Of a DNA stretch of 64,000 nt, positions 1 to 64,000 are shown piece by piece. The notes below the pieces were generated by a model, which ran no database searches, was not told the DNA's origin, and was given only the letters and a program-made list of their open reading frames with translations. The position numbers were made by a program, and so were the translations under genes. Every line of letters starts with the position of its first letter. Position 1 is the first letter of the stretch. The DNA is from Actinokineospora xionganensis (lineage in GTDB: Bacteria; Actinomycetota; Actinomycetes; Mycobacteriales; Pseudonocardiaceae): contig NZ_JABVED010000001.1 of the NCBI RefSeq assembly GCF_014323725.1, positions 354,505 through 418,504 of the forward strand. Direction: 5' to 3'.

Positions 1-1
1 G

Positions 2-523
2 GCCAGGCCCAGCGACTGGATCGAGGCGGGCTGCCTGCTCATCCTCGTCCTGCTGCTGATGGTGACGGTGCCGGTCGCGGGCGCGGTGGGTTCGGAAACC
101 TACACCACCACCTCCGAACTGGCCCGGCAGCAGCGCGACGACAGGATGCCCACCACCGCGACCCTGCTCGAACCGGCGCCCGGCGTCGACCCCGGGGTCC
201 TGGGCGAGCTCGTGCGGGCCTCGTGGGTGCGGCCGGACGGACAGGTCGCGGTCGGGAAAGTCAACGTGCGCCAGGAGGCGGCCGCCGGTGACCGGGTGGA
301 CATCTGGGTCGACCGGTCCGGCGAGGTGACCCTCGCGCCGATCACCGAAGGGGGAGTGGTCGTCGCGGCGGTGGCGACCGGCCTGATCGCCCTGTGCCTC
401 GGCGTCGTCGGGCTCCTCCTCGCCTACCAGCTCGTGCGGTGGGCGCTGGACCGCCACCGACTGCGCCGCTGGGCGGACGAGTGGACCCGGGTGCGCGTGC
501 AGTGGACGACCAGACAGGAATGA
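2..523 (+). CDS. Rv1733c-like membrane protein, 5' end missing
   Basis: The reading frame is open from the window edge, so the N-terminus lies outside; the first internal ATG is at 59. The visible part opens with a hydrophobic segment (LLILVLLLMVTVPVAGAVG), continues with an extracytoplasmic stretch containing an ATLLEPAP motif, and ends with a second membrane segment (about residues 98-125 counted from the internal ATG) and an arginine-rich cytoplasmic tail. This two-helix layout with a TATLLE-type motif is typical of the Rv1733c family of actinobacterial membrane proteins. Rv1733c itself belongs to the M. tuberculosis DosR regulon, which fits the rest of this window. Molecular function is unknown. 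Confidence 0.75.
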   Translation, partial: ARPSDWIEAGCLLILVLLLMVTVPVAGAVGSETYTTTSELARQQRDDRMPTTATLLEPAPGVDPGVLGELVRASWVRPDGQVAVGKVNVRQEAAAGDRVDIWVDRSGEVTLAPITEGGVVVAAVATGLIALCLGVVGLLLAYQLVRWALDRHRLRRWADEWTRVRVQWTTRQE

Positions 524-670
524 CCACCGCGTCACGCAGCCCTTCAGTGCGCTGCCGATGCGGGCGTTGAGCTCCCGCACAGCGGGAATCGTGCGGTGTC
601 GAGGAGCGGCGACGCGTGGCGCTACGTGCTGGACTTCCTACGCTGGCCGCGGTAAGCGGGCGCCCGGTGG

Positions 671-1327
671 TCAGATCAGGCGGTTGGTGAAGCCCGCGTC
701 GACAAGCCGCTGGTAGGCGGCGTGCACCGGCTCGGGCATGTCCTGCTCGATGGCGAAGCCGAGGCGGGCGTATTCGGTGATGCGTTGGGTGTCGCCGACG
801 AGCATGTTGATGACGCGGTCGGCGTCCCCGATCGTGGCGATGTACTTGTCGAGCGGTAGCGGCCGGGACAAGCAGATGACGTCGACTTCGGGCCAGACCT
901 TGCGGCAGGTCGCGTAGGCGCGGCGCTGCTGGTAGGGCCGGGAGATCAGCATGACCGACGCCGGGTGGATGTCCCCGTCCGCGAGGACCTGGCGGGTGTT
1001 GGTGAGGTTCTGGCTGGTGTTGGTAGCTGCGGTCTCGATGAGGATGGCGTCGGCGGGGACGCCGAGTTCGATGGCGTGCTCGCGGTAGTGGACGGCTTCG
1101 CCGCGGGGGAAGCGTTCGATGGTGGTGGGGGCGTTGGCGCCGGTGAACACGATCCGCTCGAACAGGCCCTGCTGGTATAGCTGCGCGGCGTGGATAGCGA
1201 CGCCGAGGTCGTGGGAGCCGAGGCCGATGCCAACGTCGCAGTGGCGGGGTTGGTGGCCCATGTCGTGGTAGGCCCACAGGGTTTCGACGTCGGCTCGCAG
1301 GTTCGCGGGCAGTTCGGTGGTCGCCAT
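671..1327 (-). CDS. YdcF/SanA-like (DUF218) protein
   Basis: This 218-residue protein belongs to the DUF218/YdcF/ElyC family, whose members have a Rossmann-like fold and mostly unknown chemistry; some act in envelope metabolism. Seen here: an early VGIGLGSHDLGVAIHAAQL segment, a central IVFTGANAP strand-loop, an ETAATNTSQN motif (the family's E-x-x-S/A-x-x-T-x-x-N signature) and MLISRPYQQRRA. There is no signal peptide, so it is probably cytoplasmic. The start at MATTELP was chosen because the upstream extension is a proline/arginine-rich translation without family similarity. It stands alone on the minus strand. Confidence 0.8.
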   Translation of the reverse strand: MATTELPANLRADVETLWAYHDMGHQPRHCDVGIGLGSHDLGVAIHAAQLYQQGLFERIVFTGANAPTTIERFPRGEAVHYREHAIELGVPADAILIETAATNTSQNLTNTRQVLADGDIHPASVMLISRPYQQRRAYATCRKVWPEVDVICLSRPLPLDKYIATIGDADRVINMLVGDTQRITEYARLGFAIEQDMPEPVHAAYQRLVDAGFTNRLI

Positions 1328-1699
1328 GACCCGCAAGGTTACGGCCGGCGTGGGTCGGTGCCGTGCACGCCCATCCGGTGCGCCAGTTCGAGTGCCCGCC
1401 CGGACGGGCGTGGGTGGCGGATCATCTCGCGGACGAGAAGGCGGGAGCGCCGGTGGTAACCGCGCGGGCATTCGTGCGCTGGAACGCGCCGATGAAGCCC
1501 TGTGAACTGGGTGCGGCGACCCACTGATCCTGCCGGTGACTCCTCTGCTTCATCGACCATTCCGGGGCGCGCGCCGTTCCCGGATCAACGATGTCGCTAG
1601 AGGTCCCTGTGCGAGGTGCCAGAGGGCCCTGTGCCCGCTGCAGCACGGCCGACGACGGTGGTGAGGACAGCGAAGACACACGAATTGAGGAGACACGTC
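1328..1699. other. Intergenic region, no convincing gene
   Basis: Between the divergent YdcF and DUF4342 genes all frames give arginine/proline-rich translations typical of GC-rich non-coding DNA. The only structure seen is the direct repeat listed separately (1599-1634) and a ribosome binding site GAGGAG just before 1700. Confidence 0.5.
1599..1634. repeat. Near-perfect 14-bp direct repeat upstream of the DUF4342 gene
   Basis: AGAGGTCCCTGTGC (1599-1612) recurs as AGAGGGCCCTGTGC (1621-1634), with one mismatch and a 22-base period (about two helical turns). It ends 65 bases before the DUF4342 start. The spacing suits a tandem regulator site. The regulator is unknown, although the GGTCCCTG core also occurs beside some of the DosR-like boxes in this window. 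Confidence 0.4.
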
Positions 1700-2008
1700 A
1701 TGACGCTGGACCAGGAAGTCGACAACGACCGGCGCGCGGCGGTGCTGCTGAGCGGGCAAACCTGGCTCGACGACGCCAAGCGACTCGTCCACCAGGGCAA
1801 TGTCCGCCGCATCGTCGTCCGCAACAGCCACGGCGAGACCGTGGCGAAGCTGCCCGTGACCGCCGGTGTCGTCGCCGCCGTGGTCGCGCCCGCCGCGACC
1901 GCGCTCGGGGCGCTCGCCGCGCTCGCGGTCCACTGCACGATCAAGGTCGAGCGCCCCGCGAGCCCGACCACCGATGGACCCGGGACCGAGCCGGAGGATC
2001 AGTCGTGA
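1700..2008 (+). CDS. DUF4342 family protein
   Basis: A 102-residue protein. Its N-terminal half (GQTWLDDAKRLVHQGNVRRIVVRN) and the following hydrophobic stretch match the DUF4342 layout: a short helical domain that in some relatives resembles a UBA/EF-Ts helix, then one membrane helix (GVVAAVVAPAATALGALAAL). Function is unknown. GAGGAG sits seven bases before the ATG; a longer upstream frame lacks similarity. It overlaps the next gene by four bases (GTGA), so the two are probably translationally coupled, and the partner is a LiaF-like membrane protein. Confidence 0.75.
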   Translation: MTLDQEVDNDRRAAVLLSGQTWLDDAKRLVHQGNVRRIVVRNSHGETVAKLPVTAGVVAAVVAPAATALGALAALAVHCTIKVERPASPTTDGPGTEPEDQS

Positions 2009-2685
2009 AACCGGTGCGACTGTGGATCGGCCTGGTGTTGCTGGTCCTCGGCACATTCCTGGCCCTCGACGCGCTCGACGTGCTCGACGCGGGCACCACC
2101 ATCGACCGGTGGTGGCCCGCCGCGCTCAGCGGGCTCGGGGTGGTCGCCATGATCACCCAGGGCCGGGTCTCCCTCGGCCCCGCTGTGGTCACCGGGTTGG
2201 GCCTGATCCTGCTGGCCGACACCAACGACTGGGCCGACGAGGACCTGATCGGGCCCGCACTGCTCATCACGATCGGCATCGTGGTGCTGGCCAGTGTCGT
2301 CCGCAACCGCACCCACGACCACCTCTCCCGGGCGCCGGTCGCGCTGTTCGGCGAGGCGAAGACCACCGACCACGGCGAGCACTTCGACCACAGCACCGTC
2401 TCGGCCGTGTTCGGCGGCGCCACCCTCGACCTGCGCGACGCGCACATCGACCGATCGGCCACAGTGGACGCGTTCGCCCTCTTCGGCGGTGTCGATGTCC
2501 TGGTGCCCAAGGGATGGCGGGTCTCTGTCGGTGGGCTGCCGATCTTCGGCGGCTACGAGGACAAGACCAGGGGCAACGGCTCGCTGCCCGCGGACGCGCC
2601 GCTGCTCAAGGTCAACGCGACCGCGATCTTCGGCGCGGTCGAGGTCAGCGACGAACCCCCGGGCCGCGCCTCGGACGACGACTGA
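2005..2685 (+). CDS. LiaF-like membrane stress protein
   Basis: A 226-residue protein with four short membrane helices in the first about 105 residues (the LiaI/LiaF-type transmembrane region) and a C-terminal soluble LiaF-type beta domain with repeated FGG motifs (VFGGATLDLRDA, ALFGGVDVLVPKGWRV, PIFGGYEDKT). In Firmicutes LiaF restrains the LiaRS cell-envelope stress system; actinobacterial homologues are mostly uncharacterised, and no LiaRS pair is visible here. The GTG start overlaps the DUF4342 stop. It ends immediately against the convergent DUF3048 gene, with no intergenic base. Confidence 0.8.
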   Translation: MKPVRLWIGLVLLVLGTFLALDALDVLDAGTTIDRWWPAALSGLGVVAMITQGRVSLGPAVVTGLGLILLADTNDWADEDLIGPALLITIGIVVLASVVRNRTHDHLSRAPVALFGEAKTTDHGEHFDHSTVSAVFGGATLDLRDAHIDRSATVDAFALFGGVDVLVPKGWRVSVGGLPIFGGYEDKTRGNGSLPADAPLLKVNATAIFGAVEVSDEPPGRASDDD

Positions 2686-3681
2686 TCACTGCGGGACGAG
2701 CAGGATCCAGACGGGATAGCCCGACAGCGGCAAGGCCTCGCCCACCTCGGTGCGGAACCGGGTGGGCGAGGCCGCGTCCGGCCTCGACCACCTCGCGGCG
2801 AAGCGCCTGCCATCACGCAGGACGGTGGCCGACCCACCGCCGACGCTCCGCACGACGGGGGAGCGGGTGCCCGCACTGTCCTCAATGGCCTCATCGGCGG
2901 TGATCGCGACCCGCTGCTCGACCACGGTCGCCGCGCCGAGCGGGCCGCACTCGGTCGAGGTCAGCGGTCTGCCGCTCATCGACACCGCCCACCGGCCCGA
3001 CTCCGCGGACCAGGTGAAGGCGTAGTCGGCGGCGCGGAAGCCGACCTGGTGGCGGTCCGCCGCCACCCCGGACGCGGGCGCGGGCCCGAACTGCAGCGGC
3101 GGCGACTGGGGTGGCTTCGCCGCGGTCGGAAGGGAAGCCGGGCGCACGAACAGGTTGTGCGGGGCCGCGCGGTCGTCGTCGCGGTAGTAGGCGCCCGGGG
3201 TCTCGTGCGGGGAGGCGTTGACCAACTCGGCCCCGGCGAGCGCGGGCAGCAGCTCGGGGGCGGCCCCGGAGTAGGCGAACACCGGGGTGCCGTACTGGGC
3301 GAGCAGCCCGATGTCGGTGCGCCGCGCACTGCGGACCGGCCCCACCGCATCCGGTTGCTCACCCTGGTACAGCGCGAGCAACCGGGTCAGGCCGCCTTCG
3401 ACGGGTTCGACATAGACGATGTCCGCGCCGCACAGCCCGGTGTGCGGCCGCGCCTGCCACACATTGTCGATCTTGACCGCGAGCACCGGGGCCGACGGCT
3501 CGGACGGCGGTGGGAGCACCGCGGTGGTGGTCGGCGCGGAACCGGTCACCGGGTGTCCGGTGGTCAGCCTGCCCGGCCCACCCAACATGGCGAACAGCAC
3601 CACGGTCAGCGTGATCGCGACGGCCACCGCGATGAGTGCCCACAGCCGCCGATGCCCGGTCATGACGGTCCGCCATCGCAT
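2686..3681 (-). CDS. DUF3048 (YerB-like) secreted protein
   Basis: A 331-residue protein with an N-terminal membrane anchor or signal (LWALIAVAVAITLTVVLFAML) followed by a proline/threonine-rich linker and the DUF3048 domain: PVLAVKIDNVWQARPHTGLCGADIVY, VEGGLTRLLALYQ, VGPVRSARRTD. It should face the outside of the membrane. Family members resemble the B. subtilis lipoprotein YerB, and their biochemical role is unsettled. GGAGG lies five bases before the ATG at 3681, supporting that start over the ATG at 3663. It is divergent from the AI-2E permease, across an intergenic region with a nested palindrome. Confidence 0.85.
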   Translation of the reverse strand: MRWRTVMTGHRRLWALIAVAVAITLTVVLFAMLGGPGRLTTGHPVTGSAPTTTAVLPPPSEPSAPVLAVKIDNVWQARPHTGLCGADIVYVEPVEGGLTRLLALYQGEQPDAVGPVRSARRTDIGLLAQYGTPVFAYSGAAPELLPALAGAELVNASPHETPGAYYRDDDRAAPHNLFVRPASLPTAAKPPQSPPLQFGPAPASGVAADRHQVGFRAADYAFTWSAESGRWAVSMSGRPLTSTECGPLGAATVVEQRVAITADEAIEDSAGTRSPVVRSVGGGSATVLRDGRRFAARWSRPDAASPTRFRTEVGEALPLSGYPVWILLVPQ

Positions 3682-3721
3682 CGTTGCCTCCGAATGTCGA
3701 GGCGGCGGAGGGACGCACGCC

Positions 3722-3762
3722 GCACTGTGACGCTCGCCTGCGCAGGCGACGGCACACAGTGC
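3722..3762. repeat. Nested palindrome between divergent genes
   Basis: An inner perfect 16-bp palindrome (TCGCCTGCGCAGGCGA, 3734-3749) lies inside perfect outer 8-bp arms GCACTGTG (3722-3729) and CACAGTGC (3755-3762). The whole could form a cruciform or be a dimer-of-dimers protein site. It sits about 40 bases upstream of the DUF3048 start and 166 bases upstream of the permease. No T-run follows, so it is not a classical terminator. Confidence 0.6.
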
Positions 3763-3927
3763 GTGAGGTCCCTTACCGCGCGGGTCCTAGGGCATCTGGC
3801 GCACGAAAGGGCGGATGTACCCGCCACAGTCGGGATCTTCGACCCGGTCCGCCCCCGACCCGCCTGGCGCATCGTGAACGGCAGGCGCAGCAGCGGATCG
3901 ACGTCGGGCACCAAAGGGAGGTAGACG

Positions 3928-5220
3928 ATGGCGCGAACCGGTTCGTCACCATCCCTCGGTCACGGAGACGCGATCCCTGGCGGAGAGGACCTACCGGCGC
4001 CTGAGGGGACCGTGACGGCGGCTGACCACGGCTCCCACCATCGCGCACGGTCCCTCACAGGTGACCAACCGTTGAAATTCCGAGGAGGCGGCACAGCGAA
4101 ATTCCGGGGAGGCGGCGCGGTCTGGACCGGCGCCGCTGTGTTGATCTTCCTTGCGATCGGCTATGTGGCGCTGCGGGTGGTGCTGGCGCTGGCCGCGGTA
4201 CTCATCCCGCTCGCCATCGCGGTCCTGTTGGCCGCGCTGCTCGCGCCCGTCGCCCAGTGGCTGGTCCGCCGCGGCTGCGCCCGGTGGCTGGCCGCCGCGC
4301 TGGTTCTGCTCGGTTCCCTCACCGTGCTGGGCGGGCTGTTCACCCTCACCGTGAACGCGTTGATCACGGGTGCGGGCGACCTCGGCGGCACCTTGCGCGA
4401 CGGTGTGATGTCGATCCGCGACTGGCTTGTCACCGGCCCGCTGGGGCTCAGCGAGCGCCAGATGGACGCCGCGGTCGACGACCTGGTCGGTTTGGTCGGC
4501 GGGCAGGCCGAGCGGATCGTCAGCGGCGCGTCGACCACCGCAGCGGCGATCGGGGCGGCGCTCGCCGGGCTGGTCCTGACCCTGTTCGCCCTGTTCTTCT
4601 TCCTCTATGACGGCGAACGGATCTGGGCCTGGGTGCTCACCGTGACGCCCGACCGGGTGCGGGCGCGGGTCGACGACACCGGGCGGCTGGCGCTGAGCTC
4701 GCTTGGCGGGTTCACCCGGGCGACCCTGGTGGTGGCGACGGTGGACGCGGTGGCGATCGGCGTCGGACTGCTCATCATCGGTGTTCCGATGGTGGTCCCG
4801 CTGGCGTCGCTGGTCTTCCTCGCCGCCTTCGTGCCCTATGTCGGCGCGTTCTTCGCCGGGTTCGTGGCGGTCCTGGTCGCCCTCGTGTCCGGCGGGCCGG
4901 TGATGGCGCTGGCGACGCTGCTGCTCTCGGTGGCCGTCCAGGAACTCGAAGGCGAGGTGCTGCAACCCTTCCTGCTCAGCCGGGCCGTGCGGCTGCACCC
5001 GCTGGCCGTGGTGTTCGCCGTCGCCGCGGGCGTGGTGCTGGCGGGCATCGTCGGCGCGTTGCTCGCCGTGCCGGTGGTGCTGGTGGTCCGCGCGGCGCTC
5101 GACCCGCGAGGCGCCGCCGAACCTGAGACTCCACGCCGCGGGGCCCTGCGGAAACTGTGGCGCGCGGTGACGCGAGCACGGTCGGCTCGACACCTCGCCG
5201 CCGGGCGAGAAGCGGGATGA
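3928..5220 (+). CDS. AI-2E family transporter
   Basis: A 430-residue integral membrane protein of the AI-2 exporter family (PerM/YdiK/TqsA-like). After a hydrophilic about 65-residue N-terminus come paired helices (ALRVVLALAAVLIPLAIAVL), a soluble loop, then TLFALFFFLYDGERIWAWV and the C-terminal helix set with VPYVGAFFAGFVAVLVAL and EGEVLQPFLLSRAVRLHPLAV, the most conserved family motif. Substrate cannot be told from sequence; the family includes AI-2 exporters and Na+/H+ antiporter-like members. AAAGGGAGG precedes the start. The stop overlaps the next start (ATGA), so it is probably in an operon with the membrane hydrolase. Confidence 0.88.
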   Translation: MARTGSSPSLGHGDAIPGGEDLPAPEGTVTAADHGSHHRARSLTGDQPLKFRGGGTAKFRGGGAVWTGAAVLIFLAIGYVALRVVLALAAVLIPLAIAVLLAALLAPVAQWLVRRGCARWLAAALVLLGSLTVLGGLFTLTVNALITGAGDLGGTLRDGVMSIRDWLVTGPLGLSERQMDAAVDDLVGLVGGQAERIVSGASTTAAAIGAALAGLVLTLFALFFFLYDGERIWAWVLTVTPDRVRARVDDTGRLALSSLGGFTRATLVVATVDAVAIGVGLLIIGVPMVVPLASLVFLAAFVPYVGAFFAGFVAVLVALVSGGPVMALATLLLSVAVQELEGEVLQPFLLSRAVRLHPLAVVFAVAAGVVLAGIVGALLAVPVVLVVRAALDPRGAAEPETPRRGALRKLWRAVTRARSARHLAAGREAG

Positions 5221-6935
5221 CCGGCCTGGCGCGGATCCCGGATCCAGTGCTGCGGTCCGGGCGACTGGCGTTCCCGGCTTGGCCGATCCGGCGCGGCGCG
5301 GCGCGGGTGCCCGCCGCGGCCCTGGCGAGGCTGGACTTCGTGGGCACCACGATCGCCATCGGCATGTTCTACCTGTCGGTCACGCCTTCCCTGCTGCCCC
5401 GGCCGTGGCTGCTGCAGGGCGTGATCAGCGGCGTGGCGGTCAGCCTCGGCTACCTCGTGGGCATCGGCCTGGGCAAGCTCGGAGCGCCGCTGCTGCGCCG
5501 GATTCAACCCGACCTGCGCGCCATCGCCCGGCGGGTGCTCGCCTACACCACCGGGCCGCTGATCGCGGTGTTCGCCTACCAGGGCGCGGGTTGGCAGCAG
5601 GAGGTCTCTCTGTTGACCGGGGTGCAGGCGCCGTCGACCCTGCAGTACCTCAGGGTGCCGCTCGTGACCGCCGCGATCTTCCTGATGCTGCTGGCGATGT
5701 CGCGGTTCCGGTCCTGGGCCACCCGGCGGCTCACGCACGTGCTCACCCGTCGGCTGCGGCGCCTGCCCGCGGCCTGCCTGTCGGGCACCGCCGTGTTCGC
5801 CGCGGTCCTGGCCGCCCAGTTCGCCGTCGTGTACGGCGTTTTCGCGCTGGCGAACGAGAACTTCCGACTGTTCGACGAACAAGGCGGACCACGCGCCCGC
5901 CCGGCCGCCGCCGAGCTGTCGGGCAGCGCGGAGTCCCTCGTCGCCTGGGACACCATCGGCAGGCAGGGGCGGGAGTTCCTCATCGGCGGGCCCACCGCCG
6001 CCGACATCAGCCGGTTCACCGGCGGGCAGGCGAAACAGCCGATCCGCGCGTACGCGGGCAGGCGCTCGGCGCCGTCCATCCACGACACCGCGGCCCTGGC
6101 GGTGCGCGAACTGGAACGCACCGGCGCCTTCTCCAGATCCGTGCTCTGCGTGGTCACCACCACCGGCCGCGGATACATCGACTCCGCGTTCACCGGGGCA
6201 CTGGAGTACATGCACGGCGGCGACACCGCGATCGTGGCGATCCAGTACTCCCACCTGCCCAGCTGGCTGTCGTTCCTCACCGACGGCGACGCGGTGCGCA
6301 CGGCCGGACACGAGTTGTTCGACCAAGTCCACGCCCGGTGGTCCCTCCTGCCCGTCGGTTCCCGGCCCAAGCTGCTCGTGTTCGGCGAGAGCCTCGGCGC
6401 GTTGGGCGCCGACGCGACCTTCGCCGGGCCCTCCGAACTCAGTGAGCGCGCCGACGGCGTCCTGCTCGTCGGCCCGCCGAACAACAGCCCCAACCGCAAG
6501 GAGCTCACCGCGGCCCGCGAACCCGGGTCCACCGAAGCGCTGCCGGTGTACGACGGTGGCGTGACCGCGCGGTTCGGGGCGAGCGCCGCCGACTTCGGTG
6601 TCCCCACCGGGCCCTGGGGTCACCCCCGCGTCGGATACCTGCAGCACCAGTCCGATCCGGTGGTGTGGTGGTCGCCGGACCTGATTCTGCGCGCGCCGTC
6701 CTGGCTCACCGACCGCGGCCCCGGGGTGAGCCCGGGCGTGCGGTGGTACCCGTTCATCACCTTCGCCCAGCTCACCGCCGACCTGTTGGTCGCCAACGAC
6801 GCGCCGAGCGGCTACGGCCACAACTACCGTGAAGACGCGGTCGCCTCATGGGCGTGGATCGCGCCACCCGCACACTGGACCGCGTCGCACACCGAGCGCC
6901 TGGAGGCGTTCCTCGGGTACCGCCCAGGCTCGTAG
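5217..6935 (+). CDS. Membrane alpha/beta-hydrolase (Abhydrolase_9 type)
   Basis: A 572-residue protein. Residues about 30-250 form a five- to six-helix membrane domain (the Abhydrolase_9 N-terminal type); the C-terminal half is a hydrolase domain with TTTGRGYIDS, ALEYMHGGDTAIVAIQYS and the nucleophile elbow GESLGALG (Ser catalytic candidate). The hydrolase part probably acts at the membrane surface on an unknown ester. ATG 5217 overlaps the permease stop; an upstream in-frame ATG (5157) lies inside the permease gene and was not used. Homologues are common in Actinobacteria as unannotated membrane proteins. Confidence 0.85.
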   Translation: MTGLARIPDPVLRSGRLAFPAWPIRRGAARVPAAALARLDFVGTTIAIGMFYLSVTPSLLPRPWLLQGVISGVAVSLGYLVGIGLGKLGAPLLRRIQPDLRAIARRVLAYTTGPLIAVFAYQGAGWQQEVSLLTGVQAPSTLQYLRVPLVTAAIFLMLLAMSRFRSWATRRLTHVLTRRLRRLPAACLSGTAVFAAVLAAQFAVVYGVFALANENFRLFDEQGGPRARPAAAELSGSAESLVAWDTIGRQGREFLIGGPTAADISRFTGGQAKQPIRAYAGRRSAPSIHDTAALAVRELERTGAFSRSVLCVVTTTGRGYIDSAFTGALEYMHGGDTAIVAIQYSHLPSWLSFLTDGDAVRTAGHELFDQVHARWSLLPVGSRPKLLVFGESLGALGADATFAGPSELSERADGVLLVGPPNNSPNRKELTAAREPGSTEALPVYDGGVTARFGASAADFGVPTGPWGHPRVGYLQHQSDPVVWWSPDLILRAPSWLTDRGPGVSPGVRWYPFITFAQLTADLLVANDAPSGYGHNYREDAVASWAWIAPPAHWTASHTERLEAFLGYRPGS

Positions 6936-6981
6936 CCGATCGCCTCGAATTCGGGCCCGCCGCTCGCACCTGTTCGCCACG

Positions 6982-6993
6982 TAGACTGGTCAT
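6982..6993 (+). promoter_or_regulatory. Putative -10 element of a leaderless transcript
   Basis: TAGACT (6982-6987, TANNNT) followed by six bases places transcription start at 6994, exactly the first base of the open CPBP frame. This is the geometry of actinobacterial leaderless promoters. Confidence 0.4.
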
Positions 6994-7749
6994 ATCGAGA
7001 GTTCAGCGAACACCACAGTCCTCAGCCGTCCCCCCACCGCGGCAACCACGCGCCGTCGGTGGCCGTTCCTGCTGGCCGCGCTGGCCGCACTGGTCGGGTT
7101 CAACGTCGCGCCTGTGTTCATGCCAGGCGGGCTCGGCCCGTTCATCGGACCCGCGGTCGCCGTGGTGCTGGTGGTGCTCGCCCGCCTGCACGGCCTGTCC
7201 TGGCACGACCTCGGCTTCGCCCGCAAGACCTGGCGCAAAGGTGCCCTCTACGGCGGGGTCGCCATCGCCCTCGTCGCGCTGGTCTACATCGTCGGGGCGC
7301 TGCTGCCGATGACCCGGTCGGCGTTCGCCGACATCCGCTACGACATGGCCATGAGCCAGGCGCTGCTGCTCGCGCTGGTGCTGATTCCCGTGCACACCAT
7401 CCTCATCGAGGAGGTCGCGTTCCGCGGCGTGCTGCCCGCGATGCTGCGCGGCCGGCTGGGAACCGCGTGGGCCATCGGCTTGTCCTCGGCGCTGTTCGGC
7501 CTATGGCACGTCATCCCCTCGCTGCGGCTCAACACGCAGAACGCGGCGCTGGGCTCGGCCGTCGGCACCGATCTGCGCGCCCAGATCCTCGTCGTGGCGG
7601 GCACGGTCCTGTTCACCGGCCTCGCCGGGGTGCTGCTGTCCGAACTGCGCCGGCGCAGCGGCAGCGTGCTGGCCTCCGCCGGCCTGCACTGGGCCACGAA
7701 CGGACTGGGTGTGCTGGTTTCCGCCCTGCTCTGGGCTTCCGCGACGTAG
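6994..7749 (+). CDS. CPBP-family intramembrane metalloprotease
   Basis: An Abi/CPBP membrane protease with about seven helices. The motifs EEVAFRGVLPA (EExxxR, metal/catalytic glutamates), FGLWHVIPS (first His motif) and GLHWATNGLG (second His motif) are present, so the active site looks intact. The family cleaves within membranes (Rce1-like) or handles bacteriocin immunity; the substrate here is unknown. The start is odd: the frame is clearly coding from about 7018 (first helix at 7057-7113), yet no ATG, GTG or TTG occurs between the in-frame stop at 6982 and GTG 7114. ATC at 6994 stands at the leaderless start position. If only GTG 7114 is used, the protein loses its N-terminal tail and first helix. 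Confidence 0.78.
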   Translation: MESSANTTVLSRPPTAATTRRRWPFLLAALAALVGFNVAPVFMPGGLGPFIGPAVAVVLVVLARLHGLSWHDLGFARKTWRKGALYGGVAIALVALVYIVGALLPMTRSAFADIRYDMAMSQALLLALVLIPVHTILIEEVAFRGVLPAMLRGRLGTAWAIGLSSALFGLWHVIPSLRLNTQNAALGSAVGTDLRAQILVVAGTVLFTGLAGVLLSELRRRSGSVLASAGLHWATNGLGVLVSALLWASAT

Positions 7750-7767
7750 GCCCGTCCACCAGCGGGT

Positions 7768-10605
7768 TCACCGCGCGGGAACCGTGAACCGGTGCTCGGC
7801 GAGAACCTCCCCGCGCCAGTCGCGCCCGGTGAGCGTCACCGCGACCGACGCCCCCGCGTCGGTGACCGTGAGCGTGCCGAACTGGCCCGCCCCGGGGAAC
7901 GCGCCCTCGCTGTACGGGCCGCCCTTCACACCGCCCGGACGGTCGAGCGCCGCGGCGTGCAGCAGCGGGAAACCGGGGTAGCCGCTGGTGCTGTAGTCGG
8001 TGTTCGTGCCGTCGTCGATGGCGACCATGTGGGCGTCGCCGCTGACCATGACCAGGTTGCGGATGCCCGCCTCGGCGATCGTGTCGGCCACCACCCGGCG
8101 CTCCTGCGCGTACCCGCCCCAGTCGTCGCCCGTCGGGTCGGCGGGCGCGATCCAAGGGTCGGGATTCACCCAGACCACGACCGCGTGCGTGTGGCTCGCC
8201 GTCACGAGTTCCTGTCGCAGCCAGGCGAGTTGCCGCTCGCCGAGCATCGTCGCGGCCGTGCGCTCGGAACGGGTGTCGGTGAGCACGAACCGCACCCGAC
8301 CCAGGGTGAACGCCTGGTTGATCGCCTCGCCCGGTCCCGACGCGAGCGGGTAGTGCGGCACGTACCGGTCGTAGGCGGCGCGGGCGGCCGCGCGGGTCGG
8401 CGCGCTCGCGTCGGCGTCGTTGGGCCCGTAGTCGTGGTCGTCCCACACGTAGGCGATCGGCACACTCCGGTAGAGCGCCGCCTGAGCGGGCGCGGTCAGG
8501 GTCCGCCGGTAGAAACCGGCGAAGCGCCCGACGTCGGGGGTGTCGGGGTTGCCGTAGTGCAGGTCCCCGGTGGCGATGTACAGGTCGGGGCGCAGGGCCC
8601 GGATCGCGTCGAACACCGCGCCGTTCGACCCCGTGCGGGCGCACCCCCCGAACGCGACTGTCAACGACGTGGCGCCCGCGGTGCGCAGTTCGCCCACGCC
8701 GCGGGAGCGGTCCACCACGCCGTCGACCTCGATCCGATAGCGGTAGGCGGTCCCCGGCGCCAACCCGTCGACCACCAGCCGTGCGACCCCGTCGGCCCCC
8801 ACGTCCGCCTGCGGCGAGATGATGATCGGCTCGACGCCGGACACGGGCTCCATGCGTAGCCGCGCCTGCCGGGACCCGGCGGCGAGTTCGGCGACAACGG
8901 TCGCCCCACCGGTCGTTACGCCGCCCGCCCACGACCACAGCACCCGGTCGGCGGGCAGAGCGGGCACCGAGGAGGCGGGGTGGGCGGGACCGTAGTAGGT
9001 GTCGTAGACCGTCAGCGCGCCGACCCACGTGCCGCTCAGCAGCAGCACCGAACTCACGGCCAGCACGGTGATCGCGCGGATCGTGCGCCCGTGCTGCCAC
9101 ACCAGCCAGAAACCGGCGGCGGGCGCGAGGAACACCACCGCGACCGCCAGGCTGACCAGCGGGTGGTACGCCAGCGCCGCCAGCGTGCCGAGCACGCCGC
9201 CCGCGAGCGCCAGCACCACCGCGCCTGCCGCCTCGGACTTCAAGGCCAGCAGCCACCCCACCGTCGCCAGAGCGAGCAGCACCAGCTGAGCCGGGTCCGC
9301 GATCTGGGGGCCGAGGGTGTCGGCTTCCGGGTTCGACGGCAGCCCGACGAACCCGGCCAGCGCGAGGAACCCGATGATCGCGGCGGGCGCCCATACCCGG
9401 CTCGCCAGCCGGATGACGCGTTGCACTCTCGGGCCCACGTGGATCAAGCCGACCTCGCCCGGGTGCGGCGACGCCGCCAGAGGGCAGTCGGTGCAGTGCC
9501 GGTGCAGGCGGGGGTGGGCAAGCGCCCACCAGCAGGCCAGCACCGCCGCGACGCCCCACAACACCCCGGAAGCCGAGTCGGACCACCAGTGCGTTCCGGC
9601 GCGCAGCGCGCTGAGTCCGGCCACGCCCGCGCTCAGCGCCAGCAGCCCGGCCCCCACCCAGGCCACCCGTGTGCGCCGGGTGAGCACGAGCAGCGCCAGT
9701 GGGGCGAAGCCGATGAGCAGCACGCCCTGGATCTCCTGGCCGCTGGGGAACGAGTCGCCCGTCGCACCAATCGGGCGGTCACGCGGGACCAGCAGGTCGA
9801 GCGCGACGTCGAGCAGCAAGCCGCTCGCCGCGGCGACCACGTAGACCACCGGGACGGCGGAGCAGCGGACCGCCGACAAACCGATCACCGCGACCGCCAG
9901 CAGGTACAGCGGCACCGGCCCCAGCGGATCGAACGGGCCGACCAGGTCCACCCCGGGCAGCTTGGGGGCGGTCGCGGCCACCCAGGCGTCCAGCCCCTCC
10001 AGCCTGCGCGGCGCTTTGGCCACGACGAACGTGAAGATCGCCGCGGTGGCCCCGGCGAACGCGGCCGCCCAGCCGAGCAGCAGCACGCTGATCACCCGCG
10101 GCTTGGCGGGCGACTGGCCGAGCGGGGTGTGCGCGAGCATTGTCAGCTCCCACCGGGCGGCCTTCGGCCAACGCGAGTACGCCACCGCGCACACCGCCGC
10201 GACCGCGCCCAGCGCCGCGGCCACCGCCAGCGACAGCGCCCACAGCCACGCGATGTCCGCGACGTACGCCCCCCGGCGCAGGTAGTTCGCCGTGGCGCCG
10301 ATCAGGACGTAAACGGCGAACCCGCCGCAGCTCAGCGCGGCCAGCAGATAGGCCGCGCGCGGGCGCAGCCCGGCGGTGAGCGCGTCGCCCGCGGGGTCGC
10401 CGGTCAGGGTGTGCCGGGCGGTCGCCCGCGCCTCCAGCTCGATCCGACGCGCCCGCCCACGGCCGCCCTTGCCGTGCAGCGCGTCGCGAAGCAGGGTGAG
10501 CAGTGAGACCAGGACGCCCGCACCCATGATCGCGGGCACGAAGATGTGCGTGCGGGTGACGTCGAAGTCCGACAGCCAGTCCTCGCGTACGCGGCGGCGG
10601 TTCAC
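7768..10605 (-). CDS. PAP2 phosphatase - PhoD-like phosphoesterase fusion
   Basis: A 945-residue membrane protein. The N-terminal about 520 residues carry many helices and a PAP2 phosphatase core: RDRP (275-278), PSGQ (287-290), and R335-x3-H339-x3-D343. The second motif normally reads PSGH, so the acid/base His is replaced by Gln. After further helices, the C-terminal half (from about 560) is a PhoD/Fn3-type metallophosphoesterase with FGGCARTG, ATGDLHYGN, VWDDHDYGPND, LTDTRSER and VSGDAHM, the complete metal ligand set; it probably faces outside. The GTG start is preceded by GGAGGG and overlaps the stop of the PEP-utilising enzyme (GTGA). It is the last gene of a four-gene leftward operon. 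Confidence 0.85.
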   Translation of the reverse strand: MNRRRVREDWLSDFDVTRTHIFVPAIMGAGVLVSLLTLLRDALHGKGGRGRARRIELEARATARHTLTGDPAGDALTAGLRPRAAYLLAALSCGGFAVYVLIGATANYLRRGAYVADIAWLWALSLAVAAALGAVAAVCAVAYSRWPKAARWELTMLAHTPLGQSPAKPRVISVLLLGWAAAFAGATAAIFTFVVAKAPRRLEGLDAWVAATAPKLPGVDLVGPFDPLGPVPLYLLAVAVIGLSAVRCSAVPVVYVVAAASGLLLDVALDLLVPRDRPIGATGDSFPSGQEIQGVLLIGFAPLALLVLTRRTRVAWVGAGLLALSAGVAGLSALRAGTHWWSDSASGVLWGVAAVLACWWALAHPRLHRHCTDCPLAASPHPGEVGLIHVGPRVQRVIRLASRVWAPAAIIGFLALAGFVGLPSNPEADTLGPQIADPAQLVLLALATVGWLLALKSEAAGAVVLALAGGVLGTLAALAYHPLVSLAVAVVFLAPAAGFWLVWQHGRTIRAITVLAVSSVLLLSGTWVGALTVYDTYYGPAHPASSVPALPADRVLWSWAGGVTTGGATVVAELAAGSRQARLRMEPVSGVEPIIISPQADVGADGVARLVVDGLAPGTAYRYRIEVDGVVDRSRGVGELRTAGATSLTVAFGGCARTGSNGAVFDAIRALRPDLYIATGDLHYGNPDTPDVGRFAGFYRRTLTAPAQAALYRSVPIAYVWDDHDYGPNDADASAPTRAAARAAYDRYVPHYPLASGPGEAINQAFTLGRVRFVLTDTRSERTAATMLGERQLAWLRQELVTASHTHAVVVWVNPDPWIAPADPTGDDWGGYAQERRVVADTIAEAGIRNLVMVSGDAHMVAIDDGTNTDYSTSGYPGFPLLHAAALDRPGGVKGGPYSEGAFPGAGQFGTLTVTDAGASVAVTLTGRDWRGEVLAEHRFTVPAR

Positions 10606-12935
10606 TGTGTCCCTCCAGAGTGGACGGTCACGGTGCCCGTGTCGCCGTCGACGGTGACCATGCGGCCGTCGAGGGCCGCACAGGAGCCGGGCAGGTTGAG
10701 CACCGCGGGCACGCCCAGCTCCCGGGCCACGATCGCGGCGTGCGACAGCGGCCCGCCGCGCTCGACGACGATGGCCCCGGCGCGCAGGAACAGCGGCGAC
10801 CAGGACGCGTCGGTGGCCGCGGCGACGAGCACCTCGCCTGCCGCGAAGTCGGTGTCCACGGGGTCGGTGACGACCCGTGCTCGGCCGGTGTGTGTGCCCG
10901 GGCTCGCCGCCCAGCCGGTGAGCTGGTCGCCGGTGGGGGCCGCGGGCGCGGCGACGTCTGGTGTGCCGGTGAACCGGACCGGCAGCGGACCCTCGACCTG
11001 TCGGCGCGCCAGCCACCGCGCGCGGTGAGCCAGCTCGACAGGTGGCGGGCCCGCGCCGCGAAGCGCGGGCGCGAGTTCCCGGTTGTGGAGGAGATCCACT
11101 TGCGTGGCCTCGTCGAGCACGCCCGCCGCGACGAGCCTGCGGCCCAACTCCAGATGCACCCGTCGGACCTCGCCGCCGAGGATCAGGACGGCGGCCTTGA
11201 CCCGTTCGCGGCGGGCCAACCCGTCGGCGGCGTCGCCGACGAGACGCCGCAGCAGGTGCATCCGCACGTCGACGATCTGCCCGGTGAGCATCCGCACCCG
11301 CCGCCACCGCGGGGTGCGCAGGCGCCGCTCCAGGTCCAGCCGCGCGGCCTTGCTCTCGTCGCGGCGCGGCGCGCGCCCGGGTGCGTCGAGACCCGCCTCC
11401 GCCCACGTCGGCCCCGCGAAGATCGACCGGCACATGGTCGCCGGGTGCGCCGCGGAGGTTCCCGCGCCGCTGGTGACTCGCTGCGCGAACGACGACGCCG
11501 CCGAATCGCCGAGATGGGGCAGTAGGAAGTCCGTCAACTGCTGGTAGGCCGCGACCGCGGCGGCGGCGACGGCCAGCTCCACCGTCATGGCCCGCCCACC
11601 CAGGGCGATCAGCCGGCGGCGATACGCCAGCAGGTCGTCGTCGGGTCGCTCGGACAGCGGCGGGGGAGTGGCCACGATCTCGTCGATGGCCGCGATCACC
11701 ACCTCGGCCTCCACGACCGACCGCCTGCGCAGCGCGGCGGCGCGCAGCCCGTGCGCCAGCGACCGCGGCCCGCCGCGAGCGCGGGGCTCGGCGGTGTCCG
11801 CGGCGACGCCGAAGTACTGGCGCTCGATCTCGGCCTCGGAGCCGCCGGGCATCGTCCGGGCCGAGGCCCGCAGCAGGTCGAGGTCCAACGCGGCACGGCC
11901 GCGCACCCGCCGCACGAACCGCCCATCCCGCGCGGGCAGCCCCCGCAGCGCGTCGAGAGCGTCCCGCAGCGCCTCCTCGACCAGGACCGAGGCCACATCC
12001 CACACCAGCGGCGGGATGACCCCGGGCAGGGTCTCGCCGATGCCGTTCGTGGTCAGTTCACTGTCGTCGACGGGCGTGTCGCACGGGTCGGTCCGGTCGC
12101 CGGACGCCACGGTGATCGGCCGGGCCTGCACCAGCCAAACCCGTTCGTCGTCCCGCGCCCACTCGACATCCTGCGGGACGCCACAAGCACGTTCCACCCG
12201 TAAGGCCAGATCGGCGGCGGCGCGGACCACCTGCGGTGCCTTGTCATCGCGGACCCCGGAGCGGGGCACCAGCCAGACCTCGGGGGTCCGGTCACCGGAG
12301 ACCAGGGACTCGCCGAGCCCGTCGACCGACTCGACCCGGACCAGGTCCGGGTCGCCGCCGGGGTCGACGGTGAAGGCCACCCCGGCGGTGCGGGCTCGCA
12401 CCATGCGCATGATCACGACGGCCATCGCGATGTCGCCGCCGATACCCCACATCGCGCGATAGGCGCGGGGCGCCGGGTGCCACAGCGACGCCCAGGTCAG
12501 GCGCACCGCGCGCAGCACCGCGTCGTCGCCTTCGACGCCGAGGGTCGACCGGTACTGGCCGGCGAACGAGGCCCCGGCGGTGTCCTCGACCGTCGCCGAC
12601 GAACGCACCGCTACCGGCCCGCCCACCCCGCGGGCCGCCTCGACGATGGAGTACGCCACCGAGTCCGGCACCGGGACGGCCAGAAACGCCTCATCGACGA
12701 CCTGCGCGGGCACCATGGCCCGCGGGTCGGACAGTCGGGCCAACAGCGCGGCCAGGTCCGGGTGTTCGGCCACCGTGCGATAGGCCGTCGCGGTCACGAT
12801 CGACGTCGGCGGAATCGTGAAACCCGACCGCGCCAAGCGATCGAGGGCGGACCCCTTCCCACCCGCGACCGCGTTCAGCAGCGGAGCGCCACACCCGAGC
12901 CCCGCGGTGAACGCCTCCGAATCCACGACGGTCAT
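10602..12935 (-). CDS. PEP synthase / rifampin phosphotransferase-like enzyme
   Basis: A 777-residue protein with an N-terminal pyruvate-phosphate-dikinase ATP-binding domain (GGKGSALDRLARSGFTIPP, then VAVRSSATVEDTAGASFAGQY and DVEWA), a poorly conserved middle domain, and a C-terminal swivelling phosphohistidine domain, GGPLSHAAIVARELGVPAV (His catalytic). The order matches PEP synthases and rifampin phosphotransferase (ATP, substrate, His domains). The middle region does not resemble the PEP/pyruvate barrel, so it is nearer the Rph-like class that phosphorylates a small acceptor, of unknown identity here. It overlaps the neighbours on both sides by four bases. Confidence 0.8.
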   Translation of the reverse strand: MTVVDSEAFTAGLGCGAPLLNAVAGGKGSALDRLARSGFTIPPTSIVTATAYRTVAEHPDLAALLARLSDPRAMVPAQVVDEAFLAVPVPDSVAYSIVEAARGVGGPVAVRSSATVEDTAGASFAGQYRSTLGVEGDDAVLRAVRLTWASLWHPAPRAYRAMWGIGGDIAMAVVIMRMVRARTAGVAFTVDPGGDPDLVRVESVDGLGESLVSGDRTPEVWLVPRSGVRDDKAPQVVRAAADLALRVERACGVPQDVEWARDDERVWLVQARPITVASGDRTDPCDTPVDDSELTTNGIGETLPGVIPPLVWDVASVLVEEALRDALDALRGLPARDGRFVRRVRGRAALDLDLLRASARTMPGGSEAEIERQYFGVAADTAEPRARGGPRSLAHGLRAAALRRRSVVEAEVVIAAIDEIVATPPPLSERPDDDLLAYRRRLIALGGRAMTVELAVAAAAVAAYQQLTDFLLPHLGDSAASSFAQRVTSGAGTSAAHPATMCRSIFAGPTWAEAGLDAPGRAPRRDESKAARLDLERRLRTPRWRRVRMLTGQIVDVRMHLLRRLVGDAADGLARRERVKAAVLILGGEVRRVHLELGRRLVAAGVLDEATQVDLLHNRELAPALRGAGPPPVELAHRARWLARRQVEGPLPVRFTGTPDVAAPAAPTGDQLTGWAASPGTHTGRARVVTDPVDTDFAAGEVLVAAATDASWSPLFLRAGAIVVERGGPLSHAAIVARELGVPAVLNLPGSCAALDGRMVTVDGDTGTVTVHSGGTQ

Positions 12936-13240
12936 CGCGATTCCCGTTCGCCTGCCACGAGACCGGCCCGGTGCTCGGCCAGGGCGCGGTCGACGATCCG
13001 CCCAGCGGGCTCACCGGTGGCCGCGGCGTGTTCGTGCAGCCAGACGGTGAGATCGGCTCGCACATGGACGGGCTGCCTGCCCAGCCACACAACGCCGAGC
13101 GCGACCAGCTGCGCCACCACGGCAGCGGCGAAGATCGTGATCAGGTCCCAGTCGCGGTCGCGAGCGACTTCGACCAACCCGACCAGGGTCACCAGGACGG
13201 CGGGTGCGAGCGCGGTGGTGGCGCGGTGCCTCGGCATCAT
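12932..13240 (-). CDS. Small membrane protein with helical C-terminal segment
   Basis: A 102-residue protein of unknown function. Two hydrophobic segments (ALAPAVLVTLVGLVEVA; LITIFAAAVVAQLVALGVVWL) are followed by a soluble tail DLTVWLHEHAAATGEPAGRIVDRALAEH that resembles a ribbon-helix-helix-like strand and helix, though this is only a visual similarity. It has two ATGs in tandem; the outer (13240) follows GAGGGTGG. It overlaps the PEP-utilising gene by four bases. It is the second gene of the operon behind the DosR-like box at 13757. Confidence 0.6.
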   Translation of the reverse strand: MMPRHRATTALAPAVLVTLVGLVEVARDRDWDLITIFAAAVVAQLVALGVVWLGRQPVHVRADLTVWLHEHAAATGEPAGRIVDRALAEHRAGLVAGERESR

Positions 13241-13316
13241 GGTCCCACCCTCGCCTTTCGGGGGTGTCGCGTCCGACGGTCTTTGGACCCGACTTGCCGG
13301 GACCATCGCGGTCGGC

Positions 13317-13703
13317 CTAGCGCTCCGATTCGACCCGATCCGCCGGTTCCGTCGAGGGGAGCGTGGAACGGCGCCCGGAGATGTGGCGGAACGTGGTGGT
13401 GAGCCAGAGGGTGATCACGGTCAACATGAACAGCCCCAGTGACCATTCGGCGGAGACCACCAGCGTCAGCACGCCGCTGATCATCGCGAGCACGCCAAGC
13501 ACCAGCCGCGCCACGGGCATGTGCCCATCGGTGACCCTCGCACCCACCACACACGCGGTGAGACCGAGGGCCAGACCCACCACGGCCATGCCGCGCGCAT
13601 CACGCACGAACAACAGGGATCCGGTGTTCTGGTACCACGTGTACGAGACCACGATCACGGCCACGAGCGCCGAGCTCGCTCCATCGCGCCAGGTGACGGC
13701 CAT
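13317..13703 (-). CDS. Four-helix membrane protein, unknown function
   Basis: A 128-residue protein with four regularly spaced hydrophobic helices (SALVAVIVVSYTWY; GMAVVGLALGLTACVVGA; LVLGVLAMISGVLTLVV; LGLFMLTVITLWLTTTF) and a basic C-terminal tail. No family was recognised with certainty. The start at 13703 is preceded by GGAGGTGGG. It is the first gene of the leftward operon, 54 bases downstream of a perfect-arm DosR-like palindrome. Confidence 0.65.
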   Translation of the reverse strand: MAVTWRDGASSALVAVIVVSYTWYQNTGSLLFVRDARGMAVVGLALGLTACVVGARVTDGHMPVARLVLGVLAMISGVLTLVVSAEWSLGLFMLTVITLWLTTTFRHISGRRSTLPSTEPADRVESER

Positions 13704-13756
13704 CGCCCACCTCCGGGGTTCACGCCGACTCTGCACCGCCGCCAAGAGGTCGGGCA

Positions 13757-13770
13757 GGGACTTGCGTCCC
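13757..13770. promoter_or_regulatory. DosR-like box (perfect arms)
   Basis: GGGACTTGCGTCCC fits the GGGAC-N4-GTCCC core of the mycobacterial DosR palindrome (consensus GGGACTWWAGTCCC). Its centre is about 60 bases upstream of the first gene of the leftward operon, a normal position for activation. Confidence 0.65.
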
Positions 13771-13814
13771 GGCTTGCGGTGACCGAAGCCATCTCACCGG
13801 TCTTGTCGCCCACG

Positions 13815-13844
13815 CCGTAGGTCCCGCCACCTCGGGACCTACGG
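13815..13844. repeat. Perfect 11-bp inverted repeat
   Basis: CCGTAGGTCCC (13815-13825) and GGGACCTACGG (13834-13844) are exact reverse complements separated by eight bases. It lies in the divergent region between the DosR-box operon and a leaderless small gene. There is no T-run, so an operator or mRNA hairpin is more likely than a terminator. Confidence 0.6.
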
Positions 13845-13870
13845 CCACGGTGGACGATCACGATCCCGCC

Positions 13871-13883
13871 TAGCGTCGGTGCC
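13871..13883 (+). promoter_or_regulatory. -10 element of a leaderless promoter
   Basis: TAGCGT (13871-13876) followed by seven bases and then ATG 13884 is the typical actinobacterial leaderless arrangement. It supports the small gene that follows. Confidence 0.45.
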
Positions 13884-14108
13884 ATGGCTCTCCTCAGCAG
13901 GTCGCGGCGCGCGGTGGCCGCGGTGGCCGCACTCCGACCACACCGCGGCGACCACCGGCGGCTGAGCGTGCGGTGTCCGCGCAGCCATCACGTCGCAGCC
14001 GTCTACGACACGTCGGCCGGTGCCGTCTGCATCGCGACCACCGGCCCGCATGCCCACGGCTCCAAGGATTTCGTCGACGCCGGACAACGCACCCTGCGAG
14101 TGGGCTGA
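13884..14108 (+). CDS. Small hypothetical protein
   Basis: A 74-residue protein. The N-terminus is arginine/alanine rich; the rest (VAAVYDTSAGAVCIATTGPHAHGSKDFVDAG) looks like a compact soluble fold. Not recognised. Support comes from the leaderless -10 element exactly seven bases upstream and from its place directly before the universal stress gene in the same direction. It could be spurious. Confidence 0.45.
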   Translation: MALLSRSRRAVAAVAALRPHRGDHRRLSVRCPRSHHVAAVYDTSAGAVCIATTGPHAHGSKDFVDAGQRTLRVG

Positions 14109-14169
14109 CGCGGGTCCATCTCGGGCCCGACGACTCGCCGCTTCGTGTCTACTCAGGATGGTGATTGAC

Positions 14170-15003
14170 ATGGCTCCGACAGCTCACCGCGTCATTGTCG
14201 GGATCGACGGCTCACCCGCGGCCGCGGCGGCGCTCGCCTGGGCCGCACGCGAAGCCCGGCTGCGCGGTGCGGAACTCGTCGCGTGGACGATCGTCGACCA
14301 TCGTGGCCTTCCCGCGACGGAGTTCTTCTCCAAAGAGGCAACCGGCGGGTATCCGGTGACGATTCGCCGTGGGCGCGGGGACGCCGCCACCGCCTTGGCA
14401 GCCGCCGCACGCGGCGCGGACCTCCTGGTGGTCGGATCACGCTCTCGCGGCTCGGTCGCGGGTCTGCTGCTGGGTTCAGTCAGCCGCACGTGTCTCGCGC
14501 ACGCACCCTGCCCCGTCGTCGTGGTACACCCCGACCGGCCCGGAACCACTGTCCACGGCCGGGTTGTCGTGGGCGTCGACATGTCCGAACATTCCCACCA
14601 AGCGCTGCGGGTGGCGGCTCAGGAGGCCCGGTTTCGTGGCGCCGCGCTGGAAGTTGTCCACGCGGTGCATTGGGATCACCTCGGCACGGAAATGCTCACG
14701 CCGACGGTCGAGCAGCTCATCGACTGGGGCCACCGCCTCATCGCCGCGGAGTTCGTCGCGACCGGTGTGGAGGGCATCCCGGTCGTCGTGCACGGCCATG
14801 CCGCCGAGGTGCTGGTGCGTCACAGTGCCGACGCCGACTTGCTCGTGCTGGGCACGCGTGGACGCGGCCAGGTGGCCGACCTGCTTCTTGGCTCCACCAG
14901 CGCGCACTGCGCCCGCCACGCGCACTGTCCGGTCATGATCGTCGGTTGCACCGGTGACGCGCCACAGCGGGCGCCCGCCCACGCCCACGGGATGGGAACC
15001 TGA
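14170..15003 (+). CDS. Universal stress protein, tandem USP domains
   Basis: A 277-residue cytoplasmic protein made of two UspA domains. Each ends with the ATP-binding loop G-x2-G-x9-G(S): VVGSRSRGSVAGLLLGSVS in the first and VLGTRGRGQVADLLLGSTS in the second, and each begins with VIVGIDGS or VVVGVDMS. Tandem USPs of this type in mycobacteria (Rv1996, Rv2623) bind ATP and belong to the DosR dormancy response. The start could also be ATG 14158 or GTG 14161; ATG 14170 begins nearest to the conserved strand. Its stop overlaps the ATG of the P-type ATPase, reproducing the Rv1996-ctpF gene pair. Confidence 0.9.
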   Translation: MAPTAHRVIVGIDGSPAAAAALAWAAREARLRGAELVAWTIVDHRGLPATEFFSKEATGGYPVTIRRGRGDAATALAAAARGADLLVVGSRSRGSVAGLLLGSVSRTCLAHAPCPVVVVHPDRPGTTVHGRVVVGVDMSEHSHQALRVAAQEARFRGAALEVVHAVHWDHLGTEMLTPTVEQLIDWGHRLIAAEFVATGVEGIPVVVHGHAAEVLVRHSADADLLVLGTRGRGQVADLLLGSTSAHCARHAHCPVMIVGCTGDAPQRAPAHAHGMGT

Positions 15004-17714
15004 TGACCAGTGTCGCCTCGCCGCCGGCGTCGGCGGCACATCACGAACTGGCCGCCCACGAAGTGGTGCTGCTGCTGGAAACCGACGCCCACCGCGGCCT
15101 GAGCGCCCACGAAGCGCACGCGCGGCTGAACCGGTTCGGGCCGAACACCCTGCCCGCCACCGCGGGCGTCGGGCTGTTGGTGCGCGTCCTGCGGCAGTTC
15201 CACCACCCGCTGATCTACGTCCTGCTCGCCGCGGGCGCGATCACCGCCGGGCTGGGTGAGTACGTCGACTCCGCGGTGATCTTCGGCGTGGTCCTGGTCA
15301 ACGCGCTCGTCGGCTTCATCCAGGAATACAAGGCCGAGGCGGCATTGGACAGCCTGCGGTCGATGGCGCGCACGCAGGCCAAAGTCGTCCGCGACGGCCA
15401 CGAGCGGATCGTGCCGTCGGACGACCTTGTTCCCGGCGACCTGGTGCGGCTTGAAGCGGGTGACAGGGTTCCCGCAGACCTGCGCCTGGTCCGGTCGACC
15501 GAGCTGCGCGTGGACGAGTCCGCGTTGACCGGGGAATCCCTGGCGGTGCGCAAGGACGAGGTCGTGCTGTCGAGGGCGACCCCGGTGGCCGACCGCCGCA
15601 ACATGACCTACTCCGGCACCCTGGTGACCACCGGCGGGGGACTCGGGATCACGGTCGCGACCGGGGCCGAGACCGAACTCGGCGAGATACACCGGCTGGT
15701 CGGCGCCGCGGAGACCCTGGCGACACCGCTGACGCGAAAGCTCGCCCACTTCAGCAAGATCCTGACGGTGGGCATCCTTGCCCTGGCCGCGATCACCTTC
15801 GCCGTCGGCCTGATGCGCGGGCAGGACGCGGTGGCGACGTTCACCGCCGCGATCGCGCTCGCGGTGGGCGCGATCCCCGAGGGCCTGCCCGCCGCGGTGA
15901 CCATAACCCTGGCCATCGGTGTGGCCCGGATGGCGCGGCGACGCGCGGTGATCCGACGGCTGCCCGCGGTGGAGACCCTGGGCAGCACCACTGTCATCTG
16001 CACGGACAAGACCGGCACACTCACCGAGAACCAAATGACGGTGCGCATCGTGTGGACCCCCGGCGGTCGGTGTGAGGTGACCGGCTCCGGCTACGCCCCG
16101 GAAGGAACGCTGAACGACCACACCGGCGCCCGCGCGACCGAGGACCAGTCGCTGCGCTGGTCGCTGTTGGCGGGCGCCGCCTGCAACGACGCCGCCCTCG
16201 CCGAACGGGGCGGACGTTGGGAGGTCGTCGGCGATCCCACCGAGGGCGCGATGCTGGTCGTCGCCGCCAAAGCCGGACTCGGCCCCGAGCGAGTCACGCA
16301 CCTCGTGCCACGAGTCAAGACCATCCCGTTCAGCTCCGACCGCCGGTACATGGCCACTCTGCACCGCGACACCGACACCGCGGGCCACGTGGTGCTGGCC
16401 AAGGGCGCCGTCGAGCGGATGCTCGACCTGTCCGGCGCACAGATGGGCCCTGACGGCGCCATCCAGCCGCTCCAGCGTGACAGGGTGCTGCGCGCCGCCG
16501 AGGAACTCGCGGCACGGGGCCTGCGGGTGCTCGCCACGGCGATGCGCACCGTGGGCGGCCCGGAGGACTTCGCCGACGAAGCGGTGCCGGGAAGTCTGGT
16601 CCTGACCGGGTTGCAGGCCATGCTCGACCCACCCCGGGCCGCCGCGAAAGCCGCGGTCGCCGCCTGCCACACGGCGGGCATCGCGGTCAAGATGATCACC
16701 GGTGACCACGCCGCGACGGCCACCGCCATCGCCTGCGAGGTCGGACTGCTCGACGGCCGCGACCCAGGCGAGGGCGTCGTGCTGACCGGCGCCGACCTGG
16801 CCGCGATACCGGCCGAGGATTTCCCGGAGGCCGCGGACCGCGCGAGTGTGTTCGCCAGGGTGTCCCCGGAGCAGAAGCTCCGCCTTGTCGAGGCGCTGCA
16901 AGCCCGCGGCCACGTGGTGGCCATGACGGGCGACGGGGTCAACGACGCCCCCGCCCTGCGCCAGGCGGGTATCGGCGTGGCGATGGGCGAGACCGGCACC
17001 GAGGTGGCCAAGGACGCCGCGGACATGGTGCTCACCGATGACGACTTCGCCACCATCGAAGCCGCGGTCGAGGAAGGCCGCGGCGTATTCGACAACCTCA
17101 CGAAGTTCATCACCTGGACCCTGCCGACGAACATCGGTGAGGGCTTGGTCATCCTCGCCGCGATCGTGTTCGGCACGGCCCTGCCGATCCTGCCCACCCA
17201 GATCCTGTGGATCAACATGACCACCGCGGTCGCGATGGGGCTGATGCTCGCGTTCGAGCCGAAGGAACCGGCCATCATGACCCGGCCGCCCCGCGACCCT
17301 GATCAGCCGCTGCTCACCGGCGGGCTGATAGCGCGGATCATGCTGGTGTCGACCCTGTTGGTCGCGGGCTCGTGGTGGCTGTTCGAATGGGAACTCGCCC
17401 ACGGCGCGACCCTGGCCGAGTCCCGCACCGCGGCGATGAACCTGTTCGTCGTGGTGGAGGCGTTCTACCTGTTCAGCTGCCGCTCACTGACGCGCTCGGC
17501 TTGGCGGATCGGGTTGTTCACCAACCGGTGGATCATCGTCGGTGTCTCCGTCCAGGCGATCGGGCAACTCGCCATCACCTACCTGCCCGCCATGAACACC
17601 CTGTTCGGCACCGCACCCATCGGTGGACCGGCCTGGCTGCGCATCCTGGCCATCGCCGCGGCGGCGAGCCTCGTGGTCGCGGCCGACAAGTGGCTGCGGC
17701 GGCCGCGGTCATAG
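15003..17714 (+). CDS. ctpF: P-type cation ATPase, CtpF-like (P2)
   Basis: A 903-residue P-type ATPase. Seen in order: the N-terminal cation ATPase domain; the actuator loop with TGES (DESALTGESLAV); M4 with the IPEGLPAAVTITLAIG motif typical of P2 Ca2+/Na+ pumps; the phosphorylation site DKTGTLTENQMTV; MITGDHAATA; GDGVNDAPALRQAGIGVAMG; and a six-helix C-terminal cation ATPase domain. There is no CPC motif, so it is not a copper-type pump. M. tuberculosis CtpF, in the same USP-coupled context, is hypoxia-induced and linked to calcium export. Substrate here is inferred as Ca2+ or another light cation. Confidence 0.88.
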   Translation: MTSVASPPASAAHHELAAHEVVLLLETDAHRGLSAHEAHARLNRFGPNTLPATAGVGLLVRVLRQFHHPLIYVLLAAGAITAGLGEYVDSAVIFGVVLVNALVGFIQEYKAEAALDSLRSMARTQAKVVRDGHERIVPSDDLVPGDLVRLEAGDRVPADLRLVRSTELRVDESALTGESLAVRKDEVVLSRATPVADRRNMTYSGTLVTTGGGLGITVATGAETELGEIHRLVGAAETLATPLTRKLAHFSKILTVGILALAAITFAVGLMRGQDAVATFTAAIALAVGAIPEGLPAAVTITLAIGVARMARRRAVIRRLPAVETLGSTTVICTDKTGTLTENQMTVRIVWTPGGRCEVTGSGYAPEGTLNDHTGARATEDQSLRWSLLAGAACNDAALAERGGRWEVVGDPTEGAMLVVAAKAGLGPERVTHLVPRVKTIPFSSDRRYMATLHRDTDTAGHVVLAKGAVERMLDLSGAQMGPDGAIQPLQRDRVLRAAEELAARGLRVLATAMRTVGGPEDFADEAVPGSLVLTGLQAMLDPPRAAAKAAVAACHTAGIAVKMITGDHAATATAIACEVGLLDGRDPGEGVVLTGADLAAIPAEDFPEAADRASVFARVSPEQKLRLVEALQARGHVVAMTGDGVNDAPALRQAGIGVAMGETGTEVAKDAADMVLTDDDFATIEAAVEEGRGVFDNLTKFITWTLPTNIGEGLVILAAIVFGTALPILPTQILWINMTTAVAMGLMLAFEPKEPAIMTRPPRDPDQPLLTGGLIARIMLVSTLLVAGSWWLFEWELAHGATLAESRTAAMNLFVVVEAFYLFSCRSLTRSAWRIGLFTNRWIIVGVSVQAIGQLAITYLPAMNTLFGTAPIGGPAWLRILAIAAAASLVVAADKWLRRPRS

Positions 17715-17804
17715 GTTCCGACCGACACGAAGCCGGAGGACTCACCGCCGCGGCGACACCGGCGCGCCTGCCACTATCCGGTGCGGCTCGGGCCGTTTCC
17801 GACC

Positions 17805-18380
17805 TCAGCGGGGCCGCAGACCGGCGTCGATGGTCGCGGTGGCGGCGGTGTGGAACATGCGGTCCACCGTCTCGACGGGCAGGGTGAGGCCGCCTTCGAT
17901 CCAGAGCCGGATCGAGGTGAGAAGCATGCAGGCGACCAGGGCGGCCAGCAGCGCGGGCGGAATCGACGGGGTGACGTCGTCGCCGAGGCGGGCGGTGAGG
18001 CGGGCGGTGAGCGTGGCCGCGATGTGCTCCTGCATCGCGGTGAGGAAGACCGCGAGCCCGCGGTCCTTGGCCAGGATGGCGTAGAGGTCGGCCTCGTCGC
18101 CGAGGTGACGCAGCAGCGCCGCTGTCGGGTACGGGCAGGCGATGTCCGGCTCGCCTGCCTCCTCGTCGAGACCGGCCAGCATTCGGTGGACGCCGTCGAC
18201 CAGCAGGTCGTCCTTGTCGGTGAAGTGCGCGTAGAAGGTGGAGCGGCCGACATCGGCCTCGTCGACGATGTCCTGCACCGTGATCGCGTGGTATCGCTTG
18301 CGGCGCAGCAGATCCATCAGCGCGCGCATGAGCAGCTGCTGAGTCCGCCGCGAACGGCGGTCTGTCTTGGCCTGTCGCAT
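17805..18380 (-). CDS. TetR-family transcriptional regulator
   Basis: A 191-residue protein. The N-terminal TetR helix-turn-helix reads TQQLLMRALMDLLRRKRYHAITVQDIVDEADVGRSTFYAHFTDKDDLL, matching the family closely (split here only by description). The C-terminal ligand domain is family-typical but not assignable to a ligand. GGAGG lies five bases before the start. It is divergent from an eight-helix membrane protein, which is the probable target; the intergenic region carries a perfect 12-bp palindrome. Confidence 0.85.
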   Translation of the reverse strand: MRQAKTDRRSRRTQQLLMRALMDLLRRKRYHAITVQDIVDEADVGRSTFYAHFTDKDDLLVDGVHRMLAGLDEEAGEPDIACPYPTAALLRHLGDEADLYAILAKDRGLAVFLTAMQEHIAATLTARLTARLGDDVTPSIPPALLAALVACMLLTSIRLWIEGGLTLPVETVDRMFHTAATATIDAGLRPR

Positions 18381-18502
18381 CGAACCTCCGACGCTGGACA
18401 CTTTCCCGCTTCTGTCCGGTAGCGCACTACACCGGCGATCTGTGGATTGACCTGCGCGTTTGCCGCCAAGAATACTCGAATATGAGACAAGCGTCCATTA
18501 CC

Positions 18503-18514
18503 GGACGATCGTCC
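18503..18514. promoter_or_regulatory. Candidate TetR operator palindrome
   Basis: GGACGATCGTCC is a perfect 12-bp palindrome 35 bases upstream of the membrane-protein GTG (18549) and 123 bases upstream of the TetR gene. A weaker CTC-N6-GAG dyad lies at about 18475-18486. Confidence 0.45.
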
Positions 18515-18548
18515 CGAATTCACCGGCGCGCATGACACGGAGGACATT

Positions 18549-19307
18549 GTGGACAGTGGCGGGACAAGGACTGTGGACCGCGTGGTGCGAGCGGTCGGCG
18601 GAGTATCGCTGGTGCTTGGGCCCTTGGGGCTGGCGATCGGCTGGGCGCTCAACTACCGCGGCGTCGGCGACTTCTTCACCTTCGACCTCAGTTCGCCCTA
18701 CACCGGCTCGGGCAAGTCCTCGTCGGCCGAGCAGTTCCTGGCGACGATCACCGGCGCGGACGGGGGATTCCGGTACCTGCTCCTGCCGCACTACTTCATC
18801 TACGCGGCCATGCCCGTCATCATCGCCGCGGTGCTGTATCTCGCCTTCCTTCTCTACCGGGCGGCGCCGTGGCGGGCCGTGATCGGGGCCGCGCTGACCA
18901 CCATCGGCGCGGTGTACTTCGTCGGCGTTCTCGGTGCCTGGCTGTCCTTCCCGGTCGTCGGCTCGGTCTCCCCCGACGAGATCGCCGATCTCGGCCCGGT
19001 GGTGCGCGCGCTGACCACGGTGCAAGGCGTGCTCCTGGTGTCCACCGGGTTGTCCGTGCTGGTCTTCGTCGGACTGATCGTCCTGGCCTCGGCGCTCACC
19101 CGCGGCGGCCTTCTGTCGCGGTGGTCCGCCATCGCCGTCATCACCGGAAACGCCCTCATTCTCGCCTTCGCCGGAACCGAGAACTGGATGACGATCGGCG
19201 CGCTGGTCACCGCGACGGGCTTCCTGCCGCTGACCGTGCGGACGCTGCGGGGAAACCCGGCCATCTCGCCCCGACGAGTGAGTGACACCACGACCCCCAT
19301 CGCTTGA
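18549..19307 (+). CDS. Multi-helix membrane protein, TetR-linked
   Basis: A 252-residue protein with about seven hydrophobic helices, including an N-terminal one (GVSLVLGPLGLAIGWAL), and an extracytoplasmic loop carrying FFTFDLSSPYTGSGKSSSAEQFL. No transporter or enzyme family was recognised. The GTG start follows CGGAGGAC. It is probably controlled by the divergent TetR gene. Substrate or role is unknown. Confidence 0.7.
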   Translation: MDSGGTRTVDRVVRAVGGVSLVLGPLGLAIGWALNYRGVGDFFTFDLSSPYTGSGKSSSAEQFLATITGADGGFRYLLLPHYFIYAAMPVIIAAVLYLAFLLYRAAPWRAVIGAALTTIGAVYFVGVLGAWLSFPVVGSVSPDEIADLGPVVRALTTVQGVLLVSTGLSVLVFVGLIVLASALTRGGLLSRWSAIAVITGNALILAFAGTENWMTIGALVTATGFLPLTVRTLRGNPAISPRRVSDTTTPIA

Positions 19308-19311
19308 TGAC

Positions 19312-19327
19312 TTGCTAAGATTGGCAA
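19312..19327. promoter_or_regulatory. Candidate ArsR-family operator
   Basis: TTGCTAAGATTGGCAA is a 16-bp imperfect dyad (12 of 16 symmetric) in an AT-rich island 111 bases upstream of the ArsR gene. A related sequence occurs once more at 26985, after the complex operon. Confidence 0.5.
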
Positions 19328-19437
19328 TTGAAGAAGCATGATGACAGGGTGTCGCCGCATCGTCATGGGCTCGGGCCAGGGAGGATCGCGGCCATGACGA
19401 CAACGCGGCATTCGCCTGCCGGCGAGGAGGGGTGCTC

Positions 19438-19773
19438 ATGAGCAAGCCCCTCTACGCGCTGAAAGCGGAGTTCTTCAAGACGCTGGGCCACCCCGTTCGC
19501 ATCCGGGTGCTCGAGCTGCTCAGCGAGCGCGAGCACGCGGTGGCGGAGATGCTGCCGGAGATGGGCATCGAGCCGTCGAACCTGTCGCAGCAGCTCGCCG
19601 TGCTGCGCCGGGCCGGGCTGGTGACCACGCGCAAAGAAGGATCGACCGTCTATTACTCGCTGACCAGCCCGCATGTGGCCGAGCTGTTGGCCGTCGCACG
19701 CAAAATCCTGACCGGTGTCCTTTCCGGACAAATGGAGCTACTGGAGGACCTGCGCACGGCGCGGGGTTCATGA
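19438..19773 (+). CDS. ArsR-family regulator, Rv0081-like
   Basis: A 111-residue winged-helix repressor: ALKAEFFKTLGHPVRIRVLELL, then VAEMLPEMGIEPSNLSQQLAVLRRAGLVTTRKEGSTVYYSL (recognition helix SNLSQQLAVLRRAG). It lacks the ELCVCDL-type metal cysteines of classical ArsR/SmtB sensors, so its signal is probably not arsenite. GAGGAGGGG precedes ATG 19438. It directly heads the hydrogenase-related operon, exactly as Rv0081 heads Rv0082-Rv0087 in M. tuberculosis, where Rv0081 is a hub regulator of the hypoxic response. It probably represses its own operon through the dyad at 19312. Confidence 0.88.
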   Translation: MSKPLYALKAEFFKTLGHPVRIRVLELLSEREHAVAEMLPEMGIEPSNLSQQLAVLRRAGLVTTRKEGSTVYYSLTSPHVAELLAVARKILTGVLSGQMELLEDLRTARGS

Positions 19774-19845
19774 GCCGCGACCATCCCCGCTGATCCTTGG
19801 CTCGCCCGCCCGGCGGGGGTGGTCGCACCCTGACGAGGAGTGCCG

Positions 19846-20328
19846 ATGCTGGGTCTTTGGCGCAAGATCCGCCGAACCGGGCGGATCGCCGAGCCCGCGC
19901 CGCCTGCCCCTGGTGACCGGGTCGAGGCGGCGGCGGGGCTGGGCGGCTCCGTGCAGATCCGGCATGTCGACGCCGGGTCATGCAATGGCTGCGAGGTGGA
20001 GATCGGTTCGGCGTTCGGGCCGGTCCACGACGCGGAGCGCTACGGCGCGCGGCTGGTGGCCTCGCCCCGGCACGCCGACGCGCTGCTGGTCACCGGTGTG
20101 GTGACCCGCAACATGGCAGAGCCGCTGCGCCGCACCTTCGAGGCCGTCCCGGCCCCGAAGCTGGTGGTCGCCGTGGGCGACTGCGCCCGCGACTGCGGTG
20201 TCTTCGCCGGCGCGTACGGGGTGGTCGGGCCGGTGTCCGATGTCGTCCCGGTGGACCTTGAGATCGCCGGGTGCCCACCGCGGCCGGAGGCGATCGTCGA
20301 GGGGTTGCGGAAGCTGACCGGCAGATGA
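19846..20328 (+). CDS. Small Fe-S subunit of hydrogenase-related complex (HycG/NuoB-like)
   Basis: A 160-residue NADH:quinone oxidoreductase 20-kDa-type subunit. The four ligands for the proximal [4Fe-4S] cluster are intact: C46 and C49 (GSCNGCEVEI), C113 (GDCARDC) and C143 (AGCPPRPEA). It matches Rv0082 in position and type. It would pass electrons at the interface with the large subunit, on the cytoplasmic face of the membrane arm. GAGGAG precedes the ATG; the stop overlaps the next gene by four bases. Confidence 0.88.
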   Translation: MLGLWRKIRRTGRIAEPAPPAPGDRVEAAAGLGGSVQIRHVDAGSCNGCEVEIGSAFGPVHDAERYGARLVASPRHADALLVTGVVTRNMAEPLRRTFEAVPAPKLVVAVGDCARDCGVFAGAYGVVGPVSDVVPVDLEIAGCPPRPEAIVEGLRKLTGR

Positions 20329-22337
20329 ACCTGGCCGCTTCGAGTTTCGGCGCCGCCGTGTCCATCGGCGCGCTCACCGCGATCATCGGCGCGCTCGCCA
20401 CCGCGCGGAGCCGGTCGACCCTGGTCGGTATCGGCACCGCGACGACTGGGGTGGCCGCGCTCCTGGCCGGGGGAGCCGCGCTCACCGGTGAGTCGTTTTC
20501 CCTTGCCGCGCCGGGCTTGCTGCCACTGTCGGGGGTGTCGCTCACGCTGGACGCGTTGGGCGCGCTGTTCGTCGCGGTCACCGGCGGCGTCGCCGTCGCC
20601 TGCGGTGTGTATGGCGTCTCCTACGCCCGCCACGGCCTCGATTCCCGCTTGGTGCAGGCGGTCTTTCCCTTGTTCGTGGTGGCGATGCTGCTGGTCCCGG
20701 TCGCGTCCTCGGTGGGCACGCTGCTGGTCTTCTGGGAACTTATGGCGCTGACCTCGCTGCTGCTGGTGCTCGCCGAGCACCGCCGCCGACCGGCGGTGGC
20801 CTCGGCCGCCCGCTGGTACGCGGTGATGACCCACCTCGGCTTCGTCACCATCCTCAGTGGACTGCTCGTGTTCGCCGCGCACGCCCCGGGCGACGACTTC
20901 GCGGCCCTGCGCGAAGCGGAGGTCTCGCCCTCGGTCGCCGCACTGGTGTTCCTGCTGACCCTGGCCGGGTTCGCGTCGAAGGCGGGAATCCTGCCGCTGC
21001 ACGCCTGGCTGCCGCGCGCGCACCCGGAGGCCCCGAGCCATGTCTCGGCGCTGATGTCCGCGGCGATGGTCAACCTCGGTGTCTACGGGATCGTGCGGGT
21101 CGGGTTCGACCTGCTCGGCGGCGGTCCGCGCTGGTGGTGGCTGCTGGTCCTGGCGCTGGGCGCGGTGTCGGCGGTGTACGGGATCCTGCAGGCCGCGATG
21201 AGCACCGATCTCAAGCGGCTGTTGGGTTTCTCCACGACGGAGAACCTGGGGCTGGTGCTCATCGGGGTCGGCGCCGCCGGGCTGTTCGCTGCCTTCGGCG
21301 ACCGGGTCCTCAGCGGGTTGGCGCTGGCCGCCGCGCTGCTGCACGTGCTCAACCACGCGGCGTTCAAGTCGTTGCTGTTCCTCGCGGCGGGCTCGGTGCT
21401 GCACGCCACCGGTACGCGCGACCTCGACGAACTCGGGGGCCTGCGCGCGGGGATGCCGGTGACCACGGCGGCGTTCGGCTGGGGTGCTCTGGCCGCTTCG
21501 GCGCTGCCGCCGGGGACCGCGTTCGTCTCGGAGTGGCTGCTGCTGCAGGCGCTGATCCACGGGTTGCCCGCCGATGGCGGAGCCGACGCGATCGTGATGC
21601 CGGTGGCGGTCGCCGCCGTCGCGCTGACCGCGGGCCTGGCGGTGGCGACGTTCGTCAAGGCGTTCGGTGTCGGTTTCCTCGCGAAGCCGCGCGGTGAGGC
21701 GGCGGCGCGGGCCCATGAGAGCCCGCCGACCATGCTCGCCGGGATGGGGCTGGCGGGTCTGGCCTGCGCGGTGCTCGCCTTGGCGCCGACGCTGGTCCTG
21801 CCCGCGGTGGGTGCGGCCTCCGGTGTCGCGCTGGGTGGTGAGGCGTCCGCCGTGACCGGGACGGTCACGATTCGTCTCGCGGGCGTCGCCGGATCGCTGT
21901 CACCGCTGATGATCACCCTGGGTCTCCTGGTGGCGGCGGTGGTGTCGCTGGGTGTGCTTCGCGCGGTCGCCGCGCGGCGGGCGCGCCGGACCGCGCGGCT
22001 GTGGGACTGCGGCGGCGGTCCCCTCTCCGCGCGGATGGAATACACGGCGACGTCGTTCGCCGAGCCGCTGCAACGGGTGTTCGACGATGTTCTGGCGCCC
22101 GAGCAGGACGTGGACGTGGACCACTTCGAGGAGTCGCGGTACCTGGTGCGCGCGGTGGCCTACCGGCGGGCGGTGCCCGACCGGGTCGAGCGCAGGCTCT
22201 ACCAACCGGTGCTCGCCGCGGTGGCCGCGTGGGGCCGGGCGGGCACGCGGTTGGCGACCGGCAGCGTGCACCGCTACCTCGGCTACGGCTTCTACACGCT
22301 GTGCGGTCTGCTGATCCTGCTGGCGGTGACCAGATGA
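20325..22337 (+). CDS. Proton-pumping antiporter-like subunit (HyfB/NuoL-type)
   Basis: A 670-residue membrane protein with about 14-16 helices. It contains the proton-conducting transporter core (FWELMALTSLLLVL, AGFASKAGILPLHAWLPRAHPEAPSHVSALMSA, MSTDLKRLLGFSTTENLGLVLIG, LLHVLNHAAFKSLLF), with the conserved helix-loop lysines and glutamate seen in NuoL/HyfB. It corresponds to Rv0083. It is inferred to translocate H+ (or Na+) when the complex turns over. Translation is probably coupled to the neighbours by ATGA overlaps at both ends. Confidence 0.9.
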   Translation: MNLAASSFGAAVSIGALTAIIGALATARSRSTLVGIGTATTGVAALLAGGAALTGESFSLAAPGLLPLSGVSLTLDALGALFVAVTGGVAVACGVYGVSYARHGLDSRLVQAVFPLFVVAMLLVPVASSVGTLLVFWELMALTSLLLVLAEHRRRPAVASAARWYAVMTHLGFVTILSGLLVFAAHAPGDDFAALREAEVSPSVAALVFLLTLAGFASKAGILPLHAWLPRAHPEAPSHVSALMSAAMVNLGVYGIVRVGFDLLGGGPRWWWLLVLALGAVSAVYGILQAAMSTDLKRLLGFSTTENLGLVLIGVGAAGLFAAFGDRVLSGLALAAALLHVLNHAAFKSLLFLAAGSVLHATGTRDLDELGGLRAGMPVTTAAFGWGALAASALPPGTAFVSEWLLLQALIHGLPADGGADAIVMPVAVAAVALTAGLAVATFVKAFGVGFLAKPRGEAAARAHESPPTMLAGMGLAGLACAVLALAPTLVLPAVGAASGVALGGEASAVTGTVTIRLAGVAGSLSPLMITLGLLVAAVVSLGVLRAVAARRARRTARLWDCGGGPLSARMEYTATSFAEPLQRVFDDVLAPEQDVDVDHFEESRYLVRAVAYRRAVPDRVERRLYQPVLAAVAAWGRAGTRLATGSVHRYLGYGFYTLCGLLILLAVTR

Positions 22338-23281
22338 CCCTCCTGGGCCTGATCGGCGGGGTGATCCAGCCGGTCCTGATCGTCGGCGGCGCTCCGCTGC
22401 TGGTCGGCGTGCTGCGGCAGGTGCGGGCCCGACTGGAGGGGCGCGTCGGGCCGGGCGTGCTGCAGCCGTGGCGCGACCTGCGCAAACTGGTCGGCAAGGA
22501 GGCGATCACCCCGCGGGGCACCAGCGAGCTGTTCCGGGTCGCGCCACTGGTCCTGGTGGCCACCACCCTGGTGGTCGCGGTGGTCGCGCCCTTCGTCACG
22601 ACCGCGTCCGCGGCCGATCCCGTGGCCGACCTGTTCGCCGTGGTCGCCCTGCTCGCCCTGGGCACGGCCGTCCTCGCGCTGGCCGCGATCGACACCGGCA
22701 CCGCGTTCGGCGGGATGGGCGCCAGCCGGGAGATGACCATCCTCGCACTGGTCGAGCCGACCTTGCTGGTGGCGATCTTCGCCCTGTCGGTTCCGGTCGG
22801 GTCGACCAGCCTGGCCGCGATCGTGTCCTCGACCCTGAACGATCCCGCGCGGGTCGTCTCGCCGGTGAGCCTGCTCGCCGCGGTGGCACTGGTCGTGGTG
22901 ATCGTCGCGGAGACCGGGCGGCTGCCGGTCGACAACCCGGCCACGCACCTGGAGCTGACGATGGTGCACGAGGCGATGACCCTCGAGTACGCCGGTCCGG
23001 ACCTGGCGCTCGTCGAGCTGGCCTCGGCCATGCGACTGACGGTGTTCCTCGGCCTGTTCGCGAACCTGTTCGCCCCCTGGGGGATCGCGACCTCGGCCGC
23101 GCCGCTCGCGCTGCTGGTCGGGGTCCTCGCGCTGGTGGTCAAGATCGCGGTCCTCGGGGCGCTGCTCGCCGCCGCGGAGGTTTTCCTCGCGAAGCTGCGC
23201 CTGTTCCGCGTCCCGGAGCTGCTCGCCGGGTCCTTCCTGCTGTCCCTGCTGGCCGTCTCGGCGTCGTTCTTCCTGGCCTGA
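22334..23281 (+). CDS. hycD: Membrane anchor subunit HycD/NuoH-like
   Basis: A 315-residue NuoH-family protein with eight helices. The cytoplasmic loops carry QPWRDLRKLVGKEAITPRG and VAETGRLPVDNPATHLELTMVHEAM, with the acidic residues that in complex I line the quinone cavity and E-channel. It forms the junction between the soluble Fe-S/large subunits and the pumping arm. It matches Rv0084 (hycD) in order. Confidence 0.9.
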   Translation: MTLLGLIGGVIQPVLIVGGAPLLVGVLRQVRARLEGRVGPGVLQPWRDLRKLVGKEAITPRGTSELFRVAPLVLVATTLVVAVVAPFVTTASAADPVADLFAVVALLALGTAVLALAAIDTGTAFGGMGASREMTILALVEPTLLVAIFALSVPVGSTSLAAIVSSTLNDPARVVSPVSLLAAVALVVVIVAETGRLPVDNPATHLELTMVHEAMTLEYAGPDLALVELASAMRLTVFLGLFANLFAPWGIATSAAPLALLVGVLALVVKIAVLGALLAAAEVFLAKLRLFRVPELLAGSFLLSLLAVSASFFLA

Positions 23282-23292
23282 AAGGAGAATCG

Positions 23293-23949
23293 GTGAACGA
23301 GACCCTGTTCACGCAACTGGTGGACCTCACCGCGGGCGCGATGCTGCTGACCGCCGTGCTGATCCTCTGGCGGCGCGAACTCGCCGTGATCGTGCGCGTC
23401 TTCGCGTTGCAGGGCCTCGCGTTGGCCGGGTTGGTCGCCGTCCTCGCCGCGCACGAGGACTCCGGTGAGCTGTGGGCGATCGCGGTCGGGATCGGCGTGC
23501 TGCGCGCGGGCGTGCTGCCGTACCTGCTGCGCCGGGCCCTGGCGGTCGCGGCGCGGCGGGAGACCGCGCCACTGGTCAACGTGGCCGCCTCGCTGCTGGC
23601 CGCCGCCGTGCTGATGATGCTGGCCTACGTCGTGTCCGCGCCGCTGGTCTCGCTGGCTCCCTCACCAGCCACCCGGGCGATCCCAGTCGGTGTGGCCGTG
23701 GTGCTGATCGGGTTCTTCGTGCTCGTGACCCGCCGCCGCGCGCTCTCGCAGGTCGTCGGGTTCCTGCTGCTCGACAACGGGATCACCGCGGTCGGGTTCC
23801 TCACCACCGCGGGCATCGACCTTGCCGTCGAGATCGGCGTGTCACTCGACGTGCTGCTCGCCGTGCTCGTCCTGCAGCTGCTGACCACCCGCATGCGGGA
23901 GGCCTTCGGCGACACCGACCTCGACGGCCTGCGGGAGTTGCGTGATTGA
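23293..23949 (+). CDS. hycP: HyfE/HycP-like membrane subunit
   Basis: A 218-residue protein with about seven helices. It resembles hydrogenase-4 component E (HyfE), itself related to NuoK: VLRAGVLPYLLRRAL, LVTRRRALSQVVGFLLLDNGITAVGFL. It matches Rv0085 (hycP). GTG start after AAAGGAG. It overlaps the following ATG (TGATG). Confidence 0.85.
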   Translation: MNETLFTQLVDLTAGAMLLTAVLILWRRELAVIVRVFALQGLALAGLVAVLAAHEDSGELWAIAVGIGVLRAGVLPYLLRRALAVAARRETAPLVNVAASLLAAAVLMMLAYVVSAPLVSLAPSPATRAIPVGVAVVLIGFFVLVTRRRALSQVVGFLLLDNGITAVGFLTTAGIDLAVEIGVSLDVLLAVLVLQLLTTRMREAFGDTDLDGLRELRD

Positions 23950-25463
23950 TGATGATCCTCACCCCGATCCTCGTACCGCTACTCGCCGCGCTGGTCTTCG
24001 CCCTGGCCGGGTGGCGCCGCTCCACGGTGTGGCTTGGCGTGGGGAGTGCCGCGGCCATGCTCAGCCTGGGTGTCGTGGCAGCCATGTCCGTGGTGACCAC
24101 CGGCCCCCACGACGCCGGTCCGCTGCGAATCGACGCGCTCTCGGCGTTCATGCTCATCGTGATCGGCGCGGTCGCGCTCATCGCCGCTGTCGCCACCCCC
24201 GCCCACCTGCGCGCCGAGATCACCGCCGGGCGGGACACCGCGCGTACCGCGACCCGGCACAGCGTGCTGGTTCACCTGTTCCTCGCCGCGATGGCGATGG
24301 CCGTGCTCGCCGCCGACCTCGGCCTGCTGTGGGTCGCGATCGAGGCCACCACCATCGTCACGGCCTTCCTCGTCGGGCAGCGCCGAAGCCGGGCCGGTGT
24401 CGAGGCCGCCTGGAAGTACGTGGTGATCTGCTCGACCGGGATCGCGCTGGCCCTGTTGGGCATCATCGTGCTCAACCACGCCGCCCGCCACGCCGCGGGC
24501 GGGCCACTCAGTCTTGACCTCGCCGAACTCGGCGCCGCGGCGGCGGGCCTGGACGGCGACGTCACCCGGATCGCCGTGGTCCTGCTGATCATCGGATTCG
24601 GAACGAAAGCGGGCCTCGCCCCGCTGCACGCGTGGCTGCCCGACGCGCACTCCCAGGCGCCCGCCCCCGTGTCCGCGCTGATGTCCGGGGTGCTGCTCTC
24701 GGTCGCGGGCTACGCGATCCTTCGAGTCAAGGTGATCTCCGACGTCGCACTCGGCGCGGGCTTCGCCCGTGCCCTCCTCGCGGTGATGGCCATCGCCTCG
24801 CTGGCCGTCGCCGCCTCACTGCTGCTCGCGCAGCGCGATTACAAACGGCTGCTCGCGTACTCCAGCATGGAGCACATGGCACTGGTCGCCCTTGGCGCGG
24901 CGATCGGCACTCCGCTCGCGCTGGCCGCGGTGCTGCTGCACATCCTCGGCCACGGCCTGGTGAAGGCGTCGCTGTTCGTCGGCGCGGGCCGGATCCTGCA
25001 AGTCACCGGAACCAGCCGCATCGCGGCGCAAGCCCAGCCGGTGACCGCGAATCCGGGGTCGGTCGGTCTGCTGGTCGTCGACGGGGTGCGCGGACTGGCC
25101 GCCCGGCAGCCGCTGCTCGCCGGTGGGTTCGGGTTCGGTGTGCTGGCGCTGATCGGGTTCCCGCCGTTCAGCGTCTTCGCCAGCGAACTGGGCATCGTCC
25201 GCGCCGGATTCGCCGCGGGCCTGGGCTGGGCCACCGCCGCCGCGCTCGTGCTCGTCCTGGTGATCGCCGCCGCTCTGGTGTCGCACACCAGCCGCATGCT
25301 GCTCGGCGAACCCCCCGACACGACCGACACCTCGAGTCTGCCCGCGACCACCGCGGTCGCGATCGGCGCGGCCCTGCTCGCGTGCGCGCTGATCGGGATC
25401 GCCACCGGCCCGCTCACCACCCTGATCGACCTGGCCGCCGACACCGCCATGGGAGTCCGATGA
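23949..25463 (+). CDS. hycQ: Second antiporter-like subunit (HyfF/HycQ, NuoN-like)
   Basis: A 504-residue membrane protein with about 14 helices and the proton-transporter core (GLLWVAIEATTIVTAFLVG, FGTKAGLAPLHAWLPDAHSQAPAPVSALMSG, YKRLLAYSSMEHMALVALG, LLHILGHGLVKASLFVGAG). It corresponds to Rv0086 (hycQ). Together with the HyfB-like subunit it gives the complex two ion-translocating modules. The first ATG (23949) overlaps the previous stop. Confidence 0.9.
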   Translation: MMILTPILVPLLAALVFALAGWRRSTVWLGVGSAAAMLSLGVVAAMSVVTTGPHDAGPLRIDALSAFMLIVIGAVALIAAVATPAHLRAEITAGRDTARTATRHSVLVHLFLAAMAMAVLAADLGLLWVAIEATTIVTAFLVGQRRSRAGVEAAWKYVVICSTGIALALLGIIVLNHAARHAAGGPLSLDLAELGAAAAGLDGDVTRIAVVLLIIGFGTKAGLAPLHAWLPDAHSQAPAPVSALMSGVLLSVAGYAILRVKVISDVALGAGFARALLAVMAIASLAVAASLLLAQRDYKRLLAYSSMEHMALVALGAAIGTPLALAAVLLHILGHGLVKASLFVGAGRILQVTGTSRIAAQAQPVTANPGSVGLLVVDGVRGLAARQPLLAGGFGFGVLALIGFPPFSVFASELGIVRAGFAAGLGWATAAALVLVLVIAAALVSHTSRMLLGEPPDTTDTSSLPATTAVAIGAALLACALIGIATGPLTTLIDLAADTAMGVR

Positions 25464-26953
25464 GCACCCCGGTCGGCGAGCGCCGCACCGCCCGCACCAT
25501 CACCCCGGAGGAACTCCCGGGGCTGGCGGAGGCACTGCTGGGCCAAGGATTCCGGGTCGCCCTGGTCGCGGGCCACGACGACACCGACCGGCTGCGCGCG
25601 GTCTACCTGTTCACCGCGCCGCGCCCGGACCGGCGCGTCGAACTGCACGTCCCGCTCGACCGCGACCACCCGCACGTGCCCAGCCTGGCGGGGCTGTCGT
25701 TCGCCGCGGGCCGCTTCGAGCGGGAGATGCGCGACCTGTTCGGCATCGTCGCCGACGACCACCCGCTGCCGCGTCGCCTGGTCCGGCACTTCCACTGGCC
25801 CGCGGGCTGGTACCCGATGCTCGCCGACGCCGGTGACCCGCCGGGCTTCGGCGACGTCGACGGGCCGTACCCCTTCCGAACGGTCGAAGGTCCCGGTGTG
25901 TTCGAGATCCCTGTCGGCCCGGTGCACGCGGGCATGATCGGGCCGGGGCACTTCCGGTTCTCCGTGGTGGGGGAGACCATCCTCAACCTCAAGGCCCGCC
26001 TCTGGTTTGTCCACAGAGGACTGGAGAAGCTGTTCCACGGCCGCACGCCGGAGCGGGGTGTCGAGTTGGCCGAGCGGATCAGCGGCGACACCTCGGTCGG
26101 GCACACCCTGGCGTTCTGCCTCGCCGTCGAGGACGCCCGCGGCGACGCGGTGTCCGCCGCCACGCAACGGATCCGGGGTGTGCTGCTGGAACTGGAGCGG
26201 TTGTACAACCACGTCACCGACCTGGGCGCGCTGTGCAACGATGTCGGCCACGGCATCCTCAACGTCCACGCCCAGCGGGTGCGCGAGCGGCTGCTGCGGA
26301 TCAACGACGAGGTGACCGGTCATCGCCTGCTGCGTGGCGCGATTCGCCCCGGCGGGGCGCGGGTGCGGGCCCTGCCCGACCCGACGGCGCTGGCCGCCGT
26401 CGGCGCCGACATGGCTGAGATCGCCACCCTGGCCCTGGATCACAGCGTGGTGCGCGACCGGTTCACCGGCACCGCCCCGCTCACCCGCGAGCAGGCCGCC
26501 GACCTCGGCACGCTCGGCTACGTCGCCCGAGCCTGCGGACTGACCGTCGACGCCCGGCACGACCACCCGTTCCTGCCGGGCGAGTCCAACCGTGTCGAGC
26601 ACGCCCACACCGATGGCGATGTCCTGTCCCGTTTCCTGGTCCGAGCGGAGGAGATCACCACCTCGATCGCGATGATCGCCGCTCTCGCCGACGCGATCGG
26701 CGGGCCGACCGCCGAGTCGGCGTCGAGCGGTGGCGCGGGCCGTTCGGGAGTGGGCATCGTGGAGGGCTGGCGGGGAACCATCGTGCACCGGGTCGAAATC
26801 GCCGCCGACGGCACGCTGTCGCGGGTGAAGGTCGCCGACCCGAGCTTCTTCAACTGGCCCGCGCTGCCGGTCGCGCTGGCGGACACGATCGTCCCGGACT
26901 TCCCGCTGGTCAACAAGAGTTTCAACCTGTCCTACGCGGGCAACGACCTGTAG
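25460..26953 (+). CDS. hycE: Large subunit HycE-like, lacking all Ni-Fe ligands
   Basis: A 497-residue fusion of an N-terminal 30-kDa (NuoC-like) domain (FEREMRDLFGI at about 86-96) and a C-terminal 49-kDa (NuoD/HycE-like) domain (GPVHAGMIGPGHFRFSVVGE at about 153-172). In real [NiFe] hydrogenases the N-terminal motif is R-[IV]-C-G-x-C and the C-terminal motif is DPCxxC. Here these read RISGDT (S208, T211) and DPSFFN (S461, N464), so no nickel site can form. The gene matches Rv0087 in position. It is therefore inferred to be the catalytic-like subunit of an Ehr-type complex acting on a quinone or other redox partner, not on H2. Confidence 0.9.
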   Translation: MSTPVGERRTARTITPEELPGLAEALLGQGFRVALVAGHDDTDRLRAVYLFTAPRPDRRVELHVPLDRDHPHVPSLAGLSFAAGRFEREMRDLFGIVADDHPLPRRLVRHFHWPAGWYPMLADAGDPPGFGDVDGPYPFRTVEGPGVFEIPVGPVHAGMIGPGHFRFSVVGETILNLKARLWFVHRGLEKLFHGRTPERGVELAERISGDTSVGHTLAFCLAVEDARGDAVSAATQRIRGVLLELERLYNHVTDLGALCNDVGHGILNVHAQRVRERLLRINDEVTGHRLLRGAIRPGGARVRALPDPTALAAVGADMAEIATLALDHSVVRDRFTGTAPLTREQAADLGTLGYVARACGLTVDARHDHPFLPGESNRVEHAHTDGDVLSRFLVRAEEITTSIAMIAALADAIGGPTAESASSGGAGRSGVGIVEGWRGTIVHRVEIAADGTLSRVKVADPSFFNWPALPVALADTIVPDFPLVNKSFNLSYAGNDL

Positions 26954-26984
26954 TAGGCAGTGGGCATCATCGCACCGAAAACAC

Positions 26985-27000
26985 TTGCAAAGTTCTTCAA
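26985..27000. promoter_or_regulatory. Second ArsR-like operator candidate
   Basis: TTGCAAAGTTCTTCAA resembles the site at 19312: both read ACTTGC(T/A)AAG(A/T)T with CAA at the same spacing, followed by GAAG and GATG. It lies 49 bases upstream of the small gene at 27049, immediately after the complex operon. Confidence 0.45.
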
Positions 27001-27048
27001 ATATGAAGATGATGGAATCTCCCCGTTCGGAAAGTGGAGGCGACGAGC

Positions 27049-27249
27049 ATGTTCAGATCGACTCTGCGGGGCCGCGTCGACGATGTGGCCCTGGCGATCG
27101 CCGACGCCCAGCGCGGCGGCCACGACTACGCCGCGCACCTCTACCAGGCGCGGCTGGAGGACCTGCTGGACATCGCCGCCCGCAACGACATCGACACCGA
27201 CGGCTGGATCGATCCCGCCGTGCTGGAACCCGTCGTCTACGGAGACTGA
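27049..27249 (+). CDS. Small hypothetical protein after the hydrogenase-related operon
   Basis: A 66-residue acidic, helix-forming protein (VDDVALAIADAQRGGHDYAAHLYQARLEDLLDIAARN, then DTDGWIDPAVLEPVVY). Not recognised. A good ribosome site (GGAGG, eight bases upstream) and codon use support it. The upstream dyad related to the ArsR site suggests it belongs to the same regulon as the complex; it lies between that operon and narK. Confidence 0.65.
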   Translation: MFRSTLRGRVDDVALAIADAQRGGHDYAAHLYQARLEDLLDIAARNDIDTDGWIDPAVLEPVVYGD

Positions 27250-27286
27250 CCGCGCGCGCACGACCGGCCACCGTCCGAATGGGACT

Positions 27287-27300
27287 GGGACGTTAGTCCC
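27287..27300. promoter_or_regulatory. DosR-like box upstream of narK
   Basis: GGGACGTTAGTCCC differs from the mycobacterial DosR core GGGACTWWAGTCCC at one position. Its centre is about 95 bases before the narK ATG. It is the best match in the window. Confidence 0.75.
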
Positions 27301-27388
27301 TGCGGTTCTGGTTCGTTGATCTCTACTCGTCCGTCGCGGCGCCTCGCATCCTGGACACACCAGAGTGCGACGACGAGTCGGGACGACG

Positions 27389-28660
27389 ATGACCACGACG
27401 AACCACAGGACGAACCACAGGCCGACCGGGGTCCACGCCGAAGGCGTGCCGGTGCCACCGACCCCGGGAAGTCCTCCGACGACCACTCGGCGGATGTGGA
27501 TGCTCGCCCTCGCCACCCTGGGTTTCGCCCTGAACTTCTGGGCTTGGGCGCTGCTGAGCCCGCTGGGTCCGCTGTTCAAGGACTCGCTCGGCTTGAGTGC
27601 CTTCCAACAGGCGTTGCTCGTGGCGGTTCCGGTGATAGTCGGCTCGGTGGGGCGCATCCCAGTCGGGGCGTTGACCGACCGGTTCGGCGGCAGGGTGATG
27701 TTCCCGCTCGTGTCTGCGGCGACGATCGTGCCGGTGCTGTTCCTTGGGCTGGCCGGGCACACCTCGCTGGGCGGACTGCTCGTCGGCGGGTTCTTCCTGG
27801 GGATCTCGGGCACCTCGTTCGCGGTCGGGGTGCCGTTCGTCAACGCCTGGTTCCCACCCGAGCGGCGCGGGCTGGCGATCGGTGTGTTCGGCGCGGGCAT
27901 GGGCGGCACCGCGATCAGCGCCCTGACCACCGTCAAACTGGTGGACGGAGGCGGACTCAAGACCCCCTTCCTGGTGACGGCCGTGGTGCTGGCGATCTAC
28001 GCGGTGGCGGCGGCGCTGCTGCTGCGCGACGCCCCGGGACGGGTGGTGCCGACCCAGTCGATGCTCCGCCGCCTGGCCGACACCGTCCGGTTGCCGATCA
28101 CCTGGCAGGCCTCGGTGCTCTACGCCGTCGCGTTCGGTGGGTTCGTGGCGTTCTCCGTGTACCTGCCCGCCTACCTCAAGACCGCCTACGCACTGACCCA
28201 GGCCGACGCGGCCAACCGGATGGCCGGGTTCGTGCTGCTCGCGGTGCTGATGCGGCCGGTCGGCGGTTGGCTGTCCGACCGGTTCGGCCCGGTGCGGGTC
28301 CTCACGTCCGGCCTGGCCGTGGTGACTGTGGGCGCGGCCGTGCAGGCGTTCACCCCGCCGCTCATGCCGCTGGGGACCGTGGCGTTGCTGTCCATGGCCG
28401 CCGCGCTCGGCGCGGGCAGCGGAGCGGTGTTCGCGCTGGTCGCCCTGCTCGCCCCGCCGAACAAGGTCGGCTCGGTCACCGGGGTCGTCGGGGCCGCGGG
28501 CGGGCTGGGCGGATTCGTCCCACCGCTGTTGATGGGCGCGCTGTACGGCGCGTTCGGCTCCTACGCGCTCGGGCTGGCCGCACTGGCTGTGGTCGCCCTC
28601 GCCACCCTGGTGTTCACCTCGACCGCGGTCCGGCGGGCCGTGCTCGCGCACGATCAGTGA
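27389..28660 (+). CDS. narK: Nitrate/nitrite MFS transporter NarK
   Basis: A 423-residue, 12-helix major facilitator of the nitrate-nitrite porter family. Characteristic: FALNFWAWALLSPLGPLFKD in helix 1, GRIPVGALTDRFGGRVMFP (loop 2-3), GISGTSFAVGVPFVNAWFPPERRGLAIGVFGAGMGGTA (nitrate signature, in parts) and the conserved arginine in helix 2. The first in-frame GTG lies further upstream, but ATG 27389 follows a GGGACGACG stretch and gives the better N-terminus. It imports nitrate and/or exports nitrite for the NarGHI enzyme encoded next. Confidence 0.9.
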   Translation: MTTTNHRTNHRPTGVHAEGVPVPPTPGSPPTTTRRMWMLALATLGFALNFWAWALLSPLGPLFKDSLGLSAFQQALLVAVPVIVGSVGRIPVGALTDRFGGRVMFPLVSAATIVPVLFLGLAGHTSLGGLLVGGFFLGISGTSFAVGVPFVNAWFPPERRGLAIGVFGAGMGGTAISALTTVKLVDGGGLKTPFLVTAVVLAIYAVAAALLLRDAPGRVVPTQSMLRRLADTVRLPITWQASVLYAVAFGGFVAFSVYLPAYLKTAYALTQADAANRMAGFVLLAVLMRPVGGWLSDRFGPVRVLTSGLAVVTVGAAVQAFTPPLMPLGTVALLSMAAALGAGSGAVFALVALLAPPNKVGSVTGVVGAAGGLGGFVPPLLMGALYGAFGSYALGLAALAVVALATLVFTSTAVRRAVLAHDQ

Positions 28661-28766
28661 CCGGGCTTGCGCCTGGTCGGTGATCTGCGAACCGCCCGCA
28701 ACGCCACTAGGGTCGTAATGGCCCTGTGGACTCAGCCTTGACTGTGACCGCCAGAGGAGCCTGCTC

Positions 28767-31700
28767 GTGAGCACTGAAACCGACCCCCGTTCCCAAGTCG
28801 CGGGTCTGGACACCGAACTGACCGAGGCCCTGGTGCGCACGCGCCGGTTCTTCAGTCGCGCGGAAGTGTCCCCGGATCTTCGCACGCTCCACCAGATCGG
28901 TGGCAGGCAGGCCGACGAGTTCTACCGGGACCGGTGGAGCCACGACAAGGTCGTGCGCTCCACCCACGGGGTGAACTGCACCGGGTCGTGCTCGTGGAAG
29001 GTCTACGTCAAGGACGGGATCATCACCTGGGAGTCCCAGCAGACCGACTACCCGTCGGTCGGCCCGGACAGCCCCGAGTACGAGCCGCGTGGGTGTCCGA
29101 GAGGTGCCGCGTTCTCCTGGTACACGTATTCGCCCACCAGGGTCCGCTACCCGTACGTCCGCGGCGTCCTGCTCGAGATGTACCGGGAAGCCAAAGCCCG
29201 CACCGGAGACCCGGTGCTCGCCTGGGCCGACGTCGTCGAGGACCCGGAGCGGGCCCGCCGCTACAAGGCCGCCCGCGGCAAGGGCGGGCTGGTCCGGTCG
29301 AGTTGGGACGAGGCGACGGAGATGATCGCCGCCGCGCACGTGCACACGATCAAGCGCTACGGACCCGACCGGATCGCCGGGTTCTCCCCGATCCCGGCCA
29401 TGTCGATGGTCTCGCACGCCTCCGGCGCCCGGTTCGTCTCGCTGCTCGGCGGGACGATGCTGTCCTTCTACGACTGGTACGCCGACCTTCCGGTGGCCTC
29501 GCCGCAGGTGTTCGGCGACCAGACCGACGTGCCCGAGTCCGGCGACTGGTGGGACGCCGGATACCTGATCATGTGGGGCTCGAACGTGCCGGTGACCCGC
29601 ACCCCGGACGCGCACTGGATGGCCGAGGCTCGCTACCGCGGCCAGAAAGTGATCGCCGTCGCGCCGGACTACGCCGACAACGTCAAGTTCGCCGACGAGT
29701 GGCTGCCCGCCCGGCCGGGCACCGACGGCGCGCTGGCCATGTCCATGGGCCACGTCATCCTGCGCGAGTTCTTCGTCGACCGTCAGGTGCCGTACTTCAC
29801 CGACTACGTCAAGCGCTACACCGACCTGCCGTTCCTGGTCCGGCTCGACGAGCACGGCGACGCCCACCGGCCGGGGAAGTTCCTCACCGCCGCCGACCTC
29901 GCCGGTCATGCCGATCAGGACAACGCGGCGTTCAAGACCGTGCTGCTCGACTCGGCCACCGGCGACCCGGTCGTGCCCGGCGGCTCCCTGGGCTTCCGTT
30001 ACGGCGAGCAGGGAATGGGGCGGTGGAACCTCGACCTCGGCGACGTCGACCCACTGCTGTCGGTCCACGGCGGCGAGTCGGTCCTCGTGGACCTGCCACG
30101 CTTCGACGCCCCGGCCGGCTCGGCGGCCGTGCTGCGCCGGGGAGTGCCCGCGCGCAGGGTCGGGGAACACCTGGTCACGACAGTCTTCGACCTCCTGCTC
30201 GCCCAGTACGGCGTGCGCCGCGACGACCTGCCCGGGGTGTGGCCCAGCGGGTATCACGACGCCGGGCAGCCCTACACGCCGGCGTGGCAGGAGGCCATCA
30301 CCGGTGTCCCGGCACAGGCCGCGGCTCGGATCGCACGGGAGTTCGCGGCCAACGCCGAGGAGTCCCGCGGCCGGTCGATGATCATCATGGGGGCCGGGAC
30401 GAACCACTGGTTCCACTCCGACACCATCTACCGGTCGTTCCTGGCGCTGACCACGCTGACCGGCTGCCAGGGCGTCAACGGCGGCGGCTGGGCCCATTAC
30501 GTGGGTCAGGAGAAGTGCCGCCCGATCACCGGCTGGTCCCAGCTCGCGTTCGGACTGGACTGGTCGCGACCGCCGCGGCAGATGATCCAGACCGCCTACT
30601 GGTACCTGCACACCGACCAGTTCCGCTACGACCGCTTCGGCGCCGACACCCTCGCAGCCGCCACGGCGGGCGGGCAGCTGGCGGGCAAGACCACCGCCGA
30701 CGTGATCGCCCAGTCCGCCCGGATGGGCTGGATGCCGTCCTACCCGACCTTCGACCGCAACCCCCTGGACCTGGCCGACGACGCCGAACGGGCCGGTGCC
30801 CCCATCGGTGAGCACGTGGCGGGCGAGTTGAAGGCCGGGCGGCTGCGGTTCGCCTGTGAGGACCCGGACTCCCGGGAGAACTTCCCCCGGGTGCTCACCG
30901 TCTGGCGGGCGAACCTGCTCGGGTCCTCGGCCAAGGGCAACGAGTACTTCCTCAAACACCTGCTGGGCGCGGACAACTCGCTGCGCGCCGAGGAGACCCC
31001 ACCCGAGTCGCGCCCGAAGGACATCGTGTGGCACGACGAGGCGCCGGTCGGCAAGCTGGACTTGCTGCTGTCACTGGACTTCCGCATGACCAGCACCACC
31101 GTCTTCTCCGACGTCGTGCTGCCCGCGGCGACCTGGTACGAGAAACACGACCTCAACACCACCGACATGCACCCGTTCGTGCACTCGTTCAACCCCGCGA
31201 TCGCCCCGCCGTGGCAGACCCGCACCGACTGGGCCGCCTTCCAGGCCGTCGCCGAGGCCTTCAGCAGACTCGCCGAGACACACCTCGGGACGCGCAAGGA
31301 CGTTGTCGCCACCCCGCTGCTGCACGACACCCCCGACGAAATGGCCAACCCCCACGGTGTGGTGCGCGACTGGAAAGCGGGGGAGTGCGAGCCAGTCCCC
31401 GGTGTGACGATGCCGAGACTGACGGTCGTGGAGCGCGACTACACCGCGATCGCGGCGAAGATGGGCGCGCTCGGCCCGCTGGCCGACTCGCTCGGCGCGA
31501 CCACCAAGGGCGTCACCTTCCGGGTCGAGCGGGAGGTCGAGTACCTCAAGCACAAGAACGGCGCGATCCGGGGCGGACCCGCTGACGGCCGCCCGTCGCT
31601 GGTGCGCGACGTGCACGCCTGCGAGGCGATCCTCGCCCTGTCCGGCACCACCAACGGCCACCTCGCCACCCAGGGCTTCCGCACCCTCGAACAACGCACC

Positions 31701-32468
31701 GGGACGCAGCTGGCGGACTTGGCCGCCGAACACGAGGGCAAGCAGATCACCTTCGCCGACACCCAGTCCGCGCCGGTCCCGGTGATCACCTCACCGGAGT
31801 GGTCGGGCTCGGAGACCGGCGGCAGGCGGTACTCGCCGTTCACGATCAACGTCGAGCGGCTCAAGCCCTGGCACACCCTCACCGGCAGGCAGCACTTCTT
31901 CCTCGACCACGACTGGATATCCGAACTCGGCGAGAACCTGCCGGTCTTCCGGCCGCCGCTGGACATGACCGCGCTGTTCGACGAGCCACGCATCGGCGAG
32001 CAGGGTCCGCTCGGGATCACCGTGCGGTACCTGACGCCGCACTCGAAGTGGTCCATCCACTCCGAGTACCAGGACAACCTGTTCATGCTCAGCCTCTCGC
32101 GCGGCGGGCCGACGATCTGGATGTCCACACTGGACGCGGTGAAGATCGGGGTGGCGGACAACGACTGGATCGAGGCGGTCAACCGCAACGGCATCGTGGT
32201 CGCCCGCGCCGTGGTCTCCCACCGCATGCCCGAGGGCACCGTCTACATGCACCACGCGCAGGACCGGCTGATCGATGTGCCGCGCAGCGAGACCAACGGC
32301 AAACGCGGGGGCATCCACAACTCGCTGACCCGGTTGATGATCAAACCGTCCCACCTGATCGGCGGGTACGCGCAACTCAGCTTCGCGTTCAACTATCTCG
32401 GGCCGACCGGGAACCAGCGCGACGAGATCACCGTGATCCGGCGCCGGAGCCAGGAGGTCGAGTACTGA
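28767..32468 (+). CDS. narG: Respiratory nitrate reductase alpha subunit
   Basis: A 1233-residue molybdopterin enzyme reducing nitrate to nitrite on the cytoplasmic side of the membrane. The N-terminal HGVNCTGSCSWKVYVKDG binds the FS0 [4Fe-4S] cluster (one His and Cys ligands) and is followed by QTDYPSVGPDSPEYEPRGCPRGAA (in parts), the NarG signature. Mo-bisMGD binding regions continue throughout (MSMVSHASGARF, YFLKHLLGADN, KLDLLLSLDFRMTSTT). Length matches the family. GTG start after AGAGGAGCC. The stop overlaps the narH ATG. Molybdate uptake and sulfur-carrier genes are encoded at the end of this window. Confidence 0.97.
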   Translation: MSTETDPRSQVAGLDTELTEALVRTRRFFSRAEVSPDLRTLHQIGGRQADEFYRDRWSHDKVVRSTHGVNCTGSCSWKVYVKDGIITWESQQTDYPSVGPDSPEYEPRGCPRGAAFSWYTYSPTRVRYPYVRGVLLEMYREAKARTGDPVLAWADVVEDPERARRYKAARGKGGLVRSSWDEATEMIAAAHVHTIKRYGPDRIAGFSPIPAMSMVSHASGARFVSLLGGTMLSFYDWYADLPVASPQVFGDQTDVPESGDWWDAGYLIMWGSNVPVTRTPDAHWMAEARYRGQKVIAVAPDYADNVKFADEWLPARPGTDGALAMSMGHVILREFFVDRQVPYFTDYVKRYTDLPFLVRLDEHGDAHRPGKFLTAADLAGHADQDNAAFKTVLLDSATGDPVVPGGSLGFRYGEQGMGRWNLDLGDVDPLLSVHGGESVLVDLPRFDAPAGSAAVLRRGVPARRVGEHLVTTVFDLLLAQYGVRRDDLPGVWPSGYHDAGQPYTPAWQEAITGVPAQAAARIAREFAANAEESRGRSMIIMGAGTNHWFHSDTIYRSFLALTTLTGCQGVNGGGWAHYVGQEKCRPITGWSQLAFGLDWSRPPRQMIQTAYWYLHTDQFRYDRFGADTLAAATAGGQLAGKTTADVIAQSARMGWMPSYPTFDRNPLDLADDAERAGAPIGEHVAGELKAGRLRFACEDPDSRENFPRVLTVWRANLLGSSAKGNEYFLKHLLGADNSLRAEETPPESRPKDIVWHDEAPVGKLDLLLSLDFRMTSTTVFSDVVLPAATWYEKHDLNTTDMHPFVHSFNPAIAPPWQTRTDWAAFQAVAEAFSRLAETHLGTRKDVVATPLLHDTPDEMANPHGVVRDWKAGECEPVPGVTMPRLTVVERDYTAIAAKMGALGPLADSLGATTKGVTFRVEREVEYLKHKNGAIRGGPADGRPSLVRDVHACEAILALSGTTNGHLATQGFRTLEQRTGTQLADLAAEHEGKQITFADTQSAPVPVITSPEWSGSETGGRRYSPFTINVERLKPWHTLTGRQHFFLDHDWISELGENLPVFRPPLDMTALFDEPRIGEQGPLGITVRYLTPHSKWSIHSEYQDNLFMLSLSRGGPTIWMSTLDAVKIGVADNDWIEAVNRNGIVVARAVVSHRMPEGTVYMHHAQDRLIDVPRSETNGKRGGIHNSLTRLMIKPSHLIGGYAQLSFAFNYLGPTGNQRDEITVIRRRSQEVEY

Positions 32469-34162
32469 TGCGCGTCATGGCCCAGATGGCGATGGTGATG
32501 AACCTCGACAAGTGCATCGGCTGCCACACCTGCTCGGTGACCTGCAAGCAGGCGTGGACCAACCGCTCCGGTGTCGAGTACGTGTGGTTCAACAACGTCG
32601 AGACCCGCCCCGGACAAGGGTATCCACGCGGCTATGAGGACCAGGAGCGCTGGCGCGGCGGGTGGGAGCTCGGCAAGCGCGGCAGGCTCAGGCTCAAGGG
32701 CGGCGGCAGGCTGCGCAAGCTGCTGACCATCTTCAGCAACCCGAAGCTGCCCGCCCTCGACGACTACTACGAACCCTGGACCTACGACTACGACAACCTC
32801 ATCAGCGCCCCCGCGCAGCAGCACACCCCGGTCGCCCGGCCGATATCGCTGATCAGCGGGGAACCCACGAAGATCACCTGGTCGGCGAACTGGGACGACA
32901 ACCTCGGCGGCGCGTCCGAGAACGGGCACAAGGACCCGATGCTCAAAGGCATCGCCGACAAGGTCAAGTTCGAGTTCGAGCAGACCTTCATGTTCTACCT
33001 GCCGCGGATCTGCGAGCACTGCCTCAACCCCTCGTGCGCCGCTTCGTGCCCCTCGGGCGCTATCTACAAGCGCAGCGAGGACGGCATCGTGCTGGTCGAC
33101 CAGGACCGGTGCCGGGGCTGGCGGATGTGCGTGTCGGGTTGCCCGTACAAGAAGGTCTACTTCAACCACCGCACCGGCAAAGCGGAGAAGTGCACCTTCT
33201 GCTTCCCCCGCATCGAGGTCGGACTCCCGACCGTGTGCGCCGAGACGTGCGTGGGCCGCCTGCGCTACATCGGCCTGATCCTCTACGACGCGGACAAAGT
33301 CCTGGAGGCCGCGTCCACACCGGACGAGACCGGCCTCTACGAGGCGCAGCGCCAGGTCTTCCTCGATCCGAACGACCCCGCGGTGATCCGCGAGGCCGAA
33401 CGGGCGGGAATCCAACGCGACTGGATCGAGGCCGCCCAGCGGTCCCCGATCTACTCCCTGATCAACACCTACCGCGTGGCGCTGCCGTTGCACCCGGAAT
33501 ACCGCACCATGCCGATGGTCTGGTACATCCCGCCGCTGTCGCCGGTCGTGGACATCGTGCGCGACACCGGCCACGACGCCGAGGACCACGGGAACCTGTT
33601 CGCCGCGATCGAGGCGTTGCGCATCCCGGTCGAGTACCTGGCGCAACTGTTCACCGCGGGCGACGTCGAGCCGGTCAACGCGGTGCTGCGCAGGCTCGCG
33701 GCCATGCGTTCCTACATGCGCGACATCAACCTCGGCCGCGAACCCCAGGAGGCGATCGCGGCGAAGGTCGGCATGACCGGCGAGCAGATCTACGACATGT
33801 TCCGCCTGCTCGCGCTGGCCAAATACGACGAGCGCTACGTCATCCCGCCCGCCCACGCCGAACAGGCCCACGGGCTGGAGGAACTGGCCACCGAGTGCAG
33901 CCTCGACTACGAGGGCGGCCCCGGCATGGGCGGCTCCGGGCCGTTCGGCGAGAGCTCCGGCGGCGCATCGCCGATCGCGGTGGAGAACTTCCGCATGCTG
34001 CGCGACCGGCAGACCAGCGACACCATGGCCGCGCCCGAGGACAAGGGCAGCCGGGTCAACCTGCTCAACTGGGACGGCAAGGGCCGCCCGGAAGGACTGT
34101 TCCCACCGATGGACGAGCCCGGCGGCGGCGACCCGGCCGCGGAAGTGGACCCGAAACCATGA
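32468..34162 (+). CDS. narH: Nitrate reductase beta subunit
   Basis: A 564-residue Fe-S protein that carries electrons from NarI to NarG. Four cysteine clusters are visible: MNLDKCIGCHTCSVTCK; RICEHCLNPSCAASCPSGA; DQDRCRGWRMCVSGCPYKK; and EKCTFCFPRIE with CAETCVGR. The Trp in CRGWRMC replaces a cysteine, the known NarH feature that makes one cluster [3Fe-4S]. The C-terminal tail (after about 480) is glycine-rich and variable. Overlaps narG and narJ. Confidence 0.96.
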   Translation: MRVMAQMAMVMNLDKCIGCHTCSVTCKQAWTNRSGVEYVWFNNVETRPGQGYPRGYEDQERWRGGWELGKRGRLRLKGGGRLRKLLTIFSNPKLPALDDYYEPWTYDYDNLISAPAQQHTPVARPISLISGEPTKITWSANWDDNLGGASENGHKDPMLKGIADKVKFEFEQTFMFYLPRICEHCLNPSCAASCPSGAIYKRSEDGIVLVDQDRCRGWRMCVSGCPYKKVYFNHRTGKAEKCTFCFPRIEVGLPTVCAETCVGRLRYIGLILYDADKVLEAASTPDETGLYEAQRQVFLDPNDPAVIREAERAGIQRDWIEAAQRSPIYSLINTYRVALPLHPEYRTMPMVWYIPPLSPVVDIVRDTGHDAEDHGNLFAAIEALRIPVEYLAQLFTAGDVEPVNAVLRRLAAMRSYMRDINLGREPQEAIAAKVGMTGEQIYDMFRLLALAKYDERYVIPPAHAEQAHGLEELATECSLDYEGGPGMGGSGPFGESSGGASPIAVENFRMLRDRQTSDTMAAPEDKGSRVNLLNWDGKGRPEGLFPPMDEPGGGDPAAEVDPKP

Positions 34163-34800
34163 CCTTCTCCGAAGCCGACTGCGCCACCGCGTGGCAAACC
34201 CAGTCCCTTCTCATGAGCTATCCCGACGACGAACTCGTCGACCGGCTTGCGCTGCTGCGGGCCGCGACCGCGACGCTGCCCACAGCGTTGGCCGCACCAC
34301 TGAACGCGTTCCTGGACCACGTGTCGGCCACACCGTTGATCGACCTGGCCGCGGACTACGTGGCCACGTTCGACCACCGCAAGCGGTTCAGCCCCTACCT
34401 CACCTACTTCGCCTACGGCGACACCCGCAAACGCGGCATGGCGCTGCTGCGGTTCAAACACGCCTACCGGGCCGCAGGCCTGGAACTCGGCGACAGCGAA
34501 CTGCCCGACCACCTCGCGGTCGTGCTGGAGTTCGCCGCCACCGGCAACCCGGTCACCGGACCGCGGCTGATGATCGAACACCGCGCCGGGCTCGAACTGA
34601 TCCGCATCGGCCTGCGCGAGACCGGCTCGCCCTGGGCGCACGTCCTGGAGTCGGTGACCGCGACCTTGCCGCCCTTGGGTAAACGCGAACACGAAGCCGT
34701 CGCCCGTCTGGCCGCCGAAGGGCCACCCGAGGAGGAAGTCGGCCTCGCGCCCTTCGCGCCGCCCGAGTACATGCCGCAGGCACAGGGAGGCGCCCGATGA
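34159..34800 (+). CDS. narJ: Nitrate reductase assembly chaperone
   Basis: A 213-residue NarJ/TorD-type all-helical chaperone required for molybdenum cofactor insertion into NarG. DYVATFDHRKRFSPYLTYFAYGDTRKRG is the family hallmark. ATGA overlap with narH and again with narI. Confidence 0.94.
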   Translation: MTFSEADCATAWQTQSLLMSYPDDELVDRLALLRAATATLPTALAAPLNAFLDHVSATPLIDLAADYVATFDHRKRFSPYLTYFAYGDTRKRGMALLRFKHAYRAAGLELGDSELPDHLAVVLEFAATGNPVTGPRLMIEHRAGLELIRIGLRETGSPWAHVLESVTATLPPLGKREHEAVARLAAEGPPEEEVGLAPFAPPEYMPQAQGGAR

Positions 34801-35558
34801 CCGCCGCTCAGGAAACCGGCGTCACGGCGCCGACCACGCTCGACATCATGCTGTGGGTCGTCGTGCCGTACGTGGCGATCGCGGTGTTCGTGGTCGGACA
34901 CATCTGGCGCTACCGCTACGACAAGTTCGGCTGGACCACCCGCTCCTCCCAGCTCTACGAGAACCGGCTGCTGCGCCTGGGGAGTCCGCTGTTCCACTTC
35001 GGAATCCTGCTCGTCGCGCTCGGCCACGTCGGCGGGGTGCTCATCCCCAAGTCGTGGACCGAGGCCCTCGGGGTGAGCGAGAGCGCCTACCACGTCGTGG
35101 CCGTCGTTCTCGGTGTCCTGGCCGGGTTCTGCACGCTGGCCGGGGCGGCGATCCTGGTCTACCGGCGGCGCACCGTCGGCCCGGTGTTCTCCGCGACCAC
35201 CCGCAACGACAAGGTCATGTACGTGCTGCTGGTCGGCACCATCGTGCTGGGCCTGGGCACCACCGTGCTGGGCAACCTGACCGACCACCCCCACGACTAC
35301 CGGGAGACGGTCTCACCGTGGTTCCGCTCGATCTTCTACTTCCAGCCGGAGCCCATGCTGATGCGGGCCGCGCCGATCGGGTTCCAGCTGCACGCGCTCG
35401 CGGCGTGGGCCCTGTTCGCGTTCTGGCCCTTCAGCCGCCTGGTGCACGTGTTCTCCATGCCGCTGGGCTACCTGACCCGCCCCTACATCGTCTACCGCAG
35501 CCGTGACACCCAGCTCGGCAGCCGACCCCCTCGGCGCGGGTGGGAGCGCGTGCGATGA
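34797..35558 (+). CDS. narI: Nitrate reductase gamma subunit, cytochrome b
   Basis: A 253-residue, five-helix diheme cytochrome b that oxidises menaquinol and feeds NarH. Heme-ligand histidines occur in FHFGILLVALGHVGG and in FQLHALAAWALFAFWPFSRLVHVFS. The C-terminal RPYIVYRSR is typical. It is the last nar gene; the DosS-like sensor starts 18 bases later in the same direction and may be cotranscribed. Confidence 0.95.
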   Translation: MTAAQETGVTAPTTLDIMLWVVVPYVAIAVFVVGHIWRYRYDKFGWTTRSSQLYENRLLRLGSPLFHFGILLVALGHVGGVLIPKSWTEALGVSESAYHVVAVVLGVLAGFCTLAGAAILVYRRRTVGPVFSATTRNDKVMYVLLVGTIVLGLGTTVLGNLTDHPHDYRETVSPWFRSIFYFQPEPMLMRAAPIGFQLHALAAWALFAFWPFSRLVHVFSMPLGYLTRPYIVYRSRDTQLGSRPPRRGWERVR

Positions 35559-37265
<1,707 letters not shown>

Positions 37266-37286
37266 CCGCCGACCGGGCGACGACTG

Positions 37287-38273
37287 TCACGCCGTGAGCA
37301 TGTCGTCCAACCGCCGGCGTGCTGTGGTCGGCAACGCCAGGTCGCCGCGCCGCGACAGACCCACCCGGAGCACCATCTGCGGGAAGAGTGCGCCGCCGAG
37401 GACCGTGTCGCGCACGAGCGCACGGGTCGACTCGACTTCGAGAGGCTGGGTCAGCGGGCATACGGCCAGCCGGGCGACGGTGGCGGCGAGCAGGACGGCG
37501 CTGGAGGCCTCGCCCGCGCGCAACCGCGACAGCGTGTCGTCGGAAGTCGTGGCCAGCACCAGCAACTGGCCCGCGCCCGAGACCTGGCTGAGCACCTCGA
37601 TGGCCGGGGCGGCGAAGTCGCGAAGGGCGATGGCGCCATAGCTCGCCGCGGTCACGGTGTTCGACGACGCGACGCCGTCGGGCGACGTGGCCTGCCTGCC
37701 GCTCCAGCGGGCGATCTCCTCGCGGTACCGGGGGTCGCGGTTCTGCTTCGCCGTGGCCCGGGCGATCGCCGCGACCAGCGGGGCACGGGCAGCTGGGCTC
37801 GTGATGGGGGCGAGGACCGCCCCGTTCGCGTCCGCGGCGGCGGCCAGGGTGGCCAAGACATTCGCGGACAGCGCGGTCGCGCTGTAGGCACGCCGGTCGG
37901 AACGCCTGCGCAGGATCGCCGCGGCCAAGGCAAGATCGGACCGGTCGGCCTCACCGGGGGCGAACCCGATCGTGGCCAGGTGGTGGGGATCGCCCGGATC
38001 GGGCATCCGGTGGACCTGGGTCTGCCACCCGAACGCGGCGAACGCCACCTTCGTGTGGTGCAGCAGGGCGCCGCAGCTCACCAGCAGGTCCCGCCCGTCC
38101 GGGTCGGTCCCGGGCAGGTGCCTGCTCCAGTCGGCGAACAGGTCCACCGTCGAGCCGCCCACGCGCCAGCGCCAGGGCTGGGAGTTGTGCACCGACGGCG
38201 CGCGGCAGGCGAGATCCAGTGCCGCCCGCACCGTGTCGGTGTCCGGCACGACCAGGGTTTCGTTGTTGAGCAT
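37287..38273 (-). CDS. Acg-family nitroreductase-like flavoprotein
   Basis: A 328-residue protein made of two nitroreductase-like halves, as in M. tuberculosis Acg (Rv2032) and Rv3131, which are strongly DosR-induced. It begins TVRAALDLACRAPSVHNSQPWRWRV (in parts), the family hallmark, and includes RRRSDRRAYSATALS. Acg-type proteins bind FMN but lack ordinary nitroreductase activity and may store flavin. ATG 38273 was chosen because GAGAGG is eight bases upstream; a GTG at 38282 is too close to it. A DosR-like box lies about 100 bases upstream. Confidence 0.88.
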   Translation of the reverse strand: MLNNETLVVPDTDTVRAALDLACRAPSVHNSQPWRWRVGGSTVDLFADWSRHLPGTDPDGRDLLVSCGALLHHTKVAFAAFGWQTQVHRMPDPGDPHHLATIGFAPGEADRSDLALAAAILRRRSDRRAYSATALSANVLATLAAAADANGAVLAPITSPAARAPLVAAIARATAKQNRDPRYREEIARWSGRQATSPDGVASSNTVTAASYGAIALRDFAAPAIEVLSQVSGAGQLLVLATTSDDTLSRLRAGEASSAVLLAATVARLAVCPLTQPLEVESTRALVRDTVLGGALFPQMVLRVGLSRRGDLALPTTARRRLDDMLTA

Positions 38274-38369
38274 CACTGTCACCTCTCGCTGTTCCTACCT
38301 CAGCTTGCGGTGGCGGTGTGGTTTTACACAGAGTGGGAAGTCCCGTCAATGCGGGCTGAAGGGCTCGAC

Positions 38370-38383
38370 GGGACAAAGGTCCC
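38370..38383. promoter_or_regulatory. DosR-like box between divergent genes
   Basis: GGGACAAAGGTCCC has both GGGAC and GTCCC arms intact. It is positioned between the Acg-like gene (103 bases away on the minus strand) and an 81-residue gene starting at 38476 on the plus strand, so it may serve both. Confidence 0.7.
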
Positions 38384-38475
38384 GCACAGTCCTGACCAGA
38401 CTCCCTGTGGAGGACCCCGCTGTTTGCGGTTTCCTGGGATCGGAAGCAGGAGACGGTGAAGAAAGGCAGGACTCG

Positions 38476-38721
38476 ATGAGCGGCACGGAGCAGGAATCGA
38501 GGAAGCGCCACCTCGCCGCCAGGGTGTTGGCGAGCCAGGCCGAGAACGCCGAGGAACTCGCGGTGCTGTTGGACATGCTCGGTCTCAGTGCCGCCGAGGG
38601 ACTGGCCGAACCGCGGCCGGAGGATGTCGCCATCCCGGCGCAGCCTCGGCGCTCGATCGCCGAGCGTGAGGCTGCCCGCACGCTCTCGTCGACCCTGCTC
38701 GGCGCCGCGACCGGACACTGA
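38476..38721 (+). CDS. Small hypothetical protein, probable DosR-regulon member
   Basis: An 81-residue helical, charged protein (KRHLAARVLASQAENAEELAVLLDMLGLS; then PRRSIAEREAARTLSSTLLGAA). No family recognised. The start follows AAAGGCAGG. It is divergent from the Acg-like gene across a perfect-arm DosR box centred about 100 bases upstream. Confidence 0.65.
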   Translation: MSGTEQESRKRHLAARVLASQAENAEELAVLLDMLGLSAAEGLAEPRPEDVAIPAQPRRSIAEREAARTLSSTLLGAATGH

Positions 38722-38941
38722 CCGACGCGGCCCACCGATCGCTGTGTCCTGGGCCTGCCGGACCACCGGCTGGTCAAGGGGGCGTACGGGCGGCACCGTC
38801 ATCGATGTGGCGGGACGCCCCCGTCGAGCGTTGTGCCGCTGTCGTGTTCGCGCACGGGCGTTGACGTCCGCGTGCGCGTCATCGCCGTGTGTGGCGGGCG
38901 GGTTGCTCGTCGCGAGTGGTCCTGAGGTTCCGCTGACCGCG

Positions 38942-39556
38942 TCAGGCGCAGGCCAGGGCATCCAAAGCCGTGCTCGGGAGGGCCCGGCCGCCCGCTTCGA
39001 GGTGTTTGCGCAGCCGGGTCAGCGCCCGGTGTTGGCGTACCCGCACGGACCCGGTCGAGCAGCCCAGGGCTTGGGCGACCTCGGCCGCGCTCATGCCCAG
39101 GCCCAAGCGCCACCAGAGCAACTCACGCTGATGGTCGGGAAGGATGCTCAGCAGTCGCGACAGGGCACGGACCGATTCGCCGCGCACCGCCTGCTCCTCA
39201 GGTCCGGCGTCGTTCCCGAAATCGTCCGGCAGTTCCGCCCGCGGATCGGAGCGGTCGCGAATCACCCGCCTGCGCTCGTCGGCGATCTTGTGTTCGGCGA
39301 TGCCGAAGACCAAAGGCCAGAACGACCGCTCGTCCCAGGTCGCGCGACCGGAGGACAGGGAGACCATGACAGCGAGGCAGACCTCCTGGGCGATGTCGTC
39401 GGCGTCGGCGGCGGCCCGGTTCCAGCCGTGGGTCCGGCGTCGACAAAACGGCAACACGCGCTGCCGGAGCAGCGAGAACAGGACCGAGGTGGCCTGGTGT
39501 TCGCCCGCCCTGGTTCGCTCCAGGAGTCGGGCGATGTCTGCGGTGTCCTTGGTCAT
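38942..39556 (-). CDS. ECF-type RNA polymerase sigma factor
   Basis: A 204-residue sigma-70 family protein with region 2 (ATSVLFSLLRQRVLPFC, DADDIAQEVCLAVM, FWPLVFGIAEHKIADERRR) and region 4 (LSILPDHQRELLWWRLGLGMSAAEVAQALGCS, in parts). It most resembles the ShbA/SigD-like actinobacterial group. No anti-sigma gene is adjacent. The start at MTKDTADIA (39556) follows CCGGAGAC; the upstream extension looks non-coding. Confidence 0.85.
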   Translation of the reverse strand: MTKDTADIARLLERTRAGEHQATSVLFSLLRQRVLPFCRRRTHGWNRAAADADDIAQEVCLAVMVSLSSGRATWDERSFWPLVFGIAEHKIADERRRVIRDRSDPRAELPDDFGNDAGPEEQAVRGESVRALSRLLSILPDHQRELLWWRLGLGMSAAEVAQALGCSTGSVRVRQHRALTRLRKHLEAGGRALPSTALDALACA

Positions 39557-39646
39557 GGGCTGTCTCCGGTCCGGGCGGGGGCGATGCTCGAACAATCGTG
39601 TCGTCCCGGATGCGAGAAGTCCGCGTTCCAGCGGCACTTGTTCGGC

Positions 39647-39660
39647 GGGTCGAAAGTCCC
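39647..39660. promoter_or_regulatory. DosR-like box (one arm substitution)
   Basis: GGGTCGAAAGTCCC has an intact AGTCCC arm and GGGTC in place of GGGAC. It lies 108 bases upstream of the E2-type acyltransferase and 90 bases upstream of the sigma gene. A weaker related stretch (AGGACCTTGGGT) follows at about 39697. Confidence 0.5.
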
Positions 39661-39767
39661 TGCCTTGACCGGCCATATGGCCAGGAACCCACGGTCAGGA
39701 CCTTGGGTGGCACTTCGAGGTCCTATGGCCGTCGCTGTGGCGGGTTTGTGCCCGCCACGCTCGTTGG

Positions 39768-40565
39768 ATGACTGAACGCGTGCGTGGATGGCGCAAGCTC
39801 GCGGGTTCCAGTTGGCGACCGCCGGACGATCCCCAGTTCTACGGCGAACTGGAGATCGACGCCTCGGCGATGTTGTCCTATGTGGAATACATCAGGGAGC
39901 ACACCGGGACCAGGCTGACGATGACCCACCTGGTCGGCCGGGCGGTGGCGTACGGACTCGCCGAGGTTCCCGAGATGTGCGCCCGGCTCGCGTTCGGCCG
40001 GACTCATCCCAGGGAGTCCATCGACGTGTTCTTCATCGTGGCCACCGACGGCGGGCGCGAGCTCACGGGGGTGAAGATCAGTGACGCGGACACGAAGCCC
40101 GCGGTTCGGATCGCCGACGAGCTGAACCAACGCGTCGAGCAGATCACCCGCGGTGAGGACCCGGCGTTCGGCAGGAGCAAGCGGATGCTGGCCGTGCTTC
40201 CGCCCATGGTGTTGCGCCGGGTGCTGAACCTGGCCGCCTGGCTCACCTCCGACCTCAACCTGGACCTGAGCCCGCTGGGCATGCCGCGCCAGGCCTTCGG
40301 GGCCGCCATGGTCACCTCCGTCGGCATGTGGGGCGTGCGGATCGCCTACTCGCCGCTGGCCCGGTACTACCGGGTGCCGCTGCTGGTGCTGGTCGGCGCG
40401 GTGGAATCGCGGCCGATGGTGGTGGACGGCGAGGTGCGGGCGCGTCCCGTGCTGACACTCACAGCGACGGTGGACCACCGCTACGCGGACGGCAGCCACA
40501 CCGCCCGAATGGCCGACGCCGTCCGCCGCTACTGCTCGAACCCGAGCGCGTTCGAGCCGTCATGA
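39768..40565 (+). CDS. Stand-alone E2-type (2-oxoacid dehydrogenase) acyltransferase
   Basis: A 265-residue protein consisting only of the chloramphenicol-acetyltransferase-like catalytic domain of dihydrolipoyl acyltransferases. The active-site motif is visible near the C-terminus (TATVDHRYADGSHTARM; His and Asp of H-R-x-x-D-G). The lipoyl and E1/E3-binding domains are missing, so it is not a dehydrogenase core subunit. It may transfer acyl groups from CoA to another acceptor. It converges on and overlaps by six bases the WS/DGAT gene, which uses the same fold, suggesting a shared lipid role (inference). Confidence 0.8.
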   Translation: MTERVRGWRKLAGSSWRPPDDPQFYGELEIDASAMLSYVEYIREHTGTRLTMTHLVGRAVAYGLAEVPEMCARLAFGRTHPRESIDVFFIVATDGGRELTGVKISDADTKPAVRIADELNQRVEQITRGEDPAFGRSKRMLAVLPPMVLRRVLNLAAWLTSDLNLDLSPLGMPRQAFGAAMVTSVGMWGVRIAYSPLARYYRVPLLVLVGAVESRPMVVDGEVRARPVLTLTATVDHRYADGSHTARMADAVRRYCSNPSAFEPS

Positions 40566-41957
40566 CCGAGCGCCAGGGGTCTCGGCCGAGTCGTGCGCGC
40601 CCGCGGTTCGGATGATCAGGTCCAGTTCGGCGCGTAGGCCCGCGGTCAGTGTCTCGAGGTCCGGGAAGTGATCCGGGTCGACGATCGCCGTGACGGTCAT
40701 CGTGCCCGCATAGGACACGACGTCGAAGCAGGCGGTCATGTTGCCGCCGTCGGCCAGGGCGAGGGGAATCGCCGAGGTGATCGGTGATCCATCGAAGGCC
40801 AGCCGCCCGCCGGGCACGCGGACGTGGCTCACAAGCGTGTGCAGGCGGTGTTGGTGGTTCATGTACCACCGGTAGCCCCCGAGTGCGGCGAGCGGCCGGA
40901 ACAGCCAGCCCAGCACGGCGATCGGCGGCGGCCCGGTCGCCTCGGCCTTGTGCGCGCGGACCTCGGCGGCGACTGTCCGAAGGCGCTGACCGACGTCGCC
41001 TGCCGTGGGTACCTGGACGAGCAGTGGGGAGACCATGTTCCCCAATTCCGGCCCCGCGCCCGATCGCCCGGACACCGGCACCGCCATGGCGATGCGGTCT
41101 ACGGTCTCCTTTCTGGCACTGAGCACCCGGCGCAACGCCCCCGCGACAGCCACCAGCAGGGCGTCGTTCGTCGTCGCGCCGTGTCGGTGCGCGGCGGGCC
41201 GCAGCTCGGCGAGATCGACCCGGACCACCGCGGCCGCCAGACGTGGGCCGGTCCGCTGGATCAGCGAGCACGGTGCGGCTTGCGGCGGGCGGAGTCCGCC
41301 CCCCGCGCCCATCGACGTGCGCAGCAGCCGCCACGCCGCCCTGCCGCGGCGCAGCGCACGCACCCTGTCCACCATCGCTTGGCGGACGAGCGCGCCCCGG
41401 GTCGGACGCGGCCGTGGAAAGTCGCTTTCGTTCGTGGCGTTTGTGCCGTCCACCAGATTCGCGAGGACGGCGAGCCCACCCACACCGTCGGCCAAGACGT
41501 GGTGCAGCACGACCACCAAGGCGAACCCTCCGCCGGAGAGGCCGGTGACGCACACCGCCGACCACAGCGGGGCGTCGGGCGGCAGCGGTGTGGCGATCAC
41601 GGAGATGGCGGTGTCCAGCAGCGCCCGTTCGTCGCCCGGGGCGGGGCACGCCACCGCACGCACCTGGCGGCCGATGTCGAACCCGTCGTCGTCGACCCAG
41701 ATCGGGCCGCCACACCCGAACGGCACCCGGATCAGCCGCTGCCGCAGCCGGGGAACCGAGCGGACACGCTCGGCGAGCAGCTGTCGGACCCGAGAGAGGT
41801 CGAAGGCGCCGGACTGGTCGATCCGCAACACCACGCCGAACTGCTCGGGAATCTGCCCGGTGTCCATCGCCAAGAACGCCAGGTCCGTGGGACTCGCGCG
41901 GTCGACGACCGTCTCGACCGGCCGTGAACGACCCTGGTGGCGCACCGTCTCAGTCAT
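40560..41957 (-). CDS. WS/DGAT wax ester synthase/diacylglycerol acyltransferase
   Basis: A 465-residue acyltransferase of the bifunctional WS/DGAT family, which makes triacylglycerol or wax esters from acyl-CoA at the membrane. The catalytic HHxxxDG motif is HHVLADG (H152, H153, D157, G158). RVDLAELRPAAHRHGATTNDALLVAVAGALR (in parts) and NMVSPLLVQVP are typical. M. tuberculosis tgs1 (Rv3130c), beside the Acg paralogue Rv3131, is DosR-controlled and builds storage fat in dormancy; this gene has the same neighbourhood. Start at MTETVRHQ (41957); GTG 41972 is an alternative. Confidence 0.9.
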   Translation of the reverse strand: MTETVRHQGRSRPVETVVDRASPTDLAFLAMDTGQIPEQFGVVLRIDQSGAFDLSRVRQLLAERVRSVPRLRQRLIRVPFGCGGPIWVDDDGFDIGRQVRAVACPAPGDERALLDTAISVIATPLPPDAPLWSAVCVTGLSGGGFALVVVLHHVLADGVGGLAVLANLVDGTNATNESDFPRPRPTRGALVRQAMVDRVRALRRGRAAWRLLRTSMGAGGGLRPPQAAPCSLIQRTGPRLAAAVVRVDLAELRPAAHRHGATTNDALLVAVAGALRRVLSARKETVDRIAMAVPVSGRSGAGPELGNMVSPLLVQVPTAGDVGQRLRTVAAEVRAHKAEATGPPPIAVLGWLFRPLAALGGYRWYMNHQHRLHTLVSHVRVPGGRLAFDGSPITSAIPLALADGGNMTACFDVVSYAGTMTVTAIVDPDHFPDLETLTAGLRAELDLIIRTAGAHDSAETPGARS

Positions 41958-41993
41958 GTCCCGAGTCGACACACCGACGCCAGACGGGTGCCA

Positions 41994-42007
41994 GAGTCCA
42001 AGGTCCC
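41994..42007. promoter_or_regulatory. Degenerate DosR-like box
   Basis: GAGTCCAAGGTCCC (on the minus strand GGGACCTTGGACTC) has one perfect arm and two substitutions in the other. Its centre is 43 bases upstream of the WS/DGAT ATG at 41957. Confidence 0.45.
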
Positions 42008-42097
42008 GCAACGATGGCGGGCCGCTCCCAGATCTGCGACGAACTCGGGGAGGCTCGCGTTCCAGGTGGGAGGCGACGGGACGAGGAGAGGTTCGAC

Positions 42098-43103
42098 GTG
42101 ATCATCGAAAGTGCTTCACACGGGGGATGCGGCACTGCGAGACCACCGCGCTGGGCGTGCTGCTGCGACATGAGGGGCTGGATCGCTCCGAGCCCATGCT
42201 GTTCGGCCTCGGCTCCGGCCTGGCCTTCGTCTACTGGGACGGGAAGGGGATGGATTTCCCTTTCCTTGGCGGTCGGGTCAAACCCTTCGAACTCACCAGG
42301 AACCTCGACAGCCGACTGGGGTTGGGATTGGCGGTGCGGGAGACCGCGTCCCCGCGCAAGGCATGGCAGGATGTCAGAGCCCGGATCGACGCGGGGAACC
42401 GGTGGGGTTGCAGCTCGACAGCTACCACCTGGACTATTTCGGGTCGAAGGTGCACTTCGGCGGGCATGTCGTGGCCATGTACGGGTATGACGACGACCGC
42501 GCCTACCTGGTGGACACCGACCAGCAAGGCGCAGCGGTGACGACCAGTCTGGCCAGTCTCGCCAAAGCCAGAGCCGAACGTGGACCGATGACGGCGAGGA
42601 ACCGTTCCTTCACGATCACCGCCTCCAGTGAACTGGCCCCATCACGGGACCGTGTCGTCGCGGCGATCCATTCCTGCGCCGTCGACTTCCTCAACCCGCC
42701 CATCTCGAATCTCGGATACCGGGGAATCGAGAAGGCTGCCAGCCGGGTGGAGAAATGGCTCGAACGCACCGACAACCCCCAGCGGGACCTGTCCCTTGCC
42801 GCCCTCCTCATGGAGAAGGCCGGGACCGGCGGTGCCCTGTTCCGCAATCTCTACCGCGATTTCCTCGGCGAATGCGTTCACCTGATCGACGACAGCCGAC
42901 TGCGCACCGGCCACACGATGTACGGCGAGGCCGCCACCATGTGGACCGAGGTCGCCAGGCTGATCGCCTGCGCGGGCGAAACCGGCGACACAGCCGACCT
43001 CAAGCAGGCAGGCGCACTCCTTCGTGATCTTTCGCGGGTGGACCACGACGCGATGCGTGCGCTGGCCGAGATCGCAGTTCCGCGCGCACCCCAGGGGGAA
43101 TAA
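42098..43103 (+). pseudogene. BtrH-N-domain protein with two frameshifts
   Basis: Pieces of one protein lie in three consecutive frames: VIIESASHGG from GTG 42098 (frame 2), MRHCETTALGVLLRHEGLD... to ARIDAG (frame 1, from 42127), and PVGLQLDSYHLDYFGSKVHFGGHVVAMYGYDD... to the end (frame 0, from about 42397). The joined product resembles BtrH N-terminal-domain/DUF4872 proteins, with the conserved RHCETTALG cysteine segment, FLGGRVKP and HFGGHVVAMYGYDD. Each break fits loss of one base, at GGGGG (about 42122-42126) and GGGG (about 42393-42396). It could be a decaying gene or two homopolymer sequencing errors. GAGGAGAGG precedes the GTG. Confidence 0.75.
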
Positions 43104-43127
43104 CGCGGGCCTGCCGCCGGTTGTTTG

Positions 43128-43143
43128 ATACGCCCGGGGGTAT
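43128..43143. promoter_or_regulatory. CstR-type operator 1 (thioredoxin promoter)
   Basis: ATACGCCCGGGGGTAT, a dyad with one mismatched pair, has the ATACCCC/GGGGTAT form bound by CsoR/CstR repressors. It lies 20 bases upstream of the thioredoxin start. Confidence 0.7.
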
Positions 43144-43162
43144 ACAGAACAAGGAGGCCGAC

Positions 43163-43522
43163 GTGGCGACAGTGGAACTGACCAAGGACAACTTCACCGA
43201 GATCGTGACCCGCCCTGGCACGGTGCTCGTCGACTTCTGGGCCTCGTGGTGCGGGCCATGCCGGATGTTCGCGCCCGTCTTCGAGCAGGCCGCCGCGCGT
43301 CACGGCGACATCACCTTCGGCAAGGTGGACACCGAGGCCGAGGCCGACCTCGCGCGGGCGTTCGGAATCTCGTCGATACCGACGCTGATGGCCGTGCGCG
43401 ACGGCGTCGTCGTCTATTCACAGGCGGGTGCGCTGCCCGCGGCGGCGCTTGAGGAGCTGATCGGGAAAGTTCGGGAACTCGACATGGCGCAGGTGCGTTC
43501 CAGCGCTCAGGCGCGACCATGA
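43163..43522 (+). CDS. trxA: Thioredoxin
   Basis: A 119-residue thioredoxin with the active site WASWCGPCRM and the cis-proline loop SIPTLMAVRDG. It is cytoplasmic and reduces disulfides; here it probably reduces protein or low-molecular persulfides formed during sulfide stress, as judged by its operator and neighbours. The GTG start has AAGGAGG five bases upstream. It is the first gene of the trx-repressor unit. Confidence 0.93.
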   Translation: MATVELTKDNFTEIVTRPGTVLVDFWASWCGPCRMFAPVFEQAAARHGDITFGKVDTEAEADLARAFGISSIPTLMAVRDGVVVYSQAGALPAAALEELIGKVRELDMAQVRSSAQARP

Positions 43523-43526
43523 CCAG

Positions 43527-43543
43527 GTACCCTGCGGGGTATC
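43527..43543. promoter_or_regulatory. CstR-type operator 2 (repressor promoter)
   Basis: GTACCCTGCGGGGTATC, a degenerate copy of the ATACCCC/GGGGTAT dyad, fills the 34-base gap between thioredoxin and the repressor gene, suggesting autoregulation. Confidence 0.5.
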
Positions 43544-43556
43544 AGAGGAGGTCAGT

Positions 43557-43820
43557 GTGGAGCTGAACGAGGACGTCGTCGCCGACGTGCGCAAGCGGCT
43601 GCGGCGAGCGCAGGGCCAAGTCGGCGGTCTGATCCAGATGATGGAGGACGGTCGGGACTGCCGAGACGTCATCATCCAGCTGGCGGCAGTGTCCAGGGCG
43701 CTGGACCGGGCCGGGTTCCGGCTGATCGCCAGCGGGCTCCAACAGTGCCTGTCCGACGATTCCGCGCAGGGCACGGCCGACCGCGAACAGCTGGAGAAGT
43801 TGTTCCTGGCCCTGGCCTGA
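43557..43820 (+). CDS. cstR: CsoR-family repressor, CstR-like (persulfide type)
   Basis: An 87-residue all-helical DUF156 repressor: RKRLRRAQGQVGGLIQMMEDGRDCRDVIIQLAAVSRALDRAGF (in parts). Copper-sensing CsoR needs Cys, His and Cys (the HxxxC pair in helix 2). Here the two cysteines are present (RDCRDV and GLQQCLSD), but the residue four before the second Cys is Gly instead of His. Keeping the Cys pair while losing the His is the pattern of CstR, which senses persulfides. The CstB-like enzyme and matching operators nearby support this. GTG start after AGAGGAGG. Confidence 0.82.
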   Translation: MELNEDVVADVRKRLRRAQGQVGGLIQMMEDGRDCRDVIIQLAAVSRALDRAGFRLIASGLQQCLSDDSAQGTADREQLEKLFLALA

Positions 43821-43828
43821 GCGTCCAG

Positions 43829-43860
43829 GCGGCCGACTCAAGGACTGAGTTCGGCCGCCC
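43829..43860. terminator. Bidirectional hairpin terminator
   Basis: GGCGGCCGACTCA (43829-43841) pairs with TGAGTTCGGCCGCC (43847-43860), with one bulged base and a five-base loop. It separates the convergent repressor gene and the 53-residue gene. Confidence 0.6.
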
Positions 43861-43866
43861 CGCGCC

Positions 43867-44028
43867 TCAGCGGCGGCCGAACAGCCGCCACGGTTTCCGT
43901 GCCTGCTGCGCCGTGGAGCAGGCGCAACGTTGGGAAGCGGGCACGTCGCCCAGAACCTGCTCGACGTGGTTCCCGCAGCCCCGATAGGACGGCTTTCCGC
44001 ACTTCGGGCACATGATCCTCTGACACAT
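43867..44028 (-). CDS. 53-residue cysteine-rich protein
   Basis: A 53-residue protein beginning MCQRIMCPKCGKPSYRGCGN and continuing HVEQVLGDVPASQRCACS, with six cysteines: one at position 2, CPKC, a single C before the HVEQ helix, and CAC. It looks like a small zinc-ribbon-like or redox protein; similar small CxxCGKP...GCG.HVEQVLGDVP proteins are common in Actinobacteria, but I know of no assigned role. GAAGGA lies upstream of the ATG. It is divergent from the CstB-like gene, with operator 3 beginning 45 bases upstream of its start, so it probably belongs to the sulfur-stress regulon. Confidence 0.8.
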   Translation of the reverse strand: MCQRIMCPKCGKPSYRGCGNHVEQVLGDVPASQRCACSTAQQARKPWRLFGRR

Positions 44029-44072
44029 CAGACTTTTCCTTCGTGGTCGTTAGGCCATCTTCTGTTGTCATC

Positions 44073-44088
44073 ATACCCCCCGGGGTAT
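44073..44088. promoter_or_regulatory. CstR-type operator 3 (divergent)
   Basis: ATACCCCCCGGGGTAT, a near-perfect dyad (one mismatched central pair) flanked by C and G, lies between the 53-residue gene and the CstB-like gene. Confidence 0.75.
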
Positions 44089-44140
44089 GAGTGCGACTGG
44101 ACCGACACCGTAGGGCGGATAACGCGCTACCCTGAAACTG

Positions 44141-44156
44141 ATACCCCTAGGGGTAT
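44141..44156. promoter_or_regulatory. CstR-type operator 4 (perfect)
   Basis: ATACCCCTAGGGGTAT is a perfect 16-bp palindrome 14 bases upstream of the CstB-like start and overlapping its ribosome-site region. Confidence 0.8.
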
Positions 44157-44169
44157 AAGGAGCGTCATC

Positions 44170-45528
44170 ATGATCGAGATCATCGGCATCGACACACCAA
44201 GCCTGGGCGACCGGAGCTATCTCGTCGGCGACGGCGAGACGGCGTTCGTGGTCGACCCGCAGCGCGACATCGACCGGGTACTGCACCTCGCCGCACGACG
44301 CGGGTTGCGGATCACGGATGTCTTCGAGACCCACATCCACAACGACTACGTGACCGGTGGGCTGGCGCTGGCGCGCGCCACCGGTGCCGCCTACCACGTG
44401 AACGTCGCCGATCCGGTGTCCTTCGAACGCGCACCCATCGAGGATGGGGACGTGGTCGAAGTCGGGCCGCACATGCGCGTGCGCGCTCTGGCGACGCCAG
44501 GGCACACGTTCACCCACTTGTCGTACGTGCTTGAGGTGCCGGGCCGGGTCCCGGCGGTGTTCACCGGCGGCTCACTGCTCTACGGCTCGACCGGGCGACC
44601 CGACCTGCTCGGTCCTGCCCACACCGGGGAACTGGTGAAGCGGCAGCACGCATCGGCGCACCGGCTGGCCGCGGTCCTGCCGGACGAGGCCGAGATCTAC
44701 CCCACACACGGCTTCGGAAGTTTCTGCTCGGCCACCCAGGCGGACGCGAGCCGATCGACGATCGGCCGGGAGAAGCAGGTCAACCCGGTGCTGACGCGCG
44801 ACGAACAGGCCTACGTCGAGGAGTTGCTCGCGGGTTTGGACGCCTACCCGGCCTACTACGCCCACATGGGCCCGGCGAACACCGCGGGGCCGGGCGCTCC
44901 CGACCTCACCCCACCCGCCACCGCCGACCCGGCCGAAGTGCGCGCGCGCATCGAGGCGGGGGAGTGGGTGGTGGACCTCCGGTCGCGGACCGCGTTCGCC
45001 GCCGGACACGTGACCGGCAGCCTGAACTTCGGCATCGACGGCGGTTTCGCCACCTACCTGGGCTGGCTCATCCCGTGGGGCACGCCGCTCACCCTGCTCG
45101 GCGAGACGGCGGACCAAGTCGCCGAAGCGCAGCGCGAGCTGGTCCGAATCGGCATCGACCGCGTCGAGGCGGCCGCCACCGGCACACCCGAGCAGTGGGC
45201 GGGAGCCGCACCGCTCGGGACGTTCCCGCGGGCGAGCTTCGGCGAACTGGCCGCGGTCCGCCACCACCGGCAGGTCACCGTCATCGACGTGCGGCGCGAT
45301 CTGGAGTGGGCCCACAACCACATCGACGGCGCCCTGCATGTCCCACTGCAGGACCTGCTGCGCAGGCTCGGCGACGTGCCCGCGGGCGAAGTGTGGGTGC
45401 ACTGCCAGGCGGGGTACCGGGCCGCGATCGCCGCGTCGGTGCTCGCGGCGGCCGGTCGCCGGGTCGTCGCGGTGGACGACGAGTTCGACCGGGCGGCGCC
45501 CGCCGGGCTGCCCATGGCCGTGGGCTGA
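44170..45528 (+). CDS. CstB-like persulfide dioxygenase-rhodanese
   Basis: A 452-residue three-domain protein. Residues 1-245 form a metallo-beta-lactamase fold with THIHNDYVTGG, TPGHTFTHLSYVL and FTGGSLLYG, as in persulfide dioxygenases. Residues about 255-355 form a rhodanese-like domain without the catalytic Cys (pseudo-rhodanese, VVDLRSRTAFAAGHVTGSLN). Residues about 360-450 form a rhodanese with the active-site Cys in VHCQAGYRAA. This order and length match S. aureus CstB, which converts hydrosulfide and persulfides to thiosulfate. It heads the operon with TauE, DUF302 and a multicopper oxidase. Confidence 0.88.
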   Translation: MIEIIGIDTPSLGDRSYLVGDGETAFVVDPQRDIDRVLHLAARRGLRITDVFETHIHNDYVTGGLALARATGAAYHVNVADPVSFERAPIEDGDVVEVGPHMRVRALATPGHTFTHLSYVLEVPGRVPAVFTGGSLLYGSTGRPDLLGPAHTGELVKRQHASAHRLAAVLPDEAEIYPTHGFGSFCSATQADASRSTIGREKQVNPVLTRDEQAYVEELLAGLDAYPAYYAHMGPANTAGPGAPDLTPPATADPAEVRARIEAGEWVVDLRSRTAFAAGHVTGSLNFGIDGGFATYLGWLIPWGTPLTLLGETADQVAEAQRELVRIGIDRVEAAATGTPEQWAGAAPLGTFPRASFGELAAVRHHRQVTVIDVRRDLEWAHNHIDGALHVPLQDLLRRLGDVPAGEVWVHCQAGYRAAIAASVLAAAGRRVVAVDDEFDRAAPAGLPMAVG

Positions 45529-45540
45529 GGCGCGGACGAC

Positions 45541-46335
45541 ATGGCGATTCTGCCCGCGGCTGCATTCGGTGTCGGCATCGGCACCGCCCTGGGCCTGCTC
45601 GGCGCGGGTGGTTCCATCCTTGCCATTCCGGCCTTGGTCTACGGGCTCGGGCAACCCCTGTCGGTGGCCGTCCCGACCTCGTTGGTGGTCGTTGCGGTGT
45701 CGGCGGCGGGCGGGCTCGCGGCCCGGTGGCGGACGAAGGCGATCCGGCTGCCGGTGGCGCTGGTCTTCGCCGCGGCGAGCGTCCCCGCCGCGTTCGCCGG
45801 AACCGCGCTCGGAAAGCGGCTGCCGGACCGGTGGCTGCTGGTCGCCTTCGCCGTGCTGATGGTGCTGGTCGCGGTGCGGATGCTCACGGGCACAGCGGAA
45901 CGCGACGGCGCCTGCCGTGTCGTCGGGGGCGCGGTGAACTGGCGGGGCTGCCTGCCCAAGGCACTGGCGGTCGGCGCGGTCGTGGGCGTGCTGGCCGGGA
46001 TGTTCGGGGTCGGCGGCGGGTTCGTCATCGTCCCCGCGCTGACCATGCTGCTCGGGTTGACCGCGCCGGAGGCGGTCGGGACGTCGCTGGTCATCATCGT
46101 GGTCACGTCGCTGGGAGCGCTCGCCGCGCACGCGCCCACGATGCCGGATCTCGACTATGGGGTCATCCTGGTGTTCGCCGGGGCGGCCCTCGCCGCGTCA
46201 CTGATCGCCGGGCTGTTCGGCAACCGGCTCCCGGCGCGGACCGTGACGCGAGCGTTCGCCTATGTGGTCCTGGTTGTCGCTGTGGGAGTCGCGACCACGG
46301 CCCTGCTTGCTCCCGCCGCTCTGCACGGCGGATGA
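45541..46335 (+). CDS. TauE/SafE-family sulfur anion exporter
   Basis: A 264-residue, eight-helix membrane protein with two repeated halves: GLLGAGGSILAIPALVYGLG and VLAGMFGVGGGFVIVPAL, the TauE/SafE glycine motifs. In cst-type operons such proteins export sulfite, thiosulfate or related anions; here it follows the persulfide dioxygenase by 12 bases. Confidence 0.88.
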   Translation: MAILPAAAFGVGIGTALGLLGAGGSILAIPALVYGLGQPLSVAVPTSLVVVAVSAAGGLAARWRTKAIRLPVALVFAAASVPAAFAGTALGKRLPDRWLLVAFAVLMVLVAVRMLTGTAERDGACRVVGGAVNWRGCLPKALAVGAVVGVLAGMFGVGGGFVIVPALTMLLGLTAPEAVGTSLVIIVVTSLGALAAHAPTMPDLDYGVILVFAGAALAASLIAGLFGNRLPARTVTRAFAYVVLVVAVGVATTALLAPAALHGG

Positions 46336-46364
46336 CCAAAACCCTTTGGAAAGGAAGGATTACC

Positions 46365-46760
46365 ATGAAATACGACCTCAGCGTCATGCTGGACCTGCCG
46401 TATGAGACCGCCGTCGCCGAGGTGCGCGCCGCGCTGAAGGAGCAGGGTTTCGGGGTGCTGACCGAGATCGACGTCAAGGCGACGATGCGGGAGAAGCTCG
46501 ACGCCGACATCGAGCCCTACGTCATTCTCGGCGCGTGCAACCCATCGCTGGCCTACCGCGCGCTGGAGGTCGACCGCATGATCGGCCTGCTGCTGCCGTG
46601 CAACGTCGTGGTCCGCGCGGACGGCGCCGACCGCACCCTGGTCCAAGCACTCGATCCGCGCGTGATGATCGACGTGCCCGAGCGCGAAGAGCTCCGCCCG
46701 GTCGCGGAGGAGGCGGGCACACGAATCCGCGCCGCCCTCCAGACTCTGACGGCGTCGTAG
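46365..46760 (+). CDS. DUF302 family protein
   Basis: A 131-residue single-domain DUF302 protein: LDLPYETAVAEVRAALKEQGFGVLTEIDVKATMREKL (in parts), LGACNPSLAYRALEVDRMIGLLLPCNVVVR. The Cys in GACNP and the PCNV stretch are the conserved core. No enzymatic role is proven; the family accompanies sulfur and heavy-metal loci. AAGGAAGG before ATG 46365 favours this start over ATG 46332, which overlaps the TauE stop. Confidence 0.88.
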   Translation: MKYDLSVMLDLPYETAVAEVRAALKEQGFGVLTEIDVKATMREKLDADIEPYVILGACNPSLAYRALEVDRMIGLLLPCNVVVRADGADRTLVQALDPRVMIDVPEREELRPVAEEAGTRIRAALQTLTAS

Positions 46761-46778
46761 CGCGGAGGGGAACACGCC

Positions 46779-48209
46779 GTGAGTCCACTCAACCGCCGGG
46801 CGTTCCTCGGTGCGACCGCGCTCGGGATGCTCAGCGCCTGCGCTCCGGCCGTGAGCACCTCCCGACTGGTCCTGCCCGCCGACCCGCGGGTGGGCGAGGT
46901 CGAAGCGGCCCGCCACGGCACCGGCCGCACCCGGTCGTTCACCCTCACCGCGACGCCCAGCAGGGTCGACCTCGGTGGGCCGATAGTCGACACCTGGACC
47001 TATGACGGCGCGGTGCCCGGTCGCGAGATGCGTGTCGCCGCCGGTGACACGATCGAGGCAAGGCTGGTCAACCGGCTGCCCGTGGACACCTCGATCCACT
47101 GGCACGGTTTGGCGCTGCGCAACGACATGGACGGCGCGCCGCACCTGACCCAGCCCCCGATAGCCTCGACCACGGACTTCACCTACCGGTTCACCGCGGC
47201 GACGCCGGGCACCCACTGGCTGCACCCGCACACCGGCACCCAACTCGACCGCGGGCTGTACGCGCCCCTCATCGTCGAGGACCCAGCCGACCCCGGTGCC
47301 CACGACGCGGAATGGGTCGTCGTTCTCGACGACTGGATCGACGGCACGGGCACGGACCCGGACCAGGTGCTCGCCGACCTGCGCGGACGCGGCGGCCATG
47401 CCATGCGCGGCGCCGGCGGCCGGGTGCTCGGCGGGGATGTCTCCTACCCGCACTACCTCATCAACGGCCGAATCGCGGCGGCACCGACCACCTTCACGGC
47501 CCGCCCCGGACAGCGGGTGCGGATCCGATTCATCAACGCGGGCTCCGACACCGCGTTCCGCGTCGCGCTCGGCGGACACCGCATGACGGTCACCCACACC
47601 GACGGCTACCCGATCATCCCTGTCGACACCGACGCGGTGCTGATCGGCATGGGCGAGCGCTACGACGTCCTGGTCACCCTCGCCGACGGCGTGTTCCCGC
47701 TGGTGGCGGTGGCCGAGGGCAAGAACGCCACCGCTCTGGCGATCGCGCGCACCGGCGCGGGCGCCCCACCCGGTCCCGGGTCCCGACCCGCCGAGCTGAC
47801 CCGGGTGACGATCGGCTACCCGGACCTGTCGGCCACCCCAGCGGTCGCGCTGCCCGCGAAATCACCTGATGTCGTTCACCGCGTCGCCCTCACCGGCGCG
47901 ATGATGGGCTACGAATGGGGGATCAACGGCCGCGCCAACGACCTCGACGCCAGGTCCCTTGTCCGAGAAGGGCAGCGAGTCCGGCTGCGGTTCGTCAACA
48001 ACACGATGATGTGGCACCCGATGCACCTGCACGGCCACACCTTCCAGCTCGGCGATTCCGGCCCGCGCAAGGACACCGCGGTCGTCCTGCCCGGCCAGAG
48101 CGTCGACTGCGTCTTCGACGCCGACAACCCGGGCCAGTGGATGATCCACTGTCACAACACGTATCACGCCGAAGCCGGGATGATGGCCGTGCTCGGCTAC
48201 CAGTCCTGA
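46779..48209 (+). CDS. Multicopper oxidase, exported lipoprotein-like
   Basis: A 476-residue three-cupredoxin oxidase. The N-terminus has NRRAFLGA (Tat-like twin arginine) and a lipobox-like LSAC. Copper motifs are complete: HWHGLALRNDMDGAPHLTQ, THWLHPHTGTQLDRGLYAPLIVE (in parts), HPMHLHGHTF and HCHNTYHAEAGMM (type 1 and trinuclear ligands). It could oxidise Cu(I) or metal ions outside the cell. Its place in a persulfide-regulated operon is notable, since copper and sulfide stress interact. GTG start with GGAGGGG eight bases upstream. Confidence 0.9.
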   Translation: MSPLNRRAFLGATALGMLSACAPAVSTSRLVLPADPRVGEVEAARHGTGRTRSFTLTATPSRVDLGGPIVDTWTYDGAVPGREMRVAAGDTIEARLVNRLPVDTSIHWHGLALRNDMDGAPHLTQPPIASTTDFTYRFTAATPGTHWLHPHTGTQLDRGLYAPLIVEDPADPGAHDAEWVVVLDDWIDGTGTDPDQVLADLRGRGGHAMRGAGGRVLGGDVSYPHYLINGRIAAAPTTFTARPGQRVRIRFINAGSDTAFRVALGGHRMTVTHTDGYPIIPVDTDAVLIGMGERYDVLVTLADGVFPLVAVAEGKNATALAIARTGAGAPPGPGSRPAELTRVTIGYPDLSATPAVALPAKSPDVVHRVALTGAMMGYEWGINGRANDLDARSLVREGQRVRLRFVNNTMMWHPMHLHGHTFQLGDSGPRKDTAVVLPGQSVDCVFDADNPGQWMIHCHNTYHAEAGMMAVLGYQS

Positions 48210-48232
48210 TCGCAGGGCAGCTGGTGCGGGAT

Positions 48233-48718
48233 CTAGCCGACGGCGGGCTTGCGGACGGGGACGCTGATCTCGGTCAGGTAGTCCTCGGTGCCTGCCGTGT
48301 CCCACGGTCCGATGAGATAGGTCTCGGTCGGGTGCCCCGCCAGGTCGTAGCCCGCATCGTGGACCCGGATCAGCAGCGCGTCGTAGGCGTCCCGGATGTC
48401 GTCGTACGGTCCTTTGTGGAAGACGTGCGCCACGAGTCCACCCGGTCGTCGCGTGAGAATGTCACTGTCGTGGCGCCCCGGCTTCTCGATGACCGGCAGG
48501 CTGGTCTCGATCTCGACGGTGCGGCCGGGCTGAAACCCGTTGAAATAGGTGACATCAGGTGCTCCACAGGTGGACAGGTCGATGTCATACGCCCTGCCCG
48601 CGAGGTCCACCACGGCCGACCGCACGGCCTCCGGGACCCGGTCAGCAGGCACGGACATCCGGCTGCACAACACGGTGCTCGGTTCGACTTCCTTGAAATT
48701 CACCGCGTAGGACATCAT
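48233..48718 (-). CDS. GyrI-like small-molecule-binding protein
   Basis: A 161-residue SOUL/GyrI-like (AraC effector-binding) domain without DNA-binding part: VNFKEVEPSTVLCSRMSV, TYFNGFQPGRTVEIETSLPV, GGLVAHVFHKGPYDDIRDAYDALL, ETYLIGPWDT and EDYLTEISVPV. Such stand-alone proteins bind amphipathic cations or hydrolyse cyclopropanoids in a few cases. The ligand is unknown. Two tandem ATGs mark the start; AAAGGCGG lies upstream. DosR-like half sites lie 160-250 bases upstream. Confidence 0.8.
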   Translation of the reverse strand: MMSYAVNFKEVEPSTVLCSRMSVPADRVPEAVRSAVVDLAGRAYDIDLSTCGAPDVTYFNGFQPGRTVEIETSLPVIEKPGRHDSDILTRRPGGLVAHVFHKGPYDDIRDAYDALLIRVHDAGYDLAGHPTETYLIGPWDTAGTEDYLTEISVPVRKPAVG

Positions 48719-49122
48719 GGACCGCCTTTCTTCCTGGAGCCGCACCTCCGGGAGCTGTGGCTCGGCGGAGTCAGACGTCGTGCGAGCCGTCTTCCCCCGT
48801 CCGCCCTGTCCAAGAACCGCATGGCCGCCACCTCCTGGTGTAGGTCCAGTGTGGTCCGTCGCGCACCGCCGCCGCCGGGGCCTTTGGTCGCGGCCGGACG
48901 GGGGCCTTCGTCGCCGACGCTCGTGCCGGCATCCGAGGTCCCTTGGTGGGCGGGTCGTTGGTCCCTGGACCGCCGCGCGCCATGTCGGTGACGGTGACAT
49001 CGACAACCTGGTCCCGGCAACGGAAGGCGGCGAGTCCGATGACGCACGGCCCCTGCCGGCGGCTGCACCCAATCACGATGTCCCATCGCTATGCGAGCAC
49101 GCACGATCGAGGTCGGGGCGCG
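48719..49122. other. Intergenic region with repeated GGTCC-type elements
   Basis: No gene is convincing here. It holds several related motifs: GGGCCTTTGGTCGC (48878-48891), GAGGTCCCTTGGTG (about 48935-48948) and the better box at 48952. Translations are arginine/proline rich. Confidence 0.4.
48952..48965. promoter_or_regulatory. DosR-like box (one arm substitution)
   Basis: GGGTCGTTGGTCCC has an intact GTCCC arm and GGGTC in the other arm, the same variant as at 39647. It lies about 170 bases before the small membrane gene at 49123 and 235 bases before the GyrI-like gene. Confidence 0.45.
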
Positions 49123-49233
49123 ATGCGCTCGCCCGCGCGCGCGGTGGTGGACCTGGTCTTGATCACCGCCGTGATCGGCATCGTCGTCATCGCCGCACTC
49201 GTGCTCGCGCTGGTCGTCGGCGGGTGGCACTAG
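49123..49233 (+). CDS. Small single-helix membrane peptide
   Basis: A 36-residue peptide: a short basic start (MRSPARAVVD) followed by one strong hydrophobic helix (LVLITAVIGIVVIAALVLALVV) and GGWH. Unrecognised. The GGTCGGGGCGCG region upstream is a weak ribosome site, and longer starts exist at 49038 and 49078. Plausible as a real membrane miniprotein, but unproven. Confidence 0.4.
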   Translation: MRSPARAVVDLVLITAVIGIVVIAALVLALVVGGWH

Positions 49234-49384
49234 GTCCGGCGAGCGGAGGCTGTCATGCCAGGACTGTGCGCGGTTCCGGTATGAGCTCGGGATGGCGCCG
49301 ACCAATCCGCGATGGGGGGATGACCGAGGACCCACCCGCAGTCTGTTCGCCAGGGAACTGCCGCCACAGAGGGGATTCCTCGTC

Positions 49385-49727
49385 GCCGCGGGACCGAGGG
49401 ACTTCCTGGACCTGTTGGCGGTCCTGAAGGACTCGACGACGACGAGTTGTCCTATGAACAGCCTGGTGTCGGAACCGGCGCGGAGGGCGCCATGACTCCC
49501 CGCGCGCAGGCACCCGAGGGAGTGCTGGTCTACGTCGGGGTCGACGACATCGACGGGCGCTGGAACGGGTGGCAGAGGCCGGTGGGTCCGTCGTGGCGGG
49601 CAAGATGCCGATCCCGTCTATCGGTTGGTCGGCGCATGTGAGGGACACCGAGGGCAACCTGATCGGCCTGTTCCAGGGCGACGAGAACGTGCCTGTCCCC
49701 GAAACCGCGAGTCGTGAGGAGGACTGA
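49385..49727 (+). pseudogene. Glyoxalase/VOC-family remnant with frameshifts
   Basis: Three frame-linked pieces form the C-terminal two thirds of a VOC domain: RDFLDLF (about 49397-49416), GGPEGLDDDELSYEQPGVGT...EGVLVYVGVDDIDG (to about 49556), and ALERVAEAGGSVVAGKMPIP...GWSAHVRDTEGNLIGLFQ (49557-49727). VYVxVDDID, EAGG and RDTEGNLIGLFQ are hallmark VOC motifs. Each break fits a one-base loss, and the N-terminal strand set is not recognisable. It overlaps the next ATG (TGATG). Confidence 0.7.
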
Positions 49728-50185
49728 TGGGCAGACACAAGCCGATCGCCGCTCCAGACATGCGGGGCTCGGAACACGGCACATTCCCGCAGGGCACAGC
49801 CGATTACGCGCGGAACAAGGTCGCCGAGGCAATCCCACTCGCCCACGACCCGGTTTCCGCGCGCGCCGCTGACCAGACCCGAGGGCCCGGCGGCGGAGCG
49901 TCCCGTGGTGGCGCAGGTGAACCTCGACGTCGGCGGGCGCCTGTCCCGCGCGGTCGCGAATGGTCCGACGACCGGGAAGCCGTGGATGTCGTCGAGCCTG
50001 GCACCGGCTGGAACGCCCAGCACTGGGAGGCCAGGCGAGGCGTCAAGCCCTCCGTCGAGTCGCACGACCACCAGCGGGATACCGAGCGCGAGGATGACCG
50101 CGTCCGCGGCGGTGTTGTTCGCGGCGGTGAAGCCAAGGACGAGATGCCCGGAGGTCCTCGTCGAGTGCGCGGTGTCTCCGGTTGA
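49727..50185 (+). CDS. Hypothetical protein, doubtful
   Basis: A 152-residue frame whose ATG overlaps the VOC stop. The first about 50 residues (MGRHKPIAAPDMRGSEHGTF, then ADYARNKVAEAIPLAHDP) look protein-like, but the rest is arginine/glycine rich, and the opposite strand also has a long open frame here, so the true end may differ or the gene may be decayed. Confidence 0.3.
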   Translation: MGRHKPIAAPDMRGSEHGTFPQGTADYARNKVAEAIPLAHDPVSARAADQTRGPGGGASRGGAGEPRRRRAPVPRGREWSDDREAVDVVEPGTGWNAQHWEARRGVKPSVESHDHQRDTEREDDRVRGGVVRGGEAKDEMPGGPRRVRGVSG

Positions 50186-50258
50186 GCCTCGCCGACACTG
50201 GGTATCTTCCGCACACGCGCCTTGAAAGGACAGGGCGCCACCGGGAAGGCGCCGGCGC

Positions 50259-50654
50259 ATGAGCCCTGATGGAGATCCGCCGCTGAGCATCGACCTGCCC
50301 ACCGAGCAATTGCCACCACTGGTGCGGGTCCGCCAATGGGCCGCCACCGCCTTGGCCGATGTCGGCGACGATCATCTACAGGCCGTCCTGCTCGTGTGCA
50401 CCGAGCTGGTCACCAACGCCTACGAACACGCCCAAACCGCTTGTGTCCTGCGCATACAGCACAGCCGCGAGCCTTGCCGGGTCCGGGTGGAGGTCGAGGA
50501 CGCGTCACCTGGGGAACCGGTCCTGGGCCGCTCCCGGTTCGGCGATCTGCGCGGCCGAGGCCTCGTCATCGTCGACAGACTCTCCGACGAGTGGGGGGTC
50601 ACGCGGCAGGACGGCGGAAAGACGGTGTGGGCGTTGATCTCGTGCACTGAGTGA
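50259..50654 (+). CDS. RsbW-like anti-sigma/ATP-binding protein
   Basis: A 131-residue GHKL ATPase domain of the HATPase_c_2 (RsbW/SpoIIAB) class: VLLVCTELVTNAYEHAQTACVLRI (N box), VEVEDASPGEPV (degenerate G1) and RGRGLVIVDRLSDEWGV (G2). Such proteins are serine kinases for anti-anti-sigma factors or bind sigma factors directly. No sigma or antagonist partner is adjacent. Abundant in actinomycetes. Confidence 0.85.
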   Translation: MSPDGDPPLSIDLPTEQLPPLVRVRQWAATALADVGDDHLQAVLLVCTELVTNAYEHAQTACVLRIQHSREPCRVRVEVEDASPGEPVLGRSRFGDLRGRGLVIVDRLSDEWGVTRQDGGKTVWALISCTE

Positions 50655-50764
50655 CCCCCGATGATTCACGTAGGCCGTTCACGTTCGATCCGTTGTGGCA
50701 ACGGGTATCGCGATCACAGCAGGAGTGGGGGCGACCCGTCGAGGACCGCCCCCAGCTCGCCACG

Positions 50765-51370
50765 TCAGGACTGGATCAGGTCCTGCATCTCGGTGATCTC
50801 GGCCTGCTGGCCGTCGATGATTTTCTGGGCGAGTGCCTTGGTCTCGGCGTCCGATCCCCTCGCGAGTTCATCCTTGGCCATCTCGACGGCGCCCTCGTGG
50901 TGCCTGATCATCATGCCGAGCCACAGCTTGTCGAACTCGGTGCCACGGACCTGGCCGAGCTTGGTCATCTCGTCGGCCGACATCATCCCCGGCTTGCCCT
51001 CGTGACCGCCGCCGTGTGCGCCCGCGGACGTGGTCGGAGCGGGCGCGCCCCAGCGCGCGAGCATGTCGCGCATCTGGTTGATCTCCGGGTCCTGCGCCTT
51101 GCGGATGCGCTCGGCGAGGTCACGGACCTGGGCGTTCTCGCTGCGGTCGGGCACCAGTTCGGCCATCTCCAAGGCCTGCGCGTGGTGCGGGATCATCTCC
51201 TGGGCGAATGTGACGTCCCGGTCGTTCTGGCCGTTCTGCGTCCCACTTGCCGCGGGAGGGTTCGTTGTGGACATCCCATGGCCCGCCATGGTGTCGTCGG
51301 CGCCGCAGGCGCTCAGTGTCGCGACGGTGATGGCGGCGGCGAAGCTGATTCCGATCGTGCGGAAGTTCAT
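50765..51370 (-). CDS. DUF305 lipoprotein
   Basis: A 201-residue exported protein with a lipobox (TLSAC) and the DUF305 domain: DVTFAQEMIPHHAQALEMAELV and KLWLGMMIRHHEGAVEMAKDEL, two His-His/Met-rich repeats that suit copper binding. It acts outside the membrane; DUF305 proteins often accompany copper-resistance genes. AGGAG precedes the ATG. It is probably cotranscribed with the DUF6153-like gene 50 bases upstream. Confidence 0.9.
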   Translation of the reverse strand: MNFRTIGISFAAAITVATLSACGADDTMAGHGMSTTNPPAASGTQNGQNDRDVTFAQEMIPHHAQALEMAELVPDRSENAQVRDLAERIRKAQDPEINQMRDMLARWGAPAPTTSAGAHGGGHEGKPGMMSADEMTKLGQVRGTEFDKLWLGMMIRHHEGAVEMAKDELARGSDAETKALAQKIIDGQQAEITEMQDLIQS

Positions 51371-51420
51371 TCTGACTCCTGGTCTCATGTGCGTTGGCAA
51401 ATGTGGTCCGAGCTGGAGAT

Positions 51421-51777
51421 TTACAGTCGGAACACGCACACCGAGGTGAGGAGTAATCGCCCGGCCAATGCCGGTTTTCCCGGGCAGATCTGGAACGTCG
51501 AGACCCGGTCGTCGGGGGAGTCGATCAGGACGGCGGGTTGCGCCGCCGCGTGCGCGGTTCCCGCCGCACTGAGCACGGCCTTGCACGCGTGCTGCTCGTC
51601 ATGGCCGCATTCCTCGCTGGGGGCGGGGTGACCGTGCCCTGTCTCCACGGCGACCGCGACGTGGGCGGTCGCCGGTATGGAGCTGACGTGGTGCATGGCG
51701 AGGACGCCGAAGGCAAGGGCACAGAGCAGCATCCAGCCCAGCAGCGCCCCGCGTGTCCTCGCCTTCACCGTGTCCAC
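51421..51777 (-). CDS. DUF6153-like small membrane protein
   Basis: About 118 residues: an N-terminal membrane helix (ALLGWMLLCALAFGVLAMHHV), a hydrophilic His/Cys-containing segment (GHGHPAPSEECGHDEQHACKAV), and a short hydrophobic C-terminus ending SVCVFRL. This layout is that of the DUF6153 proteins often paired with DUF305. The His-rich loop suggests metal binding (inference). The start is uncertain: GTG 51777 or 51768; the frame stays open far upstream without clear similarity. Confidence 0.6.
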   Translation of the reverse strand: MDTVKARTRGALLGWMLLCALAFGVLAMHHVSSIPATAHVAVAVETGHGHPAPSEECGHDEQHACKAVLSAAGTAHAAAQPAVLIDSPDDRVSTFQICPGKPALAGRLLLTSVCVFRL

Positions 51778-52263
51778 TGTAATCGCCGCCCCTGAGCCGG
51801 ACCGGATGCACCAACTTGGCTCGGTCCAGGCCCGTGTAGGGACACCGCGCAGTGCGACACCGATCACGCTGAGCGCGAGCCAGGGCGCGGCGACGAGAAT
51901 TGAGCCGGTCGCGAGGTTGCCGATCAAACGCCGGTGCTGTGACGGCCGCGTCGGCCAACTGCTGGTCAGGATGGTGTTCGGAGCCCGTGACGGCACAATC
52001 CGCGGCGTGGTCGGCGCCGCGGGCATCAGCACAGTGGTTATCCACCGCACCCGCTGGGACTGGTGGACACAACACACGCCGACACCGACCAGGACCGCCA
52101 TGACCACCGCGGCGAATCCCCGATGCGAAACGGTGTCGTTTGGTTGACGTTTCGGTGGTATGCCAACGGGGTTCAACGCGGGCAGCGTGCAACGTTGAGC
52201 AGCTGTGACATGACAGCGTGTCGCCAACGTGACGTAAGTCCTTGCGCCCGCGCGGTCGATCCG
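51778..52263. other. Stretch without a confident gene
   Basis: A minus-strand frame remains open here in continuity with the DUF6153-like gene and includes a moderately hydrophobic stretch (LIGNLATGSILVAAPWLAL, near 51870-51930), but no ribosome site or family match was seen. The right end forms the promoter region of the leaderless gene at 52276. Confidence 0.35.
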
Positions 52264-52275
52264 TACTCTGTTCGC
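52264..52275 (+). promoter_or_regulatory. -10 element of a leaderless promoter
   Basis: TACTCT (52264-52269) followed by six bases and GTG 52276 matches the actinobacterial leaderless pattern. Confidence 0.5.
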
Positions 52276-52668
52276 GTGCTGACGACGGGAACGCCGCGAC
52301 GGAGGTGGGCTCTGCCCGTGCGCGTCGCCCTCGTTCTCGTCATGATCTTCGGATTCGCCATCGCCACGCATTGCGCCAATGACGGGCACGGTGATGGTGT
52401 TGCCATAGCTGCGGCCGCCGACGTCAGCGCCATCGGCCAGTCCGCGCCGGAACCGGACCCGCTCACCACCCATTCGGGTGACCACGGTCCCGCGGGCTTG
52501 GTCGCGCTGTGCTTGTCGGTGACGCTGGCGGTCCTCGTCTGGGCCGCCGGTTTGCGCCCCGGCAGCGTGGTCGGTGTCCTGCGGCCGCCCGGAGCTGCGC
52601 CGGTGTCCGACGAACCCGCGGTCGTGACTCCCCGGCCGCTCGATCGCCTCTGCGTATTGCGCGTGTAG
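52276..52668 (+). CDS. DUF6153-like small membrane protein, second copy
   Basis: 130 residues with an N-terminal membrane helix (VRVALVLVMIFGFAIATHC), a Cys/His-containing loop (HCANDGHGDGVA, HSGDHGPAG), a second helix (LVALCLSVTLAVLVWAAGL) and the ending DRLCVLRV. It resembles the oppositely oriented copy at 51421 in layout. It probably faces outside and may bind metal. The start is supported by the -10 element exactly six bases upstream. Confidence 0.6.
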   Translation: MLTTGTPRRRWALPVRVALVLVMIFGFAIATHCANDGHGDGVAIAAAADVSAIGQSAPEPDPLTTHSGDHGPAGLVALCLSVTLAVLVWAAGLRPGSVVGVLRPPGAAPVSDEPAVVTPRPLDRLCVLRV

Positions 52669-52781
52669 GAGAAGTCTGCCCTCACCTGGTCGTCTGTCGA
52701 CGGTCAGGCAGACCGGTGTGCTCCCTGGCGGGATGACCCGCCTCGGTCGAGCCACCGCCTTCTCCCAAGAAAGTGATAATC

Positions 52782-53819
52782 GTGTCTCAACGACGTCAAC
52801 GCGCGATCCGCGCGGCGATGGCGATCGCCGCGACCCTGCTGCTGACCGCAGTGACCGCGCCTCCGGCAGCCGCGCAACCCGAGGACGCGAAGAAGCGCTA
52901 CGAGCAGCTCAGCGAACAAGCAGGCCAGTTGGACGAGGACCTGCTCAAAGCCCAGGAAGACCTCAAAGGCAAGCGCGCCGAACTCGACAAGGCCAACGCG
53001 GACCTCGAGCAGGCCCGCTCCGTCGAGTCGCAAGCCGTCGCCGCGCAGGAGCAGTTCCGCGACGAGGTCGACGACCTCGCCACGGCCTCGTTCCAGGGCG
53101 CCCGATTCTCCCGCGTCTCCGCGCTGCTCACCGGGGACAGCCCGGACGACTTCCTCGCCCGCGCCGCCGCCTTGCAGATGATCGCCGGCCGGAGCACGAG
53201 GTCGTTGGACGGCCTGAGCCTGGCGGTGCGCCAAGCGGACCAGGCCAGGCTTGGCGCCGAGGACGCAGGCCGCCGCGCACGTGGGGCCACCGATGCCGCA
53301 GCCGGGCTCGTGGAGCAGATCAAGCAGAAGCAGATCGAGCTCGACAAGCAGATCCTCGAGGTCAAGCAAGCGCTCAACGCGTTGCCCGCGGCCGATCGGG
53401 CGGAGCTGCGCAGGGTGACCGACACCGGCGTGTATCTCGGTCCGCCGGGAGCCGCGGACACCGCGCTGCAGGCCGCGCTGGGCCGTAGGGGCTCGGAGTA
53501 CGAGTGGGCCGCGGTCGGGCCGAACGAGTTCGACTGCTCCGGACTGACGATGTGGGCCTACGCCAAGGCCGGGATCTCGCTGCCGCACTCCAGCCGTGCC
53601 CAGTTCACGCTCGGAAGGCCGGTGTCGAGAGATCAACTGCAGCCCGGTGACCTGGTCTTCTACGACGACGGCACCGCGAACCCGTCCCGAATCCACCACG
53701 TGGGGATGTACGTCGGCGCCGACAAGATGGTCGACGCCCCAACCGAAGGCCAGTTGGTCGACGTGCGCTCGGTCAGAGGAGACGGCCACTACATCGGCGC
53801 GCGGCGCATTGTCGGCTGA
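52782..53819 (+). CDS. NlpC/P60 peptidoglycan endopeptidase (RipC-like)
   Basis: A 345-residue secreted hydrolase: signal peptide ending PAAAQP, a long coiled coil (about 40-235, KKRYEQLSEQAGQLDEDLL and later KQKQIELDKQILEVKQAL) and an NlpC/P60 domain with catalytic Cys in FDCSGLTMWAYAKAGISLP and His in HHVGMYVG. It cleaves peptide stems of peptidoglycan; the coiled coil probably docks on FtsEX as in RipC (inference). GTG 52782 was chosen for its spacing to AAGAAAG; GTG 52773 is the alternative. Confidence 0.9.
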   Translation: MSQRRQRAIRAAMAIAATLLLTAVTAPPAAAQPEDAKKRYEQLSEQAGQLDEDLLKAQEDLKGKRAELDKANADLEQARSVESQAVAAQEQFRDEVDDLATASFQGARFSRVSALLTGDSPDDFLARAAALQMIAGRSTRSLDGLSLAVRQADQARLGAEDAGRRARGATDAAAGLVEQIKQKQIELDKQILEVKQALNALPAADRAELRRVTDTGVYLGPPGAADTALQAALGRRGSEYEWAAVGPNEFDCSGLTMWAYAKAGISLPHSSRAQFTLGRPVSRDQLQPGDLVFYDDGTANPSRIHHVGMYVGADKMVDAPTEGQLVDVRSVRGDGHYIGARRIVG

Positions 53820-53884
53820 TGTGCGTGCGCCGACGACGCCCGGGCAACCACGTGATGACCCGTCGACCAAGGGAAGGAAAGTCC

Positions 53885-54178
53885 ATGACCGTCGCAGCGG
53901 AAATTCGCAGGACATATCCCAAGGACCCCGGCGGAATCGACCAGGACCGAGTGACCGCTTGCGCCGACGTGTGCGCGGCCACGGCGCAGATCCTGTCGCG
54001 GCACAACGGTTACGACGTCAACGCGACGCGCGCACTGCTCGAAGCCTGTGTTCGAATCTGCGCGAGTTGCGCCGGTGAATGTGAACGGTATGCCTCGATG
54101 CACGAGCACTGCCGGGTGTGCGCCGAACAACGCCGACTTTGCGAGCAGGCCTGCCGGGATCTGCTCGCCCATCTCTGA
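53885..54178 (+). CDS. Cys-rich four-helix copper-binding protein
   Basis: A 97-residue helical protein with regularly spaced cysteines (CADVCAATA, CVRICASCAGECERY, HCRVCAEQRRLCEQACRD): ten Cys in all, pointing inward in the DUF326/Csp-like four-helix bundle that stores Cu(I). No signal peptide, so cytosolic. AAGGGAAGGAAAG precedes the ATG. It lies near several other copper-linked genes. Confidence 0.85.
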   Translation: MTVAAEIRRTYPKDPGGIDQDRVTACADVCAATAQILSRHNGYDVNATRALLEACVRICASCAGECERYASMHEHCRVCAEQRRLCEQACRDLLAHL

Positions 54179-54385
54179 GCACTCAGGAGGTCTGTCCACA
54201 CCAGAATAGAACCGCACCTGTGGTTGCCTGCCGAGCTTCGTCCCTTGTGGACGAAGTGCGGATGCGCTTGCCGTGATGCCACTGTGTACCAACGAATTGC
54301 CGCCGTTTTGGCTCTCGTCCGAAAGCATTTCCCGACTTATAGTGCGCTGGCACGATCACTCACGAAGTGTCTTGGGAGGTCCTTG

Positions 54386-56266
54386 GTGTCGAGAGCAAAG
54401 CGTGGACTACTGGCGGGAACCGCCTTGACCGCGATCGGCGTACTGGTGGTCGGCGGGGTCGCGGCGAGCCACCCGATTTCCCAGACCGATGGAGGCGTGT
54501 CGGCGGGCGACGGTCCCCGCCATGCTCACCAGCACGGCGCGACCGAGGGCCACCTGTCCCCGGAGGGGACGAAGTCGAACGTCGACCTCGTGTCCAAGCT
54601 CAAGTTGAAGAACGTCGTCCCCGAGAAGATCGCCGATGTGGGCGTGCACAACGGGTATGCCTATCTCGCCGCGTGGGGCAGTGCGACCTGCAAGTACAAC
54701 GGCGTGCACGTGGTCGACATCCGGGACGTGAATCAGCCCAAGGAAGTCGCCTTCATCGCGTCGAAGGAAGGCAGCTACCCGGGCGAGGGTGTGCAGGTCG
54801 TGCACATCGATACCCCGGCGTTCACCGGGGACATTCTGGTGACCAACAACGAGAAGTGCAAAGACAAGGCAGGCTTCGGCGGGGCCAACATCTACGACGT
54901 CACCAACCCGGCGCACCCAACCCCGCTGGTGGAGGGCATCGGCGACTTCACGGTCAACGGCCAGGGCAAGAAAGACTCCAACGAGACTCACAGCGCCTAC
55001 GCCTGGGACGCGGGCGACAAGGCCTACGCGGTGATCGTGGACAACGAAGAGGGCTCCGATGTCGACATCCTCGACATCACGGACCCGAAGAAGGCCAAGC
55101 TCGTCGCCGAGTACGACCTGGACCAGAAGTTCCCGCAGATCCGCCAGGCAGCGCCGGTCAGCCTGGATGAGATCTTCCTGCACGACATGGTCGTCAAGCA
55201 GATCGGCGGCAGGCAGGTCATGCTGCTGTCCTACTGGGACGCCGGATACGTCAAGGTCGACGTCACCGACCCGCTGAACATCTCCTACCTGGGTGACACC
55301 GACTTCGCCAGCCCGGACCCCGAGGCCGCGGAAAGCGGGCTGAACGTCGTCTCCGAAGGGAACGGCCACCAAGCCGAGTTCACCAAGGACAACGCCTACG
55401 TCATCGGCTCCGACGAGGACTTCAGCCCTTACGTCGTCCAGGCCACCAACCTCACCGAGGGCGTGGACATCTCAGCCAACCAGGGCGGCAACAAGCCGCT
55501 CGCGGAAGGGCAGACCGTCGAGGGTGTGTCCGTGTTCGTGGGCCGGGCCTGTTCCGGGGATCCGGCCGTTCCGGCGGGTGACCCGAATGTCGTCGACATC
55601 GCCGTCGTCGAACGCGGCGTGTGCACCTTCACCGAGAAGGTCACCAGTGTGACCGACGCGGGCGGCTACGACGCCGTGCTGATCTTCAACCGGGTTGGCT
55701 CCGACGCGTGCGACAGCACGCTGGGCATGGATGTCGCCGGTGACATCCACACCTTCGGCGTCATCGCACGGCAGGCGGGATTCTCCATCTTCGGGGCCGA
55801 GGGCCAGTACGACGACGCCGCGTGCATGGCCGCGCCCGCGGGCTCGGTGCTCGCACCGATCGCGATCGGCGCCCGTGGTGACACGCTGCGGTTCCGGTCG
55901 CAGTTCGACGGCTGGGGCTATGTCCACCTCTACGACAACAGCGGCGGCAAGATGGCCGAGCTCGACACCTACGCCGTCCCTGAGGCTCACGACCCCGCGT
56001 ATGCCCGAGGATTTGGTGACCTGTCGGTGCACGAGGTGGCGACTTCCGCGGCTCGATCCGACCTCGCCTATTTCTCCTACTACTCGGCAGGGTTCCGGGT
56101 GGCCAAGATCGCCGGCGGCAAGCTGACCGAGGTCGGTCACTTCATCGACGTCGGCGGCAGCAACATCTGGGGCGTCGAGGTGTTCACCGGCGCCGATGGA
56201 AAGGAGTACGTCGCGGCCAGTGACCGAGACTCGGGTCTGTACATCTTCCGTTACACGGGCCCGTGA
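54386..56266 (+). CDS. Secreted LVIVD-repeat and PA-domain protein
   Basis: A 626-residue exported protein. After a signal (RGLLAGTALTAIGVLVVGGVA) come beta-propeller LVIVD-type repeats (GVHVVDIRDVNQPKEVAFI; ANIYDVTNPAHPTPLV; VDILDITDPKKAKLV; YVKVDVTDPLNISYLG), then a protease-associated insert (VSVFVGRACSGDP; VVERGVCTFTEKV; YDAVLIFNRVG) and a final propeller section (YFSYYSAGFRVAKI). It probably binds surface polymers or proteins; no catalytic residues are evident. GTG 54386 follows GGGAGG; the upstream open frame (from 54224) lacks signal character. Confidence 0.8.
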   Translation: MSRAKRGLLAGTALTAIGVLVVGGVAASHPISQTDGGVSAGDGPRHAHQHGATEGHLSPEGTKSNVDLVSKLKLKNVVPEKIADVGVHNGYAYLAAWGSATCKYNGVHVVDIRDVNQPKEVAFIASKEGSYPGEGVQVVHIDTPAFTGDILVTNNEKCKDKAGFGGANIYDVTNPAHPTPLVEGIGDFTVNGQGKKDSNETHSAYAWDAGDKAYAVIVDNEEGSDVDILDITDPKKAKLVAEYDLDQKFPQIRQAAPVSLDEIFLHDMVVKQIGGRQVMLLSYWDAGYVKVDVTDPLNISYLGDTDFASPDPEAAESGLNVVSEGNGHQAEFTKDNAYVIGSDEDFSPYVVQATNLTEGVDISANQGGNKPLAEGQTVEGVSVFVGRACSGDPAVPAGDPNVVDIAVVERGVCTFTEKVTSVTDAGGYDAVLIFNRVGSDACDSTLGMDVAGDIHTFGVIARQAGFSIFGAEGQYDDAACMAAPAGSVLAPIAIGARGDTLRFRSQFDGWGYVHLYDNSGGKMAELDTYAVPEAHDPAYARGFGDLSVHEVATSAARSDLAYFSYYSAGFRVAKIAGGKLTEVGHFIDVGGSNIWGVEVFTGADGKEYVAASDRDSGLYIFRYTGP

Positions 56267-56622
56267 TCGAGTGGCGTCGGGGATGCACCGGCATGAACGG
56301 CGATAACGTCACGATTCCGGACAACAGCACCGTGACCAGCCAGATCACGATTTCCGGCTGCACCGGGAACGCGTCCGCGACGTCGGCGGTGGCGGTCAAG
56401 ATCCAGCACACCTATATCGGCGACCTGGTGGTGACCCTGGTGGCGGCCGACGGCACCGCCTACGTGCTGCACAACCGCACGGGCAGTGGCACCGACAACA
56501 TCGACAAGACCTACACCACGAACCTCTCCAGCGAGGTACGCAACGGGACCTGGACCCTGCGGGTCCAGGACGCCGCGACAGCCGACACCGGGCTGATCGA
56601 TAGCTGGACGCTCACCATCTAG
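56263..56622 (+). CDS. Orphan P/Homo B (proprotein convertase) domain
   Basis: A 119-residue frame that is almost entirely a P domain: VTIPDNSTVTSQITISGC, VAVKIQHTYIGDLVVTLVA, YVLHNRTGSGTDNI and GTWTLRVQDAATADTGLIDSWTLTI (in parts). This domain normally ends secreted subtilisin- or trypsin-like proteases. Here no protease or signal peptide precedes it; the GTG overlaps the LVIVD gene stop (GTGA). It is probably a remnant or a piece once joined to the upstream protein by a lost frame. Confidence 0.65.
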   Translation: MIEWRRGCTGMNGDNVTIPDNSTVTSQITISGCTGNASATSAVAVKIQHTYIGDLVVTLVAADGTAYVLHNRTGSGTDNIDKTYTTNLSSEVRNGTWTLRVQDAATADTGLIDSWTLTI

Positions 56623-56632
56623 GGCGTCCCAG

Positions 56633-56672
56633 ATGGAGGGTCGACCGCTGTGTGCGGCGGTCGACCCTCCAT
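56633..56672. terminator. Strong hairpin terminator
   Basis: ATGGAGGGTCGACCGC (56633-56648) and its exact complement (56657-56672) form a 16-bp perfect stem with an eight-base loop, 11 bases after the P-domain stop. Confidence 0.75.
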
Positions 56673-56879
56673 CGCCATGCCCGAGATCGGGACGGTCGTG
56701 GCCGAACAGCTCGCGGACGTTTTGCGTCACGGCAGACTCTCGGCCCCAGCCTCTCGACCCGGCTGGCCACCGCCGAGGACCTGGCCGACCGGGTCGCGCC
56801 GCAATCCAGGACGCAGCCTGTCGCGACCTGCCCTTCCGGCCAACGCGGGACGTCTGTCCACACCAGAGTGCGTATCGCC

Positions 56880-57323
56880 TCAGGCGAGGAACACTTTGCC
56901 ATCCTCGACCCTGACCGGGACTTCTTTGAGGGGCCGGCGCGCCGGTCCACGGAGGACGGTCCCGTCGGTGGCGTCGAAGACGCTGCCGTGCATCGGGCAG
57001 ACGATTCTGCCGTCGCGTGGCGGGTCGACCAGCGGACCCTGGTGCGTGCACCGGGCATCCACGCCCTTCACTGTGTCCGCCGACGGACGCAACAAGAGCA
57101 GTGTGCTCCCATTCGGCCCGCTCACCAGCATGCCGCCGCCTTCAGGTACCTCAGCGAGCTTCGCGAGTTCGCCGACGGCAGGTCCTGCCGCGGCTTTCTC
57201 GGAACCCGCGTCCGCACAGCCCGCGACCAACGCTCCCGGTGCGATGAGCGCGCCAAGAAGTCCACACAGGACCTGACGTCGGTGGGGCAAGTCCGGGGTC
57301 GTGGCATTTCCGGTGTCGTTCAC
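56880..57323 (-). CDS. Rieske [2Fe-2S] protein, exported
   Basis: A 147-residue protein with a Tat-type start (HRRQVLCGLLGALIAPGALVAGC, lipobox GC, cited in parts) and a Rieske domain binding one [2Fe-2S] cluster through CTHQG and CPMHGS. The final GPARRPLKEVPVRVEDGKVF is typical. It probably transfers electrons on the outer face of the membrane; no cytochrome bc partner is adjacent. GTG start with AGGAG upstream. Confidence 0.88.
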   Translation of the reverse strand: MNDTGNATTPDLPHRRQVLCGLLGALIAPGALVAGCADAGSEKAAAGPAVGELAKLAEVPEGGGMLVSGPNGSTLLLLRPSADTVKGVDARCTHQGPLVDPPRDGRIVCPMHGSVFDATDGTVLRGPARRPLKEVPVRVEDGKVFLA

Positions 57324-57789
57324 GGCGATGTCTCCTGGCTGGTGGGGAGAGGTGAGGAACCGCAGGCGACATGGGTGAGGGTGGAGGTCGAGACCTCCAC
57401 CCTCACCCGGTGTCACAACCCGACACGGTTCGATGCAGGCGGCCCTGTGGGGGCCTGTCCGCCGACATACTAGGCACGTTAGGAGGAGGCCACCAGCCCC
57501 TGGAACAGGTTTCCTTGGTCGTGGCGAGCGCGGCGCCGCCTGCCGACAACGTCGCTCGCTGAGCACGCTGGAGTGCCTCGACGACACTCACGGGGTGACG
57601 GCGGGTGGCATTCAGCCGCCGTGATCTGCAGTCTGCGCTTGTCCACGCGTCCTGGGCCGGAACCAGGCCAGGTGCGGTTGTCCTGAAGTCCAACGCGGCG
57701 CCGTCGTGGCGACCCGCGTAGGTGATGGTCTGGGAACGAAGCGGTGTGATCCGGGCGTGGACAGGAACGCGGTGAGCGCGATCGCGACG
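57324..57789. other. Stretch without a recognisable gene
   Basis: Minus-strand frames here give arginine/proline-rich translations. A short stretch near 57540-57600 (PVSVVEALQRAQRATLSAGG) looks helical but has no neighbours in frame. Taken with the MarR remnant beside it, this looks like decayed coding DNA. Confidence 0.35.
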
Positions 57790-57940
57790 TCACGACGCGC
57801 GATGAGTTCCTGCTGCCTCCATGAGTAGCCGTAGGGCCTCGATGACCTCGGCGTGCCGGGCGGGCGGGATGTAGTCGAGCAACGCCGACAACCGCCCGCC
57901 CGCGCCGGACGACGTCTCGCTGTTCTAGCCCGTCCACCAT
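57790..57940 (-). pseudogene. MarR-family regulator remnant
   Basis: On the minus strand MVDGLEQRDVVRR (from 57940) resembles the MarR wing entry (VDxLExRGLVxR). In another frame, GGRLSALLDYIPPARHAEVI followed by EALRLLMEAAG matches the C-terminal dimerisation helix of MarR proteins, ending at TGA 57790. The two parts are joined by a frameshift, and the middle wing is missing, so only a scar of the gene remains. Confidence 0.45.
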
Positions 57941-57971
57941 GCCGCTGACAGTCGCCTTCCGGAGAACGCGA

Positions 57972-58778
57972 CTATTCGGTGTGGCGACTGAGCTTGATCG
58001 CCGAGATCAACAGGATCACGGCGAGGACAGGGATGAGAACGAGGTCGGGGATGGCACCGAGCAGCAATCCGCCGAGCAGAGCTCCGGTGACCGAGCCCGC
58101 GACCATGTTCGCGGTGAACGGCAGATTCTGGCGCAAGACGACGAAGCTCGCGTCTTGGCTGTAGCGGGCGAACGCGACGAGCATGGTCGGCAGCGAGACA
58201 AGCAGTGAGAGGCTGCCTGCGGTTTTGATGTCGATGCTGTAGAGCAGCACGATCGTCGGGATCAGCAGCTCGCCCCCGGCGACGCCCATGGTGGCGGCGA
58301 CGACTCCGATGCCGAATCCGGCAGCGATTCCGACCCCTATACGGACCGCGCCGGGCAGGGCGAACGCGCCAAGAGGTGTCGCGTGAGTGAGGACCAGGGC
58401 GGCGGCCATGAGCACCATGAGCGCGGCGAGCACGCGGTAGAGGGTGGCTGTGCGCATCCGCAGAACCCAAGTCGCCCCCGCCCAGGCGCCGAGCAGGCTC
58501 CCGGCGAGCAGGTTGGCCGCGACCGCCCAGTGCGCGCTCAGTTCGCCCGCGGACACCGTGGACAGGCGGGCGGGCAATGCGGTGAGGACCACGACCAGGC
58601 TCATCGCCTTGTTGAGGATCACCGCCGAGAGCGCGGCGAAGCCGAACAGGCCGATCAGCAGCGGCAGCCGGAACTCCGCACCGCCCAACCCGATCATGCC
58701 GCCCAGCATGCCCACGGCCGCACCGGCGACGAACACCGTGGGTGCCGACCGAGTCGGCACAGCGCCTGGCTTGATCAC
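57972..58778 (-). CDS. TauE/SafE-family permease, second copy
   Basis: A 268-residue, eight-helix membrane protein with two half-repeats (GMLGGMIGLGGAEFRLPLLIGLFG, in parts; FGIGVVAATMGVAGGELLIPTIVLL), of the TauE/SafE family. Substrate is unknown, probably a sulfur-containing anion. GTG start. The MerR gene upstream on the same strand may regulate it. Confidence 0.85.
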   Translation of the reverse strand: MIKPGAVPTRSAPTVFVAGAAVGMLGGMIGLGGAEFRLPLLIGLFGFAALSAVILNKAMSLVVVLTALPARLSTVSAGELSAHWAVAANLLAGSLLGAWAGATWVLRMRTATLYRVLAALMVLMAAALVLTHATPLGAFALPGAVRIGVGIAAGFGIGVVAATMGVAGGELLIPTIVLLYSIDIKTAGSLSLLVSLPTMLVAFARYSQDASFVVLRQNLPFTANMVAGSVTGALLGGLLLGAIPDLVLIPVLAVILLISAIKLSRHTE

Positions 58779-58950
58779 GGGCTTCGAATCCCTGCTGCGA
58801 AAGCGCTGTCGAAAGTGAGGCGGTCGGGCGTGGTGTTGTTCGATCTTAGGTGCACGAACCGGCCGGTTCCAGATCTTCGGACATTTGCGGCATCTACACG
58901 GTGGTGCCCGCGTTGTCGCAGGTCGCGGGCGGCGACATTTGCCGAGACGG

Positions 58951-59400
58951 TCAGCGTGTGCCGCGACGGGCAGGCATATCGGGCGTTCCTGCAGGCAGGG
59001 CGGGGTTGAGTTCCAGGATGCGGCAGGTCGACGCGCCGTCGTGATCCGTCGGTTCGCTTGGTTCGGCCCGCGACAGCAGGGCGTCGAGGTGGATTTCGAG
59101 GGTGATCAGCTCGGCGATCTGGGATCTGACCTGGCCGAGCCGGTCGCTGAGCAGCAGGCGGGCGTGGCCGCAGGGCGCATCTTGGCGGTCATGGATGGCG
59201 AGGATCTGTCGGATCTCCCGCAGCGACAGCCCGGCCGACTGGCCACGACGGATGAACCGCAGTCGCTCGATGAACTCCGGCCCGTAGTCGCGGTGCCCGC
59301 GGGGTGTGCGGGCGGGTGTGGGCAGCACGCCAACCTCCTCATAGAAGCGGATCGTCTTGATGGGGACGCCGCACTGGGTGGCGAGGTCGCCGATCCGCAT
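58951..59400 (-). CDS. MerR-family (heavy-metal type) regulator
   Basis: A 149-residue regulator: MRIGDLATQCGVPIKTIRFY EEVGVLPTPAR (HTH and wing), GLSLREIRQILAIHD and the dimer helix, followed by a CGHARLLLSDRL segment and STCRILELN. The Cys-Gly-His at the start of the dimer helix is the position that binds Zn, Cd or Pb in ZntR/CadR-like members. AAGGAG precedes the ATG. The same-strand TauE gene is a possible target. Confidence 0.85.
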   Translation of the reverse strand: MRIGDLATQCGVPIKTIRFYEEVGVLPTPARTPRGHRDYGPEFIERLRFIRRGQSAGLSLREIRQILAIHDRQDAPCGHARLLLSDRLGQVRSQIAELITLEIHLDALLSRAEPSEPTDHDGASTCRILELNPALPAGTPDMPARRGTR

Positions 59401-59642
59401 CACATCTCCTTGAGGTTGATCTAATGGTCGGACCCTCCCGGTTTCGAATGGGGGAGCGCGCCGGCGATGTGGGCGCCGTGTCGGACACATGAACGTCCTT
59501 TGTGGATCGCGACCGGCCGTGGCCGTGTGTCTGCTGGCGCTCGGGTCACGACGAGACGAGAGGCAGTCAGTTGTGTACACCAGAGTTGGCGACCGTCTCG
59601 ACCGGAACCTGGCGCCATCACCCGTTCGGCGGACGGCCGCGT

Positions 59643-59668
59643 TGTCAAGACTGCTTGGAGTGTCAAGA
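59643..59668. repeat. Direct repeat TGTCAAGA
   Basis: TGTCAAGA at 59643-59650 and again at 59661-59668, an 18-base period, about 80 bases before the small leaderless gene at 59749. It may be a tandem regulator site. The interval 59401-59748 otherwise shows no convincing gene. Confidence 0.35.
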
Positions 59669-59735
59669 ATTCCGCCATTCAGAGCAGTGTGGCGGCCAGT
59701 GTCCTCAATGTGATGACTTCTCCTAAGTTGGGTAG

Positions 59736-59748
59736 TAGAGTCCGCCCC
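59736..59748 (+). promoter_or_regulatory. -10 element of a leaderless promoter
   Basis: TAGAGT (59736-59741) followed by seven bases and ATG 59749. Confidence 0.4.
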
Positions 59749-59907
59749 ATGGGGAATCTCCAAGGGGTGGAGGCTACGAAACGCGAGCTCGAAGCGTTCG
59801 TGGGCAACAGAATTCGGGTTCACCGAGCGACCGGGTGCCGCGGGCTCTCGGCAGATCGAACCAAGCAGGTGATCGCCTGCGCGGTGGCCGATGGGCGTGG
59901 TAGGTGA
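59749..59907 (+). CDS. Small hypothetical protein before the M56 peptidase
   Basis: A 52-residue basic protein (MGNLQGVEATKRELEAFVGN, then RIRVHRATGCRGLSADRTKQ). Unrecognised. Support: a leaderless -10 element seven bases upstream and a GTGA overlap with the peptidase start. M56 peptidases are usually preceded by a BlaI repressor; this protein is not BlaI-like. Confidence 0.45.
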   Translation: MGNLQGVEATKRELEAFVGNRIRVHRATGCRGLSADRTKQVIACAVADGRGR

Positions 59908-60854
59908 TCGTCGTCGCGGTGGCGATCGCTGTCTCGGTCGCCATCCTGACGGTGGTCGTTCCGCTCCTTCGTCGAGTGACCGAACGCGGGCACTCTCCGC
60001 GTCTGAGTGCGGCCGCGTGGCTCGTGCTCGCCAGTACCGTGCTTGTCTCCTGGGCGATCGCGGGAGTCGGCGCGCTCTGGTTGCCGCACCAAGGCCACTT
60101 GTGGACATCGATGCGGATCGGCCTCGGAAGTCTCACCGGGTCTGCTCGTGCCGCGGACGTGCTCCGGCATGTCGTCGGGATCGCGCTGATCGTTCCGCTC
60201 GGCCGCTTCGCTTTCTTCATTATGTTGGTACTGACCAGAATGCGCCATGGCCGGAGTCGCAAGCGGTCAGCGCTTCGACTGTTCTCGAGCCACATCGCGG
60301 GCGTCGGCTCGGACGTGGTGGAGATTCCGTCGGAGGTTCCGATGGTCTACTGCATGCCGGGCAAGCCGGATGTCGTCGTGGTCACCTCGGCTGCGAAGAA
60401 CACGCTCGATGCCGAGGAGTTCGCTGCCGTGCTCGCACACGAACGCGCGCACCTGGCCGAACGGCACCATGTTTTCGTCGCTGTGGCTCGCGCTATCGGC
60501 ATGGTCAGCAGGCGGGTCTGGTTGTTCCCGCTCACTGAGCGACTGGTCAGGCAACTTGTGGAGATGCGGGCCGATGATGTCGCGGTTCGGCAACACGCCC
60601 CGGGGGTCCTCAGTGGCGCGATGCGCAAACTCTCCACGTTGGCGCCTCCCGCGACGGCGCTTGGCGTCGCCGGACCATCGGTGGCGAAGAGGATGATGCG
60701 GATTGCCGATCCGCCGACGCGGCGTCAAAGGGTCCTGGCCGGAATCGGATCCTGCTCATTTGTCGGCCTGAGCTTCGTCACGCAGGCCACGTTGGTCGCT
60801 TTGCCGGTTATCGCCATGACGGCGGGGAACACATGTCTGTTCATGGCGGGCTGA
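59904..60854 (+). CDS. M56 (BlaR1-like) membrane metallopeptidase
   Basis: A 316-residue protein with two or three N-terminal membrane helices, a zinc peptidase core with AHERAHLAERHH (HExxH form; His, Glu and His) and a later MRADDVAV glutamate/aspartate region, and a C-terminal helix (LVALPVIAMTAGNTCLFMA). It lacks the penicillin-sensor domain of BlaR1. It probably cleaves a cytosolic or membrane substrate; no BlaI-type repressor is adjacent. Confidence 0.82.
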   Translation: MIVVAVAIAVSVAILTVVVPLLRRVTERGHSPRLSAAAWLVLASTVLVSWAIAGVGALWLPHQGHLWTSMRIGLGSLTGSARAADVLRHVVGIALIVPLGRFAFFIMLVLTRMRHGRSRKRSALRLFSSHIAGVGSDVVEIPSEVPMVYCMPGKPDVVVVTSAAKNTLDAEEFAAVLAHERAHLAERHHVFVAVARAIGMVSRRVWLFPLTERLVRQLVEMRADDVAVRQHAPGVLSGAMRKLSTLAPPATALGVAGPSVAKRMMRIADPPTRRQRVLAGIGSCSFVGLSFVTQATLVALPVIAMTAGNTCLFMAG

Positions 60855-60950
60855 TTTACTGAAAACCCGGTCTCGGCTGCATCCCCGATGCTAGCCTCGG
60901 TTTGGTCGATACATCTTGCGCAATTCACTTGAGATGGGGGTAATTCCCGC

Positions 60951-61712
60951 ATGAACTCTGCTCCGGCATTCACCGCAGATCCGAATTTAGCCCGCTATGG
61001 CCGTCAGTTGGGTATCGCGGGCTTCGGCGAAGACGGCCAAGCCAAGTTGTCCAGTGCGCACGTGGCGATTTCCCGCACCGGCGGTGTCGGTGGCACGGTG
61101 GCCATGCACCTGGCGCGTGCGGGTGTGGGGTCGCTGACGATGGCCCATGGCGGTTTCATCGAGCCTGAAGGCCTCAACCGGTGGCCTTGGGCGTTCGTGG
61201 ACGACATCGGCAAGCCGAGTGTGCATACCCACGCCGCCAACCTTCAGCGGGTCAACCCCGACGTCGCGGTGACCGCGATCCACAGCAACGTGACCGCGGA
61301 GAACGTCGCCACGATCACCGCGAGCGCCGACGTGATCGTCGACGCCGCCCCGTTGTTCGAAGAGCGGTACCTGCTCAATCGGGAAGCCGTGCGTCGCGGA
61401 GTGCCGTTGGTCAGCGGCGCGATGTACGACATGGAATGTTGCGTGACGGTCGTCATTCCCGGACAGACCCCGTGTTTCGCCTGCATCAACCCGGTGAAAC
61501 CGGATTACTGGCAGGACATCTATGTTTTCGCGGCCATCGGCCCCGGGCCCGCGACGGTCGGCGCAGTCATGGCCATGGAGGTCATCAAACTGGTCGCCGG
61601 TATTGGTGAATCGCTTACGGGCAAATTGTGGTTCTTCGACATGGCGACGAATGTGAGCAGGCTGATCAACGTCGCGCGTCGACCCGACTGTGATGTCTGC
61701 GGCCACCTCTGA
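60951..61712 (+). CDS. ThiF/MoeB/HesA-type E1 adenylyltransferase
   Basis: A 253-residue E1-like enzyme that adenylates the C-terminal glycine of a ubiquitin-like sulfur carrier. It starts ARYGRQLGIAGFGEDGQAKL with the nucleotide loop SRTGGVGGTVAMHLARAG, then the RWPWAFVDDIGKPS region. The structural zinc site is CFAC and CDVC. It lies 57 bases before a MoaD/CysO-like carrier, its likely partner. A short candidate ribosome site GATGGGGG is upstream. Confidence 0.85.
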   Translation: MNSAPAFTADPNLARYGRQLGIAGFGEDGQAKLSSAHVAISRTGGVGGTVAMHLARAGVGSLTMAHGGFIEPEGLNRWPWAFVDDIGKPSVHTHAANLQRVNPDVAVTAIHSNVTAENVATITASADVIVDAAPLFEERYLLNREAVRRGVPLVSGAMYDMECCVTVVIPGQTPCFACINPVKPDYWQDIYVFAAIGPGPATVGAVMAMEVIKLVAGIGESLTGKLWFFDMATNVSRLINVARRPDCDVCGHL

Positions 61713-61769
61713 TACTTCGCTGGAAATAGCGTCTCCCCAATTTTGAACGCCTGAAAGGAATGGTGAACG

Positions 61770-62042
61770 ATGACGCGCGTCCTGATTCCGACGATCATGC
61801 GGGCCCACACTGACGGATCGTCCTCGGTCGAGGCATCCGGCTCCACCGTGGCCGAGGTGATCCGCGGCCTGGTCGAGAAGTACCCGGGCCTGCAGCCCAA
61901 GGTCTACGACGCCGAAGGCAAGCTGCAACGGCACTTACTCGTGGTCTTGAACGGTGACGACGTCCGGTCTCTCGACGGAACCGAGACCCCTGTCGCCGAC
62001 CGCGATGAGCTGCAGCTGCTGCCGGCGATGGCGGGAGGCTGA
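61770..62042 (+). CDS. MoaD/CysO-like ubiquitin-fold sulfur carrier
   Basis: A 90-residue beta-grasp protein ending in the required Gly-Gly (LLPAMAGG). Its sequence is nearer mycobacterial CysO than MoaD: IPTIMRAHTDG, EASGSTVAEVIRGL, LVVLNGDDVRSLDG. After activation by the E1 above, it would carry a thiocarboxylate. Since modABC follows and NarG needs a molybdopterin, it may serve cofactor synthesis; a role in cysteine synthesis is the alternative. Confidence 0.88.
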   Translation: MTRVLIPTIMRAHTDGSSSVEASGSTVAEVIRGLVEKYPGLQPKVYDAEGKLQRHLLVVLNGDDVRSLDGTETPVADRDELQLLPAMAGG

Positions 62043-62050
62043 GGGCGCTC

Positions 62051-62827
62051 ATGCGTCGCGCACTCCTGAGGTGGACCGGCCTGATGGCCTTGGTCGTCGT
62101 GTCCGCTGTCGGTGCGAGCGGGTGTTCGTCGGCTGGAGCGGGCGGCGCGGGCGGTACCAAGGTCACCGTTTTGGCCGCGGCATCGCTCACCGAACCGTTC
62201 AACGCCATCAAAGACGAGTTCACCAAGCAGCACCCGGCATTGACGGTCGAGGTGAGCTACGGCAGCTCGTCCGCACTCGCGTCGCAGATCACCAACGGCG
62301 CGGAGGCCGACGTTTTCGCCTCCGCGGACCAGGCGAACATGGCCAAGGTGACCGGCGGTGACCTGGTCGCGGGTGCGGTCGAGGTGTTCGCCCGCAACAC
62401 GATGGCGATCGTCGTGCCGACGGGAAATCCCAGGGGAATCCGAGAGCTCAAGGACCTTACCGGCGCGGGGCTTCGGATCTCGTTGGGAGCCCCGCCGGTG
62501 CCTGTCGGCAAGGCGGCCAGGGAGGGATTCGCGAAGGCGGGCCTGCGAGTTCCCGCCGCGACTGAGGAACCCGATGTGAAGGCAGTGGTCAGCCGCGTCG
62601 CACTCGGCGAGGCCGATGCGGGGATCGCGTGGGTCACCGATGTCCGTGCGACGAAGCAGGGGGTCGAGCTGGTGGAGATCCCCGCCGGCCACAACGTGGT
62701 CTCCGACTATCCGATCGTGAGGCTCGCGGCCGGAAAGAACGGCCATGGAGCCACGGCGCTCATCGAGTTCATCCGGTCCAAGTCTGGGCAGGACATCTTG
62801 CGCCGATACGGCTTCCAGACCATCTGA
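62051..62827 (+). CDS. modA: Molybdate-binding lipoprotein
   Basis: A 258-residue substrate-binding protein with lipobox GASGCSS and ModA hallmarks: VTVLAAASLTEPFNAIKDEF, SYGSSSALASQITNGAEADVF (in parts), GLRISLGAPPVPVGK, GEADAGIAWVTDV and VSDYPIVRLAAGKN. It captures molybdate (or tungstate) outside the membrane for ModBC. Nine bases after the sulfur carrier stop. Confidence 0.94.
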   Translation: MRRALLRWTGLMALVVVSAVGASGCSSAGAGGAGGTKVTVLAAASLTEPFNAIKDEFTKQHPALTVEVSYGSSSALASQITNGAEADVFASADQANMAKVTGGDLVAGAVEVFARNTMAIVVPTGNPRGIRELKDLTGAGLRISLGAPPVPVGKAAREGFAKAGLRVPAATEEPDVKAVVSRVALGEADAGIAWVTDVRATKQGVELVEIPAGHNVVSDYPIVRLAAGKNGHGATALIEFIRSKSGQDILRRYGFQTI

Positions 62828-62848
62828 CAACTCCGAAAGGTCAGCACA

Positions 62849-63700
62849 GTGTCAACCCTTGTTCGGCGGCGCGGTTCGGACTCGAAGACGGCACGGACCG
62901 CCCCCCGAACGAGTGGGGGCGGGAGCAGGCCGCCTACGGGGATCGTGATCCTCGGCGCCGTCGCGGCCCTGCTTTTCGTCCTGCCCCTGATCGGGCTTGT
63001 CATCCGGGTGCCATGGCCTGACCTTGGGACCTACCTCGCGGACCCGCGGGTGCTCGACGCGCTGTGGCTGTCGTTGGTCTGCTCCCTGGGAGCGACGGTC
63101 GTCTGCCTCGTGTTCGGGATTCCCTTGGCCTGGCTCCAGGTCAGGGTCTCGTTCCCGGGGCGTGGCCTACTCCGTGCGATCACCACGCTCCCGGTGGTGC
63201 TCCCGCCGGTCGTCGGCGGAGTGGCACTGCTTCTTGTCTTCGGCCGCAAGGGTTTTGTGGGGGAGCCGCTGTACAACCTGACGGGCATCTCGCTGCCGTT
63301 CACCACCGCGGGCACGATCCTGGCCGAGGCGTTCGTGGCGATGCCCTTCCTCATCCTCACCATCGGCGGCGCCCTGCAGAGCATGGACACCCGGTTGGAG
63401 GACGCCGCCCGCACCCTGTCGGCGAGCCGGTGGACGGTGTTCTGGCGGGTCACCTTGCCGACGATTCGTCCTTCGCTGATCGCGGGAACCGTGCTGTGCT
63501 GGGCTCGGGCGCTCGGCGAGTTCGGTGCCACCATCACCTTCGCCGGAAACTTTCCGGGTCGGACCCAGACGCTTCCACTGGCGGTCTACGTCGCCCTGGA
63601 GACCGACACAGCCGCGGCGATCACCTTGAGCATGGTCATGCTGGCGATCTCACTCGGCGTGCTGATCGGACTGCGTCGCCACTGGTTTGGAGTGCAATGA
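62849..63700 (+). CDS. modB: Molybdate ABC transporter permease
   Basis: A 283-residue permease with six helices and the EAA loop (AARTLSASRWTVFWRVTLPTIRPSL, in parts). VLPPVVGGVALLLVFGRKGFVG and RALGEFGATITFAGNFPGRTQTLPLAVY (in parts) are ModB signatures. GTG start; the stop overlaps the modC ATG (ATGA). Confidence 0.94.
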   Translation: MSTLVRRRGSDSKTARTAPRTSGGGSRPPTGIVILGAVAALLFVLPLIGLVIRVPWPDLGTYLADPRVLDALWLSLVCSLGATVVCLVFGIPLAWLQVRVSFPGRGLLRAITTLPVVLPPVVGGVALLLVFGRKGFVGEPLYNLTGISLPFTTAGTILAEAFVAMPFLILTIGGALQSMDTRLEDAARTLSASRWTVFWRVTLPTIRPSLIAGTVLCWARALGEFGATITFAGNFPGRTQTLPLAVYVALETDTAAAITLSMVMLAISLGVLIGLRRHWFGVQ

Positions 63701-64000
63701 CGCTGCGAGCGGATGTCAAGATCACCAACGGGACGTTCGACCTGGACGCCCACCTGGAGATCGAGCCCGGCAAAGTGGTGGCGATCGTGGGCCCGAACGG
63801 CGCGGGCAAGAGCACGATGCTCAGCGCGCTCGCCGGCCTCAAGCGACTGCGCGATGGTCGTATCTCGATCGACGACCTGGTTCTGGACTGCCCGAGTGAG
63901 CGGGTGTTCCTGCCACCGGAACGCAGGCCGATCGGCGTCGTGTTCCAGAGTCTGCTGCTGTTTCCGCATCTGTCCGCTGTGGACAATGTGGCGTTCGGTT
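63697..64000 (+). CDS. modC: Molybdate ABC transporter ATP-binding protein, partial
   Basis: The first 101 residues: Walker A GPNGAGKST, the Q loop in VVFQSLLLFPHLS. The frame runs off the window edge, so the ABC signature, Walker B and any C-terminal TOBE domain are not visible. ATP hydrolysis here would drive ModB-mediated molybdate uptake. Confidence 0.93.
   Translation, partial: MTLRADVKITNGTFDLDAHLEIEPGKVVAIVGPNGAGKSTMLSALAGLKRLRDGRISIDDLVLDCPSERVFLPPERRPIGVVFQSLLLFPHLSAVDNVAFG

Follow-up and report, generated by a model that had tools for sequence, protein, structure and literature searches.

Palindromes with a GGGAC-N4-GTCCC core are scattered between the genes of the 64,000-nucleotide stretch of Actinokineospora xionganensis DNA analyzed here (the window), and the locus raises the question of which regulator they serve. 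A sequence-only reading had assigned six of them to a DosR-like dormancy regulon. All six were recovered as it had described them, including three intact sites (13757, 27287, and 38370), two with one substitution (39647 and 48952), and one with two (41994), and each scored >13 on a matrix trained solely on DNA outside the window. The eight training sites were intergenic with ≤1 mismatch to the motif of the sequence-only reading itself, the cut-off was a score ≥10, and coding DNA was masked with a simple home-made gene caller that was weak beyond ~49 kb. The window kinase, the ECF sigma gene, and the boxes at 13277, 18502 (weak), and 52478 had been missed in that reading. As judged from sequence, the palindromes are very probably operator boxes of a DosR/DevR-type regulator with two DosS/DosT-like kinases, whose regulon would occupy a box-bearing island of ~119 kb beginning 70 kb upstream of the window (Table 1).

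Table 1. Boxes and genes of the locus, numbered by window position except for the regulator (C1); box scores are from the matrix trained outside the window.
Feature	Position	Strand	Details
Further matrix match	13277..13290		score 10.0; in 76-bp gap before 102-aa ORF and PEP-utilizer genes of the 13703-7768 row
DosR-type box, intact	13757..13770		score 13.2
Weak tandem box pair	18484..18515		2 and 1 mismatches; precedes 18612 membrane gene, upstream of ArsR/complex-I-like genes
DosR-type box, intact	27287..27300		score 16.3; ~200 bp upstream of narK
DosR-type box, intact	38370..38383		score 17.7; ~103 bp upstream of Acg-family gene
Box, 1 mismatch	39647..39660		score 14.8; between divergent ECF sigma gene and E2-like gene
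Box, 2 mismatches	41994..42007		score 14.4; centre ~40 bp upstream of WS/DGAT start
Box, 1 mismatch	48952..48965		score 15.8; in poorly coding DNA
Further matrix match, 1 mismatch	52478..52491		score 12.4; upstream of NlpC/P60 gene, target uncertain
Gene row: membrane protein, 102-aa ORF, PPDK_N/PEP-utilizer protein, PAP2/PhoD protein	13703-7768	-	
Universal stress protein (USP)	14158..15003	+	three USP stretches; start set by eye
P-type cation ATPase	15063..17714	+	
ArsR-family regulator, then six genes	19432..26953	+	five with complex-I/hydrogenase-type Pfam matches, 218-aa ORF without
NarK-like MFS transporter	27494..28660	+	best NCBIfam match NarK family, 208 bits, below cut-off of 311.7
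narGHJI, respiratory nitrate reductase	28833..35558	+	narG exceeds its cut-off
DosS/DosT-like sensor kinase	35598..37265	+	GAF-GAF-HisKA_3-HATPase (Pfam); putative haem-site His132 and Tyr154
Acg-family FMN-binding oxidoreductase	37287..38273	-	312.6 bits, cut-off 199
ECF sigma factor, ShbA-like	38942..39556	-	best NCBIfam match ShbA
Stand-alone 2-oxoacid dehydrogenase acyltransferase (E2-like) domain protein	39870..40565	+	
Wax ester synthase/diacylglycerol acyltransferase (WS/DGAT)	40560..41957	-	Pfam match; NCBIfam 252.3 bits, below cut-off of 309.95
DosR/DevR orthologue	C1:296619-297257		~57 kb upstream of window, within island, among low-oxygen genes

GC-rich palindromes are expected in DNA of 70% GC, and a pattern could be produced by choosing flattering genes. 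Genome-wide, the intact motif was hardly enriched (12 sites versus 9 for the backward pattern), three of the seven intact sites outside the island were inside called genes, and the window held fewer matches with ≤2 mismatches than its shuffles (55 observed versus 96 expected), such that this mismatch level is uninformative taken alone. The argument therefore rests on place and intergenic position, and on both counts chance is a barely credible explanation. The window held three of the 12 intact sites in the 6.8-Mb genome (binomial P 1.7e-4) and the interval C1:284742 to 403469 held five (P 1.1e-6). The sequence-only reading had named equal motif frequency in coding and intergenic DNA as grounds for its own rejection, and the opposite was observed, with the motif enriched between genes. 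With ≤1 mismatch, eight intergenic sites (11.7 kb) and one coding site (52.3 kb) were found in the window compared to four (56 kb) and 21 (344 kb), respectively, in a 400-kb control sample of this genome, while matches scoring ≥10 on the held-out matrix numbered eight intergenic and one coding in the window versus one and 17 in the control DNA. This local intergenic enrichment had a P of 6e-6 and none of 300 column-permuted palindromic matrices reached eight intergenic matches in the window. A good match at 25881 (score 12.0) lay inside a gene.

The regulon reading gained support from the genes encoding its signaling components. The island regulator is predicted to be a NarL/FixJ-family response regulator (receiver and GerE domains) with DevR as its best solved match (3c3w; E 1.3e-84 over residues 3-210), far ahead of the next-best molecule VraR (E 5.2e-38), and its own promoter carries an intact box at -87 (score 16.9) that was one of the training sites. 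Two DosS/DosT-like kinases, 81% identical to each other, are encoded in the island, one convergent with and beside the regulator gene and the other in the window behind narGHJI. Both matched the DosT GAF domain 2vzw (E 2.2e-56 and 3.5e-57) as part of matches to 2vzw/2w3d and 3zxo/3zxq, with DosT/DosS far ahead of any other solved chain for the N-terminal GAF. Alignment with 2vzw matched, in both kinases, a His and a Tyr spaced by 22 residues, and we take these to have the haem-site roles of their counterparts, with haem binding being predicted. Since narK-narGHJI sits among the boxes, these could instead serve another NarL-family regulator answering nitrate or nitrite, in keeping with the many NarL-family regulators in the genome and with the C-terminal parts of the kinases, which also resemble NarX/NarQ. 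This has only a slim chance of being correct, as a box precedes the DosR orthologue, the N-terminal GAF is far closer to DosT/DosS than to other solved chains, and the majority of boxes precede genes with no obvious connection to nitrate.

Control by the DosR orthologue was also consistent with conservation in the genus. A box scoring ≥10 was found upstream of 12 of 15 DosR orthologues (at least 81% identical) from 13 genomes including this one, in all 12 cases at -83 to -102, while three promoters scored below 10; as its own box was a training site, 11 of 14 are training-independent. This placement also argues against chance. Of 16 genomes of the genus, 13 had both the orthologue and Acg-family genes, and the other three had neither. 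Two further DosR-like regulators are encoded in the A. xionganensis genome (C5:99087 and C23:38919; 59% and 63% identical), each with a kinase relative nearby, and the C23 regulator has a strong intact box (score 20.9) at a distance of ~7 kb. The boxes may thus be used mainly by one of these or be shared by the three in a cross-talk node, as cross-talk of OsdK is described for Streptomyces (PMC5069765). This alternative is rather unlikely, as the three genomes without the island regulator keep two of the more distant DosR-like regulators and had no Acg-family match, and none of the five more distant DosR-like promoters read in other genomes (those with fetched loci) had a box ≥10, with one at 9.0. 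Distant MFS genes served as control, with 21 of 25 loci used and none of these 21 having a box ≥10 (one at ≥8); the four partial matches dropped reached 9.9 at most (one of the four was read on the wrong strand).

The island regulator remains the favored user of the boxes, and conservation of its predicted targets was partial. In the close relative G014, matches ≥10 preceded orthologues of all eight training sites and a match of 10.9 lay ~150 bp upstream of the WS/DGAT gene (85% identical), but in so near a relative common descent could by itself account for retained boxes. The box was missing from two of four narK orthologues, being present at a similar distance in G001 and absent in G012 and G010. 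Acg promoters reached ≥10 in six of 15 cases in the genus and seven of 14 in other genera (13 of 29 in total, a subset of all Acg matches with the partial match L141 left out). Among the other Acg-bearing members of the genus, five genomes of 12 (G014, G002, G001, G013, and G005) had been picked for clustered Acg matches, and in G001 the DosR orthologue was on a different contig from the box-rich nar/Acg region. Around the best 80 of a longer list of named DosR relatives (≤10 kb either side, several cut by contig ends), matches occurred at 6.9 per 10 kb in intergenic and 0.40 in coding DNA, a further point against chance; some genomes appear twice in this set and its lower members (62-65% identical) may be paralogues. 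Counting neighbors of at least 60 bits, a kinase was found at 65 of these 80 loci, Acg at 32, USP at 23, a P-type ATPase at 13, XFP at 12, and WS/DGAT at five; narG, narK, and the PEP-utilizer gene each occurred near one, and HycE, ArsR, and E2 were found within the same distance of none.

The island gene set (Acg family, USP, narK/narGHJI, WS/DGAT, P-type ATPase, and Rv2632c-like) fits a DosR-type regulon, and its core target genes (Acg family, USP, nitrate genes, and WS/DGAT) lie near boxes. Six Acg-like genes occur in the island and the three tested were all above the NCBIfam cut-off. The sequence-only reading had placed its boxes before narK, Acg, the E2-like gene, WS/DGAT, and a membrane/PEP operon, which held for these genes, with box 13757 centered ~60 bp upstream of 13703 where the minus-strand row starts. 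Box 39647 does precede the E2-like gene but shares the gap with the divergent ECF sigma gene, and box 48952 was left without a clear target, being followed only by a 64-aa ORF (49039-49233) that contains a hydrophobic stretch. The USP and ATPase genes, the latter presumably ctpF, are nearby as proposed, though the USP start is ~390 bp from box 13757. In contrast, the Rv1733c-like gene was not confirmed: the membrane protein encoded at 18612 (231 aa) had no Pfam or NCBIfam match and none in the 15 remaining genomes of the genus. The second box of the tandem pair, 18502, scored 9.8 and thus below the cut-off, the HycE-like protein of the 19432..26953 row is without a CxxC motif, and narGHJI had no matrix match of its own. 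Nothing pointed to a mobile element, with no tRNA found and no mobile-element family among the subset of window ORFs scanned with Pfam.

In the proposed circuit, the two kinases would sense oxygen loss (or NO, CO, or redox) at GAF-bound haem and phosphorylate the regulator, which may then bind boxes at its own gene and at many island transcription units. Switched on by the phosphorylated protein would be nitrate respiration (via narK and, if transcription reads through, perhaps narGHJI) and storage of wax ester/triacylglycerol, along with the ECF sigma factor, CBS and universal stress proteins, and flavoproteins of the Acg family.

One close parallel is the DosR/DevR-DosS-DosT system of Mycobacterium tuberculosis, as the island regulator best matches solved DevR and the kinases the DosT/DevS GAF domains. 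The M. tuberculosis DosR regulon includes the Acg family, universal stress proteins, narK, WS/DGAT, and ArsR plus Hyc-like genes, all of which the island shares. The ArsR and complex-I/hydrogenase-type row is comparable to Rv0081-Rv0088, reportedly found by He in 2011 to be co-regulated by DosR. Unlike the M. tuberculosis regulon, the island contains narGHJI, its two kinases stem from a close duplication, and it has no confirmed Rv1733c-like gene.

Extension of the circuit to another actinomycete lineage is less new than the sequence-only reading implied because Streptomyces OsdR has been published (PMC5069765), and the island extends that similar arrangement soundly but mostly as would be expected. 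The same paper describes the Streptomyces coelicolor OsdKR regulon (SCO0167-SCO0219), which has in common with the island a DevR orthologue and a DevS/DosT-like kinase, a similar palindrome, a box at the regulator's own gene, and a box-rich neighborhood that encodes a nitrate/nitrite transporter and universal stress proteins and includes a nitrate reductase operon (PMC5069765). The OsdR box consensus given there is AGGGCCGATCGGCCCT (PMC5069765), which is not comparable with that of the island because the island sites were picked by GGGAC. The gene order differs, with an osdR-osdK operon in S. coelicolor (PMC5069765) and a convergent regulator and first kinase plus a second kinase behind narGHJI in Actinokineospora. 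Considering the genes of this genome only, the island also has the six Acg-like genes, WS/DGAT, ECF sigma, and the complex-I/Hyc-like row. In the library searched, no paper was found on DosR in Actinokineospora, on a Pseudonocardia DosR regulon, or on DevR/DosR and hypoxia in actinomycetes including Rhodococcus, which does not prove that none exists. In this genus the DosR box, its regulator, and DosS/T-like kinases are combined in a module resembling an island, and since the boxes are intergenically dense around DosR relatives in many other actinobacteria, dormancy-type oxygen control could be studied beyond Mycobacterium and Streptomyces in soil actinomycetes. The box-to-gene map offers testable targets in the ECF sigma factor, the wax ester/TAG synthase, and the Hyc-like complex.

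The ECF sigma gene suggests a second control tier under low oxygen, in which the DosR orthologue would drive a dedicated ShbA-like sigma factor and hypoxia would redirect RNA polymerase past the box-bearing genes; we regard this as doubtful. Its protein scored 182.2 bits against the ShbA family NF007230 (cut-off 209) and is therefore termed ShbA-like only, and its relatives in the genus were ≤48% identical among the matches listed. An ECF gene with a box upstream occurred in the DosR islands of two genus members, at 39647 in the window (14.8) and at 17172 of the G002 region (13.7), while in a control set of nine other ECF promoters one scored 10.9. A role for the gene as a general DosR neighbor was not supported, as it was found at none of the best 80 named loci. 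The window and G002 proteins share only 38% identity, and both have slightly nearer relatives among the ShbA-like proteins of other loci in the genus than in one another; by this BLAST comparison the two genes are probably not orthologous. The ECF wiring in these two genus members looks as if it had arisen more than once.

The GGGAC-N4-GTCCC palindromes are very probably operator boxes of a DosR/DevR-type regulator, forming a real feature of the known DosR/OsdR kind, and the dormancy-type DosR regulon proposed by the sequence-only reading was correct in outline. All six palindromes that it cited were recovered as described. The window spans C1:354505-418504 of the 6.81 Mb host genome, which contains 12 intact copies, including three in the window (P 1.7e-4) and five between C1:284742 and 403469 (P 1.1e-6), a box-rich island starting upstream of the window. 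Allowing at most one mismatch, eight intergenic and one coding match were found in the window, eight and two in the 76.5 kb upstream, zero and two in the 37.5 kb downstream, and, in a control set of 400 kb, four and 21; window matches with two mismatches were not above chance. The signal is therefore place and intergenic position combined. Gene boundaries were taken from a simple composition-based caller made for this analysis, which performs poorly beyond 49 kb, where the GC content is lower. Two findings weigh slightly against the regulon reading: three of the seven intact copies outside the island lie in called genes (the other four being intergenic), and one ECF control promoter exceeded the matrix cut-off.

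A symmetrised 22-bp matrix was trained on DNA outside the window, namely the eight intergenic sites in the upstream stretch with at most one mismatch. At scores of at least 10, it identified eight intergenic and one coding match in the window and one intergenic and 17 coding matches in the controls, a difference for intergenic DNA (Fisher P 6e-6) and none for coding DNA (P 0.50). None of 300 column-permuted palindromic matrices gave eight intergenic matches (mean 1.1, maximum 6).

DosR-type boxes and associated genes (bare positions are those of the window)
Position	Feature	Context
13757 and 13277	Boxes	Before first genes of a minus-strand row including a PEP-utilizer protein gene
18502	Weak tandem box	Before a membrane gene followed by an ArsR gene and complex-I/Hyc-like row
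19432-26953	ArsR gene, then complex-I/Hyc-like row	
27287	Box	Before narK
35598-37265	Second DosS/DosT-like kinase gene	Behind narGHJI
38370	Box	Before an Acg-family gene (NF047509, 312.6 bits, cut-off 199)
38942-39556	ECF sigma gene	DosR-type box upstream
39647	Box	Between ECF sigma gene and E2-like gene
41994	Box	~40 bp before WS/DGAT
43121-48209	Thioredoxin, CsoR-type repressor, metallo-beta-lactamase/rhodanese, TauE, DUF302, multicopper oxidase genes	No matrix match scoring >=10 in the row
48952 and 52478	Boxes	No clear target gene
G002:C7:456472-457104	ECF sigma gene in the island of a relative	DosR-type box upstream
G000:C1:147898	Intact intergenic box, score 18.0	~120 bp before a further LuxR-type regulator gene
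G000:C23:31648	Intact intergenic box, score 20.9	~7 kb from a DosR paralogue

Boxes upstream of the window precede genes for phosphoketolase, two more Acg-family proteins, CBS-domain proteins, an Rv2632c-like protein, an AMP-ligase/SDR pair, and polysaccharide deacetylase. All six Acg-like matches of the host genome lie within C1:287239-392777, and the three tested passed the NCBIfam Acg-family cut-off. The HycE-like large subunit lacks any CxxC motif and a working [NiFe] site is therefore unlikely. The row beginning with thioredoxin looks like a sulfur/copper stress cluster.

The probable regulator, absent from the sequence-only reading, is a receiver-GerE protein encoded ~57 kb upstream of the window whose closest solved chain is DevR/DosR (3c3w, E 1.3e-84), the next molecule being VraR (5.2e-38). 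Its promoter carries a box scoring 16.9 centered 87 bp before the gene and a second (10.8) 35 bp further upstream. A GAF kinase matching DosT (L002:16905-18611, in the region upstream of the window) is encoded convergently with the DosR orthologue, and the kinase behind narGHJI is 81% identical to that kinase, a duplication that may provide separate inputs to one regulator. In both kinases, a His and a Tyr separated by 22 residues line up with 2vzw and are the putative haem-site residues. Two further DosR-like regulators (59 and 63% identical) are encoded in the host genome.

A DosR orthologue (at least 81%) and Acg-family matches were present together in 13 of 16 genus genomes and both missing from the other three (Fisher P 0.0018, taking no account of relatedness among genomes). 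Boxes scoring at least 10 were identified in 12 of 15 DosR orthologue promoters (own training site counted), all at -83 to -102, and in six of 15 Acg promoters within the genus (one a training site) and seven of 14 in other genera; two of four narK promoters had a box, including the host's own. Such scores were reached by none of five promoters of more distant DosR-like genes (one at 9.0) and none of 21 of distant MFS genes (one reaching 8). Regions with clustered Acg matches in five relatives contained 13 intergenic and six coding matrix matches (G014), 8/2 (G002), 14/2 (G001), 4/2 (G013), and 9/1 (G005), with coding DNA some three to five times intergenic DNA; in G001, the DosR orthologue sits on a different contig. 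Around the best 80 named DosR relatives listed, whose genera include Actinokineospora, Rhodococcus, Nonomuraea, and Mycobacterium, matrix matches numbered 6.9 per 10 kb of intergenic versus 0.40 of coding DNA; for 33 of the 80, the 400 bp preceding the DosR match contained a box scoring at least 10.

According to Urem et al. (2016; PMC5069765), Streptomyces coelicolor OsdR is 61% identical to DevR and binds a palindrome agreeing with that of DevR, its sites crowd the osdR region including osdR itself, and universal stress and nitrate reductase genes of that region are down in the mutant. The island described here is, by its sequence, a system of the same kind in another lineage but differently arranged, with regulator and kinase convergent and a close second kinase behind narGHJI. 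Its cargo, which may also differ, comprises six Acg-like genes alongside WS/DGAT, an ECF sigma factor, and the Hyc-like row. The importance assigned by the earlier reading was too high because this precedent exists; the sigma factor gene preceded by a box, together with the second kinase among the nitrate genes, merits further study. The ECF sigma genes of the window and G002 islands differ (38% identical), and one of nine other ECF promoters was above the cut-off (10.9).

Two strong boxes lie outside the island (final rows of the table). By eye, the main box in several Acg promoters (loci L114-L119, L122, L123, and L142) is followed, 22-23 or 39-40 bp downstream, by a second degenerate motif resembling GGGACTTCNCNCYCTGTG, an arrangement that might serve cooperative binding.
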